In this document: piece after piece, positions 1-64,000 of the stretch
How positions within the stretch are numbered: the stretch's first letter is position 1
Layout: each line of letters opens with the position of its first letter
From: Acidobacteriaceae bacterium
GTDB lineage: Bacteria; Acidobacteriota; Terriglobia; Terriglobales; Acidobacteriaceae
DNA: 64,000 nucleotides
Direction: 5' to 3'
Assembly: GCA_003131315.1 (NCBI GenBank)
Contig: PKUV01000158.1
Span: forward strand, 24,468 to 88,467
Program-made: the position numbers and the translations under genes
The notes under the pieces: model-generated
What the model was told of the DNA's origin: nothing
What the model saw: the letters and a program-made list of their open reading frames with translations, nothing else
Database searches by the model: none

Positions 1-1
1 A

Positions 2-1456
2 TCGCTGGCTACGGTGCAGAAGTTTGATGTTCCGCTCGAACAGGCCACTACGTCTTCGCTCGAAGCTCTGAAAGCGTACAGTCTTGGCTTAAAGGGCGAG
101 AAAGGCGCCGCCGCATCCCTGCCTTACCATCAACGCGCGATCCAACTTGATCCGAATTTTGCCATGGGCTACTTGGCAGTGGGCAACGACTACTCCAGTC
201 TGGGCGAGGTAGGGCGGGCCAGCGAGTACATCACCAAAGCATTCCAATTGCGGGAACATGCCAGCGAACGGGAAAAGCTGGCGATCACAGCCAGCTACTA
301 TTGGAATGTAACCGGGGAACTGGATAAAGCGGCCCAGACATATCAGGAGCGGATCGAGAGCTACCCACGGCAGTTCTCAGCGTACAACAGTTTGGGCATA
401 GTGTTCGCCTTACAGGGGCAGTATGAGAAAGCCGCGGAGATCACTAGGCAAGCCGTGCGCCTTGCGCCGGACGAGGGGAGTTCGTACGGAAATCTCGCCA
501 ACTACACCCTCGCCTTGCAACGCTTCGACGAAACGCGGCAGATCATTCACGAGGCGCAGGCGCGAAAAATGGATGATTACATACTCCACAATGCTCTCTA
601 CGCTCTTGCGTTTCTCGGGGCTGACTCCGCGGCGATGGCGGAACAGCAACAGTGGTTTGCAGGCAAGCCTGACTATGAGAACTATGAACTTGCGTTCGCA
701 TCTGACACCGAGGCGTATGGCGGTCATCTCGGCAAGGCACGTGAACTGACCAAGCGGGCTGTGGACTCCGCCATCCGGGCTGACAGCAAGGAAAGTGGAG
801 CAATATTTCAGGCGATTGCTGCTCAGCGAGAAGCCGCTTACGGCATTGCTGCGGAAGCGCGGCAGTCAGCGGCAGAGGCTTTAAAACTGGCTCCTGCGGT
901 TCAGGGTGTCGAGAGCGAAGCGGCACTTGCGTTTGCCATGGCGGGCGATGCGGCACGAGCCGAGTCCTTGGCCCAAGACTTAGGAAAGCGTTTCCCACTG
1001 GACACCCAGATGCAGTCGCTTTGGCTGCCTGCGATTCAGGCGCAATTGGCACTGGACAAAAAGAACCCGGCTCCCGCCGTGAATGATCTGCAAGCTGCTT
1101 CCCCCATCGAGTTAGGGCAAATCGGGTTCGTCATGAACATTTCCTGCCTCTATCCGGTGTATGTACGCGGAGAGGCATACTTGGCAGCCGGGCAGGGCAA
1201 TGCCGCTGCTGCCGAGTTTCAGAAGATTCTCGACCACAGCGGCATCGTCTGGAACTGCTGGACGGGAGCATTGGCGCATCTGGGAGTGGCCCGCGCCAAT
1301 GCTTTGGAGTCGAGAACCTCGCAGGGAGCCGATGCCGACGCAGCCCGCGTCCGGGCGCTCGCCGCCTACAAAGATTTCCTCACGCTCTGGAAAGATGCGG
1401 ACCCCGACGTTCCTATCCTAAAAGAAGCGAAGGCAGAGTACGCGCAGCTGCGATAA
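2..1456 (+). CDS. TPR-repeat protein, 5' truncated by window edge (possibly C-terminal part of a Ser/Thr kinase or HTH-TPR protein)
   Basis: Multiple TPR motifs (PYHQRAIQLDPNFAMGYLAVGNDY...). The frame stays open upstream of the listed start (SLATVQKFDV), so the CDS probably begins outside the window. Confidence 0.75.
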   Translation, partial: SLATVQKFDVPLEQATTSSLEALKAYSLGLKGEKGAAASLPYHQRAIQLDPNFAMGYLAVGNDYSSLGEVGRASEYITKAFQLREHASEREKLAITASYYWNVTGELDKAAQTYQERIESYPRQFSAYNSLGIVFALQGQYEKAAEITRQAVRLAPDEGSSYGNLANYTLALQRFDETRQIIHEAQARKMDDYILHNALYALAFLGADSAAMAEQQQWFAGKPDYENYELAFASDTEAYGGHLGKARELTKRAVDSAIRADSKESGAIFQAIAAQREAAYGIAAEARQSAAEALKLAPAVQGVESEAALAFAMAGDAARAESLAQDLGKRFPLDTQMQSLWLPAIQAQLALDKKNPAPAVNDLQAASPIELGQIGFVMNISCLYPVYVRGEAYLAAGQGNAAAAEFQKILDHSGIVWNCWTGALAHLGVARANALESRTSQGADADAARVRALAAYKDFLTLWKDADPDVPILKEAKAEYAQLR

Positions 1457-1704
1457 AGTGACTGATTTCTTCGACAGCCTGCTGGCCGCCGCAGGATGGC
1501 CGTAGCAAATTGAGACAATTCGGCGATGCAATCATCACAAGAAAGGTTGCAAATAACCCGTGCCGGAAGTAATATGGTTTTGGACGCAGCATTTTGCGTT
1601 CACCTTGTCCCAAAAAACCAAATCTTCCCGGTAGAAACGCAGCCCTGCTTTAAATGAAAATCTAAAGGGGCGGTCAAGGCCCCGGTGCAATTCGGAGAGA
1701 ATGC

Positions 1705-2451
1705 ATGTCGTGGTACGCGTACTGCCTCACGGAACACCAAACCCTTGCTAATGGTGTTCGCTCCCGTCGTCCCTTCGTTCTAGATGGAATTCAGGGTGTG
1801 AACTCCGCTCCCGTCATGAGCTACCCGAGCGGAGAATTCGCGGTTATCGTCAGTGAATATGACCGCGCGACCTCCAAACTCGACGAAAAGTCCGTTCTTG
1901 AGCATGCCCGCGTGGTAAGCCAGAGCTTCCGAACCGCCACCGTCCTACCGTTCCGCTTCGGAACGATTTTCGACACCGAAGATGCCATCCGCCAAGCCGT
2001 TCGAGCCAACCGCCGCACTTTCTGTGAGAGCGTGGCCCGGCTCCGTGGCAAGTCCGAAATGCGCATCAAACTGATGGTCCGCGACGGTTCTCTCCGCGGC
2101 GCCATGGAAGAGATTGTCCTGCCCGATACCGTGGGCCGCGAGTACCTTACCAAGCTCCGCGAGAAGGCGACCCGTGATCGCGAACGCCAGACCAAGGCCC
2201 GCGCCCTCTCCGTCCAGGTGCACAAGCTCTTTAACCCCATCGAGGAAGAAGTCAGCTGCAAGAAGGTCGATGCCGACGGAATGTTGCTCGATATCGCTCA
2301 CCTCATCGACACCAAGTCGATCGAAAAATATCAGAACCGTTACAACACGGCCGCCAAGCAACTCAAGAATTGCCAGCTGGTCGTGACCGGTCCCTGGCCG
2401 CCCTACCATTTCCTGCCCGGGAAGGTGCGCACCGTCGCCAGCGACAGCTAG
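1705..2451 (+). CDS. GvpL/GvpF-family gas vesicle protein homologue
   Basis: MSWYAYCLTE... with VLPFRFGTIF and LMVRDGS segments typical of GvpL/F. Confidence 0.75.
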   Translation: MSWYAYCLTEHQTLANGVRSRRPFVLDGIQGVNSAPVMSYPSGEFAVIVSEYDRATSKLDEKSVLEHARVVSQSFRTATVLPFRFGTIFDTEDAIRQAVRANRRTFCESVARLRGKSEMRIKLMVRDGSLRGAMEEIVLPDTVGREYLTKLREKATRDRERQTKARALSVQVHKLFNPIEEEVSCKKVDADGMLLDIAHLIDTKSIEKYQNRYNTAAKQLKNCQLVVTGPWPPYHFLPGKVRTVASDS

Positions 2452-2472
2452 AAGCGTTTGCCGATTTGTCCC

Positions 2473-2502
2473 AAGCCCCCTTTCGAGGGGGTTTTGCTTT
2501 TT
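2473..2502 (+). terminator. Rho-independent terminator after GvpL/F-like gene
   Basis: AAGCCCCCTTTCGAGGGGGTTTTGCTTTTT: GC-rich stem followed by T-run 20 nt after the stop. Confidence 0.8.
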
Positions 2503-2854
2503 CCGGGGAACGTGGAACTTCCGCCCGGAATTTCTGTTCTGAATTTCTGCCAATGTGCAGCTTTGTGCATCCGGCCGCGCATTGTCCGATGATCCGCCAC
2601 CCGATCTACTCCTAAGAGATTCACCCTAAAATCTTGATTTTGAACAGGTTCCCAAAATGGGGCCCCGCCCTCGCCCGCACTTACCATTTTGGTTCCGCAA
2701 ATGCTTATTCCCATGGCAACTGAAGAGGTCGCATCCGTTGGAACAACTTCACTCTCGATGTTCTCGACATCTCACTCTGTCCGTTCCACTCCCCGGGAGC
2801 GGCGTCAAACTAAGTTTCCTCTGATTCCCGCCACTTAGCCTCTTTGAAAAGGGT

Positions 2855-2879
2855 GGCCCCGAAAGGGGCCGCTTTTTTT
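2855..2879 (+). terminator. Intrinsic terminator or attenuator hairpin upstream of the TldD-like gene
   Basis: GGCCCCGAAAGGGGCC followed by GCTTTTTTT, with no CDS immediately upstream. Confidence 0.75.
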
Positions 2880-2912
2880 GTTTCTCCCGGTCCTGTACAC
2901 TCGCCGTTTCCA

Positions 2913-4634
2913 ATGAACTCAAGAAAAGTCGTCTCCCTCCGCATTCTTCTGTTACTGGTGGCCCTCCTTGGGCAGAAACCGCTGAACGCCCAAAAGCCTC
3001 TCACCGCACCCGACGATCTCCTCCTCGCCACCATGGAAAAGGAGCTGCATCGCGGCCAGTCCGAGCTCGCCAAGCAGGATCCCGCCCCCTACTTCGCCAG
3101 CTACAACGTGACCGACGGCGAATCCCTGGTCATCCTCAGTGACCAGGGTGGCATCCTCACCTCGACTCGCAGCCGCCATCGCGCCGCCGACGTCAGCATG
3201 CGCATCGGCACCCCCACTCTCGATAACACCCACGACCAGGAACGCTTCTCCGGCATTACCTCCGGCCAGCTTCCGCAGCGGGACGACCCCGACGCCATCG
3301 CCCGCGTCCTCTGGAGGCTGACCTACGAGCAGTACCGCAAGGCCCGCCAAGCCTATACCAACGTTAAGACCAAGACCGCCGTCCGCGCCAAGGACGAGGA
3401 CGACTCGCCCGACTTCTCCCAGGAGAAGCCCTCGACTTACATTGATAAAACTCCTTCGGCTGCGTTTCCCGAGCAGAAGGCCTGGGAAGAACTCGCTCGC
3501 CGCTATTCCGCTTCCTTCCGCCGGTATCCCCAGGTCGAAGAGTCCGTAGTTTTTCTTTTTGCCGAGAAGAGCCACAGTTACCTGGTCTCGACCGAAGGCA
3601 CGAAGATCGTCACCGCCGACGCCATCTTCCGCATCATGATCCAGGCCGAGACCCGCGCCGACGACGGCATGCAACTGATGCGCGTCGAAACCTTCCAGTT
3701 TTCCGACCCGGCAAAATTTCCCTCCGAAGCGGAAGTGGCGGCGAGCGTGAAAAAAATGGCCAACGATTTGAGCGCGTTGCGCGCGGCGCCGCTCGCCGAA
3801 CCCTACAGTGGTCCCGCGTTGCTCTCCGGCCGCGCCGCCGCCGTTTTCTTTCATGAGGTGCTCGGCCATCGCGTCGAAGGACAGCGCCAGCGCGGCCGCG
3901 ACGAAGGCCAGACCTTTACCAAAAAGGTCAACGAGAAAATCTTGCCCGAGTTCCTCAGTGTCACCGACGATCCCACGCTGCGCACCATCGCCGGCATGGA
4001 ACTTTCGGGCTTCTATCGCTTCGACGACGAAGGCATTCCCGCCTCGCGCGTCGAGGTGGTCAAGGACGGCATCCTGAAGAATTTTCTGATGGGACGGTTG
4101 CCGGTGAAGAACTTCAGCAACTCGAACGGGCACGGCCGCGCCCAGTCCGGACTGATGCCCGTGGGCCGCCAGGGCAATCTGATCGTTACTTCTTCGAAAA
4201 CGATTCCCGACGCGCAACTGCGCTCCCGCTTCATCGAAGAAATCAAGAAGCAGGGAAAGCCCTACGGCCTCTACTTCGAAGACATCCAGGGCGGATTCAC
4301 CCTAACCTCGCGCGATCTACCGCAAGCGTTCCAAGTGTTGCCCGTTATGGTCTGGCGCGTCTATGCGGATGGGCGTCCCGATGAACTCGTCCGCGGTGTC
4401 GACATCGTCGGCACACCACTCACCGTGTTGACGCAGATCGCCGCCACCGGAGACACCACCAGCGTCTTCAACGGCATTTGCGGAGCCGAATCCGGGAGCG
4501 TTGCTGTATCCGCGGCGGCTCCAGCCATGCTGTTTTCCGAGATGGAAGTCCAGAAACGAAAGTACGGCGACACGCGCCCTCCTATTCTTCCGCCCCCGCC
4601 CGGCGCAACCGCCGACAAGGGAGGCAAGCAATGA
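2913..4634 (+). CDS. Secreted TldD/PmbA-family metallopeptidase (TldD-like)
   Basis: N-terminal signal peptide (MNSRKVVSLRILLLLVALLGQKPLNAQ); HExxxH motif in FFHEVLGHRVEG; TldD-like C-terminal region. Start moved from 2844 to ATG 2913. Confidence 0.8.
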   Translation: MNSRKVVSLRILLLLVALLGQKPLNAQKPLTAPDDLLLATMEKELHRGQSELAKQDPAPYFASYNVTDGESLVILSDQGGILTSTRSRHRAADVSMRIGTPTLDNTHDQERFSGITSGQLPQRDDPDAIARVLWRLTYEQYRKARQAYTNVKTKTAVRAKDEDDSPDFSQEKPSTYIDKTPSAAFPEQKAWEELARRYSASFRRYPQVEESVVFLFAEKSHSYLVSTEGTKIVTADAIFRIMIQAETRADDGMQLMRVETFQFSDPAKFPSEAEVAASVKKMANDLSALRAAPLAEPYSGPALLSGRAAAVFFHEVLGHRVEGQRQRGRDEGQTFTKKVNEKILPEFLSVTDDPTLRTIAGMELSGFYRFDDEGIPASRVEVVKDGILKNFLMGRLPVKNFSNSNGHGRAQSGLMPVGRQGNLIVTSSKTIPDAQLRSRFIEEIKKQGKPYGLYFEDIQGGFTLTSRDLPQAFQVLPVMVWRVYADGRPDELVRGVDIVGTPLTVLTQIAATGDTTSVFNGICGAESGSVAVSAAAPAMLFSEMEVQKRKYGDTRPPILPPPPGATADKGGKQ

Positions 4635-6466
4635 TTAGCCACGTTTTATCAATCTCACGCTTGATGTCGGGTGGCGCAGCGCTTCAGAGTCCGCGTGAGG
4701 ACTCGGTCGTCCCTCCGGGACTTGAATCATTTGTTCCACCTTCCCCAGCGCTGAAGCGCTGGGCTAAGTTCGGTCGCCCCTCCGGGGCTGGATTCTCGAG
4801 AATCGCTTGCTTCCCTAGTCTGCTGTTTGCAGTGATCTCATGCTTGATCCTGACCTGTGCGGTGTCAACTTTCGCCCGCGCCGCCAATCCCGCTTCCGGC
4901 GATGTCGTCCTCCGCGCTCTTCGCGAAGAAATGGAGCGCTCCAAAGCCAAGCTGAAACTCGAGAACGTGCCGGCGCCGTATTACATCGAATACCGCGTCA
5001 CCGAGATCGACCAGTTCGAAGCGAGCGCCGTTTTCGGCGCTCTGCGCAGCCAGCAACACAATCACGGTCGCCTCTTGCGCGTCGTCGTCCGCGTCGGCGA
5101 CTACAAGCAGGACAGTTTCTTCGGCACCGGAGAAGGCGCCATCGACCTCGTTCCATCCGATGATGATGTCTTCGCGATCCGCCACCGCATCTGGCTCGCC
5201 ACCGATCGCGCTTACAAGGCCGCCAGCGAGGCGCTCTCCGCCAAGCAAGCTGCCCTGAAGCAGTTGAAAGTCGATGAGCCCGTTGACGATTTCGCCAAAG
5301 CCTCGCCCGTCGAAGCCGTTGAGCCGCTCGCGCGTTTTTCTTCGCCCGACTTCACTTCATGGACTCATCTTCTCGAAGAGGCTTCTGCCCAATATCGCAC
5401 CGACAAAGAACTGGAGAACTTCGAATCCGCGCTGCGTTTCACCGTCGAGAACCGTTACTTCCTGAACTCCGAGGGCACGGTTGCCCGCTCCGGGCACACG
5501 CACTACGTCATCTCGATTGCCGGCTCAACTCAGGCTGCCGACGGCATGTTGCTGCAACGCTCGCACGCCGACCAGGGCAACGATCTTAAAGAGATCCCCA
5601 CCCGCGAAGAATTTCTCAAGACCACGGCCCGAATCCTCGACACGCTGAAGTTGTTGCGTGACGCCCCCGTCGTCGACGAGGAATACCGCGGCCCGGTTCT
5701 GTTTTCGAACGACGCTGCCTCGACCGTCGTCACCGAACTGGTGGAGCCGAATGTTCTCGGCAGAAAGCCCCAGCTCGGCGAAAACGCCCGCACCACGGGG
5801 AAATGGTCCAGCAGCTACAAATCCCGCGTGCTGCCCGATTTCATCAATGTGTTCGACGACCCGACGATCGCCACCATTTCCGGCCAGCCCCTGTTCGGCA
5901 ACTACACTCTCGATGACGAGGGCGTGAAAGCCCAGCGCGTCTCCCTCATCGAGAAGGGACAACTCGTCTCCTACCTCATCGGACGCCAGCCCATTCGCGA
6001 CTTCCCCGCTTCGAACGGTCACGGTCGCGCCGCCGCCACCGCCGCGCCTGCGCCTCATCCCGGCAATCTCGTTCTGCAATCGACCGATCCCCAGCCGGAT
6101 GCCGGCCTCAAAACAAAGTTGATCGACCTCTGTAAGAAGCGCGACCTGCCCTACGGACTCTACGTGGAAACCATGGGGTCGGGGCTCGAACCCCGGCTCC
6201 TCTATCGGATATGGACTAAAGACGCGCATGAAGAACTCGTTCGCGGCGCCGTCTTCGGAGATCTCGACGTTCGCTCCCTGCGCAGCGATCTCATCGCCGC
6301 CGGAACCGTGCCCGCTGTCGAGGACCGCTCGGAGCCCGTCTGGTTCAGCGTCGCCAGCCCAGCGCTTCTGTTCGACGAACTCCAGGTCAAGCGCTCGCAA
6401 GCCGCCAAGCAGAAACTTCCCGAGTACCCCGCGCCCGCGCTAGGTCACGCCGCGAATAAGCCGTGA
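4631..6466 (+). CDS. TldD/PmbA-family protein lacking HExxxH (TldE/PmbA-like partner), secreted
   Basis: ATGA overlap with the upstream TldD-like gene; parallel domain layout (YGLYVETMGSGLEPRLLYRIWTKDAHEELVRGA); hydrophobic segment LLFAVISCLILTCAVSTFARA. Start codon uncertain because of a repeat in the 5' end. Confidence 0.7.
   Translation: MISHVLSISRLMSGGAALQSPREDSVVPPGLESFVPPSPALKRWAKFGRPSGAGFSRIACFPSLLFAVISCLILTCAVSTFARAANPASGDVVLRALREEMERSKAKLKLENVPAPYYIEYRVTEIDQFEASAVFGALRSQQHNHGRLLRVVVRVGDYKQDSFFGTGEGAIDLVPSDDDVFAIRHRIWLATDRAYKAASEALSAKQAALKQLKVDEPVDDFAKASPVEAVEPLARFSSPDFTSWTHLLEEASAQYRTDKELENFESALRFTVENRYFLNSEGTVARSGHTHYVISIAGSTQAADGMLLQRSHADQGNDLKEIPTREEFLKTTARILDTLKLLRDAPVVDEEYRGPVLFSNDAASTVVTELVEPNVLGRKPQLGENARTTGKWSSSYKSRVLPDFINVFDDPTIATISGQPLFGNYTLDDEGVKAQRVSLIEKGQLVSYLIGRQPIRDFPASNGHGRAAATAAPAPHPGNLVLQSTDPQPDAGLKTKLIDLCKKRDLPYGLYVETMGSGLEPRLLYRIWTKDAHEELVRGAVFGDLDVRSLRSDLIAAGTVPAVEDRSEPVWFSVASPALLFDELQVKRSQAAKQKLPEYPAPALGHAANKP
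4686..4794. repeat. REP-like multi-hairpin intergenic-type repeat lying inside the tldE-like ORF 5' end
   Basis: Contains CCAGCGCTGAAGCGCTGG and CGCCCCTCCGGGGCTGG palindromes plus GTCCCTCCGGGAC. Confidence 0.7.
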
Positions 6467-6534
6467 CAGGCTGCGGAAAAAATTTGGGCTTCGTATCAGG
6501 GCATCGCTTTAGCGATGCCGTAAGTTCTTCCGCA
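6467..6534. repeat. Partial copy of the ~120-bp TIR element (left half plus first hairpin)
   Basis: CAGGCTGCGGAAAAAATTTGGGCTTCGTATCAGGGCATCGCTTTAGCGATGCCGTAAGTTCTTCCGCA aligns by eye to the copies at 24962 and 59225. Confidence 0.8.
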
Positions 6535-6591
6535 TGTAGAGACGGGGCTTGCCCCGTCTCTACGGGAATGAGAGTTTCCAGAATGAGAATG

Positions 6592-8016
6592 CTCAGCGTG
6601 AAAACCCTGACTCCGATCTACGCGCTCCTGCTCTCCGCCAGTTTCGCCGCGTGGTCACAAACTCCGCCGCCGGCACCCACCTTCCCCAAAGAATTGCGCG
6701 ATCAATTGCAAGCCCTGCGCGATGCCGCTCTCACCAGCGACTACGCCTGGCATCAGCTCGAGCACCTGACCGAGAACATCGGTCCACGCCCCGCCGGATC
6801 GCCGCAAGCTCAGGCCGCCGCCGAATACGTGGCCGCCGAGATGCGCAAACTCGGCCTCGACGTTCACCTTGAGCCAGCGCTGGTCTCCCACTGGATTCGC
6901 GGTGAAGAAAAAGCCCAGCTCGTCGAATATCCCGGCCAGGCGCCGGAAACAACCCAGCGAATTGTTCTCGCCACCATCAGCGGCAGTTCTGCGACTCCCG
7001 CCGAAGGCATCACCGCGGACGTGGTCGTAGTCCACAACTTCGACGAACTCACCGCGCTCGGCCACGAAAAAGTTGCCGGCAGAATTGTCCTCTTCAACGT
7101 TCCTTACGACGAGCGCAAAGCCCTCGCTGGCATGGCATTCGAAGCTTACGGCGAAGCCGTTGTCTATCGTGGACGCGGCGCCAAAGCTGCCGCTGAACTT
7201 GGTGCCGTCGCTTCTCTCATCCGTTCCGTCGGAGGAGCCGACTATCGCCTGCCGCACACCGGTTACAGCGTTCCCGCCGGAATTCCCGCCGCCGCTCTCG
7301 CCGCGGAAGATGCCGACCTGGTCGAGCACCTCGCCGCCCAGGGCCGCGTCCGCATGACCCTCACGCTCACTCCGCAAAGCCTTCCCGACGTCACCGGCTA
7401 CAACGTCGTCGCCGACCTGAAGGGAAGCGAGCATCCCGAGCAGATCGTTGTCGTCTCCGGTCACCTCGATTCCTGGGACCTCGGTCGCGGCGCCATCGAC
7501 GACGGCGCGGGTGTCGTCATCTCCATGGCTACCGCCGAACTTCTGCAGCGGCTGCATATCCGTCCGCGCCGGACGCTGCGCGTCATCGCCTGGATGGACG
7601 AGGAAAATGGAGGCGGCGGAAACAAGGCTTATGCCAAAACTCACGTCGCGGAATTTTCGAACCACATCGCCGCCATCGAGAGCGACGCCGGAGCTGGCCA
7701 CCCACTCGGCTTCTATATGAAGATGCCGCCCGCTGCCATCGCTCGGTTGCAGCCGCTGCTCGACATCCTGCGTCCTGTCGGCTCGACGGTTTTCCGCTCG
7801 ACTCCACACAGCCCCGGCTCCGACATTGATCCACTAGTGGAAGCTGGCGTCCCCGGCATCGGGATCATCCAGGACGGCCGCAAATATTTCGACTGCCACC
7901 ACACCGCCGCCGATACGCTCGACAAGGTCGATCCGCGGGAACTGAGAGAAAACGCCGCCGCTATGGCAGTCATGGGATACGCACTCGCCAGCATGCCCGA
8001 CGTGCTGCCGCGATAG
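6592..8016 (+). CDS. M28-family zinc peptidase / aminopeptidase, secreted
   Basis: SGHLDSWDLGRGAIDDGAG, WMDEENGGGGNKAY and M28 architecture; signal peptide MLSVKTLTPIYALLLSASFAAWSQ. Start assigned after the repeat (ATG near 6592; alternative near 6571). Confidence 0.8.
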   Translation, partial: LSVKTLTPIYALLLSASFAAWSQTPPPAPTFPKELRDQLQALRDAALTSDYAWHQLEHLTENIGPRPAGSPQAQAAAEYVAAEMRKLGLDVHLEPALVSHWIRGEEKAQLVEYPGQAPETTQRIVLATISGSSATPAEGITADVVVVHNFDELTALGHEKVAGRIVLFNVPYDERKALAGMAFEAYGEAVVYRGRGAKAAAELGAVASLIRSVGGADYRLPHTGYSVPAGIPAAALAAEDADLVEHLAAQGRVRMTLTLTPQSLPDVTGYNVVADLKGSEHPEQIVVVSGHLDSWDLGRGAIDDGAGVVISMATAELLQRLHIRPRRTLRVIAWMDEENGGGGNKAYAKTHVAEFSNHIAAIESDAGAGHPLGFYMKMPPAAIARLQPLLDILRPVGSTVFRSTPHSPGSDIDPLVEAGVPGIGIIQDGRKYFDCHHTAADTLDKVDPRELRENAAAMAVMGYALASMPDVLPR

Positions 8017-8021
8017 GGATT

Positions 8022-8056
8022 GAAGTCAGAAGTAAGATTGCAGACTTCTGACTTCT
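8022..8056. repeat. 7-nt-unit palindromic array
   Basis: GAAGTCA GAAGTAA GATTGCA GACTTCT GACTTCT, beginning 5 nt after the M28 stop. Confidence 0.8.
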
Positions 8057-8170
8057 ATCGCCTTCCCTCCAGTTGACGCCCGATCTCTCTCGCGCTTACG
8101 ATACTTGTTCGACTTCACGTGGAATGGGGTCCCGTGAGGCGCGACTTCGGCTTCACGGCAGGCAGCGATC

Positions 8171-8536
8171 ATGGATAAGAAGAAACTAGAGACGTTCAAA
8201 AAAAGACTGGAAACCCGGCAGCAGGAACTGCGCCACATGGTTACCCGCAATCAGCAGGACGGTCGTACCGTTGACGATGAGGCCACTCAGGACGTCGCTG
8301 ACCGCGCCGCCAGTTCCTACAACAAGGAATTCCTTTTCAGCCAGACCAACAACGACCGCCAATTGCTCAACATGGTCGATAGCGCTCTCGCCCGCATCCG
8401 CGAAGGCAGCTTCGGAGAATGCGTCTCCTGCGGCAAAGAGATCAACGCCAAGCGCCTCGAAGCCGTGCCCTGGACTCGCCACTGCATCGCGTGCCAGGAA
8501 AAAGCCGAGAAGGGCCTGCTCGAAACCGCTCAATAA
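8171..8536 (+). CDS. DksA/TraR-type zinc-finger transcriptional regulator
   Basis: CxxC...CxxC zinc finger (GECVSCGKEINAKRLEAVPWTRHCIACQ) after an N-terminal coiled region. Confidence 0.85.
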   Translation: MDKKKLETFKKRLETRQQELRHMVTRNQQDGRTVDDEATQDVADRAASSYNKEFLFSQTNNDRQLLNMVDSALARIREGSFGECVSCGKEINAKRLEAVPWTRHCIACQEKAEKGLLETAQ

Positions 8537-8582
8537 AAGTTTGGCGCGGACACCCTTGTGTACAGTTCCGAGACATCCTAAC

Positions 8583-8762
8583 GTGTTCGACCACGCCGCT
8601 ACGCGCGCAGAGCAGGAGCGCGTCATCCAGGCATTGCGCGACAAGTGTGACATTCTTTGGGCGCAACTCGACGCGCTCTATTTCGCTTATGTCGAGCCGG
8701 GCTGGCCGCCGCCGGGCGCTTTCCGAATCGAGGCGAAACATAGTGAGGGGAATCGTGGCTGA
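8583..8762 (+). pseudogene. PqqC (TENA-like) C-terminal-like fragment, 59 aa
   Basis: VFDHAATRAEQERVIQALRDKCDILWAQLDALYFAYVEPGWPPPGAF resembles the PqqC C-terminal helix region; no full-length N-terminal part; overlaps the downstream pqqD-like start. Confidence 0.45.
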
Positions 8763-9030
8763 GCTTGTCGATGCGAGCGTTCCGAAGTTTGCGGCGGGAT
8801 ACCGCTGGGGCGGAACTACCGAAGCGCCGGTCGTGCTCTTCCCGGAAGGCGCGATCCGCGTGGAAGGAACGGGCCGTATCATCCTCGAACTCTGCGACGG
8901 CCATTTCTCGCTGGCCGAAATTGTGCAGAAGCTGGAAGCGCAGTTCATGCTGGCGCCGAAGGGCAAGATCCGCGCCGATGTCCAGGTATTTCTGGAGCAA
9001 CTGCACGCCAAGCGCATCATCGATTATTAA
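8755..9030 (+). CDS. PqqD-family small protein
   Basis: GTG start 8755; PKFAAGYRWGG..APVVLFPEGAIRVEGTGRIILELCDGHFSLAEIVQKL...VFLEQLHAKRII has PqqD (winged-helix chaperone) features. Confidence 0.7.
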   Translation: MAELVDASVPKFAAGYRWGGTTEAPVVLFPEGAIRVEGTGRIILELCDGHFSLAEIVQKLEAQFMLAPKGKIRADVQVFLEQLHAKRIIDY

Positions 9031-9358
9031 AAGGCGACTATTAACAGGCCGCGGAAAAACTCGGGCTTCGCGGGCCAAACTGTAAACCATCTCCCCGTCC
9101 GTTTTGTAAAGTATGTCCCCGGTCTGTACCCCCTTGCACCACCTGGTCGAAGATGCGGTGCGCGAAGATGCCGTCCGTGAAGACGGAGCGACGGGATCTG
9201 CCCCGGAAGCACGCGAGGCTCCCTTTCACGTTCTGCAGGAGAAGATGGCCGGGTTCTGGAACTACCGGACGGATCCGAAGCGAGCGCTTTGACGCTCTCG
9301 AAATCGGCCTGTTAGACTGAAGAATTGTCAGCCTACCCTTAAGCGAAGAAGGAAGCCC

Positions 9359-10087
9359 GTGCGCGCAGAAACCCGGCATCAACTGAAACAAGACCGCTTC
9401 AGCAAGATCACGATCGAGGCAGCGGAGAAGACCGTCCACTGGAGCGCGGAGCACCAGTCGAAACTCATTGCCGCTGCGATTGCGGTTGTCGTCATCGGAG
9501 CGATCGCATTTGGCGGCTGGTACTACGTCAACTCGCAGGACGAAAAGGCGAGCGCCGAGCTTTCGACGGCGGTCCGCACCTTTGAAACGCCGGTGCGTCC
9601 GGCAGGCGTGCCAGCGCAACCGGGGTTCGAGAGCTTCGCGTCGCCGCAGGAACGCGGCACCGCAGCGCGCAAACAGTTCCAGGCCATCGTCGATAAGTAT
9701 CCGCACACCCACACTGCCGACATGGCGCGCTATTTTGTGGGATTGGCCTCGGCACAGCTTGGCGATAACACGGCAGCGGAGCGCAGTCTGCAGGAGGCGG
9801 CCGGCTCTTCGAACGCCGATCTTGCGGCATTGGGCAAGTTCGCGCTGGCTTCCGTTTATCGCGCGGAGAATAAGGACACGCAGGCGGTCGATCTTTATAA
9901 GCAGTTGATCGATAAGCCTACGCTCGTCGTCAGCAAGGCGACGGCGCAGCTCGAACTCGCCGGGTTCTACGAGTCGCGGCAGAAGCCAGACGAGGCCAAG
10001 AAGATTTACGATCAGGTGACGAAAGAAAATCCGGCCACCGAAGCAGCATCGCTGGCGCAGCGGCGAGCCACGGCTCTCAAACAGTAG
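9359..10087 (+). CDS. Membrane-anchored TPR protein (YfgM-like)
   Basis: N-terminal TM helix (KLIAAAIAVVVIGAIAFGGWYYV) followed by TPR-like repeats. Confidence 0.6.
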   Translation: MRAETRHQLKQDRFSKITIEAAEKTVHWSAEHQSKLIAAAIAVVVIGAIAFGGWYYVNSQDEKASAELSTAVRTFETPVRPAGVPAQPGFESFASPQERGTAARKQFQAIVDKYPHTHTADMARYFVGLASAQLGDNTAAERSLQEAAGSSNADLAALGKFALASVYRAENKDTQAVDLYKQLIDKPTLVVSKATAQLELAGFYESRQKPDEAKKIYDQVTKENPATEAASLAQRRATALKQ

Positions 10088-10090
10088 TTC

Positions 10091-11242
10091 TCAAGCAGTA
10101 GTTTTTGCAGCGGCGATGCGGCGCAGACATGCGATGAGCCGCTCGCAGTCCTCGGCCGTGTTGTAGACGTGTGGCGTCACGCGAATCGAACTTCCACGGA
10201 CGCTGACGAATACTTTCTCTCTCGCGAGCACTTCGGGAAGTTCCTTCGGAATCGCCCCTTTCCTCCGCAGGGCCAGGTAGTGAGGCGCGCGTAACGGTTC
10301 GGCGGGCGCGGAAAATCCCATGTCCGCCGCGGCGGTTGCCAGTTGACGATTGAGCGCGCCGGCCGTCTCGGAGATCTGCGCGACTTCCCACTCCAGCAAC
10401 TGCTTCATAGCGCGCACCGCGGCAGGCAGCAACGCGAAATTGGAGCGCTCGCCCATGTCGAAACGCCGCGCGCCCGCGTCGTAATTTTCCGTGTAGAGGA
10501 TGAGGCTGGCGAAATCGCGAGCGTTGGCGCGCTGAATCCAATTCTCTTCCAGCGGTATTCCGCCCTGCCATTTTGGAGCGACATAGAGAAGCCCGATGGA
10601 ATAGGGCCCGAGCAGCCATTTGTAGCTGGCGGCGACGGCAAAATCCGGCTGCACGTCGCGCACGCTGAAGGGTAACGCGCCGAGCGACTGGGTGAGATCG
10701 AGAACGAGCGCGGCGCCGATCTTGCGGCAAGCTTCGCCGATGCGGACGAGATCGAGTCTTCCGCCGCTGGTCCACTGCACGTGCGGGAGTGCGGCAATCG
10801 CCACATCGTCGGTGAGGGAATTCAGAACGGCGGCGGTCCAGTCGTGATCTTCCGGCCAGACGACGATTTTCAGCGAAGCGCCGGTTTCTTCCGCCAGACG
10901 CTGCCACGGATAGTAGTTGGACGGGAACTGCTCTGCGAGCACGAGAATACTCTGGCCTTTTTTGACCGGCAAATTTCGCGCGGCGGTCGCGATGCCGTAA
11001 CTGGCAGAGGGAACGATGGCGATGCAGTCGGCCGAGCAGTTGAGTAGCTGCGCGGCGGTCGTGCGGAACTCGTCTGAGCCCGCAAAAAATTTGTCGGGAG
11101 TCAGTTCCCACGGGTGCGCTTTGCGGGCAAGCCCCGCGGTTCCGGCTTCCAGTGCCGGCTTCATCAGCGGCGACATGTAGGCGCAGTTCAGGTAGGCGAC
11201 GTCGTCGGGGATCTCGAAGAGATGGCGCTGGCAGGGAAGCAT
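10091..11242 (-). CDS. Aminotransferase class V (PLP-dependent)
   Basis: AALPHVQWTSGGRLDL, LVLDLTQSLGALPF and ASYKWLLGPYSIG (PLP-lysine region). Confidence 0.8.
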   Translation of the reverse strand: MLPCQRHLFEIPDDVAYLNCAYMSPLMKPALEAGTAGLARKAHPWELTPDKFFAGSDEFRTTAAQLLNCSADCIAIVPSASYGIATAARNLPVKKGQSILVLAEQFPSNYYPWQRLAEETGASLKIVVWPEDHDWTAAVLNSLTDDVAIAALPHVQWTSGGRLDLVRIGEACRKIGAALVLDLTQSLGALPFSVRDVQPDFAVAASYKWLLGPYSIGLLYVAPKWQGGIPLEENWIQRANARDFASLILYTENYDAGARRFDMGERSNFALLPAAVRAMKQLLEWEVAQISETAGALNRQLATAAADMGFSAPAEPLRAPHYLALRRKGAIPKELPEVLAREKVFVSVRGSSIRVTPHVYNTAEDCERLIACLRRIAAAKTTA

Positions 11243-11291
11243 GGGCTAGTCTGTGGCATTCAGTGTACCAATGCAGAAGGGATTGCCGGCA

Positions 11292-12458
11292 ATGAGTCGA
11301 GTAAAGATGGGTCGAGTGAAATTACAGGTTGCGTTCATCTTGTTGTCAGGTCTGCTGGCAGGTAGTGCGGCGGCGCAGACTGGCGGCGCCGCGAGCGCCA
11401 AAGCCTCGCTGGCTTTTGCGCGGGCTGAAAAATTGAGGCGGGGAATCAACGCCAGTGAGTGGTTCGCGCAGGTGTATGACAAGCGCGGCTACACGCCGGA
11501 ACATTTTCAGGCCTGGACGACCGCCGAGGACATCGCGCTGATCAAGTCGATGGGCTTCGATCACGTGCGGTTGAGCGTGAATCCGCAGCCGATGTTTACG
11601 GCGCGCGAGCCCAATAAGATTCCGACGGAGTATCTGGGCTCTCTGGATGCGGCGGTGAAGATGATCCTCGACCACGGGCTGGCGGTTGTAATCGACCTGC
11701 ATCCGGAGAGCGACTTCAAGGCGCGGCTGGCGAAGGACGACGAGTTTGTCGAGCAGTTCGCCGATTTCTGGCGAGCGCTGGCCGAACATTACTCGACGTG
11801 GGACGCGGACCGAGTGTTTCTGGAAATTCTGAATGAGCCGGAGTTCACGGACCGCTATCGGTGGCTGGGTGTGCAAGTGAAGTTGGCGGCAGCGATCCGG
11901 GAGGGCGCGCCTGCTCACACGATCATAGCGGCGGGCGCGCGCTGGTCGGACGACGATGACCTCGTTTTTCAGGAGCCGCTGCACGATCCGAATGTCATCT
12001 ACAACTTTCATTTCTATGAGCCGCACATCTTCACGCATCAGGGCGCAACTTGGAGCGCGTATTACTGGCACTTCCTGCGCGGCTTGAGGTATCCGTCAAG
12101 TCCGGATTCGGCGGAGCGCGTGGCGGCGCTGGTGCCGGATGAAGTCGACCGGCTGCAGGTGATCCGCTATGGGCGCGATCACTGGGATGCGGCCCGCATT
12201 GAATCCGAAATGAAGCAAGCGGCGGAGTGGGCGCGGCGTCGCGGGGTTCCGCTGGTGTGCAACGAATTTGGCGTGTATCGGGAGTATTCCAATCCCGAGG
12301 ACTGGGCGGCGTGGCTGCACGATGTGCGGACGGCGCTCGATCGCAACGGAATTGGGTGGGCGATGTGGGACTACTCGGGATCGTTTGGCGTGGTCACGAA
12401 GAAAGATGGGAAGGCGGTGGCGGATGAGGGGGTGCTGCGGGCGCTGGGGATGAAGTGA
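11292..12458 (+). CDS. Glycoside hydrolase family 5 (cellulase-like), secreted
   Basis: RGINASEWF...GFDHVRLSV, VFLEILNEPEF (acid/base Glu), VCNEFGVYRE (nucleophile region); signal peptide. Start chosen near ATG 11292. Confidence 0.8.
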   Translation: MSRVKMGRVKLQVAFILLSGLLAGSAAAQTGGAASAKASLAFARAEKLRRGINASEWFAQVYDKRGYTPEHFQAWTTAEDIALIKSMGFDHVRLSVNPQPMFTAREPNKIPTEYLGSLDAAVKMILDHGLAVVIDLHPESDFKARLAKDDEFVEQFADFWRALAEHYSTWDADRVFLEILNEPEFTDRYRWLGVQVKLAAAIREGAPAHTIIAAGARWSDDDDLVFQEPLHDPNVIYNFHFYEPHIFTHQGATWSAYYWHFLRGLRYPSSPDSAERVAALVPDEVDRLQVIRYGRDHWDAARIESEMKQAAEWARRRGVPLVCNEFGVYREYSNPEDWAAWLHDVRTALDRNGIGWAMWDYSGSFGVVTKKDGKAVADEGVLRALGMK

Positions 12459-12612
12459 GACCTCACCTACCGAAGGCGAACCGACCTAATTCATCCCCGA
12501 GCTTCTTGACCTCGTCGGGGTCTTTTGAGGAGCGGAAGCGTTCATTACGGTGTAGCAGGATAAGGGCAGCCCAGTCTGGCACTGGTTCAGTTTGAAAGTA
12601 GGAACTAGGCGC

Positions 12613-13206
12613 TCATTCAGCCAGTTGGTCTTTGAGTAGTCCGGCAAGATAATCCGCCAGCACGGAAACATCAAAGTGGCCCTGATCCCAGGCCCTATCG
12701 GCGGCTTGCAACGCAGCATAATATGGCTTTCGATTTTCTCTGATCCGTTCGGGCACAATTTTCTTTCCCGGCAGCAATCGTCCCTGCTTCAAGCAAATCA
12801 GGTAATAGCAGGCGGCCCTTGCAGTTCTTCCATTGCCTTCGACGAATGGGTGAATCCAATTGAGCCTCCACAGCGCATATGCCGGAAGTACGGTTGGATG
12901 GTCCAGAATTGCCCAGTTTTCGTGGACGACAGAAAAAAACCGATCCATCTGATTAGGAACGTCGTCAAAGTGGGGAGGAAAGTGATTCCCCACATAGATC
13001 GGCTCCTCGCGGTAACGTCCCCCAAACTGGGAAATGTTCGAGACAGCCGCATAATTTAGAGCCCACAGAGTGTATTTATCGAAGAATTCGATGCCCTTTT
13101 TTAAGCCAATTTCAATGCAGTTAGACAACAAGTCATACTGCCGCAAGAGATTTTGCTCTTGGATTTTTGCATAAAGCTCGGGATCGTCTTTTTCTCGAAC
13201 GGACAC
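12613..13206 (-). CDS. Fic-family protein (AMPylation domain)
   Basis: HPFVEGNGRTAR matches HPFx[DE]GNGRxxR. Confidence 0.9.
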   Translation of the reverse strand: MSVREKDDPELYAKIQEQNLLRQYDLLSNCIEIGLKKGIEFFDKYTLWALNYAAVSNISQFGGRYREEPIYVGNHFPPHFDDVPNQMDRFFSVVHENWAILDHPTVLPAYALWRLNWIHPFVEGNGRTARAACYYLICLKQGRLLPGKKIVPERIRENRKPYYAALQAADRAWDQGHFDVSVLADYLAGLLKDQLAE

Positions 13207-13243
13207 AGAAATGGGGGCCTGGGGGCCTGAAATCAGACTCCAT

Positions 13244-13450
13244 TTAGGGCAACAGCCTTATGTGTTTCGACGCAAACCGCACGCTGTCTTTGGTAATAAG
13301 CTCCGAATCGGGAGCATTCCCGAAAGCAAAACTGATCCTTTGCTCGCGCAATTCGTCCTCGGTCACGGGTATATTGCGAGACGCCGCCAGGAGGCGCATC
13401 AATTCTGGGTCCGGTGCCGTGACATTCTGAAACTGCTTACGATCAGCCAT
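13244..13450 (-). CDS. Small protein upstream of fic, candidate antitoxin
   Basis: MADRKQFQNVTAPDPELMRLLAASRNIPVTEDELREQRISFAFGNAPD...; same strand, immediately upstream of fic. Confidence 0.5.
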   Translation of the reverse strand: MADRKQFQNVTAPDPELMRLLAASRNIPVTEDELREQRISFAFGNAPDSELITKDSVRFASKHIRLLP

Positions 13451-13657
13451 AAACTTCCCTTCGATTAAGTTAGATGAGAGCAGCAATCATAGCGCTGCAC
13501 TGCGTTTTCTGAAACTGTGAATTTCTTGGCCGGTTTCCCTTTGTGTCACTACACTCACGGGGGCGCTCTGCATAACATCCTTCTTCGGCATAAGCCAACC
13601 ATGCCATGAATTCAGAACTGGCGCAAGGGGAAGCACATTCAAACTGAACCAGCACCG

Positions 13658-13993
13658 TCAGTCCAAACTGCCCTGCTCGATCACCACATTCTCCCGCACG
13701 ATCAGCCGGTGAGCGGCCATTTCGCGCAGCTTGGGGAGCACGCGGTTGACGTGCTCGTCGGTATCGACGAAGGAGATCACGACAGGCAACTCGCCTCCGG
13801 CTTCGACGAGGTGAGCGGTGTGGACTTTGCCTCGTCCGAGGAATCCGGCTACGGCGTGGAAGGCGACGGCTCCGAAGGAATTTTCTTCGCGCAGGTATTT
13901 CAGGATTTCCAGATGCAGCGGGCGGTGGTGCCAGGAATCGCCTTCGGTGAGATAGATGGTGACTTGAACGGCCATAACGACGCCGGCTGCCAT
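13658..13993 (-). CDS. DUF190 family protein
   Basis: VTIYLTEGDSWHHRPLHLEILKYLREENSFGAVAFHAVAGFLGRGKVHTA; adjacent to crcB. Confidence 0.8.
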   Translation of the reverse strand: MAAGVVMAVQVTIYLTEGDSWHHRPLHLEILKYLREENSFGAVAFHAVAGFLGRGKVHTAHLVEAGGELPVVISFVDTDEHVNRVLPKLREMAAHRLIVRENVVIEQGSLD

Positions 13994-13994
13994 T

Positions 13995-14366
13995 TTACAA
14001 CCCCCGGGCGAGTGCGGCGCCAGCCAAAACGGCGGCGAGGCAGAGCGCGTTGCTGGCTACGATGTTGATGCCGGTCAGGAGCCATTGCCCCTGCTCCATC
14101 AGCGCGAAGCTTTCGAAGGCGTAGCTGGAGAAAGTGGTGTACGAGCCGCAGAAGCCGATGGCGACCAGCAGGCGCCAGCGCGGATCGAGCAGCGCGCGGT
14201 CGGTCGAGAAGGCGAGAAAGAATCCGAGGACGAGGCTGCCGGTGATGTTGATCAGCAGCGTGCCGTAGGGGAACGCGGATGAGAAATCGCGAGCGATGAG
14301 AGTGCTCAGGAAGTAGCGGGCGCTGGCTCCGACAACGGCACCGAGCGCGATCCACAAATAGTTCAC
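13995..14366 (-). CDS. crcB: CrcB/Fluc fluoride ion channel
   Basis: NYLWIALGAVVGASARY...FPYGTLLINITGSLVLGFF...GFCGSYTTFSSYAFE. Start reassigned to GTG 14366 preceded by GGAGGA, because the listed ATG at 14444 lies beyond the riboswitch. Confidence 0.92.
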   Translation of the reverse strand: MNYLWIALGAVVGASARYFLSTLIARDFSSAFPYGTLLINITGSLVLGFFLAFSTDRALLDPRWRLLVAIGFCGSYTTFSSYAFESFALMEQGQWLLTGINIVASNALCLAAVLAGAALARGL

Positions 14367-14387
14367 GACGGAGTCCTCCTGCAAAAG

Positions 14388-14438
14388 TTCTGTAGGAGTT
14401 ATCAGCCGAAGGGCGGTTAACGGCGAACTCCATCGCCA
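14388..14438 (-). ncRNA. Fluoride riboswitch (crcB motif)
   Basis: Minus strand: GGCGATGGAGTTCGCC-GTTAA-CCGCCCTTCGGCTGATAACTCCTACAG, matching the crcB-motif core (GGCGAUGGnGUUCGCC ... CUCCUAC) directly upstream of crcB. Confidence 0.92.
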
Positions 14439-14511
14439 GTGCATCAGTATAGCGCAGAGGCCGAGCCATAGCGGAGATGACTGCGGTGCGAATTTGGATT
14501 CGAGGATCCGG

Positions 14512-14943
14512 TTAGAAAACTCCCAGCCAGCGGACGGGGAAGCGGGTTCCGAGGGCGTTCACCAGGCGCTCGTCGGCGGTAATGAGTTCAGTCCGCGTTG
14601 CTACCGCCAGCGCGACGTAGGTGCTGTCGTAGACGGTTCTGCCAAAATCGACAGCAATCTTAAGGGCTTCGGGCAGAACGGCGCGGCTCGGCACGGTAGG
14701 AAAGTCGCGGTTGAGCATCGCTTCCAGACCACGCCGAGCCAATACGGAGGTGATCTCGCCACGCTTCGCCGCTTTCCAAAGGAAGTTGCCGATCTCGAGC
14801 CAGAACAAGTCCGGAACCATGACTTGAACCGAGCCGGCCACGTAAGCGCGAAGAAAGCGGTCGGCGCGATCTGCGAGAGGCTCGATGATCGCGGGTGACG
14901 CCCACTTCGCACCGACACTGGCGTCCACGACGAAGGTCTTCAC
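14512..14943 (-). CDS. PIN-domain toxin (VapC-like)
   Basis: MKTFVVDASVGAKW..., internal LEIGNFLW, YDSTYVALA, LITADERL (PIN acidic residues). Confidence 0.85.
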   Translation of the reverse strand: MKTFVVDASVGAKWASPAIIEPLADRADRFLRAYVAGSVQVMVPDLFWLEIGNFLWKAAKRGEITSVLARRGLEAMLNRDFPTVPSRAVLPEALKIAVDFGRTVYDSTYVALAVATRTELITADERLVNALGTRFPVRWLGVF

Positions 14944-15191
14944 CGCTCACGGTCCTCGCGGATCGTCTCTTCGGCAGAGGGGAACGGACCCTTTCCGAGA
15001 GGCTTGTGGGAGCGGAGCTCCGCCAAATCGTCATAGAACTGACGGCGTCGCTTTAGTTCCGCTGCGGTGGGCACGGTGTCTTTCAGCAGAGAGATGACCT
15101 CGGCGGCAATGGAACTGCGGTTCTTGCGGGCGCGGGCGCGCAGGGCTTCGTAGAGATCCTTGGGCACGTTCTCCACGTATAGGGTTGGCAT
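14940..15191 (-). CDS. Ribbon-helix-helix antitoxin (FitA/VapB-like)
   Basis: PTLYVENVPKDLYEALRARARKNRSSIAAEVISLL; ATGA overlap with vapC-like gene. Confidence 0.8.
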   Translation of the reverse strand: MPTLYVENVPKDLYEALRARARKNRSSIAAEVISLLKDTVPTAAELKRRRQFYDDLAELRSHKPLGKGPFPSAEETIREDRER

Positions 15192-15222
15192 ATTGGAAGT
15201 CTAGCACGTCCCTAGGTATAGA

Positions 15223-15321
15223 TTGGAAAAGATCTACAACACCGTTCGCCCTCATCCTTCCCTCGGCTACTTGACCCCACAGCAATTCCTGCGGCATGCC
15301 TCATCTCAAGGGAAGGAATGA
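15223..15321 (+). pseudogene. Transposase/integrase-core C-terminal remnant (IS3/IS481-like)
   Basis: Translation LEKIYNTVRPHPSLGYLTPQQFLRHASSQGKE* has the YNTxRPHxSLGYLTP rve signature; no upstream catalytic part. Confidence 0.75.
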
Positions 15322-15422
15322 AAGTGTCGCTAATCTACTGGACGAGTACACCGCCGTGTCTCCGAGGCTCTCAAAAGGTACAATAAAACGGACGCAGGTC
15401 ACAGCCGAGGCTAGCTAGATTC

Positions 15423-15800
15423 ATGTACGAAGTCACAGTCGAAGACACATTCGCGGCAGGGCACTACCTGCGCAACTACAAGGGCAAGTGCGAGAACCCG
15501 CACGGCCACAATTACAAGATTCGTGTGACCCTCGCCGGCGCCGAACTCGACAACGCCGGCCTGCTGCTCGATTTCAAGGACCTGAAAGACGTTATGAAGC
15601 ACGCCATTGACCGTCTCGACCACCAGATGATCAACGACATCGAGCCCTTCACCGTCCTCAATCCCTCAGCCGAGAATCTCGCGAAATATTTCTACGACGA
15701 AACCAACCTCCGCTTAAGCAGCGCAACCAACGGGCGAGTGCGGGTGAAGGACGTCACGGTGTTTGAGACCGATACCACGACCGCGCGCTACAGCGAGTGA
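15423..15800 (+). CDS. queD: 6-carboxy-tetrahydropterin synthase QueD
   Basis: AGHYLRNYKGKCENPHGHNYKIRV zinc-binding His pattern; adjacent to queE. Confidence 0.9.
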   Translation: MYEVTVEDTFAAGHYLRNYKGKCENPHGHNYKIRVTLAGAELDNAGLLLDFKDLKDVMKHAIDRLDHQMINDIEPFTVLNPSAENLAKYFYDETNLRLSSATNGRVRVKDVTVFETDTTTARYSE

Positions 15801-15801
15801 A

Positions 15802-15895
15802 TTGATCGGGTGATCGGGTCATCAGGCCATCGGGTGATCTGAGTTGCAAATGCTCTGTCTTTGAATTTCGATCATCCGATGGCCCGATGACCCGA
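15802..15895. repeat. 8-nt-unit palindromic array (ATCGGGTG type)
   Basis: GATCGGGT GATCGGGT CATCAGGC CATCGGGT GATC ... CGATCATCCGATGGCCCGATGACCCGATC, starting right after the queD stop. Confidence 0.85.
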
Positions 15896-15907
15896 TCCTT
15901 AGCTTCC

Positions 15908-16591
15908 ATGCAGATTACCGAAATTTACAAATCGCTCCAGGGCGAATCGACGTATTCCGGCCTGCCCTGCGTCTTCGTGCGTCTGACCGGATGCAACCTG
16001 CGCTGCTCCTGGTGCGACAGTGAGTTCAGTTTCCACGGCGGGCAAAAGATGACGCTGCAAGAAGTGCTCGGCGAAGTCGCCGGTCTGAGCGTCGGCGGCG
16101 GACTGGTCGAGATCACCGGCGGCGAACCGATGTTGCAGGAGCGCGAAGTCGTCCCGCTGATGGAGCAACTTCTAGACGCTGACTATCAGGTGTTGCTTGA
16201 GACCAGCGGCGAACGCCCCCTGGCGCGGGTCCCGAAACAAGTCGTCAAGATCGTCGACGTGAAGTGTCCGCACTCCGGCGAACCAAACACTTTCGCAGTC
16301 GAGAATCTGGAAGCGCTCCAGCCTCACGATGAACTCAAATTCGTCTTGACCGACCGCACTGACTACGAATTCGCCCGCGACTTCGTCCTGAATCACGGGC
16401 TGGCCGAGCGCGTTCACGCCATTTTATTTTCGCCCGCGTTCGAAAAAGCCGCCTCCGGCTCGCGAGACACTTCGCACTGCCAACTCGATCCGCAACAGCT
16501 CGCGCAATGGATCCTCGCCGACAACATTCCCGCGCGGCTTAGCCTGCAAATCCACAAACTGATCTGGGACCCCGCCGCCAAAGGCGTGTAG
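15908..16591 (+). CDS. queE: 7-carboxy-7-deazaguanine synthase QueE (radical SAM)
   Basis: MQITEIYKSLQGESTYSGLPCVFVRLTGCNLRCSWCDS; start moved past the repeat array. Confidence 0.9.
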   Translation: MQITEIYKSLQGESTYSGLPCVFVRLTGCNLRCSWCDSEFSFHGGQKMTLQEVLGEVAGLSVGGGLVEITGGEPMLQEREVVPLMEQLLDADYQVLLETSGERPLARVPKQVVKIVDVKCPHSGEPNTFAVENLEALQPHDELKFVLTDRTDYEFARDFVLNHGLAERVHAILFSPAFEKAASGSRDTSHCQLDPQQLAQWILADNIPARLSLQIHKLIWDPAAKGV

Positions 16592-16628
16592 CTTGATGCC
16601 TGGCGAATTCGCTACGTAAGTTTGAGTT

Positions 16629-16706
16629 GTCATCCTGAGCGAAGCGAAGGACCTATGTATTTAACCGCGCCGCAATGCATAGGTCCTTCGCTTCGCTCAG
16701 GATGAC
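16629..16706. repeat. Inverted repeat, GTCATCCTGAGCGAAGCGAAGGACCTATG type
   Basis: About 30-bp arms with an ~18-nt loop; related copy at 63662. Confidence 0.9.
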
Positions 16707-16749
16707 AGTATGTATTTATGCTGCGAATTAAATAGCGGACTGCACAGGG

Positions 16750-18678
16750 CTACGCCGTCTTCGCCCGCACCCGGTTCTCCGCTCGCAGATGCGCCACCAC
16801 CAGCCGTATGTCGTCGAAGCTGACATAAGCAGGCACCGCTTCCTTAATGTCTTTCAGCCTCTCGACCCCCTGCTTCAGGCAAGCCGCCTCAATCAGGGGC
16901 TGCGCGTCGGGAGAGATCCACTTCGGATCCAATTTCACCTGCCCGGTCTCGATCAGGCTCGCCACCGTGCAAACGACGGTCGAGACCTGTCGCGCCCGAA
17001 TGCGGGCAATCTCCTCGAAGCTGCGGCCCTCGTGCAAAAGCCGAAGCGTCTGTTCCGCGGGAGCCGGCTCCCTGGCCGCCGTCGGCGCGGCGCGTACTCC
17101 ATCGCCAAAGTTTCGCAAAGCCTGCAGAATTTCCGCGCCGTACACATCTGCCTTTTTTTCGCCAATGCCCGTTACCTGCTTTAACTCCGCGAAATTGGCG
17201 GGACGCCGGCGGCACAGCTCCTCCAGCGTGCTGTCGTGCAGAATAATGTACGCGGGCACTTTGTTCTCCCGCGCCATATTTCGCCGCCATTCGCGTAGAT
17301 ACTCTGCCAGTACCGGATCAGCTTCCGCCGGCACCGACTCGCGCACAGGCCGTTGTTCGGACGGAGGCAGCGATCTAAAAGTGGACGGGAAAGACGTGGG
17401 TGAAAAAGATCTATCTCGCGCCGCAAACTTCGGCGTGGCACTCACCTTCTCTTTCAACCACTCCGGCTTGGCGCCGCAATTGTCGCAGCTCCCGCAGCTC
17501 TCCCATTTCGGAGTCTCGCCGAAGTGCAGACAAATCTGCCGGTGGCGGCAGCCGTGAGAATCCGCGAACCGGCTGATCACGCGTTTCCGCTCGATTGACC
17601 GCTCGCGCTCCGCATCATCCGAAATCTTTCCAATGAAGAAATCCAGCAGAATGTGGTCCCGCTTCTGCCAGAGCAGTACACAGTCCGCGGGACGCCCATC
17701 TCGCCCCGCGCGGCCAGCCTCCTGGTAATACTGCTCAATTGACTTCGGCAGCGACAGGTGAATCACCGCCCGTACCGCGGGCTTGTTGATGCCGAGGCCG
17801 AACGCGATCGTTCCCACCAGCACCCGCACTTCGTCCGACATCCATCGTTCCTGGTTCTGCCGTCGCATGGACGCTTCCATCTTCGCGTGATAAGGAATCG
17901 CCAACATCCCGCTCTCCTCCAGATATTCCACTGTCTCCTCCACCCGGCGAATCGTGGGCGAATACACGATCACGCTCTCTCCCGCGTAGTGCCGCAAAGC
18001 GCGGCCGAGCAATTCCATCTGAGTTCGCGCTTCGCACTCATGCACCACGTAGCTCAAATTCTGGCGATGGAAGCTGGCAATGTAAAGATCCGGGTCGCGC
18101 ATCTGCAACTGCTTCAGAATGTCGTGCCGCACCTGCCGCGTCGCGCTGGCCGTGAACGCCGCAATCGGGAGCTGCGGAAAGCTCGTGCGCAAACGGCTCA
18201 ACTGCCGGTAGTCCGGTCGAAACTCATGCCCCCACTCTGAAATGCAATGCGCCTCGTCCACCGCAAAGAAACCTACCGGCACCTTGCTGAGCCAATCGAA
18301 AGTATTTTCAGCGGCCAGCCGCTCCGGCGAAAGATAAAGCAGCCGATATTCCCCTCTCGTCGCTTTCTCCATCACCTGCCGTCGTTCCGCCGCACTCTGA
18401 AAGCTGTTGATCGCCGCCGCCGGAATGCCCATCTGCGCCAGTTGCGCCGCCTGGTCCTGCATCAGCGCGATCAGCGGAGAAACCACCACCACCGTCTTCC
18501 CCGAAACCACCGCCGGAAGCTGGTAGCACAGCGACTTCCCGCCTCCAGTCGGCATCACCACACAAGTGTCGTGCGCGGCCAGCAAACTCCGGATAACATT
18601 CTCCTGCTTGGGGCGAAACTCGTGGTATCCCCAATACCGTCGCAGCGCTTCCGCCAGGTTTGGACCAGCTTTGGGCAT
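16750..18678 (-). CDS. recQ: ATP-dependent DNA helicase RecQ
   Basis: FRPKQENVIRSLL, MPTGGGKSLCYQLPA, DEAHCISEWGHEFRPDY, YYQEAGRAGRDG and HRDC-like C-terminus. Confidence 0.93.
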   Translation of the reverse strand: MPKAGPNLAEALRRYWGYHEFRPKQENVIRSLLAAHDTCVVMPTGGGKSLCYQLPAVVSGKTVVVVSPLIALMQDQAAQLAQMGIPAAAINSFQSAAERRQVMEKATRGEYRLLYLSPERLAAENTFDWLSKVPVGFFAVDEAHCISEWGHEFRPDYRQLSRLRTSFPQLPIAAFTASATRQVRHDILKQLQMRDPDLYIASFHRQNLSYVVHECEARTQMELLGRALRHYAGESVIVYSPTIRRVEETVEYLEESGMLAIPYHAKMEASMRRQNQERWMSDEVRVLVGTIAFGLGINKPAVRAVIHLSLPKSIEQYYQEAGRAGRDGRPADCVLLWQKRDHILLDFFIGKISDDAERERSIERKRVISRFADSHGCRHRQICLHFGETPKWESCGSCDNCGAKPEWLKEKVSATPKFAARDRSFSPTSFPSTFRSLPPSEQRPVRESVPAEADPVLAEYLREWRRNMARENKVPAYIILHDSTLEELCRRRPANFAELKQVTGIGEKKADVYGAEILQALRNFGDGVRAAPTAAREPAPAEQTLRLLHEGRSFEEIARIRARQVSTVVCTVASLIETGQVKLDPKWISPDAQPLIEAACLKQGVERLKDIKEAVPAYVSFDDIRLVVAHLRAENRVRAKTA

Positions 18679-18790
18679 TCTTCGGCAGTATAGCCTTAGA
18701 CCTGTCGTCGAAGTCTGTGAGCGTTCGACGCCTGATTTGTGATGAATGAGCAAGAACCAGGTAGGACGGCCCGCCCTCAGCTTTCACCAG

Positions 18791-19007
18791 ACTTCATCAT
18801 TCCGGCCCGGAGCAAAGCGAAAGCTTCAACCGCAGAGGACGCAGAGTTCGCGGAGAATTTCTTGTTTCTGTATTTATACGCAGAACCCGAAGTGCTCGAG
18901 TGAGAAGCACTTCGGGCAGCAGGTTTTGCGCTTTCATTTTTGTCTTGCTCCGCGTTCTCAGCGCTCTCCGCGGTTAAAGCTTTCGCTTAAGCTCGGAATG
19001 AGGAAGT
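18791..19007. repeat. ~217-bp three-tier nested palindrome
   Basis: Outer arms ACTTCATCATTCCGG..AGCGAAAGCTT / AAAGCTTTCGCTTAAGCTCGGAATGAGGAAGT; middle arms AACCGCAGAGGACGCAGAG.. / ..CTCTCCGCGGTT; inner CCCGAAGTGCT/AGCACTTCGGG. Confidence 0.8.
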
Positions 19008-19014
19008 CGAATAA

Positions 19015-19045
19015 CCAAAAAAGGCCGGCTCCGAAGCCGGCCCTC
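19015..19045 (-). terminator. Rho-independent terminator of the HU gene
   Basis: Minus strand GAGGGCCGGCTTCGGAGCCGGCCTTTTTTGG. Confidence 0.85.
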
Positions 19046-19081
19046 TTGATTATGTGGCGCGGACACTCTTGTCCGCGAAAT

Positions 19082-19375
19082 TTACTTCTTCGGCGCGATC
19101 GCGTCCTTCGCGGCTTTCGCCACGCGGAACTTTACCACCGTCTTCGCCTTGATCTGAATCGGTTCGCCGGTCTGCGGGTTGCGTCCCATGCGGGCCTTGC
19201 GATGCGCCTTCACCAGGCGGCCGAGGCCGGGCACAACAAACACACCGTTCTTCTTCGTCTCTTTAATCGCTACGTCTGCCAGGTGCTCCAGAAAAGTTGC
19301 GGCAGTCTTGTTGTTGGAGCCGAGCTTCTCGGCCAGGTGGCGGGTGAGTTGAGTCTTGGTCATACCAGAAGCCAT
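19082..19375 (-). CDS. HU-family DNA-binding protein
   Basis: MTKTQLTRHLAEKLGSNNKTAATFLEHLADVAIKE...GRNPQTGEPIQIKAKTVVKFR. Confidence 0.92.
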   Translation of the reverse strand: MASGMTKTQLTRHLAEKLGSNNKTAATFLEHLADVAIKETKKNGVFVVPGLGRLVKAHRKARMGRNPQTGEPIQIKAKTVVKFRVAKAAKDAIAPKK

Positions 19376-19618
19376 GAATTCCTCCTTCAGGAACAGACAA
19401 ATTTGCGTGTATCCAGCGCATGATAACGCACTACGCTGTGGAAAAGTAGCATTTTATGCAGATTTAATGCGGTTCCCAGTAAGGTACCCCCTTGAAACTC
19501 GGCATAAAATGGGGGTCTGGCAGCCGAAGAGTGCCAAAATGGCCCAGTTCGCGGAGAAAATGTGTTGTTTGCTCGAAGCCAATACTTTCGGAAGCCGCAA
19601 CTGAGAACTGGGAACTGA

Positions 19619-20158
19619 CTACGGATCGTACACTGCGGTGTGCATGCCGGCATGGCGCGCCGCATCCTGCATCTGGTCGAGCTTCCGCTTCTGCTCATCG
19701 AGTTGCAGCTGGATTTGCGCCACACGCTGCAGTTGCCGCGCCTGATGCCGGTTGGACGGTCCTTCGTATTGGACGCTTCCGTTCGCGGAACGAATCGACG
19801 CATTGAGCTGGTCGATCCGCGCCTGGAGGTTCGCCATCTTGTTTTCTTGCGCGAGGATCTGTCTCTTCCATTGCTCAGCCGCGCGTTGTTCCGCCAGGCG
19901 TTGCTGGGCGGAACGATAGTCAGCGGCCTCGCTGCTCGCCGCGCTCGCTTCTGACTGTGCCTCCGGCGGCGACTGGTTCGCGTCCGAATCCTTCGGAAGG
20001 TCCTTGTTCGTAATCACCTTCGGCTTCGCCGTGGCTGATGCATCGTTGGCGTTCTGCTTCTCCCAGTTCTCGCGTGCAACGTCGCCCAGCGACTGCCCAT
20101 AGGCGGCCGAAGTCGTCAACAGCGCGATTGCCGCAATCTTCAAGAACATTCGGTGCAT
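19619..20158 (-). CDS. Hypothetical periplasmic coiled-coil protein
   Basis: Signal peptide MHRMFLKIAAIALLTTSAAYGQ followed by Gln/Ala-rich helical region. Confidence 0.5.
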   Translation of the reverse strand: MHRMFLKIAAIALLTTSAAYGQSLGDVARENWEKQNANDASATAKPKVITNKDLPKDSDANQSPPEAQSEASAASSEAADYRSAQQRLAEQRAAEQWKRQILAQENKMANLQARIDQLNASIRSANGSVQYEGPSNRHQARQLQRVAQIQLQLDEQKRKLDQMQDAARHAGMHTAVYDP

Positions 20159-20274
20159 AAGCTTCTCCCACCCGCCCGTGCTGAACCGTTCTTTCAACTA
20201 CCAATGCTAACCCCGTTCGCTGCGATATGTTGCTAACCCATGTAACTCGTGCGCGAAACGAAAGTGCCACACCA

Positions 20275-21138
20275 TCATGGCCAACCGGCCATCTCCAGGA
20301 CCTTCTCCGCCGTCATCCCGCTTTCGCGCAAATGCCGGATGCTCAGCGCATCGTGCCGTTTTGACAGCCGCACTCCAGCGGCGTCCCGCACCAGTTCGCA
20401 ATGGAAGTAATCGGGAGCGGTAACCCCAAGCGCACGCATCAACAGCAGTTGCCGCGCTGTCGACTTCAGTAAATCCGCGCCCCGTACGACTTCCGTGATC
20501 CGCATCGCCACATCATCGACCACGACCGCGAGTTGGTAAGCGGGAACATCGTCGCGCCGCCAGACCAGGAAATCGCCGAAATCACTGCCCGCGACGTAGC
20601 ACTGCCGGCCCAGATTCAGATCCGCAAACTCAACCACCTCGCCGTCGCGAACGTGGAACCGCCAGTTCACGCCCGCAGGCTCCATGAACTCGGCCACATC
20701 TTTCCGGGCGCGGCAGGTTCCCGGATACACCAGCTCATCGTCCGTATCATTCGGAGCGCTCGCCGACTGCGCCAGATCCTTGCGCGAACAAATGCACGGA
20801 TACAGAAACCCGCCATCCCGCAGCCGCCGCCAAGCCTCCAGATAGTACGCCCGGCGCTCGCTCTGCGAGTAAGCGCCATACGGCCCGCCACAATCCGACC
20901 CCTCACTCCAGCGAATTCCCAACCAGCGCAAGTCTTCAATCATGGCGCGCGCAAATTCCGCCCGCGAGCGCTGCGGATCCAGATCCTCATTTCGCAAAAT
21001 CAAAGTTCCCTGATTCGCGGTCGCCCGTTGCGCCGCAATCCAGAAAGTCCGCGCATGACCAACGTGCAACAGCCCCGTCGGCGACGGGGCCAGGCGTCCG
21101 CGATGACTAAGAGAGAAGCTGGGCGAGACTTTGCTCAC
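20275..21138 (-). CDS. gluQ: Glutamyl-Q tRNA(Asp) synthetase
   Basis: GRLAPSPTGLLHVGHARTFW (HIGH region), short GluRS-like catalytic core, RLSKRHDALSIR (KMSKS-like), no anticodon-binding domain. Confidence 0.88.
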   Translation of the reverse strand: MSKVSPSFSLSHRGRLAPSPTGLLHVGHARTFWIAAQRATANQGTLILRNEDLDPQRSRAEFARAMIEDLRWLGIRWSEGSDCGGPYGAYSQSERRAYYLEAWRRLRDGGFLYPCICSRKDLAQSASAPNDTDDELVYPGTCRARKDVAEFMEPAGVNWRFHVRDGEVVEFADLNLGRQCYVAGSDFGDFLVWRRDDVPAYQLAVVVDDVAMRITEVVRGADLLKSTARQLLLMRALGVTAPDYFHCELVRDAAGVRLSKRHDALSIRHLRESGMTAEKVLEMAGWP

Positions 21139-21324
21139 AAAAACATTCTAGCGGGAAGCGCTGCGGTCGACGGGCGGCGTGTTGCCCGCCACACGGCGTG
21201 TATGGCAGCGCACACGGTCGCGCGCCCGGTTCGCCCATAAGCCGCGTCGCATCAACAGCCGCCCGGTTGGCCGCTCTCCTGCCATGTCACTTCCGACTGC
21301 GCCAGCCGCAGAGGAGGTGACAGA

Positions 21325-22227
21325 ATGACAACTATTTGGAAATCCGGTGACCAGAAATCTGCTAACCAGGCAACTAACGACAACACAATCTCCGGGACGA
21401 CGCTTTCGTCCTGGTCGCGCCAGCAGAAGCTGGCTATGATCGCAGGCTTCGCGATTCTCGGGCTGTTACTCGCGGTGAGCGCGTGCTCGAAGCAATCGCC
21501 AAAACCGGCGCTGGTCAGCGTCTCCAGCCCGGCGTCGACTCCGGCAACGCCCGCGGCCGCGGCAACACCTGCAACCACCCCAACCGCCGCAGCCTCACCG
21601 GCACCCACCAAGAAGACGCCGAAGAAGCGCCCCGCGAACGTCACCTATAGCGATCCCAACTCCGGTGTTTCGTTCCTCTATCCGCGGAAGTTCGCGCTGA
21701 GTTCGGGCGACAAAGCGCTGCCCCAGCTCGCCGGCATGGATGATGTGCCGATGAACTTCGTCCAGCCCGGCGGAGTCGCGGTCGCGACGGTCGCACTGCC
21801 CGCCAGTTCGTATCCCGGCACCGACTTCGCATCCGCCTTCTTCAACGTGAACGTCAATCGCAGCGTCTCCGAGCAGGAGTGCGCGCACTTTGCCTTCGTC
21901 GACACGCGCAATGCCGACGGCGAGCCGGTCGACGCCGAAAAAGTTAAGATCGGCTCGACCGACATGGAGATGACTTCCGACTTCTCCGCCAGCGCCATGA
22001 AGCAGGCCGAAACGCAGTACTACCACAGCTACGAAAATGGAGCCTGCTACGAATACGTCCTGGGCTTGGGCACCGCCGGATACGGCGCCAAAGACGGCAT
22101 TGATCCCGTCAACCGCGACGAAGTCTTCGCCAAGCTGGAGAAGATCCTGGCCACGGTGAAGATCGGTCCAGTCGAGCGGGAGCAAGTAGCCGAAAAAGCA
22201 GCCACCAGCATCACCGGCGGCAAGTAA
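21325..22227 (+). CDS. Hypothetical membrane-anchored or lipoprotein-like protein with Pro/Ala/Thr-rich linker
   Basis: Hydrophobic segment LAMIAGFAILGLLLAVSACSK then TPATPAAAATPATTPTAAASPAPT linker. Confidence 0.55.
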   Translation: MTTIWKSGDQKSANQATNDNTISGTTLSSWSRQQKLAMIAGFAILGLLLAVSACSKQSPKPALVSVSSPASTPATPAAAATPATTPTAAASPAPTKKTPKKRPANVTYSDPNSGVSFLYPRKFALSSGDKALPQLAGMDDVPMNFVQPGGVAVATVALPASSYPGTDFASAFFNVNVNRSVSEQECAHFAFVDTRNADGEPVDAEKVKIGSTDMEMTSDFSASAMKQAETQYYHSYENGACYEYVLGLGTAGYGAKDGIDPVNRDEVFAKLEKILATVKIGPVEREQVAEKAATSITGGK

Positions 22228-22241
22228 CCGCGGAAGGATCC

Positions 22242-22312
22242 GGCCATCGGGTGATCGGGATCATCGGGTGATCTTTGATGACCCGATCGCCCGATCACCC
22301 GATGACCCGATT
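22242..22312. repeat. 8-nt-unit palindromic array (ATCGGGTG type)
   Basis: GGCCATCGGGTGATCGGGATCATCGGGTGATCTTTGATGACCCGATCGCCCGATCACCCGATGACCCGAT. Confidence 0.85.
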
Positions 22313-22410
22313 TTCTGCATCATTATCGTATGAGGTCGCATCCAAAAGTTTGTCCGAAGTCTACTTCTTGCAATTGTAGGAAAAACTTACTTAAAGGATA
22401 TTGAATCGAC

Positions 22411-23013
22411 ATGCTGAAAACAGCCCAACGAATTGTTATAGTTTCCGCGATCGCTCTTCTCGCGAGTCTATCGGCGCTCGCGCAGACCTCAAACTGGAAC
22501 ATTGACCCCGCACACTCGACCGCGCAATTTACCGTGCGTCACCTGGGGATCTCGAATGTAGCCGGGAACTTTACGAAGGTGACGGGCAGCGTCGTTCTGA
22601 ACGAGAAAGACATTGCGCAGTCGCAGGTATTGGCCAGCATCGACGTCAGCTCGGTCGATACGCGAGTCGAGGCGCGGGACAAAGATCTAAAAAGCCCGAC
22701 TTTCTTTGATGTTGAAAAGTACCCGACCATCGAATTCAAGTCCAAACGGATCGTAAGCAGTGGCGGGAAGCTGCAGGTGATTGGAGATCTGACCATTCAC
22801 GGAACCACGCGCGAAGTCACGCTCGACGCGGATGGACCCACGCCTGAATTGACCGATCCGTGGGGCAATTGGCGACGCGGAATTTCCGCGACGACGACCA
22901 TCAATCGCAAAGATTTCAGTCTCGTCTACAACAATCTTCTGAAGACCGGTGAAGCGGTGATTGGAGATAACGTAAAGATCCAGATCGACGCAGAATTGGT
23001 AAAGAAGAAGTGA
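22411..23013 (+). CDS. YceI-family periplasmic protein
   Basis: WNIDPAHSTAQFTVRHLGISNVAGNFTKVTGSV...GDLTIHGTTREVTL. Confidence 0.9.
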   Translation: MLKTAQRIVIVSAIALLASLSALAQTSNWNIDPAHSTAQFTVRHLGISNVAGNFTKVTGSVVLNEKDIAQSQVLASIDVSSVDTRVEARDKDLKSPTFFDVEKYPTIEFKSKRIVSSGGKLQVIGDLTIHGTTREVTLDADGPTPELTDPWGNWRRGISATTTINRKDFSLVYNNLLKTGEAVIGDNVKIQIDAELVKKK

Positions 23014-23123
23014 GTCATCGGGGCATTGAATCATTGAGGCATTGAGTGATTGAATCATTGAGTCATTGAGTCATTGAAAACCCCCGAGTCGATTTTCAGT
23101 GATTCAATGCCTCAATGGCTCAG
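23014..23123. repeat. 8-nt-unit palindromic array (NNNATTGA type)
   Basis: GGCATTGA ATCATTGA GGCATTGA GTGATTGA ATCATTGA GTCATTGA GTCATTGA then inverted TGATTCAA TGCCTCAA TGGCTCAG. Confidence 0.9.
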
Positions 23124-23140
23124 GGTATGATCGAACTGTG

Positions 23141-24016
23141 GTGACCAATCGCGTCGCAAGGAACAAACTACAACTTTTGCGTTCCGAGAAGCTGGGCAGA
23201 CTGGCTTGGCTGGTGCATGCCTTCTCGACGCGGCTTGGCGGAGTGTCGCGCGGCTACGGCGGGAACGCACTGAATCTTGGGTTCACGAAGCAGGACTCGC
23301 GCGCGACCGTCGAGCGCAACCGCGAGCTTTTTCTCAAGGAACTGGGCGCGGCGAATGGACGCAGAAGCTGGACGCTGGTTTCGCTGCGGCAGATTCATTC
23401 TGATTTAATCCATCGAGTCGACCGCAAGCCGGAACAGCCTCTGGCAGGTGACGGGATGGTCACGGACACGCCGGGGCTGCTCTTGGCGGTGCAGACTGCC
23501 GATTGCCTTCCTATCATTCTGGTGGATCGTAAACGGCGGGCTGTCGGCGTTTTTCACGCAGGCTGGCGCGGCACGGTCAAGCGGATCGTCGAGAAAGGTG
23601 TCGGCGAGATGCGGAAACACTTCGGGAGCGATCCGCGGAACCTGGTGGCGGCAATTGGGCCGGGCGTGCAGGGGTGCTGTTACGAAGTGGGCGAAGAAGT
23701 GCGCACCAAGTTTGAAGCTCAGTTCGCTTATGCCAGCAGCTTGTTCCGCGAGGTGAAGGAATCGGATCCGGTGCGGGAGAAATATCCGATGCTGTTCCTG
23801 ACGGCGCGCGCGCCTGGACACAGCGAATTGCCGGTGAAACTTTTTCTCGATCTGGTAGAGGCGAACCGGCGACAACTGCTGGATGCGGGCCTGCTGGCGA
23901 AAAATATTGACACGGCGGCGCCGTGCACGGCGTGCCATACGGAGCTGCTTTTCAGCTTCCGGGCGGAGAAGGGCGTAACGGGGAGGCTGATGGGGGCGGC
24001 AGGAATAAATCATTGA
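23141..24016 (+). CDS. YfiH-family (polyphenol oxidase / purine nucleoside phosphorylase-like)
   Basis: FSTRLGGVSRG, QIHSDLIHRV, TADCLPIILVD, FHAGWRGT, CCYEVG; GTG start chosen after the repeat. Confidence 0.88.
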   Translation: MTNRVARNKLQLLRSEKLGRLAWLVHAFSTRLGGVSRGYGGNALNLGFTKQDSRATVERNRELFLKELGAANGRRSWTLVSLRQIHSDLIHRVDRKPEQPLAGDGMVTDTPGLLLAVQTADCLPIILVDRKRRAVGVFHAGWRGTVKRIVEKGVGEMRKHFGSDPRNLVAAIGPGVQGCCYEVGEEVRTKFEAQFAYASSLFREVKESDPVREKYPMLFLTARAPGHSELPVKLFLDLVEANRRQLLDAGLLAKNIDTAAPCTACHTELLFSFRAEKGVTGRLMGAAGINH

Positions 24017-24078
24017 GGTATTGAGGTATTGAGGTATTGAGCCAATGATTCAATGTCTCAATCCCTCAATGATTCAAT
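24009..24078. repeat. 8-nt-unit palindromic array (ATTGA type) overlapping the yfiH stop codon
   Basis: ATCATTGA GGTATTGA GGTATTGA GGTATTGA GCCA / ATGATTCA ATGTCTCA ATCCCTCA ATGATTCA. Confidence 0.9.
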
Positions 24079-24087
24079 CGCCCTGTC

Positions 24088-24786
24088 TCACGCCAGGTCG
24101 AACAGTAGAACTTCAGCGTCTTCCGTTGCTTTGATCGTCAGCTTTTTTTCTTCGCTTATGGCCGCACCGTCTCCCTGGTGCAACTTCTGGCCGTTCAGCT
24201 CGACTTCGCCCTTAGCGACCTGGAGCCACGCGTGACGCTTGGCGCCGAGCGACTGCGTGACCTCTTCTCCGGGTGCAAGCAGAGTGACGAACAGCTTCGC
24301 GTCCTGATTGATCTTTACCGAACCCTCGGCGCCGTCGCTCGAGGCGATCAGGCGAAGCTTGCCGCGCTTTTCGACTTCCGGGAAGTTTTTCTGTTCGTAG
24401 CCGGGTTCGTGCCCTTGCTTGTCGGGGAGAATCCATATCTGCAGCAGATGCACGGATTCGGTCGGGGACGGATTCGCCTCGCTGTGGCGGATGCCACGTC
24501 CGGCGGTCATGCGCTGCCCGTCGCCCGGAAGGATCACTGAGCCTGTGCCGAGGCTGTCTTTGTGCTCGAGCTTACCTGACAGGACATAGGTGATGATCTC
24601 CATGTCGCGATGGGGATGAGTTGGAAAACCGCCGCTCGGCGCGACCCAATCTTCGTTGATCACGCGCAGCGAGCGGAACCCCATCCACTTGGGATCGGAG
24701 TAATCGTTGAAACTGAAAGTATGGCGGGTCTTCAGCCAGCCGTAGTCGCCGCCGCCACGCTCGTTGCTCGGTCGGATGGTCATCAT
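24088..24786 (-). CDS. Pirin-family protein
   Basis: TRHTFSFNDYSDPKWMGF, FPTHPHRDMEIITYVLSGKLEHKDSLG, GRGIRHSEAN. Confidence 0.92.
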   Translation of the reverse strand: MMTIRPSNERGGGDYGWLKTRHTFSFNDYSDPKWMGFRSLRVINEDWVAPSGGFPTHPHRDMEIITYVLSGKLEHKDSLGTGSVILPGDGQRMTAGRGIRHSEANPSPTESVHLLQIWILPDKQGHEPGYEQKNFPEVEKRGKLRLIASSDGAEGSVKINQDAKLFVTLLAPGEEVTQSLGAKRHAWLQVAKGEVELNGQKLHQGDGAAISEEKKLTIKATEDAEVLLFDLA

Positions 24787-24961
24787 GATGCTCGCTCCTG
24801 TTTAGTCGTTGTAACGACTATTTCAATTCGTTTAGATGTACGTCGAGCGGGAAGGATTCAGGGGGTGGAAACGCCGTTGGTCGTTAGTCGTTGGTCGTTC
24901 GCGGTTCGCGACGGCCATCAGCCCGTGGTGCAAGTACGGTTCGTATCAGGGCACGCCTTCA

Positions 24962-25081
24962 CAGGCTGCGGAAAAACTCGGGTTTCGTATCAGGGTATCG
25001 CTTTAGCGATACCGTAAGTTCTTCAAAATCAGACGCCCCTTTAGGGGCTGGGCATCGAATATCGACTTTTTCCGCAGCCTG
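24962..25081. mobile_element. MITE-like element, copy 1 (120 bp)
   Basis: CAGGCTGCGGAAAAACTCG ... CGACTTTTTCCGCAGCCTG (TIR 18/19), flanked by TTCA (24958-24961, 25082-25085), inside GGGCACGCC|TTCA|GGCGTGCC palindrome. Confidence 0.8.
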
Positions 25082-25238
25082 TTCAGGCGTGCCGTAAGGG
25101 CTACGTTGTGAAAGCGCCTTCAGGCGCTGAGGGGCGGAGATTGGAGTTTCGCCACGGGCTGCCATGTACGACCTGTCCGCTGGCAAAGGTTGCTATGCTT
25201 CGTCCAGCGGTTTTCCGCGGTCCTCTCGACTTCAGCCT

Positions 25239-25568
25239 ATGCCTTATCGCGTTGTTTCTTTCACCATGGCGCAAGTGCGGCAAGGAGCGCTCGGATTCCA
25301 ACGTCAGCTGAGCGCCGTCCTGCGCGAACATGCCGAGATCAAAGTGTATTCGGTGAGCCCGTTCGACCTCGACGAACGCCGCCGGTTCAAGGATCGATTT
25401 GGGGGAGACATCGTGTACTTTCTCAATGACGCGGCATGTCAGGAATGCGAGCGACTGGGCCTCAACCTGCAATTCCTGGCGGAAATGTCCGATGACGAAC
25501 TGCCTCGCCGACGAACCTTGGTTGTCGGCACGCCGGAGCGGGGAAGCGGAGCGGCCCTCAGGGGCTAA
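25239..25568 (+). CDS. Conserved hypothetical protein
   Basis: MPYRVVSFTMAQVRQGALGFQRQLSAVL... intact ORF; its last codons (AALRG*) come from a REP-like repeat. Confidence 0.45.
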   Translation: MPYRVVSFTMAQVRQGALGFQRQLSAVLREHAEIKVYSVSPFDLDERRRFKDRFGGDIVYFLNDAACQECERLGLNLQFLAEMSDDELPRRRTLVVGTPERGSGAALRG

Positions 25569-25620
25569 AAGCCGCCATTTATTATGGCTCTGCGCGGCAC
25601 GGCTGAAGCCGTGCCCTTCC
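25551..25620. repeat. REP-like composite palindrome: empty-site homologue of the 59.2-kb locus
   Basis: Reverse complement GGAAGGGCACGGCTTCAGCCGTGCCGCGCAGAGCCATAA...GGCTTTTAGCCCCTGAGGGCCGC matches both flanks of the element at 59225. Confidence 0.85.
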
Positions 25621-25656
25621 CAAAGAACTTACCCTGAACCATTTATGGGAGCAGTT

Positions 25657-25995
25657 CTAGTCCTTCTTGTGTTTTTTGTGCGAGGTGTCGGACTTGGGTT
25701 TATCGTCCTTCTTGGTGTCTTTCGTTTCTTTGCTGTCTTTTGTTTCTTTCGCTTCTTTCGTGCTGCTGTCGCCTTCGGAAGAAGCGGAAGAGGACGACGC
25801 CCCGGAACCGGCCCCTTTCTTCGGGTAGTCGTTCACGTACCAGCCCGAGCCTTTAAACTGCACGGCTGGAGCCGAGATCACCTGTTCGATGACGCCTCCG
25901 CATTCGGGACACTTTCGCAGTTGCTTATCGGAGAACTTGCGGATTTGTTCAAAGCGGTGTCCGCACTTCTTGCACAAGTATTCGTAGTTGGGCAT
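25657..25995 (-). CDS. FmdB-type zinc-ribbon protein with Lys/Ser/Asp-rich tail
   Basis: MPNYEYLCKKCGHRFEQIRKFSDKQLRKCPECGG. Confidence 0.85.
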   Translation of the reverse strand: MPNYEYLCKKCGHRFEQIRKFSDKQLRKCPECGGVIEQVISAPAVQFKGSGWYVNDYPKKGAGSGASSSSASSEGDSSTKEAKETKDSKETKDTKKDDKPKSDTSHKKHKKD

Positions 25996-26058
25996 GTGTG
26001 AGCTGATTCTAGAGGCGAAGATTCATCGGCGTCAATTTTGTGCCCGCGCCACACCTGC

Positions 26059-27693
26059 TCAGCGTTTCAGCAAATCCACCGGCTCGCGGACGTCGTGTAC
26101 GCGAAAATATTTTGCCAGCGCCGGATATTTTGCGGCGACGGCTTCGTACATGGCATAGGCCACGTTGCGATAGGATGCGTGTCCGGCGGGCGTGGTGCGC
26201 AACTCGGAGATGTACACGGCCTCGGCGAAGTCCATCTTAAACAGCGTGCGCTTGCGGAAAGCGAATGGGATCGCGTACTGCGCGTTTTGCCGGGCTTCTT
26301 CCCCCCCGGACGCGGAAAGCTTCTGCACCGCGGTTTCAGCGCGCTTCATCGCGACTTCGTAGTCGGAGCGGATTCCGGCAGCTTCGACTTCGGGCGGCGT
26401 GTCGAAGCCGTGGGCGGTGGTGAAATCCTGCATGATCTGGACGCAGCGGCGATGGCGGTGCATGTCGCGGAAGCCGCCGATGTCCATAAGAATGTCGAAG
26501 CGGAACTGCTGCCCGGCGGAGAAGGGACGCAGCAGTTCGTCGTGGGGGCCGCGATGGCGCAGGCCGAGGGCGATGATTTCGCGGCGGCGCGCCTCGCCGG
26601 CCGCTTCTATCGTTTTGCGAAGCTGCCGGTAGGAGTAATGACAGTGGCCGTAAACGAGCGTGGTGGCAAGTTCGATCTCGAGCGGATCGGCGTCGGCCAG
26701 ATCGTTGTCAATCAAATCAACAAGCGGCGCACTTTCGATGGCAGCGTCTCGCATCAGTTCGGCGGCGGCCTGCTGGAGTTCGCGGTGCGTCTCGATTTCG
26801 TAGAGACTCGGATCGGCGTACTTGACCAGCGTGGGCGCGACCCGCACTTCGCGCAGGAGTTCGCGTTCGGCGCGATCGGCGATTTCGGGCGACACGGCGC
26901 GAATCTCAGCGACCAGGGCGCGCAGCGATTCTTCGTTCGCGTTGTAGGCCGGGGAAAGGGCGGCTTGTTTCAGTAGCGCTCCCAGATCACGGACCTCTTT
27001 ATGCGGTTGCGAGAGCAGGTGGGCAACCTGGTTTTCCAGCGTGCGGGCGTTGACGATCTCCCCGAGTGAAGTGTTGGTGGCGAGAGGTAAAAGATAGCGC
27101 GAGATGTCGAAGGCGCGGGCGCGCAGGGTCCGCTCGTAAGCGTCCGGCTTCATTTCAGCGGGCCGCGGCGTGATGCCGGCGAGATATTCGAAGGTCCGCT
27201 GCGAAACTTTTTCGTAGGCCGTGAACAAGGACTCGATGGTTTCGCGATAGAGAGTCCGGGTGGACGACGCGTCCGAGCCTGCATCATCATTTTCGGAAGC
27301 GTCATTCTGGAAACTGGGCGTGTAGTAGCCGCTCTTCCTGAAGTCCTGGTAGCGAGTAGAGCGCTCCTGGCCATCCCAGCGCTGCTCGTCGGCAACGACG
27401 ATGGCGGCGAGGATGGAGAGGCGCTCGATGGCGAGCGCGATGTGAGCAAGGTCGGCGATGGAGCGGTGTCCATACTGGAAGTAGAAGGTGTTGAGAAACT
27501 TCTCGGCCTTCTGCAGCGTGATTTCCTTAAGCGACTCTTTCATGGAGAGCGACGAGCGCGAATACTTGGCCATGGCGTAGGCCTGGATCTCGGGCTCAAC
27601 GCCGTAAACCGCGAATACCTCGACGGAAGTCGAGGGGGCAGGGGTGGAAACGGGATGCGAAGTGGCGGGCTCGGTTGAAATTACTTCAGACAT
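26059..27693 (-). CDS. ThyX-like protein, double length (544 aa)
   Basis: FQYGHRSIADLAHIALAIERLSI, QERSTRYQDF, second-half HRHRRCVQIMQDF; two ThyX-like halves. Confidence 0.7.
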   Translation of the reverse strand: MSEVISTEPATSHPVSTPAPSTSVEVFAVYGVEPEIQAYAMAKYSRSSLSMKESLKEITLQKAEKFLNTFYFQYGHRSIADLAHIALAIERLSILAAIVVADEQRWDGQERSTRYQDFRKSGYYTPSFQNDASENDDAGSDASSTRTLYRETIESLFTAYEKVSQRTFEYLAGITPRPAEMKPDAYERTLRARAFDISRYLLPLATNTSLGEIVNARTLENQVAHLLSQPHKEVRDLGALLKQAALSPAYNANEESLRALVAEIRAVSPEIADRAERELLREVRVAPTLVKYADPSLYEIETHRELQQAAAELMRDAAIESAPLVDLIDNDLADADPLEIELATTLVYGHCHYSYRQLRKTIEAAGEARRREIIALGLRHRGPHDELLRPFSAGQQFRFDILMDIGGFRDMHRHRRCVQIMQDFTTAHGFDTPPEVEAAGIRSDYEVAMKRAETAVQKLSASGGEEARQNAQYAIPFAFRKRTLFKMDFAEAVYISELRTTPAGHASYRNVAYAMYEAVAAKYPALAKYFRVHDVREPVDLLKR

Positions 27694-27775
27694 GGGAGTG
27701 CAGGAATCTTAACCGTCCGGTGCGCCGGGCGCAATCGATTCTGCGGTTCCCATCGAACGCGCACTCTGGATGGAA

Positions 27776-28693
27776 TTACTGCTGTAGACGGCCGCCTGCA
27801 GCACTCACGACCGTGGGCTTGGGTGCGGCAGGCGGGGAGGGTTGCGCCGTCTCTTTCGCGGGTGGGATCGCGGCTGGGGTCCCGGCCTGGGCAAGAGGAG
27901 CCGCCGTCAGGGCGTGGCCGAGGATGACGATATCCACGCGGCGGTTCATGCCGCGGCCTTCCGGGGTGAGATTGGTTGCGACCGGGTGATACTCGGCGAA
28001 TCCGCCAGCGCTCAAACGATCGGGACCGAACCCGTCTCGAACGATGAGGAGCCGCACAATTTCGGTTGCCCGTGATGTGGACAGCTCCCAGTTCGAGGGA
28101 AACTGGGCGTTGTGAATGGGGACGTTATCGGTGTGGCCCTCGATCCGCAAGCGATAGTCGCGCTGGCGGAGCATGCCGGCGATGCGGTCGAAGGCAGCCT
28201 GCGAGGCGGACTTCATCCGGGCCGATCCACTCTCGAAAAAACCCACCTCGCGCAAACTGATCACCAGACCGTCGGGCTCGCTGCGCATGGCGATTTCCTT
28301 GCGCTTGATTTCCGCAGCGAGCGCGGTTTCCAGTTCGGCCTGCAATTGAGCCAGATCGCCGTTCTCTACGCCCGTGCCGAGCGAGCCCTCGGGCCGAGAC
28401 GAGATCCGGCCAAGGCTCGCGGTGCGGTCCGTGTTTTCGATCGCTTGCGCGATGCTGAAGGGCATGGGCTTTGTGGCATCGATAGGCACCTGGGTAGTGG
28501 AAGCCTGAAAGACTCCCATCTCCTGGAAGGCGACCTGAATGGCCAAAGCCAGCATTCCAACTTTTTTTTTGTCGACTTGCGATGCGGCGTAGAGCACGAC
28601 GAAGAAGGCAAACATGAGGGTGATGAAGTCGGCATAGGACACCAGCCAGCGGTCGCGATTGACGTGAGTGGGGCGTCGCTTGCGGCGTCTCAT
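27776..28693 (-). CDS. motB: Flagellar motor protein MotB (OmpA domain)
   Basis: WLVSYADFITLMFAFFVVLYAAS (MotB plug/TM) and OmpA-like RIEGHTDNVPIHNAQFPSNWELSTSRA. Confidence 0.92.
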   Translation of the reverse strand: MRRRKRRPTHVNRDRWLVSYADFITLMFAFFVVLYAASQVDKKKVGMLALAIQVAFQEMGVFQASTTQVPIDATKPMPFSIAQAIENTDRTASLGRISSRPEGSLGTGVENGDLAQLQAELETALAAEIKRKEIAMRSEPDGLVISLREVGFFESGSARMKSASQAAFDRIAGMLRQRDYRLRIEGHTDNVPIHNAQFPSNWELSTSRATEIVRLLIVRDGFGPDRLSAGGFAEYHPVATNLTPEGRGMNRRVDIVILGHALTAAPLAQAGTPAAIPPAKETAQPSPPAAPKPTVVSAAGGRLQQ

Positions 28694-29472
28694 ACGTTGG
28701 ACTCCTCAGGGACGGCGGCGGGTTCGTGGGCATGGGTGAGGAACCCCAGCAGCTTCTCTTCCAGCATGCGAGGGTTCATCCCTTCGAGGATGGAAACTAC
28801 ACCCTCGAGCGTCATTTCAAGGATGATGTGCTCGTCGCGGATGCGAATTTTTAATTTTCCAGCTACCGGCAGCAAAATGAGGTTGGCGGCGCCAACTCCG
28901 TAAAGGGTAGCCACGAAAGCAACGGCAATACCTTTTCCGACTTCGTCGATTTTGTCCAGGTGCTGCATGACCTGGATCAAACCGAGCACGGCCCCGATGA
29001 TGCCGATGGTGGGAGAAAATCCACCGGCCGATTCGAAGAGCTGGGGAATTTTCTCTTCCTGTTCTTCTTTGTTATCCAGTTCGAGCTCCATGAGCTTGCG
29101 GAGTTCCTGCGGGTCGGTCCCGTCCACCGCCAACATGAGGGCGCGGCGCAGGAAGGGTTCGTGGATGGTGTCAAGTTCTTTGTCGAGCGAGATGATGCCT
29201 TCCCGCCGCGCCTGGTTGTTGTATTTGACCAGAAGTTCGATCGTGGATTGCGCATTCTGTGCGGGCTCGACGAACACCTGCGCCAGCCGCCGGAACGCAC
29301 TCAGCGCCACCGGCAAGGGATACTGGATGAGGATCGCGCCCAGCGTACCGCCAAAAACAATCAGGGCTGCGGTGGGCTGGAGTACCTGGCCGAGATTTCC
29401 ACCCTCCAGCATCAAGCCGAGCAGGACGCCGCCGATGGCCAGCACCAGACCGCCGAGGGTTGCCTTATCCAC
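28690..29472 (-). CDS. motA: Flagellar motor protein MotA
   Basis: LGLMLEGGNLGQVLQPTAALIVFGGTLGAILI..., GFSPTIGIIGAVLGLIQVM; GTG start 29472; ATGA overlap with motB. Confidence 0.92.
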   Translation of the reverse strand: MDKATLGGLVLAIGGVLLGLMLEGGNLGQVLQPTAALIVFGGTLGAILIQYPLPVALSAFRRLAQVFVEPAQNAQSTIELLVKYNNQARREGIISLDKELDTIHEPFLRRALMLAVDGTDPQELRKLMELELDNKEEQEEKIPQLFESAGGFSPTIGIIGAVLGLIQVMQHLDKIDEVGKGIAVAFVATLYGVGAANLILLPVAGKLKIRIRDEHIILEMTLEGVVSILEGMNPRMLEEKLLGFLTHAHEPAAVPEESNV

Positions 29473-29480
29473 GAGGACTC

Positions 29481-29741
29481 CTATTTCTCGCCAGCCGAGA
29501 GGCAATTACCCTCAAGGACGGGCGGAAGGGCGGAACGGTTGTCCTCCCAGACCATGATCCCTTGCAGCACCGAGCGGCGGAACTGTACCACCCGATCGAG
29601 GACGTCCTGGGCACTTTCGCGAACGACAATTTTTTCGCCATTCACCAGCGTGATGACGGTATCGGGGGCCTGCTCGACGAACTTAATCAGGTCGGAATTG
29701 ACCACCAGCGGGTGATTGTTGAGGCGGGTGAGCTGGATCAT
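29481..29741 (-). CDS. flbD: FlbD-family flagellar protein
   Basis: MIQLTRLNNHPLVVNSDLIKFVEQAPDTVITLVNGEKIVVRES. Confidence 0.9.
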   Translation of the reverse strand: MIQLTRLNNHPLVVNSDLIKFVEQAPDTVITLVNGEKIVVRESAQDVLDRVVQFRRSVLQGIMVWEDNRSALPPVLEGNCLSAGEK

Positions 29742-29880
29742 GTTTGGCTCCTGGACGGAAGAAGGCCCGCCACTTATAAGGCTTCATCAATAAGGATCGG
29801 CAGAGACGGCGAGGGCGGGGAGAGAGGGCCAGAAAGGAAGTAGGTTACTTAAGAGCTATGCCGGGTGGTGTCTGTGGAAA

Positions 29881-29907
29881 TAAAGCCCGGACGTGGCCAG
29901 CCGATGA
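29881..29907 (+). promoter_or_regulatory. Candidate sigma28 (FliA) promoter for flagellin
   Basis: TAAA-N15-GCCGATGA (consensus TAAA-N15-GCCGATAA), ~100 nt upstream of the flagellin ATG. Confidence 0.8.
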
Positions 29908-30008
29908 AGCAGAGTGAAACGCAATTGGGTTCCGCAGGACAAACGGAACGAGCTCCGGGAAGGTTTCGGGGACGGATCCCAAAATCGGAACCAACAAGGA
30001 GCAATTCA

Positions 30009-32036
30009 ATGGCACTCAGTGTACTAAACAATATCGCATCTCTGGCCGCGCAGAACCAATTGACGATTACAAATGGCAATCTGCAGAAAGCCCTCTTTCA
30101 ACTATCATCCGGGTCACGCATCAATACTGGCGCGGATGACGCCGCCGGCCTGGCAATTGCCGACGGCTTACATGCCAACATTACCGCCCTCACCCAATCC
30201 GCCCGGAATGCTAACGACGGCGTGGGCGAACTGCAGGTGGCGGATGGCTCGCTGGCGGCGGTAACCACACTGCTCAACCGCGCCGTTACGCTGGCCACTG
30301 AATCCGCCACCGGCACGGTGTCCGATGCGCAACGGGTCGCGCTGAACGACGAATTTACCGCCATCAAAGCGGAAATCGACCGCGTCGGTTCCAAGACGAA
30401 TTACAACGGTGGGCAGGTGTTCACCGCGAATACTCTCAATGTCTTCCTGAGCGATTCCGGTGCCACCAGCAACAGCCTTATCAGTGTGACCACCGGTTTG
30501 TTGTCCTCCACCGGCCTTAGCTTAGGGGGAGCGGTGGCCGCCACCGGCACCCTGACCCAAACGGCGGGCGCGGCTGCCGTTGCTGCCTCCGACCTGCTGA
30601 CCAACACAGGCGCGATCAACTCCGCCACCGCTGCCTCGGCTACGCTAACCGCCGCCGTCGCTAACCCTATCGTTGCCGGCAACACGGCGACGGTCGGTGG
30701 CACGACCTACACCTTCGTGGCTGATATCGCTCACCTTACGGGAGCCGCAAATCAGGTTGTCATCGGGGGCACTAACGGTCAAGCCATTATCAACCTGACG
30801 GCTGCGATCAACAACACGGCTGGTCAATCCGGGATCGAGTTTGGAGGCATAACCGCCGCCAATGCTAATGCCACGGCAGCCGTCACAACCCCGGGAAACT
30901 CGGGCGTGATAACCGTCACGGCAAATATTAACGGAGTAGGCGATGGAAGCAGCTCCGGGAACTCTGTCGCCCTGTCCTCGGGGAGCGCTAATCTAGTCGC
31001 CAATCACACGACTTTACTTGGCGGCGCCGCCGGCGACACCGTAGCGGTTGGCGGCAAAACCTATCAATTCGTGACTAACCTTAGCACCCTTCCGACGGCG
31101 AACGAGGTGTGGTACAACGGTTCGGTTACTAACGCCCTGGCGGACCTTGTGCTTGCGGTCAACCAAGGGACTGGCGCCGGAACTAGCTACGGCACCGGAA
31201 CTATACAAAATGCTAACGTCACGGCGGCCGGAGTTGCGGGGCATTTGGCAACCGAGGTCAACTTCACCGCTAATGTCGCTGGCGCCGCCGGCAATAGCCT
31301 CTCTGGGGTGGCAAATGGTAACAACGGCTTCTTTGGCCTGGACTTCGCTGGCGGCGCCGATGCCGGAGCCGCTCCGGTCGCCGTCGCGGGCAATACCGTG
31401 ACGGTGGGCACGCAAACCTATACCTTCGTGAACGCCCTCAGCACCACTCCCACCGCAAATGAGGTCTTGGTGGGCGCTACGGAAGCTGCCAGCATCACCA
31501 ACCTGGCGAATGCCATCAACGGCGGGAGCGGCTCCGGCATTACCTACGGAAGTATCACAACCGCTAATGCTTCCGCCACGGCAGTGGCTGGGACAAATGT
31601 AACTACTGGGCTAAGCAAACTTACACTCAACGCAATCACTAAGGGCCTCGCCGGCAACAGTATCGCCACGACGGTAACGGGGACGGCCAACACCTTCGGC
31701 GCCGCGGACCTGGCTGGTGGCACGGCTGGATCGATCAACGACCTGTCATCCATTGCCGACGCCACCGCCACGCTGGCGACCATCAACACCGCCATCCAAA
31801 CCGTTGCCGGCTTGCGCGGCACCATTGGCGCAACCGTCAACCGCTTGCAGAGTGCTGCTGGCGTCATCACCAACCAGGTGCAGAATCTGACGGGTGCGGA
31901 AGATGGTGTCCGAGCCGCCGATATTCCATCCACGGTGGCGACCCTGGCGAAGTTTTCCATCCTGGAACAGACCGGAATTTCCTCTCTGGCCCAGGCCAAC
32001 CAACAGCAGCAGCTTGTACTTAAGCTGCTGCAGTAA
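30009..32036 (+). CDS. fliC: Flagellin with three internal repeat modules
   Basis: Conserved N-terminus (NNIASLAAQNQLTITNGNLQKALFQLSSGSRINTGADDAAGLAIADGL) and C-terminus (EDGVRAADIPSTVATLAKFSILEQTGISSLAQANQQQQLVLKLLQ). Start moved to ATG 30009. Confidence 0.95.
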   Translation: MALSVLNNIASLAAQNQLTITNGNLQKALFQLSSGSRINTGADDAAGLAIADGLHANITALTQSARNANDGVGELQVADGSLAAVTTLLNRAVTLATESATGTVSDAQRVALNDEFTAIKAEIDRVGSKTNYNGGQVFTANTLNVFLSDSGATSNSLISVTTGLLSSTGLSLGGAVAATGTLTQTAGAAAVAASDLLTNTGAINSATAASATLTAAVANPIVAGNTATVGGTTYTFVADIAHLTGAANQVVIGGTNGQAIINLTAAINNTAGQSGIEFGGITAANANATAAVTTPGNSGVITVTANINGVGDGSSSGNSVALSSGSANLVANHTTLLGGAAGDTVAVGGKTYQFVTNLSTLPTANEVWYNGSVTNALADLVLAVNQGTGAGTSYGTGTIQNANVTAAGVAGHLATEVNFTANVAGAAGNSLSGVANGNNGFFGLDFAGGADAGAAPVAVAGNTVTVGTQTYTFVNALSTTPTANEVLVGATEAASITNLANAINGGSGSGITYGSITTANASATAVAGTNVTTGLSKLTLNAITKGLAGNSIATTVTGTANTFGAADLAGGTAGSINDLSSIADATATLATINTAIQTVAGLRGTIGATVNRLQSAAGVITNQVQNLTGAEDGVRAADIPSTVATLAKFSILEQTGISSLAQANQQQQLVLKLLQ

Positions 32037-32047
32037 GCATTCACTCG

Positions 32048-32086
32048 AAGGGGAGGCGGTTCGCCACCGCCTCCCCTCGACTTTTT
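32048..32086 (+). terminator. Rho-independent terminator of flagellin
   Basis: CGAAGGGGAGGCGGTTCGCCACCGCCTCCCCTCGACTTTTT. Confidence 0.9.
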
Positions 32087-32105
32087 ACAGAAGAATAGGT
32101 GAGTT

Positions 32106-32378
32106 ATGAACGTTGACCCGGTGCGAGCCAGTTCGGCTGAGATTGAGCGTCAGACTCCCGAAAAAAAGGTGCAAGTTGCGCCTCCCCCACCCAGTGCCGC
32201 TTCGGGAAATACCCCAAAGACGGAAATTGCCAAGAGACAAAATGCTCCCGTTCCACTTTTAATCCCGGAACATGAAGTCAAAGTGCAGTTGGATACGCCA
32301 GAAGATGACATTATTGTTTACCAAGTCTTAGACAAGCAATCGGGTGCCCTGGTACAGACAGTTCCCAGTTCTCAGTAA
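32106..32378 (+). CDS. FlaG-like protein
   Basis: VKVQLDTPEDDIIVYQVLDKQSGALVQTVPS; located between fliC and fliD. Confidence 0.7.
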   Translation: MNVDPVRASSAEIERQTPEKKVQVAPPPPSAASGNTPKTEIAKRQNAPVPLLIPEHEVKVQLDTPEDDIIVYQVLDKQSGALVQTVPSSQ

Positions 32379-32438
32379 GTCTTCGATAATGCGAACTGGG
32401 CCTAACTGAGAACTGGGAACTGAGAACTGGGAACTGAT
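32359..32438. repeat. 7-nt-unit palindromic array (AACTGRG type) overlapping the flaG-like 3' end
   Basis: CAGTTCC CAGTTCT CAGTAAG / AACTGGG ... AACTGAG AACTGGG AACTGAG AACTGGG AACTGAT. Confidence 0.88.
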
Positions 32439-32461
32439 CGTAAAGAGAGAGGGGAACAACA

Positions 32462-33913
32462 ATGGGAATAAGCTTTAATGCCGCGGCTCTGTTGAACGGG
32501 AATGGCATTGATGTCGGGTCAGTGGTGACCGCGATTCTCAAGCCGCAAACCGCCTCAGTGACTACATTGCAGAACCAGCAGACGGATTTATCCACCCAGG
32601 CGGGGTTGCTGTCGGGTTATAACAACAACCTCACCAGTTTAGCGGCGGCGGTGGTCGCGCTCGCGAATCCCAGCGGACCCCTGGCTTCACAGTCCGCAAC
32701 CTCCTCGGACTCCAGCATCCTGACTGCCAGCGCCGCCACCACGGCCACAACGGGCACCCATCAGATCGTGGTGTCCAATCTAGCCACCACAGGCACGCTC
32801 TACACCGATCCACTGACAAACGGCACCACATCATTCTTGACGAGCCCCGCCACCAGCGGCGACATCAAGTTGCAGGTGGGAGGGGCGAGTGGCACAACTC
32901 ATGACATCGTGATCACCCAGGGCAGCAATGACACTCTCAACACCTTGGCGAGTTACATCAACACCCAGAAATGGGGAGTCACGGCCAGTGTCGTGACCGA
33001 TGCCAATGGGGCGCGCCTGGCGCTTTATAGCCAGTCCACCGGCACCCCGGGAGCATTGGCCATTACCAACAACGACACCGGCCTAACCTTTAATGCGCCC
33101 GTGGGCGGAACCAATGCATCGCTGACGATTGATGGCGTGCCTTACAGCAGTGCCACCAACACCGTAAGCGGCGCGATTGCCGGGGTCACGCTGAACCTGG
33201 CCAGCGCCGTGCCGGCAACGACAGTGCAGCTCACCGTGGGACCCGACACGGCCCAAGCCACGGCAGCGATCAACAGCTTCGTTACTGCCTACAACGCGCT
33301 GATTGGCGATCTCAACACCCAGTTCACGGTGGATCCGACCACCAACACCGAAGGGCCGCTGGGTGGCGACGTTGCCCTGCGCTCATTGCAGTCCAGTTTG
33401 CTCAACGATGTGAGCTACTCGATTACGGGAAATAGCGGACTGGTCAACTTGGCCTCGTTGGGCATCGACATGAACAATGACGGAACTCTGACTGTGAACA
33501 CAGTCGCGACCGATATCCACCCCTCACTCGCCAATGTGCTCGCCACCAACCCGAGCGCGGTTCAGACCTTCTTTCAGAATGCTTCGGGTACTGGCTTTGC
33601 CAACAATTTCAACAATGACCTCGCCAACCTGACGGATCCAACCAGTGGCATATTGAACCTCGACATTGCCGATAACACGACTCACCAGAACGCTCTGACC
33701 ACCCAGATCACCAATTTGCAAGACCGCCTGACCGCGCAACAACAATCACTGACCCTGGAATACGACCAGGTCAATGCGAATCTCGAAGCCTATCCGTCTC
33801 TTCTGCTGGAAGTCACGTCTGAGATTGCCGCCCTCAACGGCAACTATTCCTCCACGTCCACCTCGTCCACCACGTCCACCACGACGCCCGCAACCGGCAC
33901 GTCCACAGGATAA
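32462..33913 (+). CDS. fliD: Flagellar hook-associated protein 2 (filament cap)
   Basis: MGISFNAAALLNGNGIDVGSVVTAIL...; FliD C-terminal domain VNLASLGIDMNNDGTLTVN. Confidence 0.92.
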   Translation: MGISFNAAALLNGNGIDVGSVVTAILKPQTASVTTLQNQQTDLSTQAGLLSGYNNNLTSLAAAVVALANPSGPLASQSATSSDSSILTASAATTATTGTHQIVVSNLATTGTLYTDPLTNGTTSFLTSPATSGDIKLQVGGASGTTHDIVITQGSNDTLNTLASYINTQKWGVTASVVTDANGARLALYSQSTGTPGALAITNNDTGLTFNAPVGGTNASLTIDGVPYSSATNTVSGAIAGVTLNLASAVPATTVQLTVGPDTAQATAAINSFVTAYNALIGDLNTQFTVDPTTNTEGPLGGDVALRSLQSSLLNDVSYSITGNSGLVNLASLGIDMNNDGTLTVNTVATDIHPSLANVLATNPSAVQTFFQNASGTGFANNFNNDLANLTDPTSGILNLDIADNTTHQNALTTQITNLQDRLTAQQQSLTLEYDQVNANLEAYPSLLLEVTSEIAALNGNYSSTSTSSTTSTTTPATGTSTG

Positions 33914-33918
33914 AAGCC

Positions 33919-34389
33919 ATGACGAATCCTCGCACCGTCTATCGCGAAAACGACGTACGCGGCGCCACTGCTGTACGCCTCGTGGTCTTGCTCTATGAAC
34001 AGATGATTCAGGACCTGACTCAGGCCGCGCAGGCCATCGAGCAAAACGACATTGAGCTGCGGACCAGGCGCATCAACCACGCGATTCTGGTCATCGGGCA
34101 TCTGCAGTCGCCACTGGACTTTGCCAACGGAGGCAAGGTCGCCCAGGATCTCGACCATTTTTATAACGTTCTGCGCCAAAATCTGGTGCAGGTGCAATTT
34201 CATCCTTCGAAAGCAGGGCTCTGCCAGCTAATCACGGACTTGCTGGCGGTGCGAGAAGCATGGATCGAGGTTGAGCGAGCTGAGAAGTCATTGGTCACGA
34301 CCGCGGCAGTCACGACCGCGGCTAGCGTGGTTCCTTCCGGTGCCGCAGACCCCGAATCCGATCCTGTGCGCATGGACTGGAAGGGATAA
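33919..34389 (+). CDS. fliS: Flagellin export chaperone FliS
   Basis: YRENDVRGATAVRLVVLLYEQMIQDLTQAAQAIEQNDIELRTRRINHAILVIGHL. Confidence 0.9.
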   Translation: MTNPRTVYRENDVRGATAVRLVVLLYEQMIQDLTQAAQAIEQNDIELRTRRINHAILVIGHLQSPLDFANGGKVAQDLDHFYNVLRQNLVQVQFHPSKAGLCQLITDLLAVREAWIEVERAEKSLVTTAAVTTAASVVPSGAADPESDPVRMDWKG

Positions 34390-34745
34390 TGCCGCCGGAC
34401 GCGCTCGAAACCTTGCGGCAGGTGAATGACAATCTGCGTTCCGCACTGATTCGTCTCCGTCCGGAACGAAAGCACTGTTCGACCATCAGGCCCCAGGACT
34501 TCTCTGATTTACTCAGCCAGCTTCTGCGGGCAGCGGAATGTCTGCGGCGCCTGCCGGCACATTCCGAAGCAGCCGTGGCGCTCGAAAAGGAATCACTCGA
34601 ATACCGCAGCAACCTGGAAAAGCTGAAGCATTTCCTGCCTGACGTGCACGGGCGCCTGCTGGCCGAGAAGTCGCGGCTTGAAACTGCGAAAAACCACGTA
34701 GCAGCCGCAACGGCTTGGGCGCGAGCCAGCAAGAAGACGCTTTGA
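34389..34745 (+). CDS. Small helical protein, possible FliT/FlgN-like chaperone
   Basis: Overlaps the fliS stop; helical, Leu/Glu-rich; operon position. Confidence 0.45.
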   Translation: MPPDALETLRQVNDNLRSALIRLRPERKHCSTIRPQDFSDLLSQLLRAAECLRRLPAHSEAAVALEKESLEYRSNLEKLKHFLPDVHGRLLAEKSRLETAKNHVAAATAWARASKKTL

Positions 34746-34793
34746 GGCATTGAGCTATTAAATCATTGAGCGATTGAATTCAATGACTCAATG
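34745..34793. repeat. 8-nt-unit palindromic array (ATTGA type) at convergent fliT-like/flgL junction
   Basis: GGCATTGA GCTATTAA ATCATTGA GCGATTGA ATTCAATG ACTCAATG. Confidence 0.88.
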
Positions 34794-34801
34794 TTCTCCC
34801 C

Positions 34802-35689
34802 TCACTTCAAGTAAGCGAAGAGATTATTCTGCGACAACTTGCTGATGACGGCCAGCGTGGCCTGGGTGTCGATCTGGGATTGGGTGAGATTGGTGGCGGC
34901 CGTAGCGAGGTCCGCGCCGCCAAGCGTGTTCTGCTGCTGGCTAATCTGAAGCTTGGCGGTATTGAGGTAGGTGGTCTGCGACTGCGCCTGGTTCATGGCG
35001 TTGCCATAGAACACGCGCTGCGCCGAAAGATAGCTGGAGGCTCCGCCTAATGAGCTGACGGCGTCAGCAATGGCGCCATTGGACTGCAAGGCCTGGATGA
35101 GGTTGTTGATGGCGAGAAAAACGTCGTTGCCGGCAGCGGAAAACAGTTGCGATCCGGGCAGGTTGACGGCGAGCTTGTATCCACTGCCGATCGATACCTG
35201 ATTGACATCGCTGTTGCCGGCATAGCGGACACCGGAAGGGACGGTATTATCCACCACGTACGGCGGCGTACTCGTCTTGGTGCCGGCGAACACGTAGCGG
35301 CCTTGGTACGAAGTGTTAGCCAGGGACACAAGCTGGCTCTGAATGCCTTGCAGTTCACTGGCGATGGCGGCCCGGTCGCTATCGGAGAGCGTGCCATTGG
35401 CGCCCTCGACGCCGAGGCTGATGGCTCGTTGCAGCGCGGTTACGACCGAACTCAGCATCGAATCGGCGGTCGAGAGCTGGCCCTGAACCGCGCCGAGACT
35501 CTGCAGATAGCCGCTGTTGAAGGTAGCCTGATCGTTGTTCTCGACCAGCAGGGCAGCGGCGGTCGGATTGTCGGAGGGCTGGTTCACGCTTCGACCGGAC
35601 GAAATCTCGATCGTAGCCTGTTGCGTTTCCAGTTTTGTCTGGTTGAGTGCCGCCAGCAGATCGGGCATGGGATTCGGATTAACGCGCAT
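34802..35689 (-). CDS. flgL: Flagellar hook-associated protein 3
   Basis: Flagellin-like N-terminus with SSGRSVNQPSDNPTAAALLVENN; QGRYVFAGTKTSTPPY. Confidence 0.9.
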   Translation of the reverse strand: MRVNPNPMPDLLAALNQTKLETQQATIEISSGRSVNQPSDNPTAAALLVENNDQATFNSGYLQSLGAVQGQLSTADSMLSSVVTALQRAISLGVEGANGTLSDSDRAAIASELQGIQSQLVSLANTSYQGRYVFAGTKTSTPPYVVDNTVPSGVRYAGNSDVNQVSIGSGYKLAVNLPGSQLFSAAGNDVFLAINNLIQALQSNGAIADAVSSLGGASSYLSAQRVFYGNAMNQAQSQTTYLNTAKLQISQQQNTLGGADLATAATNLTQSQIDTQATLAVISKLSQNNLFAYLK

Positions 35690-35709
35690 GGATGATTACC
35701 TCACAAGGG

Positions 35710-37092
35710 TTACTGCACCGCCGCGCCGAGGCCAAGATTTACGGCATCGGAGAGCAAGGCGTCGACGGCGGAGACGACGCGAGCAGCGGCCTGATAAGCG
35801 GTCTGATACTGGACGAGGTTGGCCGCTTCTTCGTCGAGCGATACGCCGGAAATGCTTCCGCGCTGGTCCTGCAGTTGTTGCAGGATCAGGTTGGAGGAGT
35901 CGACATCGGCGGAGGTATTGGAAGTCGCATTGCCCACTTGAAATACGATGCTGGAATAGGAATCGATCGGTGTCTGCCCATTGGCCAGGGCCTGATCGGC
36001 AACCGCGGAGAGCACGGCCAGATTTCCGTTGCTGCCGGAAGTACCGTCGGAACTAGCGGCAATCAGCGCCGGGTCGGTGATATTGACACTCAGCGCAGCC
36101 GCCGCGCCCACCCCGCCCACGGGCGGAGGCACGAAGAGATTGCCGCCTTCATTGCCATACAGATCGACGCCCGTTTTATTGGCGGTGTTGAGGCCGTTGG
36201 CGAGACCGGCTGCGAGCTGATCGAGACTGCTCCCCAGGCTGGGAATTTCCTGGTCGCGAATCTGAATAAAACCGGCCAGGCTCCCACCCGTCAGCGAGCC
36301 GGTGATGTCCTGGATCCCGGCCATGATGTGCTGCACGCCGTCGCTGCCGAGCTGGGTGGAGAGCGTGTAACTCTGCGATCCGGAGACCAGCGTCGTCCCG
36401 TTTGAAGTCGCCAGCGTGATGCCCTGACCGGTCTTAATGACCGAGACATCCACCAGTCCTGAAAGCTGCCGGATGAGGTTGGTTTGCTTGTCCACCAAGG
36501 TGCTGGCGTCCAGGTTCGCGTTCTGGAGATTGCTGATCTGCCGATCGACACTGGCGATCTGCGCCGTCAGGGTATTCACCTCGCCGACCGACTGAACGAC
36601 GTTCAGGTCAAGATTGCTGCGCTGGGTCTGAAGGTTGTGCGCGGTGGTGTTGAAGTCGGCTGCCAGGTTGCCGGCCGCGGTCAGCACGCTCCGCCGCAAC
36701 TCCAGATTCGAAGGGTCGGGGGCGAGTTGCTGCAGACTGTTAAAGAAATTGCTGATGTCGGCGCCGATGCCGGAACTGGCGCTCCCGAACTGGGTTTGTA
36801 TCTGTTGCAGTTGCGTCAGCGCGGTGTTGAGCTTGCTCTGCTGCTGCGTTTCCTGATTCAGTTGGATTTCGAGGATGGGATCGCGCAGGCTCTCGATTTT
36901 TTGCAGGACCACTCCAGTGCCAACGCTGAACCATCCCTCAATGATCGGGTCGCCTGCCGTCAACACGGGACGCTCCCGGGAGTATCCGGTTGTGTTCGCG
37001 TTGGCCACGTTGTTGGAAGTGGTTGCCATCGCCTGCTGGCTGACTGAAAGCGAGCTCAGGGCAATCGAAAGAGACCCGAACAAACCCGACAT
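35710..37092 (-). CDS. flgK: Flagellar hook-associated protein 1
   Basis: MSGLFGSLSIALSSLSVSQQAMATTSNNVANANTTGYSRERP; start reassigned to ATG 37092. Confidence 0.93.
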   Translation of the reverse strand: MSGLFGSLSIALSSLSVSQQAMATTSNNVANANTTGYSRERPVLTAGDPIIEGWFSVGTGVVLQKIESLRDPILEIQLNQETQQQSKLNTALTQLQQIQTQFGSASSGIGADISNFFNSLQQLAPDPSNLELRRSVLTAAGNLAADFNTTAHNLQTQRSNLDLNVVQSVGEVNTLTAQIASVDRQISNLQNANLDASTLVDKQTNLIRQLSGLVDVSVIKTGQGITLATSNGTTLVSGSQSYTLSTQLGSDGVQHIMAGIQDITGSLTGGSLAGFIQIRDQEIPSLGSSLDQLAAGLANGLNTANKTGVDLYGNEGGNLFVPPPVGGVGAAAALSVNITDPALIAASSDGTSGSNGNLAVLSAVADQALANGQTPIDSYSSIVFQVGNATSNTSADVDSSNLILQQLQDQRGSISGVSLDEEAANLVQYQTAYQAAARVVSAVDALLSDAVNLGLGAAVQ

Positions 37093-37094
37093 GG

Positions 37095-37556
37095 TTATTC
37101 TCCCGCCCGAAGCCGGACTTCTGGTCTGAGCAAGCCGGGATCGGGCGTGTAGGTGGGCGCGCAACTGTCGACCACGCGATTCAGGACGGCCAGGCTGCGC
37201 TGCAAGTGCCGCAGCAGCGACCAGTGCACTCGCGTGAGATAACGGATCCGAGCTCCGAGCTCCTCCCACTCGGCTTGCAGCCGCGCGGAGTGCTCGGTTT
37301 CCGGGGAATTGCCGGATGCGCCAGCCGATGGCGGCGCAGAACGCCGGCCTGCCTCTCGACGAAGCTCGTCTTCGAGGCGGCTCCATTGCCGGCAGAGCTC
37401 TGCCTGGTGCGCCGCCCCGCGCGCGATCGCTTCCGCGTCGTTGCGCACCAGCGCCAGGCTGCTGCACTCCAGACTTTCCGCCAAGCTGCGCAACAGCGCG
37501 AGCCGCTGCTCGATCAGTTTGCTGAGTTCGGGAAGCGATGTGTCGATATCATCCAT
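37095..37556 (-). CDS. flgN: FlgN-like flagellar chaperone
   Basis: Position upstream of flgK; helical LIEQRLALLRSLAESLECSSLALVRNDAEAI. Confidence 0.7.
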   Translation of the reverse strand: MDDIDTSLPELSKLIEQRLALLRSLAESLECSSLALVRNDAEAIARGAAHQAELCRQWSRLEDELRREAGRRSAPPSAGASGNSPETEHSARLQAEWEELGARIRYLTRVHWSLLRHLQRSLAVLNRVVDSCAPTYTPDPGLLRPEVRLRAGE

Positions 37557-37651
37557 GGCGGGACAGCTCTTCGTCAGATCAAATCGTCTTCAGGCCGAGT
37601 CGTCAGGCCGGGTTTGTCAGGCCGTTTTTCCAGGCCACGCCTTCATCACCA

Positions 37652-37831
37652 TCATGCCAGGTCATCCAGTGTGTGCTTCGGAGTGTCGGGACCGGGCTCC
37701 GGTTCTTCTTCGACCGTTTTCTCGGGCACAGCCGGACGCTTGCGCCGGGGCACCGGGGCATGCTCATCGCCCCGCTTCTCCAGCACGCGCAACAGCGCCG
37801 GATCGATCCCGTTCGTGATCAACGGATCCAT
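37652..37831 (-). CDS. Unlisted small protein, 59 aa, between flgM and flgN
   Basis: Hand translation: MDPLITNGIDPALLRVLEKRGDEHAPVPRRKRPAVPEKTVEEEPEPGPDTPKHTLDDLA*; GGAG 6-7 nt upstream of ATG; below the ORF-track length cutoff. Confidence 0.65.
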   Translation of the reverse strand: MDPLITNGIDPALLRVLEKRGDEHAPVPRRKRPAVPEKTVEEEPEPGPDTPKHTLDDLA

Positions 37832-37870
37832 AATTCACTCCATCGTTCACTCCATGGTTCACTCCACGGC
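37832..37870 (-). promoter_or_regulatory. Tandem 12-nt SD-start-Glu-stop repeats upstream of the 59-aa ORF
   Basis: Minus strand: GTGGAGTGAACC ATGGAGTGAACG ATGGAGTGAATT then ATGGATCCG. Confidence 0.7.
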
Positions 37871-37878
37871 GCACTCCG

Positions 37879-38178
37879 CTAGCCCTGGGTCCCACTCAGC
37901 TCGCCGACCATCGCATCGGCAACCTGGCTGGCAGGAACAGAGTAGTTGCCATTGCCGATCGCCTGCTGCAGCGATTGGACCTTGGCCGCGCGAATCTCAG
38001 GCTGCGCCAGAACCTGAGCTTCGAGCGACTGCACTCGCGTCTGATCGAACGAGAAGCGGGTTTGGTCCAGGCCCGAGGTGCTGCTCGCCCCGGTCCCCGC
38101 GCCCTCGGTCTGCCCGGCGCGGCCCGTCTTGCCTGGTTCCGGTGGCTCCAGTCCAAACGTTGTGAAATCGACCCTCAT
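37879..38178 (-). CDS. flgM: Anti-sigma28 factor FlgM
   Basis: FlgM-like C-terminal helices (VLAQPEIRAAKVQSLQQAIGNGNYSVPASQVADAMVGEL). Confidence 0.88.
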   Translation of the reverse strand: MRVDFTTFGLEPPEPGKTGRAGQTEGAGTGASSTSGLDQTRFSFDQTRVQSLEAQVLAQPEIRAAKVQSLQQAIGNGNYSVPASQVADAMVGELSGTQG

Positions 38179-38206
38179 AAATTTCTCCAATCCCCTACTG
38201 CCTTTT

Positions 38207-38233
38207 CTATCGGCAGATTCTTAACAAATCTTA
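38207..38233 (-). promoter_or_regulatory. Candidate sigma28 promoter for flgM
   Basis: Minus strand TAAG-N15-GCCGATAG, ~30 nt upstream of flgM. Confidence 0.65.
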
Positions 38234-38325
38234 ATGTGGGGCAGTTCGTCCGCAGACGCATCGCGGCTCAATTCTAAGATCGGCAGAGTTTCGAAAAACT
38301 TTAGCGCCCGAAGTGAAACCCCCGT

Positions 38326-38646
38326 TCAGCTCCCACCCGATACCTTTGGTGGCTGCAAATGGCGCAAGATGAGCTGCGCGATGCCAATCCCACCCCGGGC
38401 CGCAATCGACTGCGCCAGCGACTCGGTACCCATGAGGCGATAATCGCTCGCCCCCGGGGTTTTGGCATCCTCGGAGTTCCCCGCAAACGTCTTCTGCAAA
38501 GAGTCGAGCACCGGTGTGAGCAGCATGGCTTCAAAGTCCCGCGCGGCCTTTTCATTTTTCAGGACCGCTTTCGCGGCCGGAGGGTTGGCCGTGGTCATAT
38601 GACTCCGGCTGGCAGAGAGCGAGACATTCATCGGATTACCTAGCAT
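38326..38646 (-). CDS. Rod-binding FlgJ-like N-terminal domain protein
   Basis: KAARDFEAMLLTPVLDSLQKTFAG...RLMGTESLAQSIAARGGIGIAQLI; no muramidase domain. Confidence 0.85.
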   Translation of the reverse strand: MLGNPMNVSLSASRSHMTTANPPAAKAVLKNEKAARDFEAMLLTPVLDSLQKTFAGNSEDAKTPGASDYRLMGTESLAQSIAARGGIGIAQLILRHLQPPKVSGGS

Positions 38647-39749
38647 CAGATCACCTCCAGGTCGGCATCGAGCGCTCCGGCCGCTTTGATCGCTTGCAAA
38701 ATCGAGATCACGTCGCGCGCGGTTGCACCCATGTTCTGCAATCCGCCGACCAGCTGGTCGATGCTGGCGCCTTCGCCGATTTCGAGGCGCCGCGCGGGGC
38801 TGTCCTTGGCCTGCACTTCGGTCTGGCCAACGACTTCGGTTTTCCCCGGCGAGAGCGGCGCGGGCTGGGAAACGGAATACTCGGTCGAAATCTGCACCGA
38901 GAATCCGCCGTGCAGAATGGACACCGCTCCTAGACGCACGTCTTTCCCCATCACGATGGTTCCCGTACGTTCGTTGACCACGACGCGGGCGCGCCGGTGC
39001 ACGGAAACGGCAAGGTTCTCGATTCTAGCCAGGACCGCCGTCAGGTTCGCCACACCGGTTGCGCTGGGATCGACTTCCACTCGTCCGCCGTCGCGGGCGC
39101 TGGCAACGGCGTGTCCGAATTCGAGGTTGATGGCGTCGGAGATTTCGCCCGCCGTCGAAAAATCCGGCTCGCGCAAAAGCAGCGAAACCGGAGCCAGGCG
39201 GTTGAAATCGAAGGCCAGACTGCGTTCCACCCGCCCCCCCGCCGGAACTCTTCCAATCGTTGGGTGGTTCATCTGTTTGCTCGCGCCCGCGCCGCCAACG
39301 GCAAACCCTCCCACCGCGATCGGACCCTGGGCGGCGGCGTAGACCTGCCCGTCCGCGCCATAGAGCGGAGTAAGCAGGAGCAGGCCGCCTTCGAGGCTCT
39401 TGGCATCGCCGATCGAGGAGACGGTCACGTCCAGTTGCGCGCCGGGCCGCGCGAACGCCGGCAAGCTGGCGGTGACAAACACCGCCGCCACATTATTGAC
39501 GCGCGCCGTCGCCGCCGGAATCTGCGCGCCCATGCGCTGCAGAATGTTGGCCAGGGTCTGGGTCGTGAACACGGTCTGCTGGCTGTCCCCGGTACGCGTG
39601 AGCCCAACCACCATGCCGTACCCGATCAGGGGATTTTCCCGTACTCCCTCGACATTGATCAGATCGCGGATCTTGACCGCGACCGGTTCGTTCGCAGAGA
39701 GCGCTCCGGAAAGCGCGAGCAGAAGACCGGCGACAAAAGCGGTTTTCAT
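38646..39749 (-). CDS. flgI: Flagellar P-ring protein
   Basis: VKIRDLINVEGVRENPLIGYGMVVGLTRTGDS... Confidence 0.95.
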   Translation of the reverse strand: MKTAFVAGLLLALSGALSANEPVAVKIRDLINVEGVRENPLIGYGMVVGLTRTGDSQQTVFTTQTLANILQRMGAQIPAATARVNNVAAVFVTASLPAFARPGAQLDVTVSSIGDAKSLEGGLLLLTPLYGADGQVYAAAQGPIAVGGFAVGGAGASKQMNHPTIGRVPAGGRVERSLAFDFNRLAPVSLLLREPDFSTAGEISDAINLEFGHAVASARDGGRVEVDPSATGVANLTAVLARIENLAVSVHRRARVVVNERTGTIVMGKDVRLGAVSILHGGFSVQISTEYSVSQPAPLSPGKTEVVGQTEVQAKDSPARRLEIGEGASIDQLVGGLQNMGATARDVISILQAIKAAGALDADLEVI

Positions 39750-39756
39750 AAAGCTC

Positions 39757-40437
39757 CTAGAAATTCAGAATGCGCAGGATAGCGCGCAGCACCGGATGCG
39801 GCGGCCGCACCCCGTCCGAGATCACGCCTTTGCCCTTGATCTCCAGTTCCAGATCGCCGATGGTATTCGAAGCGACCGTGTTGTTCGGTCCGATGTCGCC
39901 CCGGCGCACGATCCCGCGCAACACGATGGTCTGCTTCTCGTGGTTCATGTTGATGATGCGCTCGGCCTCGACGACCAGGTTGCCGCTGGCCAGAACGGCG
40001 ACCACTCGACCCGCCAGCGTGGTGGTCACGCTCGTAGTCGAAGAAGCCTGGCCTTTGCCGGACAAGGTCTCGGCCGAGTGCAGCCCGAGCAGGTTCGCGG
40101 CCCCTCCAACCTTGAGTTTGCCGGGCAGCGAATCCACGCCCGAGCTGGCGCTGAATGTACGTGCCGTACTCACCGCGCCGGCGTTCGACGAGATCAGGTC
40201 CTGCACCACGACGATCGTGATCAGGTCCCCGGTAATCATGGCCTTGTAGTCGGTGCTGAGAGACGCCATCCGTCCCGAATCCACCCAAATACTCCCCAAG
40301 GAGAGCGCGGGCGCGGCAGGTTGCGCCATCTGGACACGGGCGAGGTATTTTGCCAGGCTGTCGTTCTGCGAATCCCGCTTCGACGCATTCAGCCAACCCG
40401 TCGTCAGCACGAGCAGGCAACACAGCACCGTTTTCAC
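39757..40437 (-). CDS. flgH: Flagellar L-ring protein
   Basis: DLITIVVVQDLISSNAGAVS...VLASGNLVVEAERIINMNHEKQTIVLRGIVRRGDI. Confidence 0.92.
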   Translation of the reverse strand: MKTVLCCLLVLTTGWLNASKRDSQNDSLAKYLARVQMAQPAAPALSLGSIWVDSGRMASLSTDYKAMITGDLITIVVVQDLISSNAGAVSTARTFSASSGVDSLPGKLKVGGAANLLGLHSAETLSGKGQASSTTSVTTTLAGRVVAVLASGNLVVEAERIINMNHEKQTIVLRGIVRRGDIGPNNTVASNTIGDLELEIKGKGVISDGVRPPHPVLRAILRILNF

Positions 40438-40487
40438 TTACCCCCTCCTTACTGAATTACTAGTTACACTTACTTAATAACTGCTTA

Positions 40488-41117
40488 TTACTGCGGCAAA
40501 GCTTCCAGCAGGGCAGGACCGGAAATTCGCGCCCGGAAAACGTGCCCATCCGGGCTGCGCACGCGAATGACTTCGCCTTCGCGGCCACGCTCCAGACAAG
40601 TCACGCTCGCAGTCATTCGCAAACGGTTGGAGAGGAACACCGCTGTCGCCCGATCTCCGGCTCGCACCGCGGGTTTCGGCAAGGCCTCCGGCGCCGGGCG
40701 CGACCCCGATGCCAGCCGGCACGACCGGGCTCGCGCGCCCGCGTCCGCATTTACAAAGTCACGGACATCGTCACGTACATAGACCAGAAACGGCAGACAC
40801 TGCCCGGGCTCGCCGCATTCCAGGTGAAATTGGGTGCGTCGAGGACCCGCGTCCCAGCAGGCAGACGAGACCCGCAGCCTCCGTCCGGCAAGCGCCGGGA
40901 GAGCCACCGGCAGATCGAGATCCTCGACCCGCGGCAACTGTTGTTCCGAAAGCCCTCGTTCGCGGAGTTCAGCCACCACCGCCTGCCACACTTCCTGCCG
41001 CGTTACTGGAGTTGGCGGCGTGCCCGGCGGCGGGCGGGACTCCCCGGACGCGAGCAACGAGCCCGACACGATTCCGAAGGCGAATAGGAAGCGGGCGAAA
41101 ATAGATCGGGCAATCAC
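40488..41117 (-). CDS. flgA: Flagellar basal body P-ring assembly chaperone FlgA
   Basis: SAF-like C-terminal VRAGDRATAVFLSNRLRMTASVTCLERGREGEVIRVRSPDGHVFRARI. Confidence 0.85.
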   Translation of the reverse strand: MIARSIFARFLFAFGIVSGSLLASGESRPPPGTPPTPVTRQEVWQAVVAELRERGLSEQQLPRVEDLDLPVALPALAGRRLRVSSACWDAGPRRTQFHLECGEPGQCLPFLVYVRDDVRDFVNADAGARARSCRLASGSRPAPEALPKPAVRAGDRATAVFLSNRLRMTASVTCLERGREGEVIRVRSPDGHVFRARISGPALLEALPQ

Positions 41118-41127
41118 TCAGGTCCCT

Positions 41128-41919
41128 CTACTTTCCCAGGTTGTTGACCAGCTGAAACATTTGATCGGCGGCCTGCACCACGCGTGAACTGGCTTCGTAG
41201 GAACGCTGCGCCACGATCATGTTGATGAACTCATCGACCACGCTTACGTTCGACTGCTCCAGATACCCTTGCTCGATCTGTCCCAAACCATCGGTGCCGC
41301 CCGGCGTGCCAACGGCGGGATCGCCCGAAGCGGTGGTGGCAAGATACAGATTCTTGCCGACACTGTTTAATCCGCCCGGATTCGGAAACAGCGCGAGTTG
41401 CAGGCTGCCCACCTGCTGCGCCGCGGTTTGCCCGGCAAGTGTGACCGACAAAGTGCCGTCCGAAGCGATCGTGATCGAGGTGGCGCCAGCCGGTATCGTC
41501 ACTGCGGGCTGGAGCGGATTCCCGTCGGAGGTAACCACATTGCCTTGCGCGTCCTGGTGGAAGGCGCCGCTGCGCGTGTAGGCGGTCTCACCCGTCGGCA
41601 ACAGCACCTGAAACAATCCCTGCCCTTCGATGGCCAGATCGAGCGGGTTGCCGGTCGCACTCAGATCGCCCTGCAACTGAATGATCTCCGACGCGGCAGA
41701 GCGCGTGCCCAGTCCAACCTGCAGGCCCGTGGCCACCGTGGTTTGCTGGGAGGCAGCCGCGCCCGGCATCACCATGCTCTGGTAGATCAGGTCCTGGAAC
41801 TGCATGCGGCGGCTCTGGAAGCCGGCCGTGCTGGAGTTGGACAGGTTATTGGCAATGGTATCCAGATTCGTTTGCTGCGCCTGCATTCCGCTGGCGGCGG
41901 TGTAGAGTGCTCGAAACAT
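41128..41919 (-). CDS. flgG: Flagellar distal rod protein
   Basis: MFRALYTAASGMQAQQTNLDTIANNLSNSSTAGFQSRRMQFQDLIYQ. Confidence 0.94.
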   Translation of the reverse strand: MFRALYTAASGMQAQQTNLDTIANNLSNSSTAGFQSRRMQFQDLIYQSMVMPGAAASQQTTVATGLQVGLGTRSAASEIIQLQGDLSATGNPLDLAIEGQGLFQVLLPTGETAYTRSGAFHQDAQGNVVTSDGNPLQPAVTIPAGATSITIASDGTLSVTLAGQTAAQQVGSLQLALFPNPGGLNSVGKNLYLATTASGDPAVGTPGGTDGLGQIEQGYLEQSNVSVVDEFINMIVAQRSYEASSRVVQAADQMFQLVNNLGK

Positions 41920-41928
41920 CGTTTCCTC

Positions 41929-42666
41929 CTAAACTTTTGCCAGGTCGATGCTGGCGATGCGGTTAAATTCGGTGTCAAACAGCGACATGGCGCGCTGCAG
42001 CATTTCGGCCTGCCGCTGCACTCCGAGCAGCGTCACCACCGAACTGATGGAATTCACGTTCGAAGATTCGAGCGCGCCCTGCCTGAGCGTCGATTGCTGC
42101 GCGGGTTTCGCGCTGCCCTCGGGGGCGGCGGCGATCAAGGTTTCACCCTCGGAGGTGAGCGTGGTCCCGGGAGCGAACTCTGCCAACCGGATACTGCCCG
42201 CGACCGCACCGTTCACCGAGAGCGTCCCATCCGAAGCGATCGAGACTGCTCCCGTCGGAACGCTGATCGCGCCGTTAGCTCCGAGCACAGGATCGCCCGC
42301 TGCCGTCACCAACTGCCCGCTGCTGGATACCTGGAAACTTCCGTTGCGCGTGTAGCGTGTACCGCCCTTGGCCTGAATGACAAAAAAGCCGTCGCCTTCG
42401 ATCCCCACATCAAGCGGGTTTCCGGTCGCTTCCAGATTGCCCGCCGTCATATCCAGGTGCGTCCCTTCGAGCACCCCAAAATTGTTCGTCGCCAGGTTGA
42501 GCACATTCGGAACGGTCGGGCGCGACACCGCCATCAGCGACTGGAAGGTTGTCTGCTGACCTCGAAACCCGGCTGTGTTCAAATTGGCAAGATTGTGGGC
42601 CGCCACTTCGAGCGCCTGGCTCTGCGCCCGTAACCCCGCGCACGCTGCATAAAATCCGCTGTCCAC
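41929..42666 (-). CDS. flgF: Flagellar proximal rod protein FlgF
   Basis: Basal-body-rod N-terminus and GNPLDVGIEGDGFFVIQAKGGTRYTRNGSF; upstream of flgG. Confidence 0.88.
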   Translation of the reverse strand: MDSGFYAACAGLRAQSQALEVAAHNLANLNTAGFRGQQTTFQSLMAVSRPTVPNVLNLATNNFGVLEGTHLDMTAGNLEATGNPLDVGIEGDGFFVIQAKGGTRYTRNGSFQVSSSGQLVTAAGDPVLGANGAISVPTGAVSIASDGTLSVNGAVAGSIRLAEFAPGTTLTSEGETLIAAAPEGSAKPAQQSTLRQGALESSNVNSISSVVTLLGVQRQAEMLQRAMSLFDTEFNRIASIDLAKV

Positions 42667-42692
42667 GTTGGCTCCTTGTGGTTAGACAGGAA

Positions 42693-42707
42693 GCAAGCCA
42701 ATCGCCA
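42693..42707 (-). promoter_or_regulatory. Candidate sigma54 promoter for flgF operon
   Basis: Minus strand TGGC-N7-TTGC (TGGCGATTGGCTTGC), ~27 nt upstream of flgF. Confidence 0.5.
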
Positions 42708-42875
42708 TGACGGTGAAGTGAACGTTTTCACAGATGGCTTTGTTCTGAACCGCTTAGGAGTGGCAGCCGGAAAAGAAACATTGGAAGCGTCTTAGAGTTC
42801 GCGGACGGGGAAAACTCTGCCGAGCGTAACCCGGGAACCCGGCAAAGTTTTCTTGAGGAGGTTGGAGGTTTGGGA

Positions 42876-43358
42876 TCAGTGCTTGAGTTGAAGACGAACG
42901 ACAACCGGTGCGCCCTCAAACAGTAGGATCGTTTCGATGGAACTCCCATCGGCCAGCGAATGCAAGCTGTATTCTCCGCCGCTGATGACGCTCGGCACGC
43001 TCAACATGCATCTTTCATCCGTGCCTGCGAGCTTGTTCTTGAAGTTTCCTGCAATCATGTTGCAGATCTCTCCGAGCGCGTCCGCGATCTCTTCTTCGGA
43101 CTTGGCTGTGTCCCCCAACATGCTTTTGGCAACCTGGCCGGCGGTCTTCGCGTCGCAGCAGACCGTCAGAATTCCGCACAGCGACCCGGCCAAACCGATC
43201 ATGGCGGTGAATTCCTCGTTCGGCGTGTGCTCGGATTGCGCTACCGGCTTCACCCGGCTTCCCAGCATGATTTCGAAAACTTCCTCGACCGCAAGTTCGA
43301 GAATGGGGAGCCAGTTCTCTTCGTGAGACCGCGTGACAAATGAAGTATCTGTATTCAT
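42876..43358 (-). CDS. cheX: CheX-like chemotaxis phosphatase
   Basis: IGLAGSLCGILTVCCDAKTAGQVAKSML...EEIADALGEICNMIAGNFKNKL. Confidence 0.85.
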   Translation of the reverse strand: MNTDTSFVTRSHEENWLPILELAVEEVFEIMLGSRVKPVAQSEHTPNEEFTAMIGLAGSLCGILTVCCDAKTAGQVAKSMLGDTAKSEEEIADALGEICNMIAGNFKNKLAGTDERCMLSVPSVISGGEYSLHSLADGSSIETILLFEGAPVVVRLQLKH

Positions 43359-43741
43359 GGTTTCTTCCCCAGCACGGGCAAGACGTGCTCTTTCACCTGA
43401 TCGGGAGTGAACGGCTTACGGATGTATCCACGAGCGCCGGCCGAAAGCGCCTGCACCACGTGCGATTCGCTGCCTTCGGTGGTGATCATCACGATCGGAA
43501 CGCCTTTGGCGCTTTCCACCGTGGCGACCTGGCGGACAAACTCCAGCCCGTCCATGACCGGCATGTTGATATCGCACAGGATGAGATCGACCACGTTGCT
43601 CTGCAACGCGGCCAGCGCTTCGGCCCCGTTCGAGGCTTCCACAACCTTTTCCAGTTCGATGCCCGCCTGACGCAGCGAACGCTCGACTATTTTGCGCATC
43701 ACCGAGGAGTCATCCACAATGAGCGCTCTTATCTTATCCAT
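43355..43741 (-). CDS. CheY-like response regulator
   Basis: IRALIVDDSSVMRKIVERSL...DLILCDINMPVMDGLEFV...IRKPFTPDQV; ATGA overlap with cheX. Confidence 0.93.
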   Translation of the reverse strand: MDKIRALIVDDSSVMRKIVERSLRQAGIELEKVVEASNGAEALAALQSNVVDLILCDINMPVMDGLEFVRQVATVESAKGVPIVMITTEGSESHVVQALSAGARGYIRKPFTPDQVKEHVLPVLGKKP

Positions 43742-44067
43742 GGTTCCCAACACTCTGCGGTTTTCACGGTCAGGCCACGAAACCGCGTGCCGCCATTTTC
43801 TGACTGACTTGATTTACATCGGCAGTTCGACCCGGCGCTTTAGGCATGCGATGACACGCCGTCAACCGCCGCGCACGATGGGCCATGGTGCAGTCGGAAC
43901 GATGTGTGGTTGGAACTTGGGAGAGCATGGACTTCCGTAACCGGCGAGCACGCAAGGTAGGGACGGAACTCTTGGCGGAGCGTTGCTCCGCTATGCGAGC
44001 ATACGACAGTCCAGTGCGCAGGCGGGGCCGCGAGCAGTTTGCCCACGGCCCACACCGGCTTCTTCAG

Positions 44068-46992
44068 TTAGTTCACCGTAAAGTTGGTCTTGCTGGTGAT
44101 TGTCACTCCGTTGGTTGTGATTCCGATCTTGCCGGTCTTCGCTCCCGTAGGCACGGTCGCCGTCACCTGCGTGTCGGAGTTCACCGTGAAGGTGGAAGCC
44201 GCCACGCCTCCAAACGTCACCTTGGTCGTCCCCGTCAGGGCGGTTCCCGTAATCGTCACCGAGGTTCCCACCGGGCCACTCGGCGGAGTGAATCCGGTGA
44301 TGGTGGCCTCGCCGATGCCTGTCAGCGAGACCGTTTGAGTGCCAGCGCCATCGGTAATGGACAAAGTCGCCGTCCGGGTACCGGTGGCTGTAGGTTTGAA
44401 GGTAACGGACACCGTGCAGTAGGCGCCGGGCAGCAAACTGGTCCCGCATCCGGACTTAAGACTGAAGTCTCCGGGGTCCGTTCCTGCGAGCACCACTTTG
44501 CTGATCCCGAGCGATGTCTTCTCATCATTGGTGACCAGCACAGTTTGAGCGGGGCTGCTGGTGCCCACCGCCTTCGCAGCATAGGTGATCTTCAGCGGCG
44601 AGATACTCACCGGCTGCGTGTTGTTCTGGAAGATGGTTACCCAGTTCTCGGTCGTCCATCCCGCATTGCCGACTACGGCAATGTCGGTCATGCCGTCGCC
44701 GTTGAAGTCTCCCAAGGCAATGCCAGCGGAGTAGTAGCCGCCGAGCCACGGTCCGTTCTCCATTTGGAAAGTACCGTCGCCGTTACCGACGAAAACCACC
44801 GCCGACCCGAGACTTTGTTCTCCGTTATATTCGGTAGAGCAACTGTTGTTTTGGAGGGCAATCGCCAGATCCAGCTTGCCGTCCTGATTGAGATCGCCGA
44901 CGCTGATCCAGTATGGATTGAATCCGTTGCTCACATAGCATTGAGCCCATGTGTAAGGAGTGCCCACCGTGAATGTGCCGTCGCCGTTGCCGGTGAAAAT
45001 CACCAGGCTTCCCCCTGATTCCCAACTGGTGATAGCCAGATCCAGCTTGCCGTCTTTGTTGAAGTCGCCGCCGGCCAGCGCATTCGGATTTACCGGGGAA
45101 GGCGTGACGATCGGGGACCCGAATGTGCCGTCTCCCTTGCCCAGCAACACACTGATTTGCTGCTGGGAGTACTCGGCGATGGCGACATCGAGTTTGCCAT
45201 CATTGTTGAAGTCGCCGATCACGATGTTTCCGCCGTTCGTTCCGCTGGCGCCGGCAGTAACGATCGCCGCACCGTAGACACCTTTGCCTTTATTGAGCAG
45301 CACGCTCAGGCTGCCGTCTGCGTTCGAGACTACGATGTCAAGCTTTCCGTTGCCGGTGAGGTCGGCCAACTGAATGCTGTAGGACTGCACCGTGACCCCG
45401 GTGGAATAAAATACAGGTGCCTTGAATTTTCCCGTGCCGAGGCCGGCCAGCACGGCAACCACGTTGTTCTCGCACCAGTTTGCTCCATTGTTGGTCAGGG
45501 TCGCCACCGCATCTACCTTGCCATCCCCGGTAACGTCCCCTAAGGCGATGTAGTTGACCCCGTTGCCGTTTGCTTGGCCGCAAGCTCCGACCGCGGTGGA
45601 AATGGGACTTCCGATCACGCCGTGGGAACTGCCGAGCAGCACCGTCAATCCAACGCCAGTACCGCCGCCTGCTTCCACGATGTCTGGGCTGCCGTCGTTG
45701 TTCATGTCTGCCGTTGCGATGCCGTTGATCGGCGCGTTCCAGGTGTAGCCGTAACCCTGACTGTCGTGGAAAGTGCCGTCTCCATTTCCGAGGGCCACCG
45801 TCACCCACTGGCCGAACGAGTTGGACACGGCGAAGTCCAGTTTCTTGTCGCCATTAAAGTCAGCTACAACCACATCTTGCGGGTACCCGTCCGTGCTGAA
45901 TGACGATCCTGCCGTGAAGCCGCCTTTCCCGTTGCCCAGCAGCACCCATACCGAGTGGGTGGAATAGGAAGTCACTACGAGGTCCATCTTCTTGTCGCCA
46001 TTCACATCGGCGATCACGACGGAATTTAGGACCGAGGCGTATCCACCTAGAAACGCCGCAGTCTTGAACGTCCCGTCGCCATTGTTGAGGAATACGTACG
46101 CGCCGTTTCCGGTTGCCAGCACCACGTCTCCGCTGTCCTTGGCGATAAGCTGGCCGATGGCTACACCGGTTGCTCCCCCATTTCCACCCGACTGGTAAAA
46201 CACAGGAGGTTGGAAGGTGCCGTTTCCGTTGCCGAGCAGCACATAAATACCGTCGAGGTCGTAGTTTGACGCGACCACCAGGTCGGGCTTTCCGTCGTGA
46301 TTGACGTCCGCCAGCGCGATGCCCCGCGGACCATTGACCGCGACCGCCACTGCACTCTGGAACGTCCCATCACCGTTTCCAAGGAAGACATCGACCGCAC
46401 CGCTGCCATTGGAAGGATCGATCGTGATCAGATCGAGGTGTCCGTTGCCTCGGAGATCGGCAGTTGCCAATCCGGTGGAAACGGGATTATAAGGGTTCCC
46501 CAGCGTCGGATACGAGCCTTTGAGGGTGAAGCCGCCCGCGCCGTTGCCAAGATAAACCGAGAGTGTGTCGACCGCAGCGTTGGTCGAGTAGGTAACGGCG
46601 AAGTCCAGATTACCGTCGTGATTGAAGTCACCGGTAACGATGCTGCCCACTGAGCCGTAAAAGCCACTGGTGCCGATGGACACTACCGACTGGAAGGTGC
46701 CATCACCATTGCCCAGCATGATGCCCCATCCGTTGGTGTCAGCGTTGCTGTCCAGTGTGATGAGGTCTGGCACTCCGTCATTGTTGAAGTCGCCGACGGC
46801 CATCTCCTGGACGGGAATCGGGCTATAATTGGCAATAATAGAACCTCCGTTAAATACGGCCCCGTTCACAAATGTTGCCGGAAGAGGAGTCTGCCCAAAG
46901 GCCGCGGACGGCCCCAAAGCGAAGCCCGCCATCATCGGCAGGGCGCAAACAATCTTGGTCAGAACGGGAGCAAAGCGGCATTGCGACGACAT
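44068..46992 (-). CDS. Secreted FG-GAP/VCBS repeat protein with C-terminal IPT/TIG domain
   Basis: Repeated DFNNDGxxDL/LGNGDGTF blocks; C-terminal TGFTPPSGPVGTSVTITGTALTGTTKVTFGGV. Confidence 0.9.
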   Translation of the reverse strand: MSSQCRFAPVLTKIVCALPMMAGFALGPSAAFGQTPLPATFVNGAVFNGGSIIANYSPIPVQEMAVGDFNNDGVPDLITLDSNADTNGWGIMLGNGDGTFQSVVSIGTSGFYGSVGSIVTGDFNHDGNLDFAVTYSTNAAVDTLSVYLGNGAGGFTLKGSYPTLGNPYNPVSTGLATADLRGNGHLDLITIDPSNGSGAVDVFLGNGDGTFQSAVAVAVNGPRGIALADVNHDGKPDLVVASNYDLDGIYVLLGNGNGTFQPPVFYQSGGNGGATGVAIGQLIAKDSGDVVLATGNGAYVFLNNGDGTFKTAAFLGGYASVLNSVVIADVNGDKKMDLVVTSYSTHSVWVLLGNGKGGFTAGSSFSTDGYPQDVVVADFNGDKKLDFAVSNSFGQWVTVALGNGDGTFHDSQGYGYTWNAPINGIATADMNNDGSPDIVEAGGGTGVGLTVLLGSSHGVIGSPISTAVGACGQANGNGVNYIALGDVTGDGKVDAVATLTNNGANWCENNVVAVLAGLGTGKFKAPVFYSTGVTVQSYSIQLADLTGNGKLDIVVSNADGSLSVLLNKGKGVYGAAIVTAGASGTNGGNIVIGDFNNDGKLDVAIAEYSQQQISVLLGKGDGTFGSPIVTPSPVNPNALAGGDFNKDGKLDLAITSWESGGSLVIFTGNGDGTFTVGTPYTWAQCYVSNGFNPYWISVGDLNQDGKLDLAIALQNNSCSTEYNGEQSLGSAVVFVGNGDGTFQMENGPWLGGYYSAGIALGDFNGDGMTDIAVVGNAGWTTENWVTIFQNNTQPVSISPLKITYAAKAVGTSSPAQTVLVTNDEKTSLGISKVVLAGTDPGDFSLKSGCGTSLLPGAYCTVSVTFKPTATGTRTATLSITDGAGTQTVSLTGIGEATITGFTPPSGPVGTSVTITGTALTGTTKVTFGGVAASTFTVNSDTQVTATVPTGAKTGKIGITTNGVTITSKTNFTVN

Positions 46993-47133
46993 CGAAATCC
47001 TCCAAAATTATTGATTCGAAACTGTTTACTTACGAGAGCAGCGAGTTTCTGCTAGGGCCTCGGCACCCCACTTGCTCAAAAAGGCCCAGGCTAGTCAAAA
47101 GGGGGATTTCGACCGCCTTATCCTCCGCGTATA

Positions 47134-48681
47134 ATGCGGGAACACGCCCTCCCCCGGCAACGGACAACAACGGACATTAGTGGGTATTACAGGATGGGCG
47201 ATACTCCCGCACGCCAGATAACCGACTACCGCCTTGATTCTTGGAAGGAGATCGCTGCCTTCTTCGGACGCGACGAGCGTACCGTTCGCCGCTGGGAGAA
47301 GGAGCGAGGCCTGCCCGCCCATCGTGTTCCAGGTGGGGAGCGTGGAGGTGTGTTTGCCTACACCGCTGAACTGAGGCAGTGGCTCAAAGGACGAGCTAAC
47401 GAATTGGAGGCCGCCGAATCCGAAACCATTCGGGCAGTTGCCGAGAGTGCAGTTGCCGAGAGTGAACAGATCGAGGGCGTGCCCGCATCCGAGCCTTCGA
47501 AAAGCGCGGCTGTCCTTGCCCAGGTTCTCGATCTACGACCTGCTCCCGCCCCACCCAAAACGTCGTTTGCCCGGATTGTGGTTTGGCTTGCGCCATTAGT
47601 GGTGGTCGCCGGTTTGATCGCCGTGCTTTCGTTCAGCCATCGCGAGACGCGCTACAAGAATGCACTGGCCGCACCGCACTCACCCAATGCCGAGGCGCAG
47701 GAGCTTTATCTTAAAGGCGAGTATCACTGGACCAAGCGCACACCCGAAGATCTCAATAAAGCGGTCGATTACTTTACGCAGTCGATCGTGAAAGATCCCA
47801 GATACGCCCAGGCCTACGTGGGGCTAGCCAACTGCTATAACCTGCTGCGCGAATTCAGCGTCATGCCTGCGGATGAGGCCTATCCCCGGGCGCTGGCAGC
47901 TGCCCAGAAGGCCGTCGAACTCGACGACACCTCCGCGGGAGCTCACAATTCCCTGGCGTTTGCCACCTTCTACTGGAACTGGGACCCGGTGACTGCCGAA
48001 CGCGAACACAAACGGGCGCTGGAACTGGATCGGAACTTCGTACAGGGGCACCACTGGTATGCGACATTCCTGCTGACTTCCGGACGCTTTCCCGAAGCTC
48101 TGGACCAAATCGAGCAGGCTCGCAAGCTCGATCCCTCATCCACTACGATCCAGGCTGACAAGGGTTGGATTCTCTTCAATGCCGGTCGAAAGAGCGAAGC
48201 TTTCGCGCTTCTCAAGCAACTGGAATCAACCGATCCTGCTCTGGCGACGACGCACGGTTACCTGGCTGCGATCTACCTCGACCGCAAGGACTATGAGAAC
48301 TTCTTGGCCGAATCAAAACAGTCGGCGCAACTGCGCCACGATGAAGCAGCTTTGGCCGTGGCCAACGCCGCCGAGCGAGGTTTCGCCGCCGGCGGGTTAG
48401 ACGGCATGCGGGAAAACATGCTTCCCGTGCAAAAAGAGAGCTTCGACCGCAGTTTGGGATCTGCCTATGATGTGGCTGCCACCTGCGCCTCGCTGGGCAA
48501 GAAGGAAGAAGCGCTGCGCTACTTGCAGGCGGCCTACGAGAAGCGGGAGACAGGCTTGCTGTATCTGAGCCGAGACCCTGCTTTCAACATCCTGCACGAC
48601 GATTTGGTGTACAAGGAAATCACCGAGCGGGTCGGGGAAAAATTGGGGAGAACTATTGAGTCATTGAATTCAATGATTTAA
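47134..48681 (+). CDS. HTH-TM-TPR regulator-like protein
   Basis: LDSWKEIAAFFGRDERTVRRWEKERGLPAHRVPGGERGGVFAY (HTH), TM IVVWLAPLVVVAGLIAVLSF, TPRs. Confidence 0.8.
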   Translation: MREHALPRQRTTTDISGYYRMGDTPARQITDYRLDSWKEIAAFFGRDERTVRRWEKERGLPAHRVPGGERGGVFAYTAELRQWLKGRANELEAAESETIRAVAESAVAESEQIEGVPASEPSKSAAVLAQVLDLRPAPAPPKTSFARIVVWLAPLVVVAGLIAVLSFSHRETRYKNALAAPHSPNAEAQELYLKGEYHWTKRTPEDLNKAVDYFTQSIVKDPRYAQAYVGLANCYNLLREFSVMPADEAYPRALAAAQKAVELDDTSAGAHNSLAFATFYWNWDPVTAEREHKRALELDRNFVQGHHWYATFLLTSGRFPEALDQIEQARKLDPSSTTIQADKGWILFNAGRKSEAFALLKQLESTDPALATTHGYLAAIYLDRKDYENFLAESKQSAQLRHDEAALAVANAAERGFAAGGLDGMRENMLPVQKESFDRSLGSAYDVAATCASLGKKEEALRYLQAAYEKRETGLLYLSRDPAFNILHDDLVYKEITERVGEKLGRTIESLNSMI

Positions 48682-48699
48682 TGCCTCAATGGCTCAATT
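48650..48699. repeat. 8-nt-unit palindromic array (ATTGA type) encoding the C-terminus of the TPR regulator
   Basis: ACTATTGA GTCATTGA ATTCAATG ATTTAATG CCTCAATG GCTCAATT; ORF ends ESLNSMI* within the array. Confidence 0.88.
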
Positions 48700-48731
48700 C
48701 TGTCTTTATCCGTTATGCTTGATGCAGACCT

Positions 48732-49178
48732 ATGACCCTGCTCGACGCCCAGCCCTACGACCCCGCGAAGTCGCGGCGGCGGAAGATCAAAATCACGGTC
48801 ACCCTCGTGGTCGTGGTCGTTCTGGCCGCGCTGGCCTGGATGTACCGCAACTGGCCTGAAGAGCACAGCGTGGACAAGTTCTTCACCGCGCTGCAGCATC
48901 AGGATTACGAAACCGCCTACGGCATTTACTTCAACGATTCCGGCTGGCGCCAGCATCAGCGGAAATATTCTCAGTACACCTACGCGGACTTCTATCGCGA
49001 CTGGGGACCGGGCGGCGAGTGGGGCCTCGTCAAGTCCCACAGGATCTACGGATCGGCCAACACAAAAGGTTTTGGCAGCGGAGGCGTCGTGGTCGAAGTC
49101 GTCGTCAACGAGCGCTCCGAGCACGCCCGCATGTTCGTGCAGAAGTCAGATAAGACGCTGACGGTGTTTCCGTACTAA
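48732..49178 (+). CDS. Hypothetical membrane-anchored protein
   Basis: TM helix ITVTLVVVVVLAALAWMY followed by a soluble domain. Confidence 0.5.
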   Translation: MTLLDAQPYDPAKSRRRKIKITVTLVVVVVLAALAWMYRNWPEEHSVDKFFTALQHQDYETAYGIYFNDSGWRQHQRKYSQYTYADFYRDWGPGGEWGLVKSHRIYGSANTKGFGSGGVVVEVVVNERSEHARMFVQKSDKTLTVFPY

Positions 49179-50131
49179 GCCGCCGTCGCCGAAATCTGCG
49201 CCAGCGTTTTCTGCAGCGACGCCTCATCCCCCACCGTCACGCAGGTCTTCGAGCGGTCGATCTGCCGCATCAGTCCCCACAGAACTTTTCCCGGGCCGAC
49301 TTCAATAAACAGGCTGGCTCCCTTATTGATCAGTAGACGCACCGACGGCTCCCACCTCACCGCGCCGGTCACCTGGCGAATCAGGGCTTCGCGCGAAGCC
49401 TCCGCGGAAGCGACAACCGCCGCATCAACATTGCAGACCACCGGGCACAACGGATTCTGAAAACTCAGCGCGCCCAGGTCTCGCGCCAGACGATCCTGCG
49501 CCGGTTGCATCAGCGAACAATGGAAAGGTGCGCTGACCGGCAGGCTCACGGCCTTCTTCGCTCCGCGATTGGTAGCTAGCTTGATGGCGCGGTTCACGGC
49601 GCCGGCGTGTCCCGAGATCACGATTTGCTCGGGCGAATTGATATTGGCCGCCTGGCAAACTTCTCCCTGCGCTGCCTCGTTCAAAATTTCGCTGACCTTG
49701 TCGAGCGCAATTCCAATGACGGCCGCCATCGCACCCTGACCCACCGGCACCGCTTCCTGCATGTACTTGCCGCGATTACGAACCGTCCGCACCGCATCGG
49801 CAAAGGTCAGCGTACCCGCCGCCACGTGCGCCGAATACTCGCCCAGGCTGTGCCCGGCAACAAAGTGCGCCTTCAAACCTTTTTCCTGCAGCACGCGCCA
49901 CGCCGCAACCGACGCCGTCAGAATCGCCGGCTGCGTGATCTCGGTCAGCTTCAATTTTTCTTCCGGACCATCAAAGCAAAGCTGCGACAGCTTGTAGCCG
50001 AGCGCCTCGTCGGCTTCCTCAAAGGTTCGACGCGCCACCGGATAATTGTCGGCCAGCTCTTTGCCCATGCCAACGGCTTGCGAACCCTGGCCTGGAAAGA
50101 GAAAAGCAATGGGGAAAGTTGAACTTGTCAT
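49175..50131 (-). CDS. fabD: Malonyl-CoA:ACP transacylase
   Basis: AFLFPGQGSQAVGMGKEL, FVAGHSLGEYSAHVAAG. Confidence 0.94.
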   Translation of the reverse strand: MTSSTFPIAFLFPGQGSQAVGMGKELADNYPVARRTFEEADEALGYKLSQLCFDGPEEKLKLTEITQPAILTASVAAWRVLQEKGLKAHFVAGHSLGEYSAHVAAGTLTFADAVRTVRNRGKYMQEAVPVGQGAMAAVIGIALDKVSEILNEAAQGEVCQAANINSPEQIVISGHAGAVNRAIKLATNRGAKKAVSLPVSAPFHCSLMQPAQDRLARDLGALSFQNPLCPVVCNVDAAVVASAEASREALIRQVTGAVRWEPSVRLLINKGASLFIEVGPGKVLWGLMRQIDRSKTCVTVGDEASLQKTLAQISATAA

Positions 50132-50151
50132 TAAGTATGCTCAGAATATGC

Positions 50152-51168
50152 TTACGTAGGAACAGCCACGCTCAGTTGCGCCAGCTCACGCTCGATCGTT
50201 TCGTTTACTTTGCCCTCGGCGAATTCCGCCGCCACTCGCACCGCGTTCTTGATGGCATTCGTATTCGACGATCCGTGCGTAATGATGCACACGCCTTTTA
50301 TGCCCAGCAGCGGCGCGCCGCCATACTCGGTGTGATCCAGCCGTTTCTTGAAATCGGAAAACGCGTTGCGCGAAAGCAGCGCGCCCACCTGCCGCGTGAT
50401 CGTCGCCTTCAAGGTTTCTTTCAGCACGGTCCGCACCAGCCTCGCCAAGCCTTCAGAAATCTTCAACGCAACATTGCCGACAAATCCGTCGGCCACGATC
50501 ACATCCACATGGCCGTTATATAAATCGCGGCCTTCTACATTGCCAATAAAATTGATCGGAAGCCGTTTGAGCAGTTGAAACGCCTCGCGCGTCAGTTCGT
50601 TGCCTTTGCCTTCTTCTTCTCCGATCGAAAGTAGCCCCACCCGCGGATGCTTCATGCCGAAAATCGAACGGCAGTAAATATCCCCCATCACCGCGAACTG
50701 TTCCAGATTATTGGGCGTGCAATCCACGTTCGCGCCGACGTCGAGCAGAACGGCCGCCGTGTTATTGACCGTAGGGAACGCCGCCGCCAGCGCGGGACGA
50801 TCCACGCCCGGCAGCGCGCCCAGCACCACTTTGGCCGTGGCCATGGCAGCGCCCGTGTTGCCCGCCGTCACAAAGCCCGAGGCGCGCCCCTCGCGCACCA
50901 GTCGCAGTCCGACGCGGATCGACGAATCGCGCTTGGCGCGGATCGCCTCCACTTTGTCGTCCATGGTGATGACTTCGCTGGCGTGAACCACGTCAACCGG
51001 CAGCCGCCGCGCACCGGGATAGCGCGCCAGTTCGGCCCGCAACTGCGGTTCCGGTCCAACCAGAAGCACGCGGACGCCGTGATGGCGCGCCGCTTGCAAA
51101 GCGCCTTCAATCTCCGGCTTCGGCGCCTTGTCGGACCCCATCGCATCCAGAGCGATTACGCTAGGCAT
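50152..51168 (-). CDS. plsX: Phosphate acyltransferase PlsX
   Basis: [19 protein letters not shown]...[14 protein letters not shown]...[19 protein letters not shown]. Confidence 0.94.
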
Positions 51169-51177
51169 GGAAGGAAA

Positions 51178-51363
51178 CTACGACTTCTCTTCGACCTCTA
51201 TGACTTCGCGGCCCTTGTAGGTTCCGCACTTCGGGCACGCGCGGTGTGGCATCTTCTGCTCATGGCAGTTCGGACACTCCGACAGCGAGTGCTTCGAGAG
51301 CGAGTCATGCGCGCGCCGGGTGGCGGTGCGCTTCTGGGAATGTCTGCGTTTCGGATTCGGCAT
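51178..51363 (-). CDS. rpmF: 50S ribosomal protein L32
   Basis: MPNPKRRHSQKRTATRRAHDSL...CPNCHEQKMPHRACPKCGTYKGREV. Confidence 0.95.
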   Translation of the reverse strand: MPNPKRRHSQKRTATRRAHDSLSKHSLSECPNCHEQKMPHRACPKCGTYKGREVIEVEEKS

Positions 51364-51376
51364 GATGATTCCTTTT

Positions 51377-51453
51377 CAGTTGCCAGTTGCCAGTTCTCAG
51401 TTCTCAGTCAACCACGCTCTACTGATAACTGAGAACTAGGAACCGAGAACTCG
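51377..51453. repeat. 7-nt-unit palindromic array (AACTGRG type)
   Basis: CAGTTGC CAGTTGC CAGTTCT CAGTTCT CAGT / ACTGATAACTGAGAACTAGGAACCGAGAACTCG; lies directly 3' of the DUF177 gene stop. Confidence 0.85.
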
Positions 51454-51456
51454 TCT

Positions 51457-52029
51457 TTACTGCTCCAGCTTATCGCGTATTTCTTTCAGCGCCGACCACC
51501 GCGGGTCCTCGACCTCGTCCACGCACGAGCACTGAATTTCATTCAAGTTCTTGCCGCAATGCGGACACAAGCCTTTGCAGTCTTCGCGGCAAACCGTCTT
51601 CAACGGGAGCGCCAGCAGCACCTGCTCGCGCAGCGTATCTTCCAGCAACAACCCTTCGCCCTGGTAGTACCCGATCTCGGCCTCGGCGTCGGTGACCGAA
51701 AGCTCTTCGTGTCCGGCGTCGGTTCCGAGCGGCCGGTACAGAAGATCGAAGCTGCGCTCCACCTGGTGCACGACCGGATCGAGACAGCGCGCGCAAGCCA
51801 CTTCCAGGCTCGTCTCCAGCTTGCCCTTCAGCCGGATGTCCTGCACCACCTTGTGCTTGCCGTGATGCTCCTCGACTAGATCCGCCCGGCCCTCGCTGCG
51901 CAGCGGCGACCGCTGCCGGACCTCCGTACCCAGATCAATCACACCCGGGCTGAACTCCTCCCGGAAATCGACCGGGTGAATCTCCAGATCCTCAATTTCG
52001 ATGAGCATTGGAACCTCCGCCGCCCCCAC
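51457..52029 (-). CDS. DUF177 (YceD-like) protein
   Basis: LEVACARCLDPVVHQVERSFDLLYRP...CREDCKGLCPHCGKNLNE; upstream of rpmF. Confidence 0.9.
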   Translation of the reverse strand: MGAAEVPMLIEIEDLEIHPVDFREEFSPGVIDLGTEVRQRSPLRSEGRADLVEEHHGKHKVVQDIRLKGKLETSLEVACARCLDPVVHQVERSFDLLYRPLGTDAGHEELSVTDAEAEIGYYQGEGLLLEDTLREQVLLALPLKTVCREDCKGLCPHCGKNLNEIQCSCVDEVEDPRWSALKEIRDKLEQ

Positions 52030-52138
52030 TCAAATTACCGCAAAGGCCCGCGGAAGTGCGCACAGAGACGAAAGTCTCTCAGGGAGCAATAACTAAGAAT
52101 AAAGGGCCAAAAACTAGGTGTCAAGGAAGTGTACTCGC

Positions 52139-52282
52139 TTCGCCTATGTGACGAACACTAACGGCGACAATATTTCCACCTACAGCATCCACCAGACGAC
52201 GGGTGCGCTGACGCCGCAGGGGCCGAACGTGCCCGCGGGAGAGGGACCTTATCACATCGTGATTTTTGGCTCTCTCCTGTGA
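52139..52282 (+). pseudogene. YVTN/beta-propeller (lactonase-like) C-terminal fragment
   Basis: Translation FAYVTNTNGDNISTYSIHQTTGALTPQGPNVPAGEGPYHIVIFGSLL* with no upstream propeller. Confidence 0.75.
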
Positions 52283-52529
52283 TGGCCGGGCTTCGTGAAT
52301 GCGGGGTTGTATGGGTCATCGGTCAAACCAGGTTGGGTGAACCCTCGCTTGCGTTCAGCTTTCGTGAATTGCCTCGCCGAAATCTTCGTTCGAGCGCGGG
52401 TCGAGCAACCGCAGCTGCAGCCCTCTGTCACAAACGGAGCGTGATGGGTATCACCTCAGGGCGACTGCTTCTCGCGGCAACATGATCGCATAGAAAAACT
52501 CAGGTCGTGAAATCATGTGAGGTTTGTCC

Positions 52530-53522
52530 GTGGCGATCCTGGTGTTGGGCGGAGCAGGCTACATCGGCAGTCATGCGGCGCGCGCGCTGCGGCGTTCCGG
52601 TTATGAGGTCGTGCTTTATGACAATCTCTCAACCGGGTTTCGTCGCCTGGCGCAAGGCTTCGAACTTGTGGAGGGCGACATCGCCGACGAAGCCAAGCTC
52701 CGGCCCGTGCTCGCGCGCGTGGACGCCGTGATGCACTTTGCCGCCCACGCCTACGTTGGAGAGTCGGTCGAGAACCCGCGCAAGTATTTCCGAAACAACG
52801 TTTTAGGCGCGCTCAGCCTGCTGAACTCCGCGCTGGACGCCGGTATCCGCCGCTTCGTGTTTTCGTCCACTTGTGCCGTGTACGGCATCCCCGAGCAAAT
52901 TCCGATCACCGAGCAGACGCCGCGCGAGCCGGTCAACCCCTATGGAGCTTCGAAGCTTTTTTTCGAAAACGCGCTCGAGGCTTACGGCCGTTCTTACGGA
53001 CTACGCTCGGTGAGTCTGCGCTATTTCAACGCTGCGGGAGCCGCCGAAAGCGGCGAGATTGGCGAGCTCCACGACCCGGAAACTCACCTGATTCCACTGG
53101 CGCTTGCCGCCTCCACCGAAAACGGACCCGAGTTGCAAGTCTACGGGTCCGACTACCCGACTCCGGACGGCACCTGCCTTCGCGACTACATTCACGTGAA
53201 CGATCTCGCCGATGCGCACGTCCGAGGGTTGCAATACCTCGAAAGGGGCGGCGGCGAAAAAGGCGACGATTCGCTGGCCGTCAATCTGGGAACAGGCCGG
53301 GGACATTCCGTTCTCGAAGTCATCCATGCAGCGGAAAACGCCACTGGACGGCCGGTTCGGCGAAAGATCGGACTGCGGCGGCCGGGCGATCCTCCGGTTC
53401 TGGTGGCCGATTCGGCAAAGGCTCAAAGAGTTCTGGGATGGACCGCCAAGCGCAATCTCGCCGACATCGTGTCAAGCGCGTGGACGTGGATGCAAGAAAA
53501 TCGTGTAAGGCACGCGGCTTAG
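52530..53522 (+). CDS. galE: UDP-glucose 4-epimerase
   Basis: [42 protein letters not shown]. Confidence 0.92.
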
Positions 53523-53800
53523 GCGAATTCCAGGCGCTTTAGCTTGATCCGGTCGGCGCGGACGTGTGCAAGATCGTAGTGCGCCTGTTGCACCAGCCAG
53601 CTCGCGGCGCTGCCTCCGAAGACCATGGACAGCCTCACGGCCATTTCAGTGGAAATGCCGCGCTTCTCGTTCACCAGTTCCGACAGGGTAGTGCGCGTGA
53701 CTCCAAGCGCGGCTGCGGCGTCCGTTATGGTCAGGCCCAAAGGCTCAATACACTGGCGCAGCACAAAGCCGCCGGGGTGCGGTGGATTCTTCATCGGCAT
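53519..53800 (-). CDS. higA: HigA-like antitoxin (XRE HTH)
   Basis: [51 protein letters not shown]. Confidence 0.92.
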
Positions 53801-53815
53801 GGGTTCAGTCTCCTT

Positions 53816-54094
53816 TCAGTGGTAATCGGCGTAATCAACATCCAGCGCGTCGCCATCGGCAAAACGGAAGATCACCCGCCAGTTGGCGCGAACCGTCACC
53901 GCCCAAGAGCCCTTTAACTCGCCCCTGAGCGGATGCAGCCGAAACCCCGGCAAGTCCATATCCGCGACCGTACCGGCGGCACCGAGCCGAGCGAGAATGT
54001 CACGCAGCTTTACCGCGTGTTCCCTAATCACGCCGCGCCGGTCGTCGTCCTCGTAAAGGCGCTTCAATTCCTTGTGGCGTATCGACCGGATCAT
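53816..54094 (-). CDS. higB: HigB-like RelE-fold toxin
   Basis: MIRSIRHKELKRLYEDDDRRGV...FRLHPLRGELKGSWAVTVRANWRVIFRF...VDYADYH. Confidence 0.93.
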   Translation of the reverse strand: MIRSIRHKELKRLYEDDDRRGVIREHAVKLRDILARLGAAGTVADMDLPGFRLHPLRGELKGSWAVTVRANWRVIFRFADGDALDVDYADYH

Positions 54095-54194
54095 CCTGTA
54101 CCGTAACGCGTCACGTAACGGATGTCAAGAGAACCCTCGCGCCGGACATTCCTCCAGTTGTAAATCCCGACTTGTTTCACGTACTCTGCCGCGC

Positions 54195-56309
54195 ATGGGA
54201 ATTCGAACTCTGTCCGCGTTGTCATGCGTCGTATTGTTGCTGTGTTCCTCTTCGTTGCTCTGTTCCGCGCAGACGACGCCTCACGCCTTCTCGCTGGAAC
54301 AGGTGATGAGTTCGCCATTTCCAACGAATCTTGTGGCCGCCGACCATGCCGGACGCATCGCATGGGTGTTTTCGACCAGAGGCGAGCGCAACGTGTGGAT
54401 CGCGGACGCTCCGAATTTTGAGGCCCGGCAGGTCACGCACTACGTGGGCGACGACGGCATGCCGATTGCCGCGCTGAAGCTGACGCCCGACGGACGGGCC
54501 GTCGTCTACGCGCGGGGCAGTGAGGCCAATAGTGCTGGAGAAATCGCCGACCCGACCAGCAACGTCGAAAAACGCGTGCAGCAGGTCTGGGCGGTGGATG
54601 TGGACAAGGGCGAGCCGCGTTTGCTCGGCGACATGGGCTGCGAGGAGGAGGGATGCGAAGACATCCAGATATCGCCGAGCGGCGAGTTCGCGGTGTGGTC
54701 GGCGAAGAAGAATATCTGGATCGCGCCGATTTCCGGCAAGAGCGACGCCAAGGCCAAAGCGCTCGCCTTCGTGCGCGGCAGCAGCGCGCAGCCGAAGTGG
54801 TCGCCCGACGGAAAGAAGATTGCGTTCGTCAGCGATCGCGGCGATCACAGCTTTGTCGTCATTTACGAATTTGGCCGCAACACGCTGCGCTACGTCTCGC
54901 CCAGTGCTGACCGCGATCTGTATCCGCGCTGGTCGCCGGATGGGAGCCAGCTCGCCTTCGTGCGGCTGGTGGGCAAGCGGATGAAGCAGCCCCTGATTCC
55001 GCAGTCGCCGCTGCCGTGGGCGATCTGGGTTTATGACGTAGCAAACGATTCCGGGCGGGAGATATGGAAGAGTGGTCTGGGCTTGGATGACTCGCTGCCG
55101 CTGCTAACCGAAGATGAGTCGTTTCAATTTGCCGCAAAGAATCGCATCGTTTTTTCTTCCGAACAAGACGGATGGAACCATCTCTATTCGGTGGCGACAA
55201 ACGGCGGGCCCGCCACGCTGCTGACTCCAGGAAAATTTGAGACCGAAGATGTCGCGCTGAGTTCCGACAAGACCTCCGTCATCTACTCCTCCAACCAGGA
55301 TGACGTTGACCGCCGCCATCTGTGGCGCGTCGGCGTTGAAGGCGGAACACCGGAGGCGCTTACTCGCGGCGAGACGATGGAGTGGACGCCGCTCGAAATC
55401 GCGGGGAAGGTAGTGTGCCTGGGTTCGACGGCCACGACGCCGGCGATGCCGTACGTCGTCGCATCGCAGGGACGCGGGCACGAACGCGAAATGATCGCAA
55501 AAGACCCGCTGCCAGCGGACTTCCCCTCGGCCCAGCTAGTCACACCGAAACAGGTAATCTTCAAAGCCGCGGACGGGTGGGAGATCCACGGGCAATTGTT
55601 CGAGCCGAAGCAAAGTGGGCCGCGCCCGGCGTTGATCTTTATTCACGGTGGATCGATCCGGCAAATGATGCTCGGCTTCCATTACATGGACTACTACCAC
55701 AATGCTTACGCGATGAATCAGTATCTGGCGAACCGTGGGTATGTGGTGCTGTCGGTCAACTATCGGACGGGCATTATGTACGGCCGGCACTTTCGCGAAC
55801 CGAAAGATGGAGGCCCTCGCGGCGGCGCCGAGTACAAGGATATTGTGGCGGCAGGAAAATATTTGCAGCCCTTGCCGAATGTGGATGCGAAGAGAATCGG
55901 GCTGTGGGGCGGATCCTACGGTGGCTACCTCACCGCGATGGGGCTGGCGCATGACTCCGATCTGTTTGCCGCCGGAGTCGATTTGCACGGCGTGCATGAC
56001 TGGTCGGTGTTCAAGGAAGAAATCCCGGCGGATGCGCCCGATCACGACGACGCCGTCAAGCTGGCGTTTCAGTCGTCACCAAATGCGGCGATCACAACCT
56101 GGAGATCGCCGGTGCTGCTCATCCAGGGAGACGACGACCGCAATGTCGATTTCTCGCAGACGGTCGATCTGTTGCAGCGCTTGCGCGGTCAAAAAGTGCA
56201 TGTCGAGGAACTGATCTTCCCCGATGAGATTCATGGGTTCCTGATGTGGAAGAGCTGGATCCGGGCCTACAGCGCGACGGAGGAGTTCTTTGGCAGGGAG
56301 CTGAAGTGA
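54195..56309 (+). CDS. S9-family prolyl oligopeptidase-like serine peptidase, secreted
   Basis: Beta-propeller WSPDGKKIAFVSDRG repeats; GLWGGSYGGYLT nucleophile; signal peptide. Start moved to ATG 54195. Confidence 0.9.
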   Translation: MGIRTLSALSCVVLLLCSSSLLCSAQTTPHAFSLEQVMSSPFPTNLVAADHAGRIAWVFSTRGERNVWIADAPNFEARQVTHYVGDDGMPIAALKLTPDGRAVVYARGSEANSAGEIADPTSNVEKRVQQVWAVDVDKGEPRLLGDMGCEEEGCEDIQISPSGEFAVWSAKKNIWIAPISGKSDAKAKALAFVRGSSAQPKWSPDGKKIAFVSDRGDHSFVVIYEFGRNTLRYVSPSADRDLYPRWSPDGSQLAFVRLVGKRMKQPLIPQSPLPWAIWVYDVANDSGREIWKSGLGLDDSLPLLTEDESFQFAAKNRIVFSSEQDGWNHLYSVATNGGPATLLTPGKFETEDVALSSDKTSVIYSSNQDDVDRRHLWRVGVEGGTPEALTRGETMEWTPLEIAGKVVCLGSTATTPAMPYVVASQGRGHEREMIAKDPLPADFPSAQLVTPKQVIFKAADGWEIHGQLFEPKQSGPRPALIFIHGGSIRQMMLGFHYMDYYHNAYAMNQYLANRGYVVLSVNYRTGIMYGRHFREPKDGGPRGGAEYKDIVAAGKYLQPLPNVDAKRIGLWGGSYGGYLTAMGLAHDSDLFAAGVDLHGVHDWSVFKEEIPADAPDHDDAVKLAFQSSPNAAITTWRSPVLLIQGDDDRNVDFSQTVDLLQRLRGQKVHVEELIFPDEIHGFLMWKSWIRAYSATEEFFGRELK

Positions 56310-56311
56310 GC

Positions 56312-56403
56312 TAATTTGTAATTGGTGATTTGTAATTTGCAATTTATGAACAGAACGCCGGGCCCTTTCAAATTACCAATTACAAATTGCCAATTACAAA
56401 TTC
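56312..56403. repeat. 7-nt-unit palindromic array (TTTGTAA type) overlapping the HIT gene 3' end
   Basis: TAATTTG TAATTGG TGATTTG TAATTTG CAATTTA / AAATTAC CAATTAC AAATTGC CAATTAC AAATT. Confidence 0.9.
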
Positions 56404-56868
56404 CTTCCGGATCCGCTCCCACGTCGCCTCCAGCGACTCGGGCAGCACCCTGGTTTCGCCGATGACGCTGACAAAATTGGCGTCCGCGACCCACCGCGGC
56501 AGAATGTGCATGTGGACGTGTCCAGCCACGCCGGCACCCGCGGCTTTTCCGATATTCATGCCGAGATTGATGCCGTCGGGTCGATAGAGAGAGCGCAGAG
56601 CCGACTCCATCCGCTGGGTCAGAACCATCATCTCGTGGGCGGCATCGGCGGGGAGTTTGTGCAACTCGTCCAGGTGCGCGTAAGGCACGACCATGACATG
56701 CCCATTCGTGTATGGATAAGTATTGAGAATGACGTAGCAATGCGCGCCGCGGTGGACGATGCGGGCCTGTTGGTCGCTTTCTTTGGGAGCATTGCAGAAG
56801 ATGCAGCCCGATTCCCGGTCGGCGCCAGTGACATATGCGTAACGCCACGGAGTCCAGAGATGGTCCAT
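56380..56868 (-). CDS. HIT-family hydrolase
   Basis: CIFCNAPKE..., HVHMHILPRW (HxHxHxx). Confidence 0.93.
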   Translation of the reverse strand: MDHLWTPWRYAYVTGADRESGCIFCNAPKESDQQARIVHRGAHCYVILNTYPYTNGHVMVVPYAHLDELHKLPADAAHEMMVLTQRMESALRSLYRPDGINLGMNIGKAAGAGVAGHVHMHILPRWVADANFVSVIGETRVLPESLEATWERIRKEFVIGNL

Positions 56869-57211
56869 GGGGGGAGGTTAGCAGAAGCGGCCAGCGTGGA
56901 GCCAATGGCTGTTTTCCGCCAGATGCACAAGGGAAAAGGGCGGTAACCGGTTACCGATCCCGCATTGGGGCGGAAGGACAGCAATGTGACGAGTCTATGA
57001 ATTTTTGGGCCGCCCGCCGGAATCGCGTTTGACACTGTTCCAAAGCGGTTGCTATAGTCGAAGAGTCCCTATTTGGACGCGGTTTCGAACCAGCTGGAAT
57101 TGTCCCAAGGTCGTCCGCCAGGTCGGCCTCAACGCAACCTAAAGACCACGCCAGCAGTCCGCTACGCCACGTCCCGCATGAGTCGCGCACGAACGCGTCG
57201 ACACAGAGGCT

Positions 57212-59104
57212 ATGAACTTGTTCGACGACAGCACCGCTCGCAATCTTGAATCCAGTCTTGAAACCATGACACCTGCACACGACACCCACACCGGCGGCTC
57301 GGCCGTAATAGACGCTCCCGAGCAAGCACAACCCTCCCCTGCGGAACCATTGGCTTCCGCCCCTGACGTTCTTGAAAATGAAACTCCCGAAAATTCCGCC
57401 CACGAGAATGCCGCGGCTGGCAGCGATGATTTCGCCGCCGCCCTCCAGCACTTCGAGACCGAAACCGAGGAAGCGGTTGGCGACGACCACGTAATCAAAG
57501 GCACCGTGGTGAAACTGACAGCGACCCACGTCGTCGTCGATATCGGGGCGAAATCCGAAGGCATGGTGCCGATTGCGGAAATCCTCGATCACGAGGGCAA
57601 GCCAAAGTTCGAGCCCGGCGCCGAGATCGACGTGATGCGGGAGAAGGGCGAAACCGAAGAGGGCTACGTCAACCTCTCGCACCTGAAGGCACAGCGGCTG
57701 CGGTCGTGGGACGAGATTGAGCGCGCTTACAACGAAAAGAAGCCGATTAAGGGCATCGTCGTGGAACGCATCAAGGGCGGCCTGACCATTGACATTCAGG
57801 GTGCGCACGCCTTCCTGCCGGGCTCGCAAGTGGACCTGCGTCCGATCCGGAATCTGGATGGTATGAAGGGCCAGACGATGGAAGTCGCCATCATCAAGCT
57901 CAACAAAAAGCGCGGCAACATCGTGGTCTCGCGGAAACAGCTTCTGGAAGAAGAGCAGAACGAAAAGCGCGGCAAGACGCTGGAGCATCTGGAAGAAGGC
58001 AGCGTCCTCACCGGGATCGTCAAGAACCTGACCGAGTATGGGGCGTTTGTGGATATGGGCGGAATTGACGGGCTGCTGCACATCACCGACATGTCGTGGG
58101 GACGTCTGACGCACCCGCGCGACCTGGTCAACGTCGGCGACCAGATTCAGGTGAAGGTTCTGAAGTACGACAAAGACAAGCAGCGCGTCTCGCTGGGCTT
58201 CAAACAGCTCACGCCCGATCCGTGGCTGGATGCGGAGCACCGCTACCCCGTGGGCGCACACGTCCACGGACGCGTGATCAGCGTCACCGATTACGGAGCG
58301 TTCGTCGAACTGGAACAGGGCATTGAAGGACTGGTCCACGTGAGCGAAATGACGTGGTCGAAACGGATGAAGCATCCGTCGAAGCTGGTCAACGTGAACG
58401 ACGAAGTGGATTGCGTGGTGCTGAGCGTGAACCCGACCGAGCGCCGGATTTCGCTGGGCATGCGGCAACTCGCGTCCAACCCCTGGGATACGCTGCACGA
58501 CAAATATCCGGTGGGAGCGACGGTCGAAGGCCGAGTCCGCAATCTGACCGAGTTTGGCGCTTTTATTGAAATCGAAGACGGAATCGACGGACTGGTGCAT
58601 GTCAGCAACCTGAGCTGGACCACCCGTGTGAAGCATCCTTCCGAGGTGTTGAAGAAGGGCGACAAGGTCAAGGCCGTCATCCTGGCCATTGAACCGGACA
58701 AGCGGCGTCTTTCGCTCGGCGTGAAGCAGATGCAGCCCGACGTTTGGGATGCGTTCTTCGCGCAGCATCGCATCGGCGACATCGTGCATGGCAAGATCCT
58801 GCGCGTGGCGAACTTCGGCGCGTTTGTCGAGATTGCCGAAGGCATCGAAGGTCTGTGTCACAACTCGGAAGCGATCGATCCGAACGGACAGCCGATGCAT
58901 CTGGAACCCGGCAGTGAGTTCGACTTCAAGATCGTCAAGATGAATCAGGAAGAGAAAAAAGTCGGCCTGAGCATCCGGGCGGTCGGCGAAGAAGCGTCGC
59001 GGCAGGAAGTCGAGTCCTACAAGCACCCGGCATCCTCCTCCTCAACCAGCACCACCATCGGCGACTTGATCTCGTGGAAACGGGCCGGCGGGGACAGTAA
59101 CTAA
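57212..59104 (+). CDS. rpsA: 30S ribosomal protein S1 (multiple S1 domains)
   Basis: Repeated S1 motifs (GxVxxLTEFGAFVEIxxGIDGLVHVSxLSW). Confidence 0.93.
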   Translation: MNLFDDSTARNLESSLETMTPAHDTHTGGSAVIDAPEQAQPSPAEPLASAPDVLENETPENSAHENAAAGSDDFAAALQHFETETEEAVGDDHVIKGTVVKLTATHVVVDIGAKSEGMVPIAEILDHEGKPKFEPGAEIDVMREKGETEEGYVNLSHLKAQRLRSWDEIERAYNEKKPIKGIVVERIKGGLTIDIQGAHAFLPGSQVDLRPIRNLDGMKGQTMEVAIIKLNKKRGNIVVSRKQLLEEEQNEKRGKTLEHLEEGSVLTGIVKNLTEYGAFVDMGGIDGLLHITDMSWGRLTHPRDLVNVGDQIQVKVLKYDKDKQRVSLGFKQLTPDPWLDAEHRYPVGAHVHGRVISVTDYGAFVELEQGIEGLVHVSEMTWSKRMKHPSKLVNVNDEVDCVVLSVNPTERRISLGMRQLASNPWDTLHDKYPVGATVEGRVRNLTEFGAFIEIEDGIDGLVHVSNLSWTTRVKHPSEVLKKGDKVKAVILAIEPDKRRLSLGVKQMQPDVWDAFFAQHRIGDIVHGKILRVANFGAFVEIAEGIEGLCHNSEAIDPNGQPMHLEPGSEFDFKIVKMNQEEKKVGLSIRAVGEEASRQEVESYKHPASSSSTSTTIGDLISWKRAGGDSN

Positions 59105-59131
59105 CTTCTGCGCACGCACATCGTGGAATTT

Positions 59132-59160
59132 AAGGTCACCGCCAGCGGTGGCCTTTTCCT
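59132..59160 (+). terminator. rpsA terminator
   Basis: AAGGTCACCGCCAGCGGTGGCCTTTTCCTT. Confidence 0.65.
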
Positions 59161-59224
59161 TGACCTTGGAGCCAATGGTCTCACAAATGGTTCTTGAGTA
59201 GGTTTCGGGAAGGGCACGGCTTCA

Positions 59225-59345
59225 GAGGCTGCGGAAAAAGTCCTGTTTCGTATCAGGGTATCGCTTCAGCGATACCGCAAGTTCCTCACAGTCAATCGCC
59301 CCTTTAGGGGCTGGGCCATCGGGAATGGACTTTTTCCGCAGGCTC
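59225..59345. mobile_element. MITE-like element, copy 2 (121 bp)
   Basis: GAGGCTGCGGAAAAAGTCC ... GGACTTTTTCCGCAGGCTC (TIR 18/19), flanked by TTCA (59221-59224, 59346-59349), within GGCACGGC|TTCA|GCCGTGCC. Confidence 0.85.
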
Positions 59346-59414
59346 TTCAGCCGTGCCGCCCAGAGTCCATAAAGGCGCGGGCTTTAGCCCCTGAGGGCCG
59401 GATATCACGGCCTG

Positions 59415-59996
59415 CTACGTGCCTTGTCCCCGGGCGAGTGAGAGTTTCACTTCCACCTGCTGCCGCTCCTGATCGTTCACCCGGAACATCTGCCGCAGCT
59501 GCAGTTTCATCAGACGCGCCAGGAACACTTCGGGGAGTTGCGCGATCCGCGTGTTGTAAGTATTGACGTCGTCGTTGAAAAACTCGCGGCGGTCAGCAAT
59601 TCGCTCCTCCAGTTCGGAGATGCGATTCTGCAGCGCCAGAAAATTCTGGTCGGCCTGGAGCTGTGGATATCGCTCCGCCACCACAAAAAAAGATCGCAGA
59701 GCGCTCGTTAGCAGCAGGTCTGCCTGAGCCTTCTGCGGAATGCTGGCCGCGTTCATCGAAGCCGCGCGAGCCTGCGTCACCGCCTCCAGCGTCTGCCGCT
59801 CGTGGTCCATGTATCCCTTGACGCATGCCACCAGGTTGGGAACCTCGTCGTGGCGCTGCTTGAGCAGAACGTCGATATTGGCCCAGGCACGGCCGATTTC
59901 GTTCCGCAGGCGCACCAGTCCGTTGTACACGATGACCGCGTAGATCGCGGCACCCGTGACCAGTAGAACGACCGCGGCGTAAGTAACAACCGGCAT
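59415..59996 (-). CDS. LemA-family protein
   Basis: YNGLVRLRNEIGRAWANIDVLLKQRHDEVPNLVACVKGYMDHERQTLEAVTQAR. Confidence 0.93.
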   Translation of the reverse strand: MPVVTYAAVVLLVTGAAIYAVIVYNGLVRLRNEIGRAWANIDVLLKQRHDEVPNLVACVKGYMDHERQTLEAVTQARAASMNAASIPQKAQADLLLTSALRSFFVVAERYPQLQADQNFLALQNRISELEERIADRREFFNDDVNTYNTRIAQLPEVFLARLMKLQLRQMFRVNDQERQQVEVKLSLARGQGT

Positions 59997-60146
59997 GAGC
60001 GTTTTCGCGTGAAACAGCCTCGAATGTAGCGGATGGGTTGGTCACCGACAAGTTACGCCCGAGTGGATGCGACAGCCCTGTGCCCGCCGTCAGTAATGGG
60101 GTGGAGTGAAACGGGGCGACGCGTCGCCAGGCGGAGGCGAAAGGAC

Positions 60147-60551
60147 CTATTTGGCATCGGCTTTGGTGTCGATTTTCAAACTGATGTAAACCTGCGAACG
60201 ATCGTCAAATTGGCTGACCGTCTTGGTGCCGCTCTTGCGGTTGTTGTACTGCGCATACACTTCGTAATCGACGGTGGGCTGAAGCGCCGGGAAACGGTAG
60301 GCGCCGTCCGGACCAACGATATAGGTTTTCACGGAGCGGGTGTGAGTGTTGGTCAGATACACGACCGCGTTCGGCAAAGGATTGTCGCCGCCGTCCAGCA
60401 CCTTGCCCGTCAGCAGGCGGGTCTTGTCTTCCTTCGAAGAGCGGCCAAACTGCGGCGCTGGAGACGCCAGGACCAAGGTCGAGAAGACCGACGCCGACAA
60501 CACAACCAGCAGCGAAGACGCAACCATAACCCCAATGACCGCTTTCTTCAT
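60147..60551 (-). CDS. Secreted carboxypeptidase-regulatory-like domain protein
   Basis: LLTGKVLDGGDNPLPNAVVYLTNTHTRSVKTYIVGPDGAYRFPAL; signal peptide. Start approximate. Confidence 0.75.
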   Translation of the reverse strand: MKKAVIGVMVASSLLVVLSASVFSTLVLASPAPQFGRSSKEDKTRLLTGKVLDGGDNPLPNAVVYLTNTHTRSVKTYIVGPDGAYRFPALQPTVDYEVYAQYNNRKSGTKTVSQFDDRSQVYISLKIDTKADAK

Positions 60552-60591
60552 GAGCACCCATTGCCGCCTGTTCCCAACCACACTGCGGCCA

Positions 60592-60964
60592 TTACCAGTC
60601 TAAATGAAGACCGATGTCGGAACGCTCGTCATTGTCGATATGCACGGTTACTTCGGGGCCCGGCTTCAACTGTTTGCCCGAGGGCAGCTTGTAGCCCTTC
60701 ACGTCCGCCCAAACGATGTAGTCGGCCTTGCCGACGGGCAATCGCTGGGCAAATTCGCCGGTGTGATTGGAATAGAGCTTCCAGCGGGCTTTTTTCTCGT
60801 CGGCCCGCCGGATCTTCACCTTGACCCCGTAAAGCGCGTGCCCGTCGGGGTCCCAAACCCGTTCCAAAGATTAGAGCGTAAGGCTGTGGCTTCTCGCGGC
60901 CGCCACCCTGCGCGCTTACAGGGGCAAGCAGAGACGCCAGGAACAAGACCGACGAAGCCATCAA
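60592..60964 (-). pseudogene. Secreted small domain protein split by a 1-nt frameshift
   Basis: Frame A: MMASSVLFLASLLAPVSAQGGGREKPQPYALIFGT; frame B: VWDPDGHALYGVKVKIRRADEKKARWKLYSNHTGEFAQRLPVGKADYIVWADVKGYK.... Removing one C from the plus-strand CCC at 60858-60860 restores one ORF. Confidence 0.7.
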
Positions 60965-61002
60965 GACAAAGGTCCGGAACGCCCGGATTTGCGCAGACTT
61001 TT

Positions 61003-61224
61003 TCAGGAATCCTCGTCGTCCGACTCTTCTTTGTCGGCGTCTTCTTCGTCGTCTTCTTCGACCTCGTCTTCGCCCACCTTCTTCAGTTCAACGGGATTCA
61101 CTGTAATCACCTCGAAGTCCGTGCCGCACTCCGGGCAGGAGACGACCGCGCCTTCATCGACCTCATCTTCATCGATGTCGAGATCCGTCTCGCATTCAGG
61201 ACAGTACACCATGATTTCCTCCAC
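61003..61224 (-). CDS. LysW-like two-CxxC acidic small protein
   Basis: VYCPECETDLDIDEDEVDEGAVVSCPECGTDFEVITVNPVELKKV followed by Asp/Glu-rich tail. Confidence 0.7.
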   Translation of the reverse strand: MEEIMVYCPECETDLDIDEDEVDEGAVVSCPECGTDFEVITVNPVELKKVGEDEVEEDDEEDADKEESDDEDS

Positions 61225-61272
61225 GTTCGGGGTAGCCTGTTATATTTAGTTTCTTCGTGATGGAAAGGTCAA

Positions 61273-62721
61273 GTGGCTTACCAAGAAAATTCTGAAATGG
61301 CCGAGTCTGCCAGTTCCCGTTACCTCTCCACAAGTCTTGTGGCAGCCGTGCTGGTTGTTCTGGCGCTGGCGTTTTGCGCTCCTCTGTGCCTGGCGCAGGA
61401 AATGGCGCAGGGACCGGCGCCCCGCCTGGCAGCCGACCCGCACATCGATTCGCACATCGCCGAGGCGATCCGACAAGTTTCGGCGGACCACATCCGCCAG
61501 ACGATCGAGAAGCTGGTCAGTTTCCAGAACCGGTCCACGATTTCCGCGCAGGACGAGGCATCCATCAAAGCGGGCAAGGGAATCGGAGCGGCGCGAGAGT
61601 GGATCAAAGCGGAGTTTGAACGCTACTCCAAGGACTGCGGCGGCTGCCTGGAGGTGAAAACCGACACTTTCACCGAGCAACCCGGCGACCGTATCCCGAA
61701 ACCGACCGAAATCACCAATGTTTATGCCGTGCTGCGCGGGACCGACCCGCGGCAGGCGAATCGCATCGTGCTGGTAACCGGCCATTACGACTCGCGAAAC
61801 AGCGATACTTTTAACGCTACCGACCCCGCGCCGGGAGCGAATGACGATGGCAGCGGGACGGCCGTGAGCCTGGAATGCGCCCGGATTTTGAGCAAAAGCA
61901 GGTTCCCAGCAACGGTCATTTTCCTTGCGGTCGCGGGAGAAGAGCAGGGTCTGAATGGCAGCAAGCACTTCGCCCAGATGGCCAAGCAGCAGGGGTGGAA
62001 ACTCGAAGCCGTTTTGAACAATGACATTGTGGGAGGCGACCGCAGTCCGCAACAGGACGCGAGCGTGGTGCGCGTCTTCTCCGAAGGGCTGCCGGCAGCG
62101 GCGAGCGAGGCTGAAATCCGGCGAATTCGAATGCTCGGCGGAGAGAGCGACTCGAATTCGCGCGAGCTTGCCCGCTACATCGCCGACGTCGGGCGCTCGT
62201 ACGATGCCGGAGTGAAGCCGCTGCTGATCTTCCGCCTGGACCGTTTCCTGCGCGGAGGCGACCACTACTCTTTTAATCAGCAAGGCTTTGCCGCCGTGCG
62301 GTTCACCGAATTCCGCGAAGATTATAACCATCAACATCAGAACGTTCGTAGCGAGAACGGCATCGAATACGGAGATCTGCCGAAATTTATGGACTTCGAG
62401 TATGTGGCGCACGTCGCGCGGCTGAACGCGGCGGCGCTGGCCTCGCTGGCATCGGCTCCGGCGCCGCCCGCAACCGTAAAAATGTTGACCAGGAACCTCG
62501 AAAACGACACGACTTTGACGTGGGAACCTTCAGCCGGCGCGGCCGCCAACGAGGTGGTCTGGCGCTCGACGAACGCGCCAGATTGGGAGTACGTCCAAAC
62601 GATCAGTAGCGGTACGCGTGCAACCCTGAAGGTTTCGAAGGATAATGTGATATTCGGTGTGCGGACGGTAGATGCGGCGGGACATCGCAGTCTGCCGGTT
62701 GTACCGGAGCCGGAAAGATAA
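61273..62721 (+). CDS. M28-family zinc peptidase, secreted
   Basis: VTGHYDSRN, PGANDDGSGTA, AGEEQGLNGSKHFA; signal peptide. Confidence 0.9.
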   Translation: MAYQENSEMAESASSRYLSTSLVAAVLVVLALAFCAPLCLAQEMAQGPAPRLAADPHIDSHIAEAIRQVSADHIRQTIEKLVSFQNRSTISAQDEASIKAGKGIGAAREWIKAEFERYSKDCGGCLEVKTDTFTEQPGDRIPKPTEITNVYAVLRGTDPRQANRIVLVTGHYDSRNSDTFNATDPAPGANDDGSGTAVSLECARILSKSRFPATVIFLAVAGEEQGLNGSKHFAQMAKQQGWKLEAVLNNDIVGGDRSPQQDASVVRVFSEGLPAAASEAEIRRIRMLGGESDSNSRELARYIADVGRSYDAGVKPLLIFRLDRFLRGGDHYSFNQQGFAAVRFTEFREDYNHQHQNVRSENGIEYGDLPKFMDFEYVAHVARLNAAALASLASAPAPPATVKMLTRNLENDTTLTWEPSAGAAANEVVWRSTNAPDWEYVQTISSGTRATLKVSKDNVIFGVRTVDAAGHRSLPVVPEPER

Positions 62722-62726
62722 CGCCA

Positions 62727-63566
62727 GTGAGTCGCGGACAAACCATCTCGTTCAGCTTCCCTCCATTTGCAGGATGGGTGAAGCGCATCATTCTGACTTG
62801 CACGGGGATCTACCTGCTTCAAAGGGTGGTGCTCACGTTCGCTCCGGCGGCTGTCGTTCTGATGCGGGAGTGGCTGGCTTTGATCCCGGTTGCCGTAATG
62901 CACGGCAAAGTGTGGCAAGTGGTCACGTACTCGTTGCTGCACGCCAGCTTCGGTCACGTGTTCTTTAACATGCTCACGCTCTGGTTTATCGGCGCATACC
63001 TGGAACGCGACTGGGGGCCGCGACGATTCATCGAGTGCTACACGTTTTGTGTAGTGGGCGCCGCCTTGGTGACGATTGCTGTCTCCTATACACATTTCCT
63101 TGGGATGGACCCGGGAACCGGGACCGTTGGCGCGTCGGGCGGCATTTTCGGACTGCTGATGGCTTTTGGGATTCTTTACGCCGATCAGGAAATGTTTCTG
63201 TTTCCGCTGCCGTTCAGGATCAAGGCTAAATACCTGGTTGGCATTTGGGTCGTGGTCGCGATCATTGCGGTTTTTGACCCATCGCAAGGCGGAGTCGCGG
63301 TCTTTGCTCATCTCGGCGGATTGCTTTTCGGCTTCCTGTTCGTGAAGTTCTTGCCTTCTCGCGGCCTCAGCTATGCTGCGTCCGAACGTTATTTCAGCCT
63401 GCGGAACTCTTACTACCGCTGGAAGCGGCGGCGCGCTGCGAGAAAATTCGAAGTCTATATGAAAGATCACGACCGTAAAGTCACCTTCGACGAGCACGGA
63501 AACTACGTGCCCCCCGACGACAACGACAAACCGAATGGCGGATCGAAATCGGGCTGGGTGAACTAG
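62727..63566 (+). CDS. Rhomboid-family intramembrane serine protease
   Basis: SLLHASFGHVFFNMLTLWFIGAYLE, VGASGGIFGLLMAFG (GxSG), FAHLGGLLFGF (catalytic His). Confidence 0.92.
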   Translation: MSRGQTISFSFPPFAGWVKRIILTCTGIYLLQRVVLTFAPAAVVLMREWLALIPVAVMHGKVWQVVTYSLLHASFGHVFFNMLTLWFIGAYLERDWGPRRFIECYTFCVVGAALVTIAVSYTHFLGMDPGTGTVGASGGIFGLLMAFGILYADQEMFLFPLPFRIKAKYLVGIWVVVAIIAVFDPSQGGVAVFAHLGGLLFGFLFVKFLPSRGLSYAASERYFSLRNSYYRWKRRRAARKFEVYMKDHDRKVTFDEHGNYVPPDDNDKPNGGSKSGWVN

Positions 63567-63622
63567 GACAGTCTCACCGCCGAGACGCAGAGGACGCCGA
63601 GAAAAGCTCTTCTTTCTTTCTT

Positions 63623-63776
63623 AGTATCGTGTCCCGTAAATTCGCGACATGGGTTTGGGTTGTCATCCTGAGCGAAGCGAAGGATCTCGTGCATGGCGAA
63701 TTCAAATACACAGGTCCTTCGCTTCGCTCAGGATGACAGTGTGGATTTGTGCCGTGGACTTACGGGACACGACACT
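63623..63776. repeat. Nested inverted repeat containing a second GTCATCCTGAGCGAAGCGAAGG palindrome
   Basis: Outer AGTATCGTGTCCCGTAAATTC / GGACTTACGGGACACGACACT; inner 63662-63737 GTCATCCTGAGCGAAGCGAAGGA / GTCCTTCGCTTCGCTCAGGATGAC. Confidence 0.85.
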
Positions 63777-63785
63777 AGTCACGCG

Positions 63786-63915
63786 TTATCCAAACATCTC
63801 TTCAAATCTGGCTACGATGCTTGCCGGAAGTTCCTGCGCCTTACCCTTGAAACCCAAGTCGTGACCAGCGCCTTCCACTTTCATTAACTCGTTTTTGGCC
63901 GGGATTAGAGCATTT
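63786..63915 (-). pseudogene. Alpha/beta-hydrolase C-terminal fragment
   Basis: Minus-strand translation ...LIPAKNELMKVEGAGHDLGFKGKAQELPASIVARFEEMFG*; open reading without a start, abutting a transposase-like end. Confidence 0.55.
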
Positions 63916-63999
63916 TCATAGTTCCTGTAATGTTGGCATGGAGTGTCTGAACCAGGCTTGCGCGTTGTCGGCAGTGATGAGAGCGAGGGCTTCGGTGAT
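63916..63999 (-). mobile_element. Transposase C-terminus (IS630-like), extends beyond window
   Basis: Minus-strand translation ITEALALITADNAQAWFRHSMPTLQEL*; family call is tentative. Confidence 0.45.
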
Positions 64000-64000
64000 G

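Follow-up and report, generated by a model that had tools for sequence, protein, structure and literature searches.

Palindromic arrays in the window

The window, a stretch of 64,000 nucleotides from a soil-dwelling member of the Terriglobales (Acidobacteriota), contains the following elements; the palindromes are listed without a strand.

8022-8056: short palindrome of the GAAGTCA type, 6 nt past the stop (8016) of a peptidase M28 gene
15802-15895: TCATCGGG-family palindrome, directly 3' of the PTPS gene (stop 15800)
19597-19622, minus strand: lone arm of the TCAGTTC family (AACTGAG on the plus strand), right-type and unpaired, adjoining the stop of the minus-strand gene 19619-20197
22242-22312: TCATCGGG-family palindrome, 3' of the gene ending at 22227
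23014-23123: TCATTGAG-family palindrome, immediately 3' of the YceI-like gene (stop 23013)
24009-24078: TCATTGAG-family palindrome at convergent genes, containing the YfiH/Cu-oxidase_4 stop (24016)
24869-24909, plus strand: lone left-type arm of the TTGGTCG family, found by family-profile scan and missed by the earlier note on this DNA
32359-32438: TCAGTTC-family palindrome, containing the end of the 90-aa frame 32106-32378; the next gene starts 24 nt downstream
34745-34793: short TCATTGAG-family palindrome where two genes converge (stops 34745 and 34802)
48650-48699: short TCATTGAG-family palindrome, containing the stop of a TPR protein (48681)
51377-51453: TCAGTTC-family palindrome, just past the stop of the minus-strand YceD gene (51457-52029)
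56312-56403: GTAATTT-family palindrome at convergent genes (stop 56309; HIT gene stop 56380)

The earlier note had counted 11 palindromes and a single arm; its list holds ten palindromes, all of which exist, as does the lone arm, and the sequence at each locus agrees with its description of tandem 7- or 8-nt units followed by inverted copies. Its statement that arrays supply stops or last residues also holds, the frames concerned ending in GINH, VPSSQ, ESLNSMI and FVIGNL, each followed by the stop. Three of these four frames were assigned by Pfam to Cu-oxidase_4/YfiH, TPR and HIT, and the fourth is the 90-aa FlaG-like frame. An inverted-repeat scan with a score of at least 13 recovered 8 of the 10 listed palindromes; those at 34745 and 48650 are absent from it because their shorter arms score below the threshold. 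The family-profile scan found an arm or arms at all listed loci. Of the Rfam covariance models, only those for a fluoride riboswitch and for Acido-Lenti-1 had matches in the window, both away from the arrays, and plasmid records matched neither TAACTGA repeats nor the 56312 array.

Abundance, orientation and placement

Of the 107 periodic palindromes in 1.80 Mb of host sequence, 105 had a period of 7 or 8 (68 with period 7, 37 with period 8, and one each with periods 6 and 9). Because these 1.80 Mb were taken as stretches, partly from contigs already known to contain arrays, the resulting density of about 58-73 arrays per Mb is only approximate. Inverted repeats numbered 137 in 1.16 Mb against 2 in an order-1 Markov shuffle, and 274 in 1.80 Mb against 26 in an order-2 shuffle, which excludes a chance origin of the palindromes. 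The typical element consists of two arms of about 40 nt each, built of 7- or 8-nt units, with a short unrelated loop between them, and the predicted RNA fold has a median of -45 kcal/mol. Profiles built per family distinguished at least 11 unit families, each with tandem units of conserved core and variable positions; the single class of constant layout and many unit sequences put forward earlier is upheld.

Same-family neighbours within 90 bp were arranged left then right in 132 cases and right then left in none, with a single orientation in every family; the 10 arm pairs readable in other genera also followed the fixed orientation (p=0.002; our own count from lists). The independent genus G118 yielded 19 arrays of period 7 or 8 in 400 kb, and 12 of its 14 codirectional arrays lay closer to the upstream stop. 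No array was found in the 150 kb of E. coli scanned. Among 200 genomes of the order, 32 had ATTGA arrays, with a patchy distribution between genera; among 297 genomes of the phylum, 15 had AACTGRG arrays.

The anchoring on stop codons that had been claimed from the window was confirmed genome-wide: the upstream stop was no more than 12 nt away from 59 of 78 codirectional arrays, where uniform placement inside the same gaps would give 33.7. Arrays began a median of 5 nt past the upstream stop and ended a median of 26 nt before the next start, start codons being taken from a home-made gene caller, and were closer to the stop than to the start in 61 of 75 untied cases (p=4e-8). Of 23 arrays with at least 80 nt of gap left over, 13 were no more than 15 nt from the stop and 2 no more than 15 nt from the start, 2.3 being expected for each. 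Arrays occupy tight gene pairs, the gap minus the array having a median of 27 nt as against 112 nt in array-free gaps. Codirectional, convergent and divergent contexts held 78, 11 and 10 arrays (61, 16 and 27 expected); divergent pairs are thus depleted and convergent pairs show no enrichment. The lack of enrichment at convergent pairs and the 10 arrays between divergent genes both count against the 3'-end explanation given below. Some of the anchoring may come from avoiding the next gene's ribosome-binding site and promoter.

A role in intrinsic transcription termination, as the earlier note had suggested, is unlikely, and Rho-independent terminators were rejected as a class for these elements: a T run of at least 4 follows the 3' arm in 9% of arrays and in 14% of other hairpins. 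A cassette placing stops in all frames was also rejected. Stop codons occur in 7 of 11 right-arm units by strict consensus (8 of 11 with the TAA of TTAGCTC), and such a cassette is no rule because TTCGCTG and TTGGTCG lack a stop in either arm.

Arm comparison and turnover between relatives

At variable positions, the two arms of a palindrome were as dissimilar as arms taken from different loci. An origin by inverted duplication or by fold-back copying from one arm was rejected on this basis, and there is no sign of a terminal-hairpin generator, as proposed in the earlier note, that would copy one arm into the other. Wobble mismatches showed no strand bias (56 sense, 45 antisense); together with the unmatched variable positions, this means that covariation gives no support for selected RNA pairing. 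Split arms bracketing genes are not a rule either, since only 2 same-family pairs at 301-3000 bp were found in 1.80 Mb, without excess.

Comparison of gene 3' ends between sister genomes, as had been proposed, revealed gain, loss and replacement of arrays at the same ends, where sister species have an array of another family, an ordinary hairpin or no element at all. At 6 of 9 tabulated sites (S1, S2, S5, S7, S8 and S10), two or more of the 11 families were present. Orthologous sites without these families had a hairpin in 46% of cases (13/28), compared with 24% of control gaps (74/311; p=0.013). At two sites the loop was homologous while both arms had switched family, the loop sometimes being flipped. 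The 15802-15895 ortholog in L192 has TCATTGAG arms and a flipped homologous loop, and the 23014-23123 site has TCATCGGG-type arms and a homologous loop in L131, L122, L121 and L126, flipped in three of the four. At the 22242-22312 site, L131, L122 and L121 carry instead a GGCCACGC..GCGTGGCC hairpin, followed by a T run in L122. The 34745-34793 site is of the TCATTGAG family also in L131 and L122 and has no array in L127 and L129. In L253 and L255 the arms corresponding to 56312-56403 flank an insert of about 0.5-0.8 kb, which is less fully traced in L257.

Arms change in two ways, either in place and unit by unit (TCATCGGG to TCATTGAG) or by replacement of the whole element, in which an unrelated family brings an unrelated loop. 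The description of the unit families as unrelated accordingly stands in that many families exist, but not for TCATCGGG and TCATTGAG, which interconvert in place with the loop retained. Loops of different loci shared words no more often than shuffled loops, and orthologous loops stayed recognisable between species; copy-and-paste of whole elements was rejected on these grounds. Between orthologs, core positions diverged by 14.6%, variable positions by 31.8% and loops by 39%. In S6, an ortholog set with good sampling, unit variants largely kept their order across species; ongoing slippage, the other process offered in the earlier note, is thus not what maintains the arms. That an unrelated repeat is often found at the same gene end of a sister species suggests that shape and place matter more than letters.

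Known repeats and possible explanations

The closest likeness is to heptamer arrays of Xanthomonas and Nostoc (GGGAATC and GGGGA(C/T)T, with conserved and variable positions), which lie mostly between aligned genes and less often between divergent ones, near the 5' gene (mean 28 nt vs 160 nt), overlap stop codons and vary in length and sequence between species; Xanthomonas has 70-75 convergent inverted pairs per genome, always one per strand (PMC4692102). Tandem units with a core, convergent pairs of single orientation, stop proximity and divergent depletion are shared with the host arrays. Those species, however, each have one G-rich unit, read as a G-quadruplex former, whereas the host has many families, mostly not G-rich (consensus units such as GTAATTT, TCAGTTC, TTAGCTC and TCATTGAG contain no G-tracts), 8-nt units beside 7-nt ones, and gene ends at which one family has given way to another. 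Cyanobacterial STRR are 7-bp intergenic repeats able to form hairpins, one of them near a 3' end, for which roles in termination or transcript stability were proposed (PMC2670836). The TAACTGA repeats of marine Beggiatoaceae form intergenic tandem heptamer arrays of one main orientation (PMC4679880) and are one base off GAACTGA, a right-arm unit in the host; unlike the host arrays, they are mostly direct (169 sets, one inverted) and lie just upstream of start codons.

REP/BIME elements are palindromes scattered outside genes, close to gene ends, for which a part in stabilising or terminating mRNA has been proposed (PMC3733652). REPs, served by RAYT or TIRYT tyrosine transposases, differ in having non-periodic stems of 20-40 bp, often with GTAG/CGTC ends, and linked transposase genes; the arrays have arms of about 40 nt made of 7/8-nt units, and those inspected share no GTAG/CGTC end. 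Non-periodic REP-like hairpins also occur in the host genome as a set separate from the arrays. Classic REP/RAYT was rejected, since all ten Y1-transposase loci checked (of 11 matches) have non-periodic GC-rich inverted repeats. None of the ten is framed by arrays, in keeping with the earlier view that these are not copies of one REP/MITE family; at one locus the array lies about 1 kb off.

Our tentative reading is that the arrays are a class of stop-anchored hairpins acting at 3' ends in the manner of REPs. The element, often located between close codirectional genes, would be transcribed along with the upstream gene's end, and the transcript would fold into a strong hairpin without a U-tract. 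This hairpin would mark and shield the upstream mRNA 3' end as a barrier to 3'-5' exonucleases, possibly with an effect on polarity. If a hairpin at that place is what is kept, the unit families, and even ordinary GC-rich hairpins, would be interchangeable.

Recognition of the conserved unit core in both arms by a DNA- or RNA-binding protein, the hairpin being secondary, is somewhat unlikely. It would account for a conserved core beside variable positions that are free and unmatched between arms, and for a fixed orientation (132 to 0, and the 10 pairs elsewhere) that pairing alone does not require; at least 11 unrelated families, however, would need equally many binders or one very tolerant binder, and unrelated families and plain hairpins substitute for one another at one site.

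The preserved variant order in S6, arms that are not copies of each other and a core diverging at half the rate of variable positions argue against a mutational by-product, in which heptamer or octamer slippage, with exchange or template switching between inverted arms, creates and evens out arrays where they do no harm, just past stop codons; nor does any such process explain one fixed orientation per family. This origin is unlikely, even though in-place conversion with the loop kept and loop flips were observed, divergent promoter regions are avoided, and two sources (PMC4679880, citing Mrazek et al. 2007; PMC4692102) give a 7-nt preference as general in repeat-rich bacteria.

Mobile palindromes of REP or MITE kind, inserted whole after stops and then decayed, are quite unlikely. 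Dispersed multi-copy families, patchy between genera, would fit, as would a fixed orientation, because the palindrome itself is copied, and the exchange of unrelated families with unrelated loops at one site; against this stand loops that are unrelated between loci yet recognisable between orthologs, and the non-periodic GC-rich hairpins framing the ten Y1-transposase genes checked.

Independent arms and fixed orientation are explained neither by slippage, nor by arm-to-arm copying, nor by whole-element transposition. It is very unlikely that arms are written independently by a directional, unit-specific process, in a constant orientation and right behind stop codons, from several coexisting family vocabularies that compete for gene ends. 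If true, bacteria would have a hitherto undescribed process of repeat writing, with the heptamers of Xanthomonas, Nostoc and Beggiatoaceae as further cases. Templated addition of units, telomerase-fashion, to both ends of a break before joining can hardly be credited: it would yield arms that are independent and fixed in orientation, as well as random loops and inserts separating the arms, and DRT10, a bacterial reverse transcriptase making tandem-repeat DNA from RNA, has been described (PMC12632851), but many units would need many templates, and a telomerase-like writer was rejected since the only PF00078 reverse transcriptase match in the genome looks, by eye, like that of a group II intron.

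The architecture was already known with GGGAATC in Xanthomonas and in Nostoc; the host arrays are a multi-family version, not G-rich, of this known but unexplained kind. Work on those heptamers treated them as G-quadruplexes and assigned them no function. With G-poor units in Acidobacteriota, the common property is an oriented inverted array past stops and not a quadruplex. Sister species with differing families at one gene end provide natural swaps, through which the hairpin, the sequence or neither could be identified as what matters for mRNA 3' ends.

Extent and anatomy of the array class

The ten palindromes and the single arm that an earlier note had listed in the window were all found on inspection of the sequence; a lone TTGGTCG-family arm at 24869-24909, upstream of a pirin-like gene, had been overlooked. 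The host belongs to the order Terriglobales of Acidobacteriota, a window-encoded protein having matches of up to 90% identity among Acidobacteriaceae, Terriglobales, and Sulfotelmatobacter MAGs. Its genome comprises 6.0 Mb in 194 contigs, with the window at C187:24468-88467; a 1.80 Mb sample was analyzed, in which a simple purpose-written gene caller predicted 1405 genes (81% coding). A mechanical inverted-repeat scan of this sample recovered 274 inverted repeats versus 26 in an order-2 Markov shuffle, and 107 of the 274 had periodic arms (period 7, n=68; period 8, n=37; periods 6 and 9, n=1 each). In E. coli K-12, 150 kb scanned as three pieces of 50 kb contained 9 inverted repeats, none of them periodic, and 19 inverted repeats of period 7 or 8 were detected in 400 kb of G118, a second genus scanned as an independent repeat. 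Clustering of the units gave 21 clusters, profiles were made for 11 families, and a scan of the 1.80 Mb with these profiles identified 132 palindromes.

Arms had a median length of 41-42 nt and loops of 13 nt. The left-arm strand was constant within each unit cluster (opposite orientation in 0/21), and same-family neighbouring arms at most 90 bp apart in the sample were ordered left then right in 132 cases and right then left in none. Ten arm pairs were readable in other genera, by our own count from match lists, and agreed in orientation with the host. Left arms with two TYAG copies spaced 7 nt apart were present in 22 of the 68 period-7 arrays; left arms with CTRA were present in none of the 68.

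Placement at gene ends

Codirectional arrays started a median of 5 nt past the upstream stop codon and ended 26 nt ahead of the next start. Placement within 12 nt of the stop was observed for 59 of 78, versus 33.7 expected from uniform placement in the same gaps; where the leftover gap was at least 80 nt, 13/23 lay no more than 15 nt from the stop and 2/23 no more than 15 nt from the start (expectation 2.3 each). Divergent gaps held 10 arrays versus 27 expected, and convergent gaps showed no enrichment (11 versus 16 expected). In G118, 12/14 codirectional arrays were closer to the upstream stop, at a median of 4.5 nt. Subtraction of the array left a median gap of 27 nt, versus 112 nt for codirectional gaps lacking arrays; given this small residue, many arrays may sit within operons, although the start codons used here are predictions.

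Turnover, arm likeness, and inserts

Unit families differed among congeners at orthologous gene ends.

Unit families at orthologous gene-end sites
S1: GTAATTT, TTCGCTG, and TTAGAGG arrays, and other periodic hairpins
S5: TCATTGAG or TTGGTCG
S7: TCATTGAG or TCATCGGG
S8: TCAGTTC or TCAGGTC
S10: TTGGTCG, TCAGTTC, or TTAGCTC types

Orthologous sites without the 11 families carried a hairpin in 13/28 cases versus 74/311 control gaps (p=0.013), a small comparison in which sites were picked for having an array in the window's species. At the window arrays starting at 15802 and 23014, arms had switched between TCATCGGG and TCATTGAG with the loop still homologous, and inverted in 4/6 comparisons. Loops were homologous in 8/8 same-family ortholog pairs tested, and swaps between unrelated families were mostly without loop homology. 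With position labels taken from one sequence only, ortholog divergence was 14.6% at core unit positions, 31.8% at variable positions, and 39% in loops, figures that are approximate owing to repeat alignment.

Recent copying of one arm from the other would predict high likeness within a palindrome, and the observed likeness was not higher: at variable positions, same-palindrome arms scored 0.689 versus 0.679 for arms from different loci of the family (permutation p=0.07; p=0.15 in a second scoring). Some copying or recent birth of arrays is possible, since a few single arrays, e.g. C147:17556 and C17:35798, were perfect palindromes.

At orthologs of the 56312 array, arms stood approximately 0.5 kb apart in locus L253 and 0.8 kb apart in L255, with inserts containing reading frames, that of L255 able to encode a 226-aa protein; L257 was probably split likewise, its right arm not being recovered by a later scripted search. 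GC-rich hairpin repeats were inserted between arms at two loci (S6 in L288, genome G204, and S8 in L342, genome G218). Array loops may be insertion points; no excess of split arms was found in the 1.80 Mb of the window's own genome. At S7, a short gene lay between an array and a further same-family arm (G000:C98:63510-63997), and its product resembled, by eye, 23S rRNA intervening-sequence proteins.

Relation to known elements

Origin of the arrays from a REP/Y1-transposase system was rejected: of 11 Y1_Tnp matches, the loci of 10 were inspected, and the inverted repeats framing each of these 10 genes were non-periodic and mostly GC-rich; arrays framed none of the genes. The hairpins framing these genes (L221-L230) are exemplified by GGGTGCCCCACTCATTCGC, and similar hairpins take some array sites in sister species. 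The non-periodic inverted repeat TGTCATCCTGAGCGAAGCGAAGGA, with window copies at 16628-16707 and 63661-63738, looks like an ordinary REP-type family separate from the arrays. The single PF00078 reverse transcriptase found in the host genome appears, judged by eye from its sequence, to be a group II intron protein. A U-tract terminator reading was dismissed, as the arrays have no U-tract. An Rfam search of the window returned nothing at arrays and only two RNAs elsewhere:
14386-14446, minus strand, fluoride riboswitch
4744-4789, plus strand, Acido-Lenti-1 RNA

The closest description concerns the GGGAATC and GGGGA(C/T)T arrays of Xanthomonas and Nostoc, heptamers with conserved and variable positions that form 70-75 convergent inverted pairs of fixed orientation, lie between aligned genes near the 5' gene, overlap stop codons, are depleted between divergent genes, and are transcribed according to RNA-seq data, with no function found (PMC4692102). 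Other related repeats are the STRR hairpins of cyanobacteria (PMC2670836) and the TAACTGA repeats of Beggiatoaceae (PMC4679880); in open-access text, arrays of this kind were not found described for Acidobacteriota. Support is good for the existence of the array class and for its orientation, anchoring, and turnover; on the grounds of position, structure, and site re-use, a putative REP-like 3'-end hairpin function is the best-supported mechanism.
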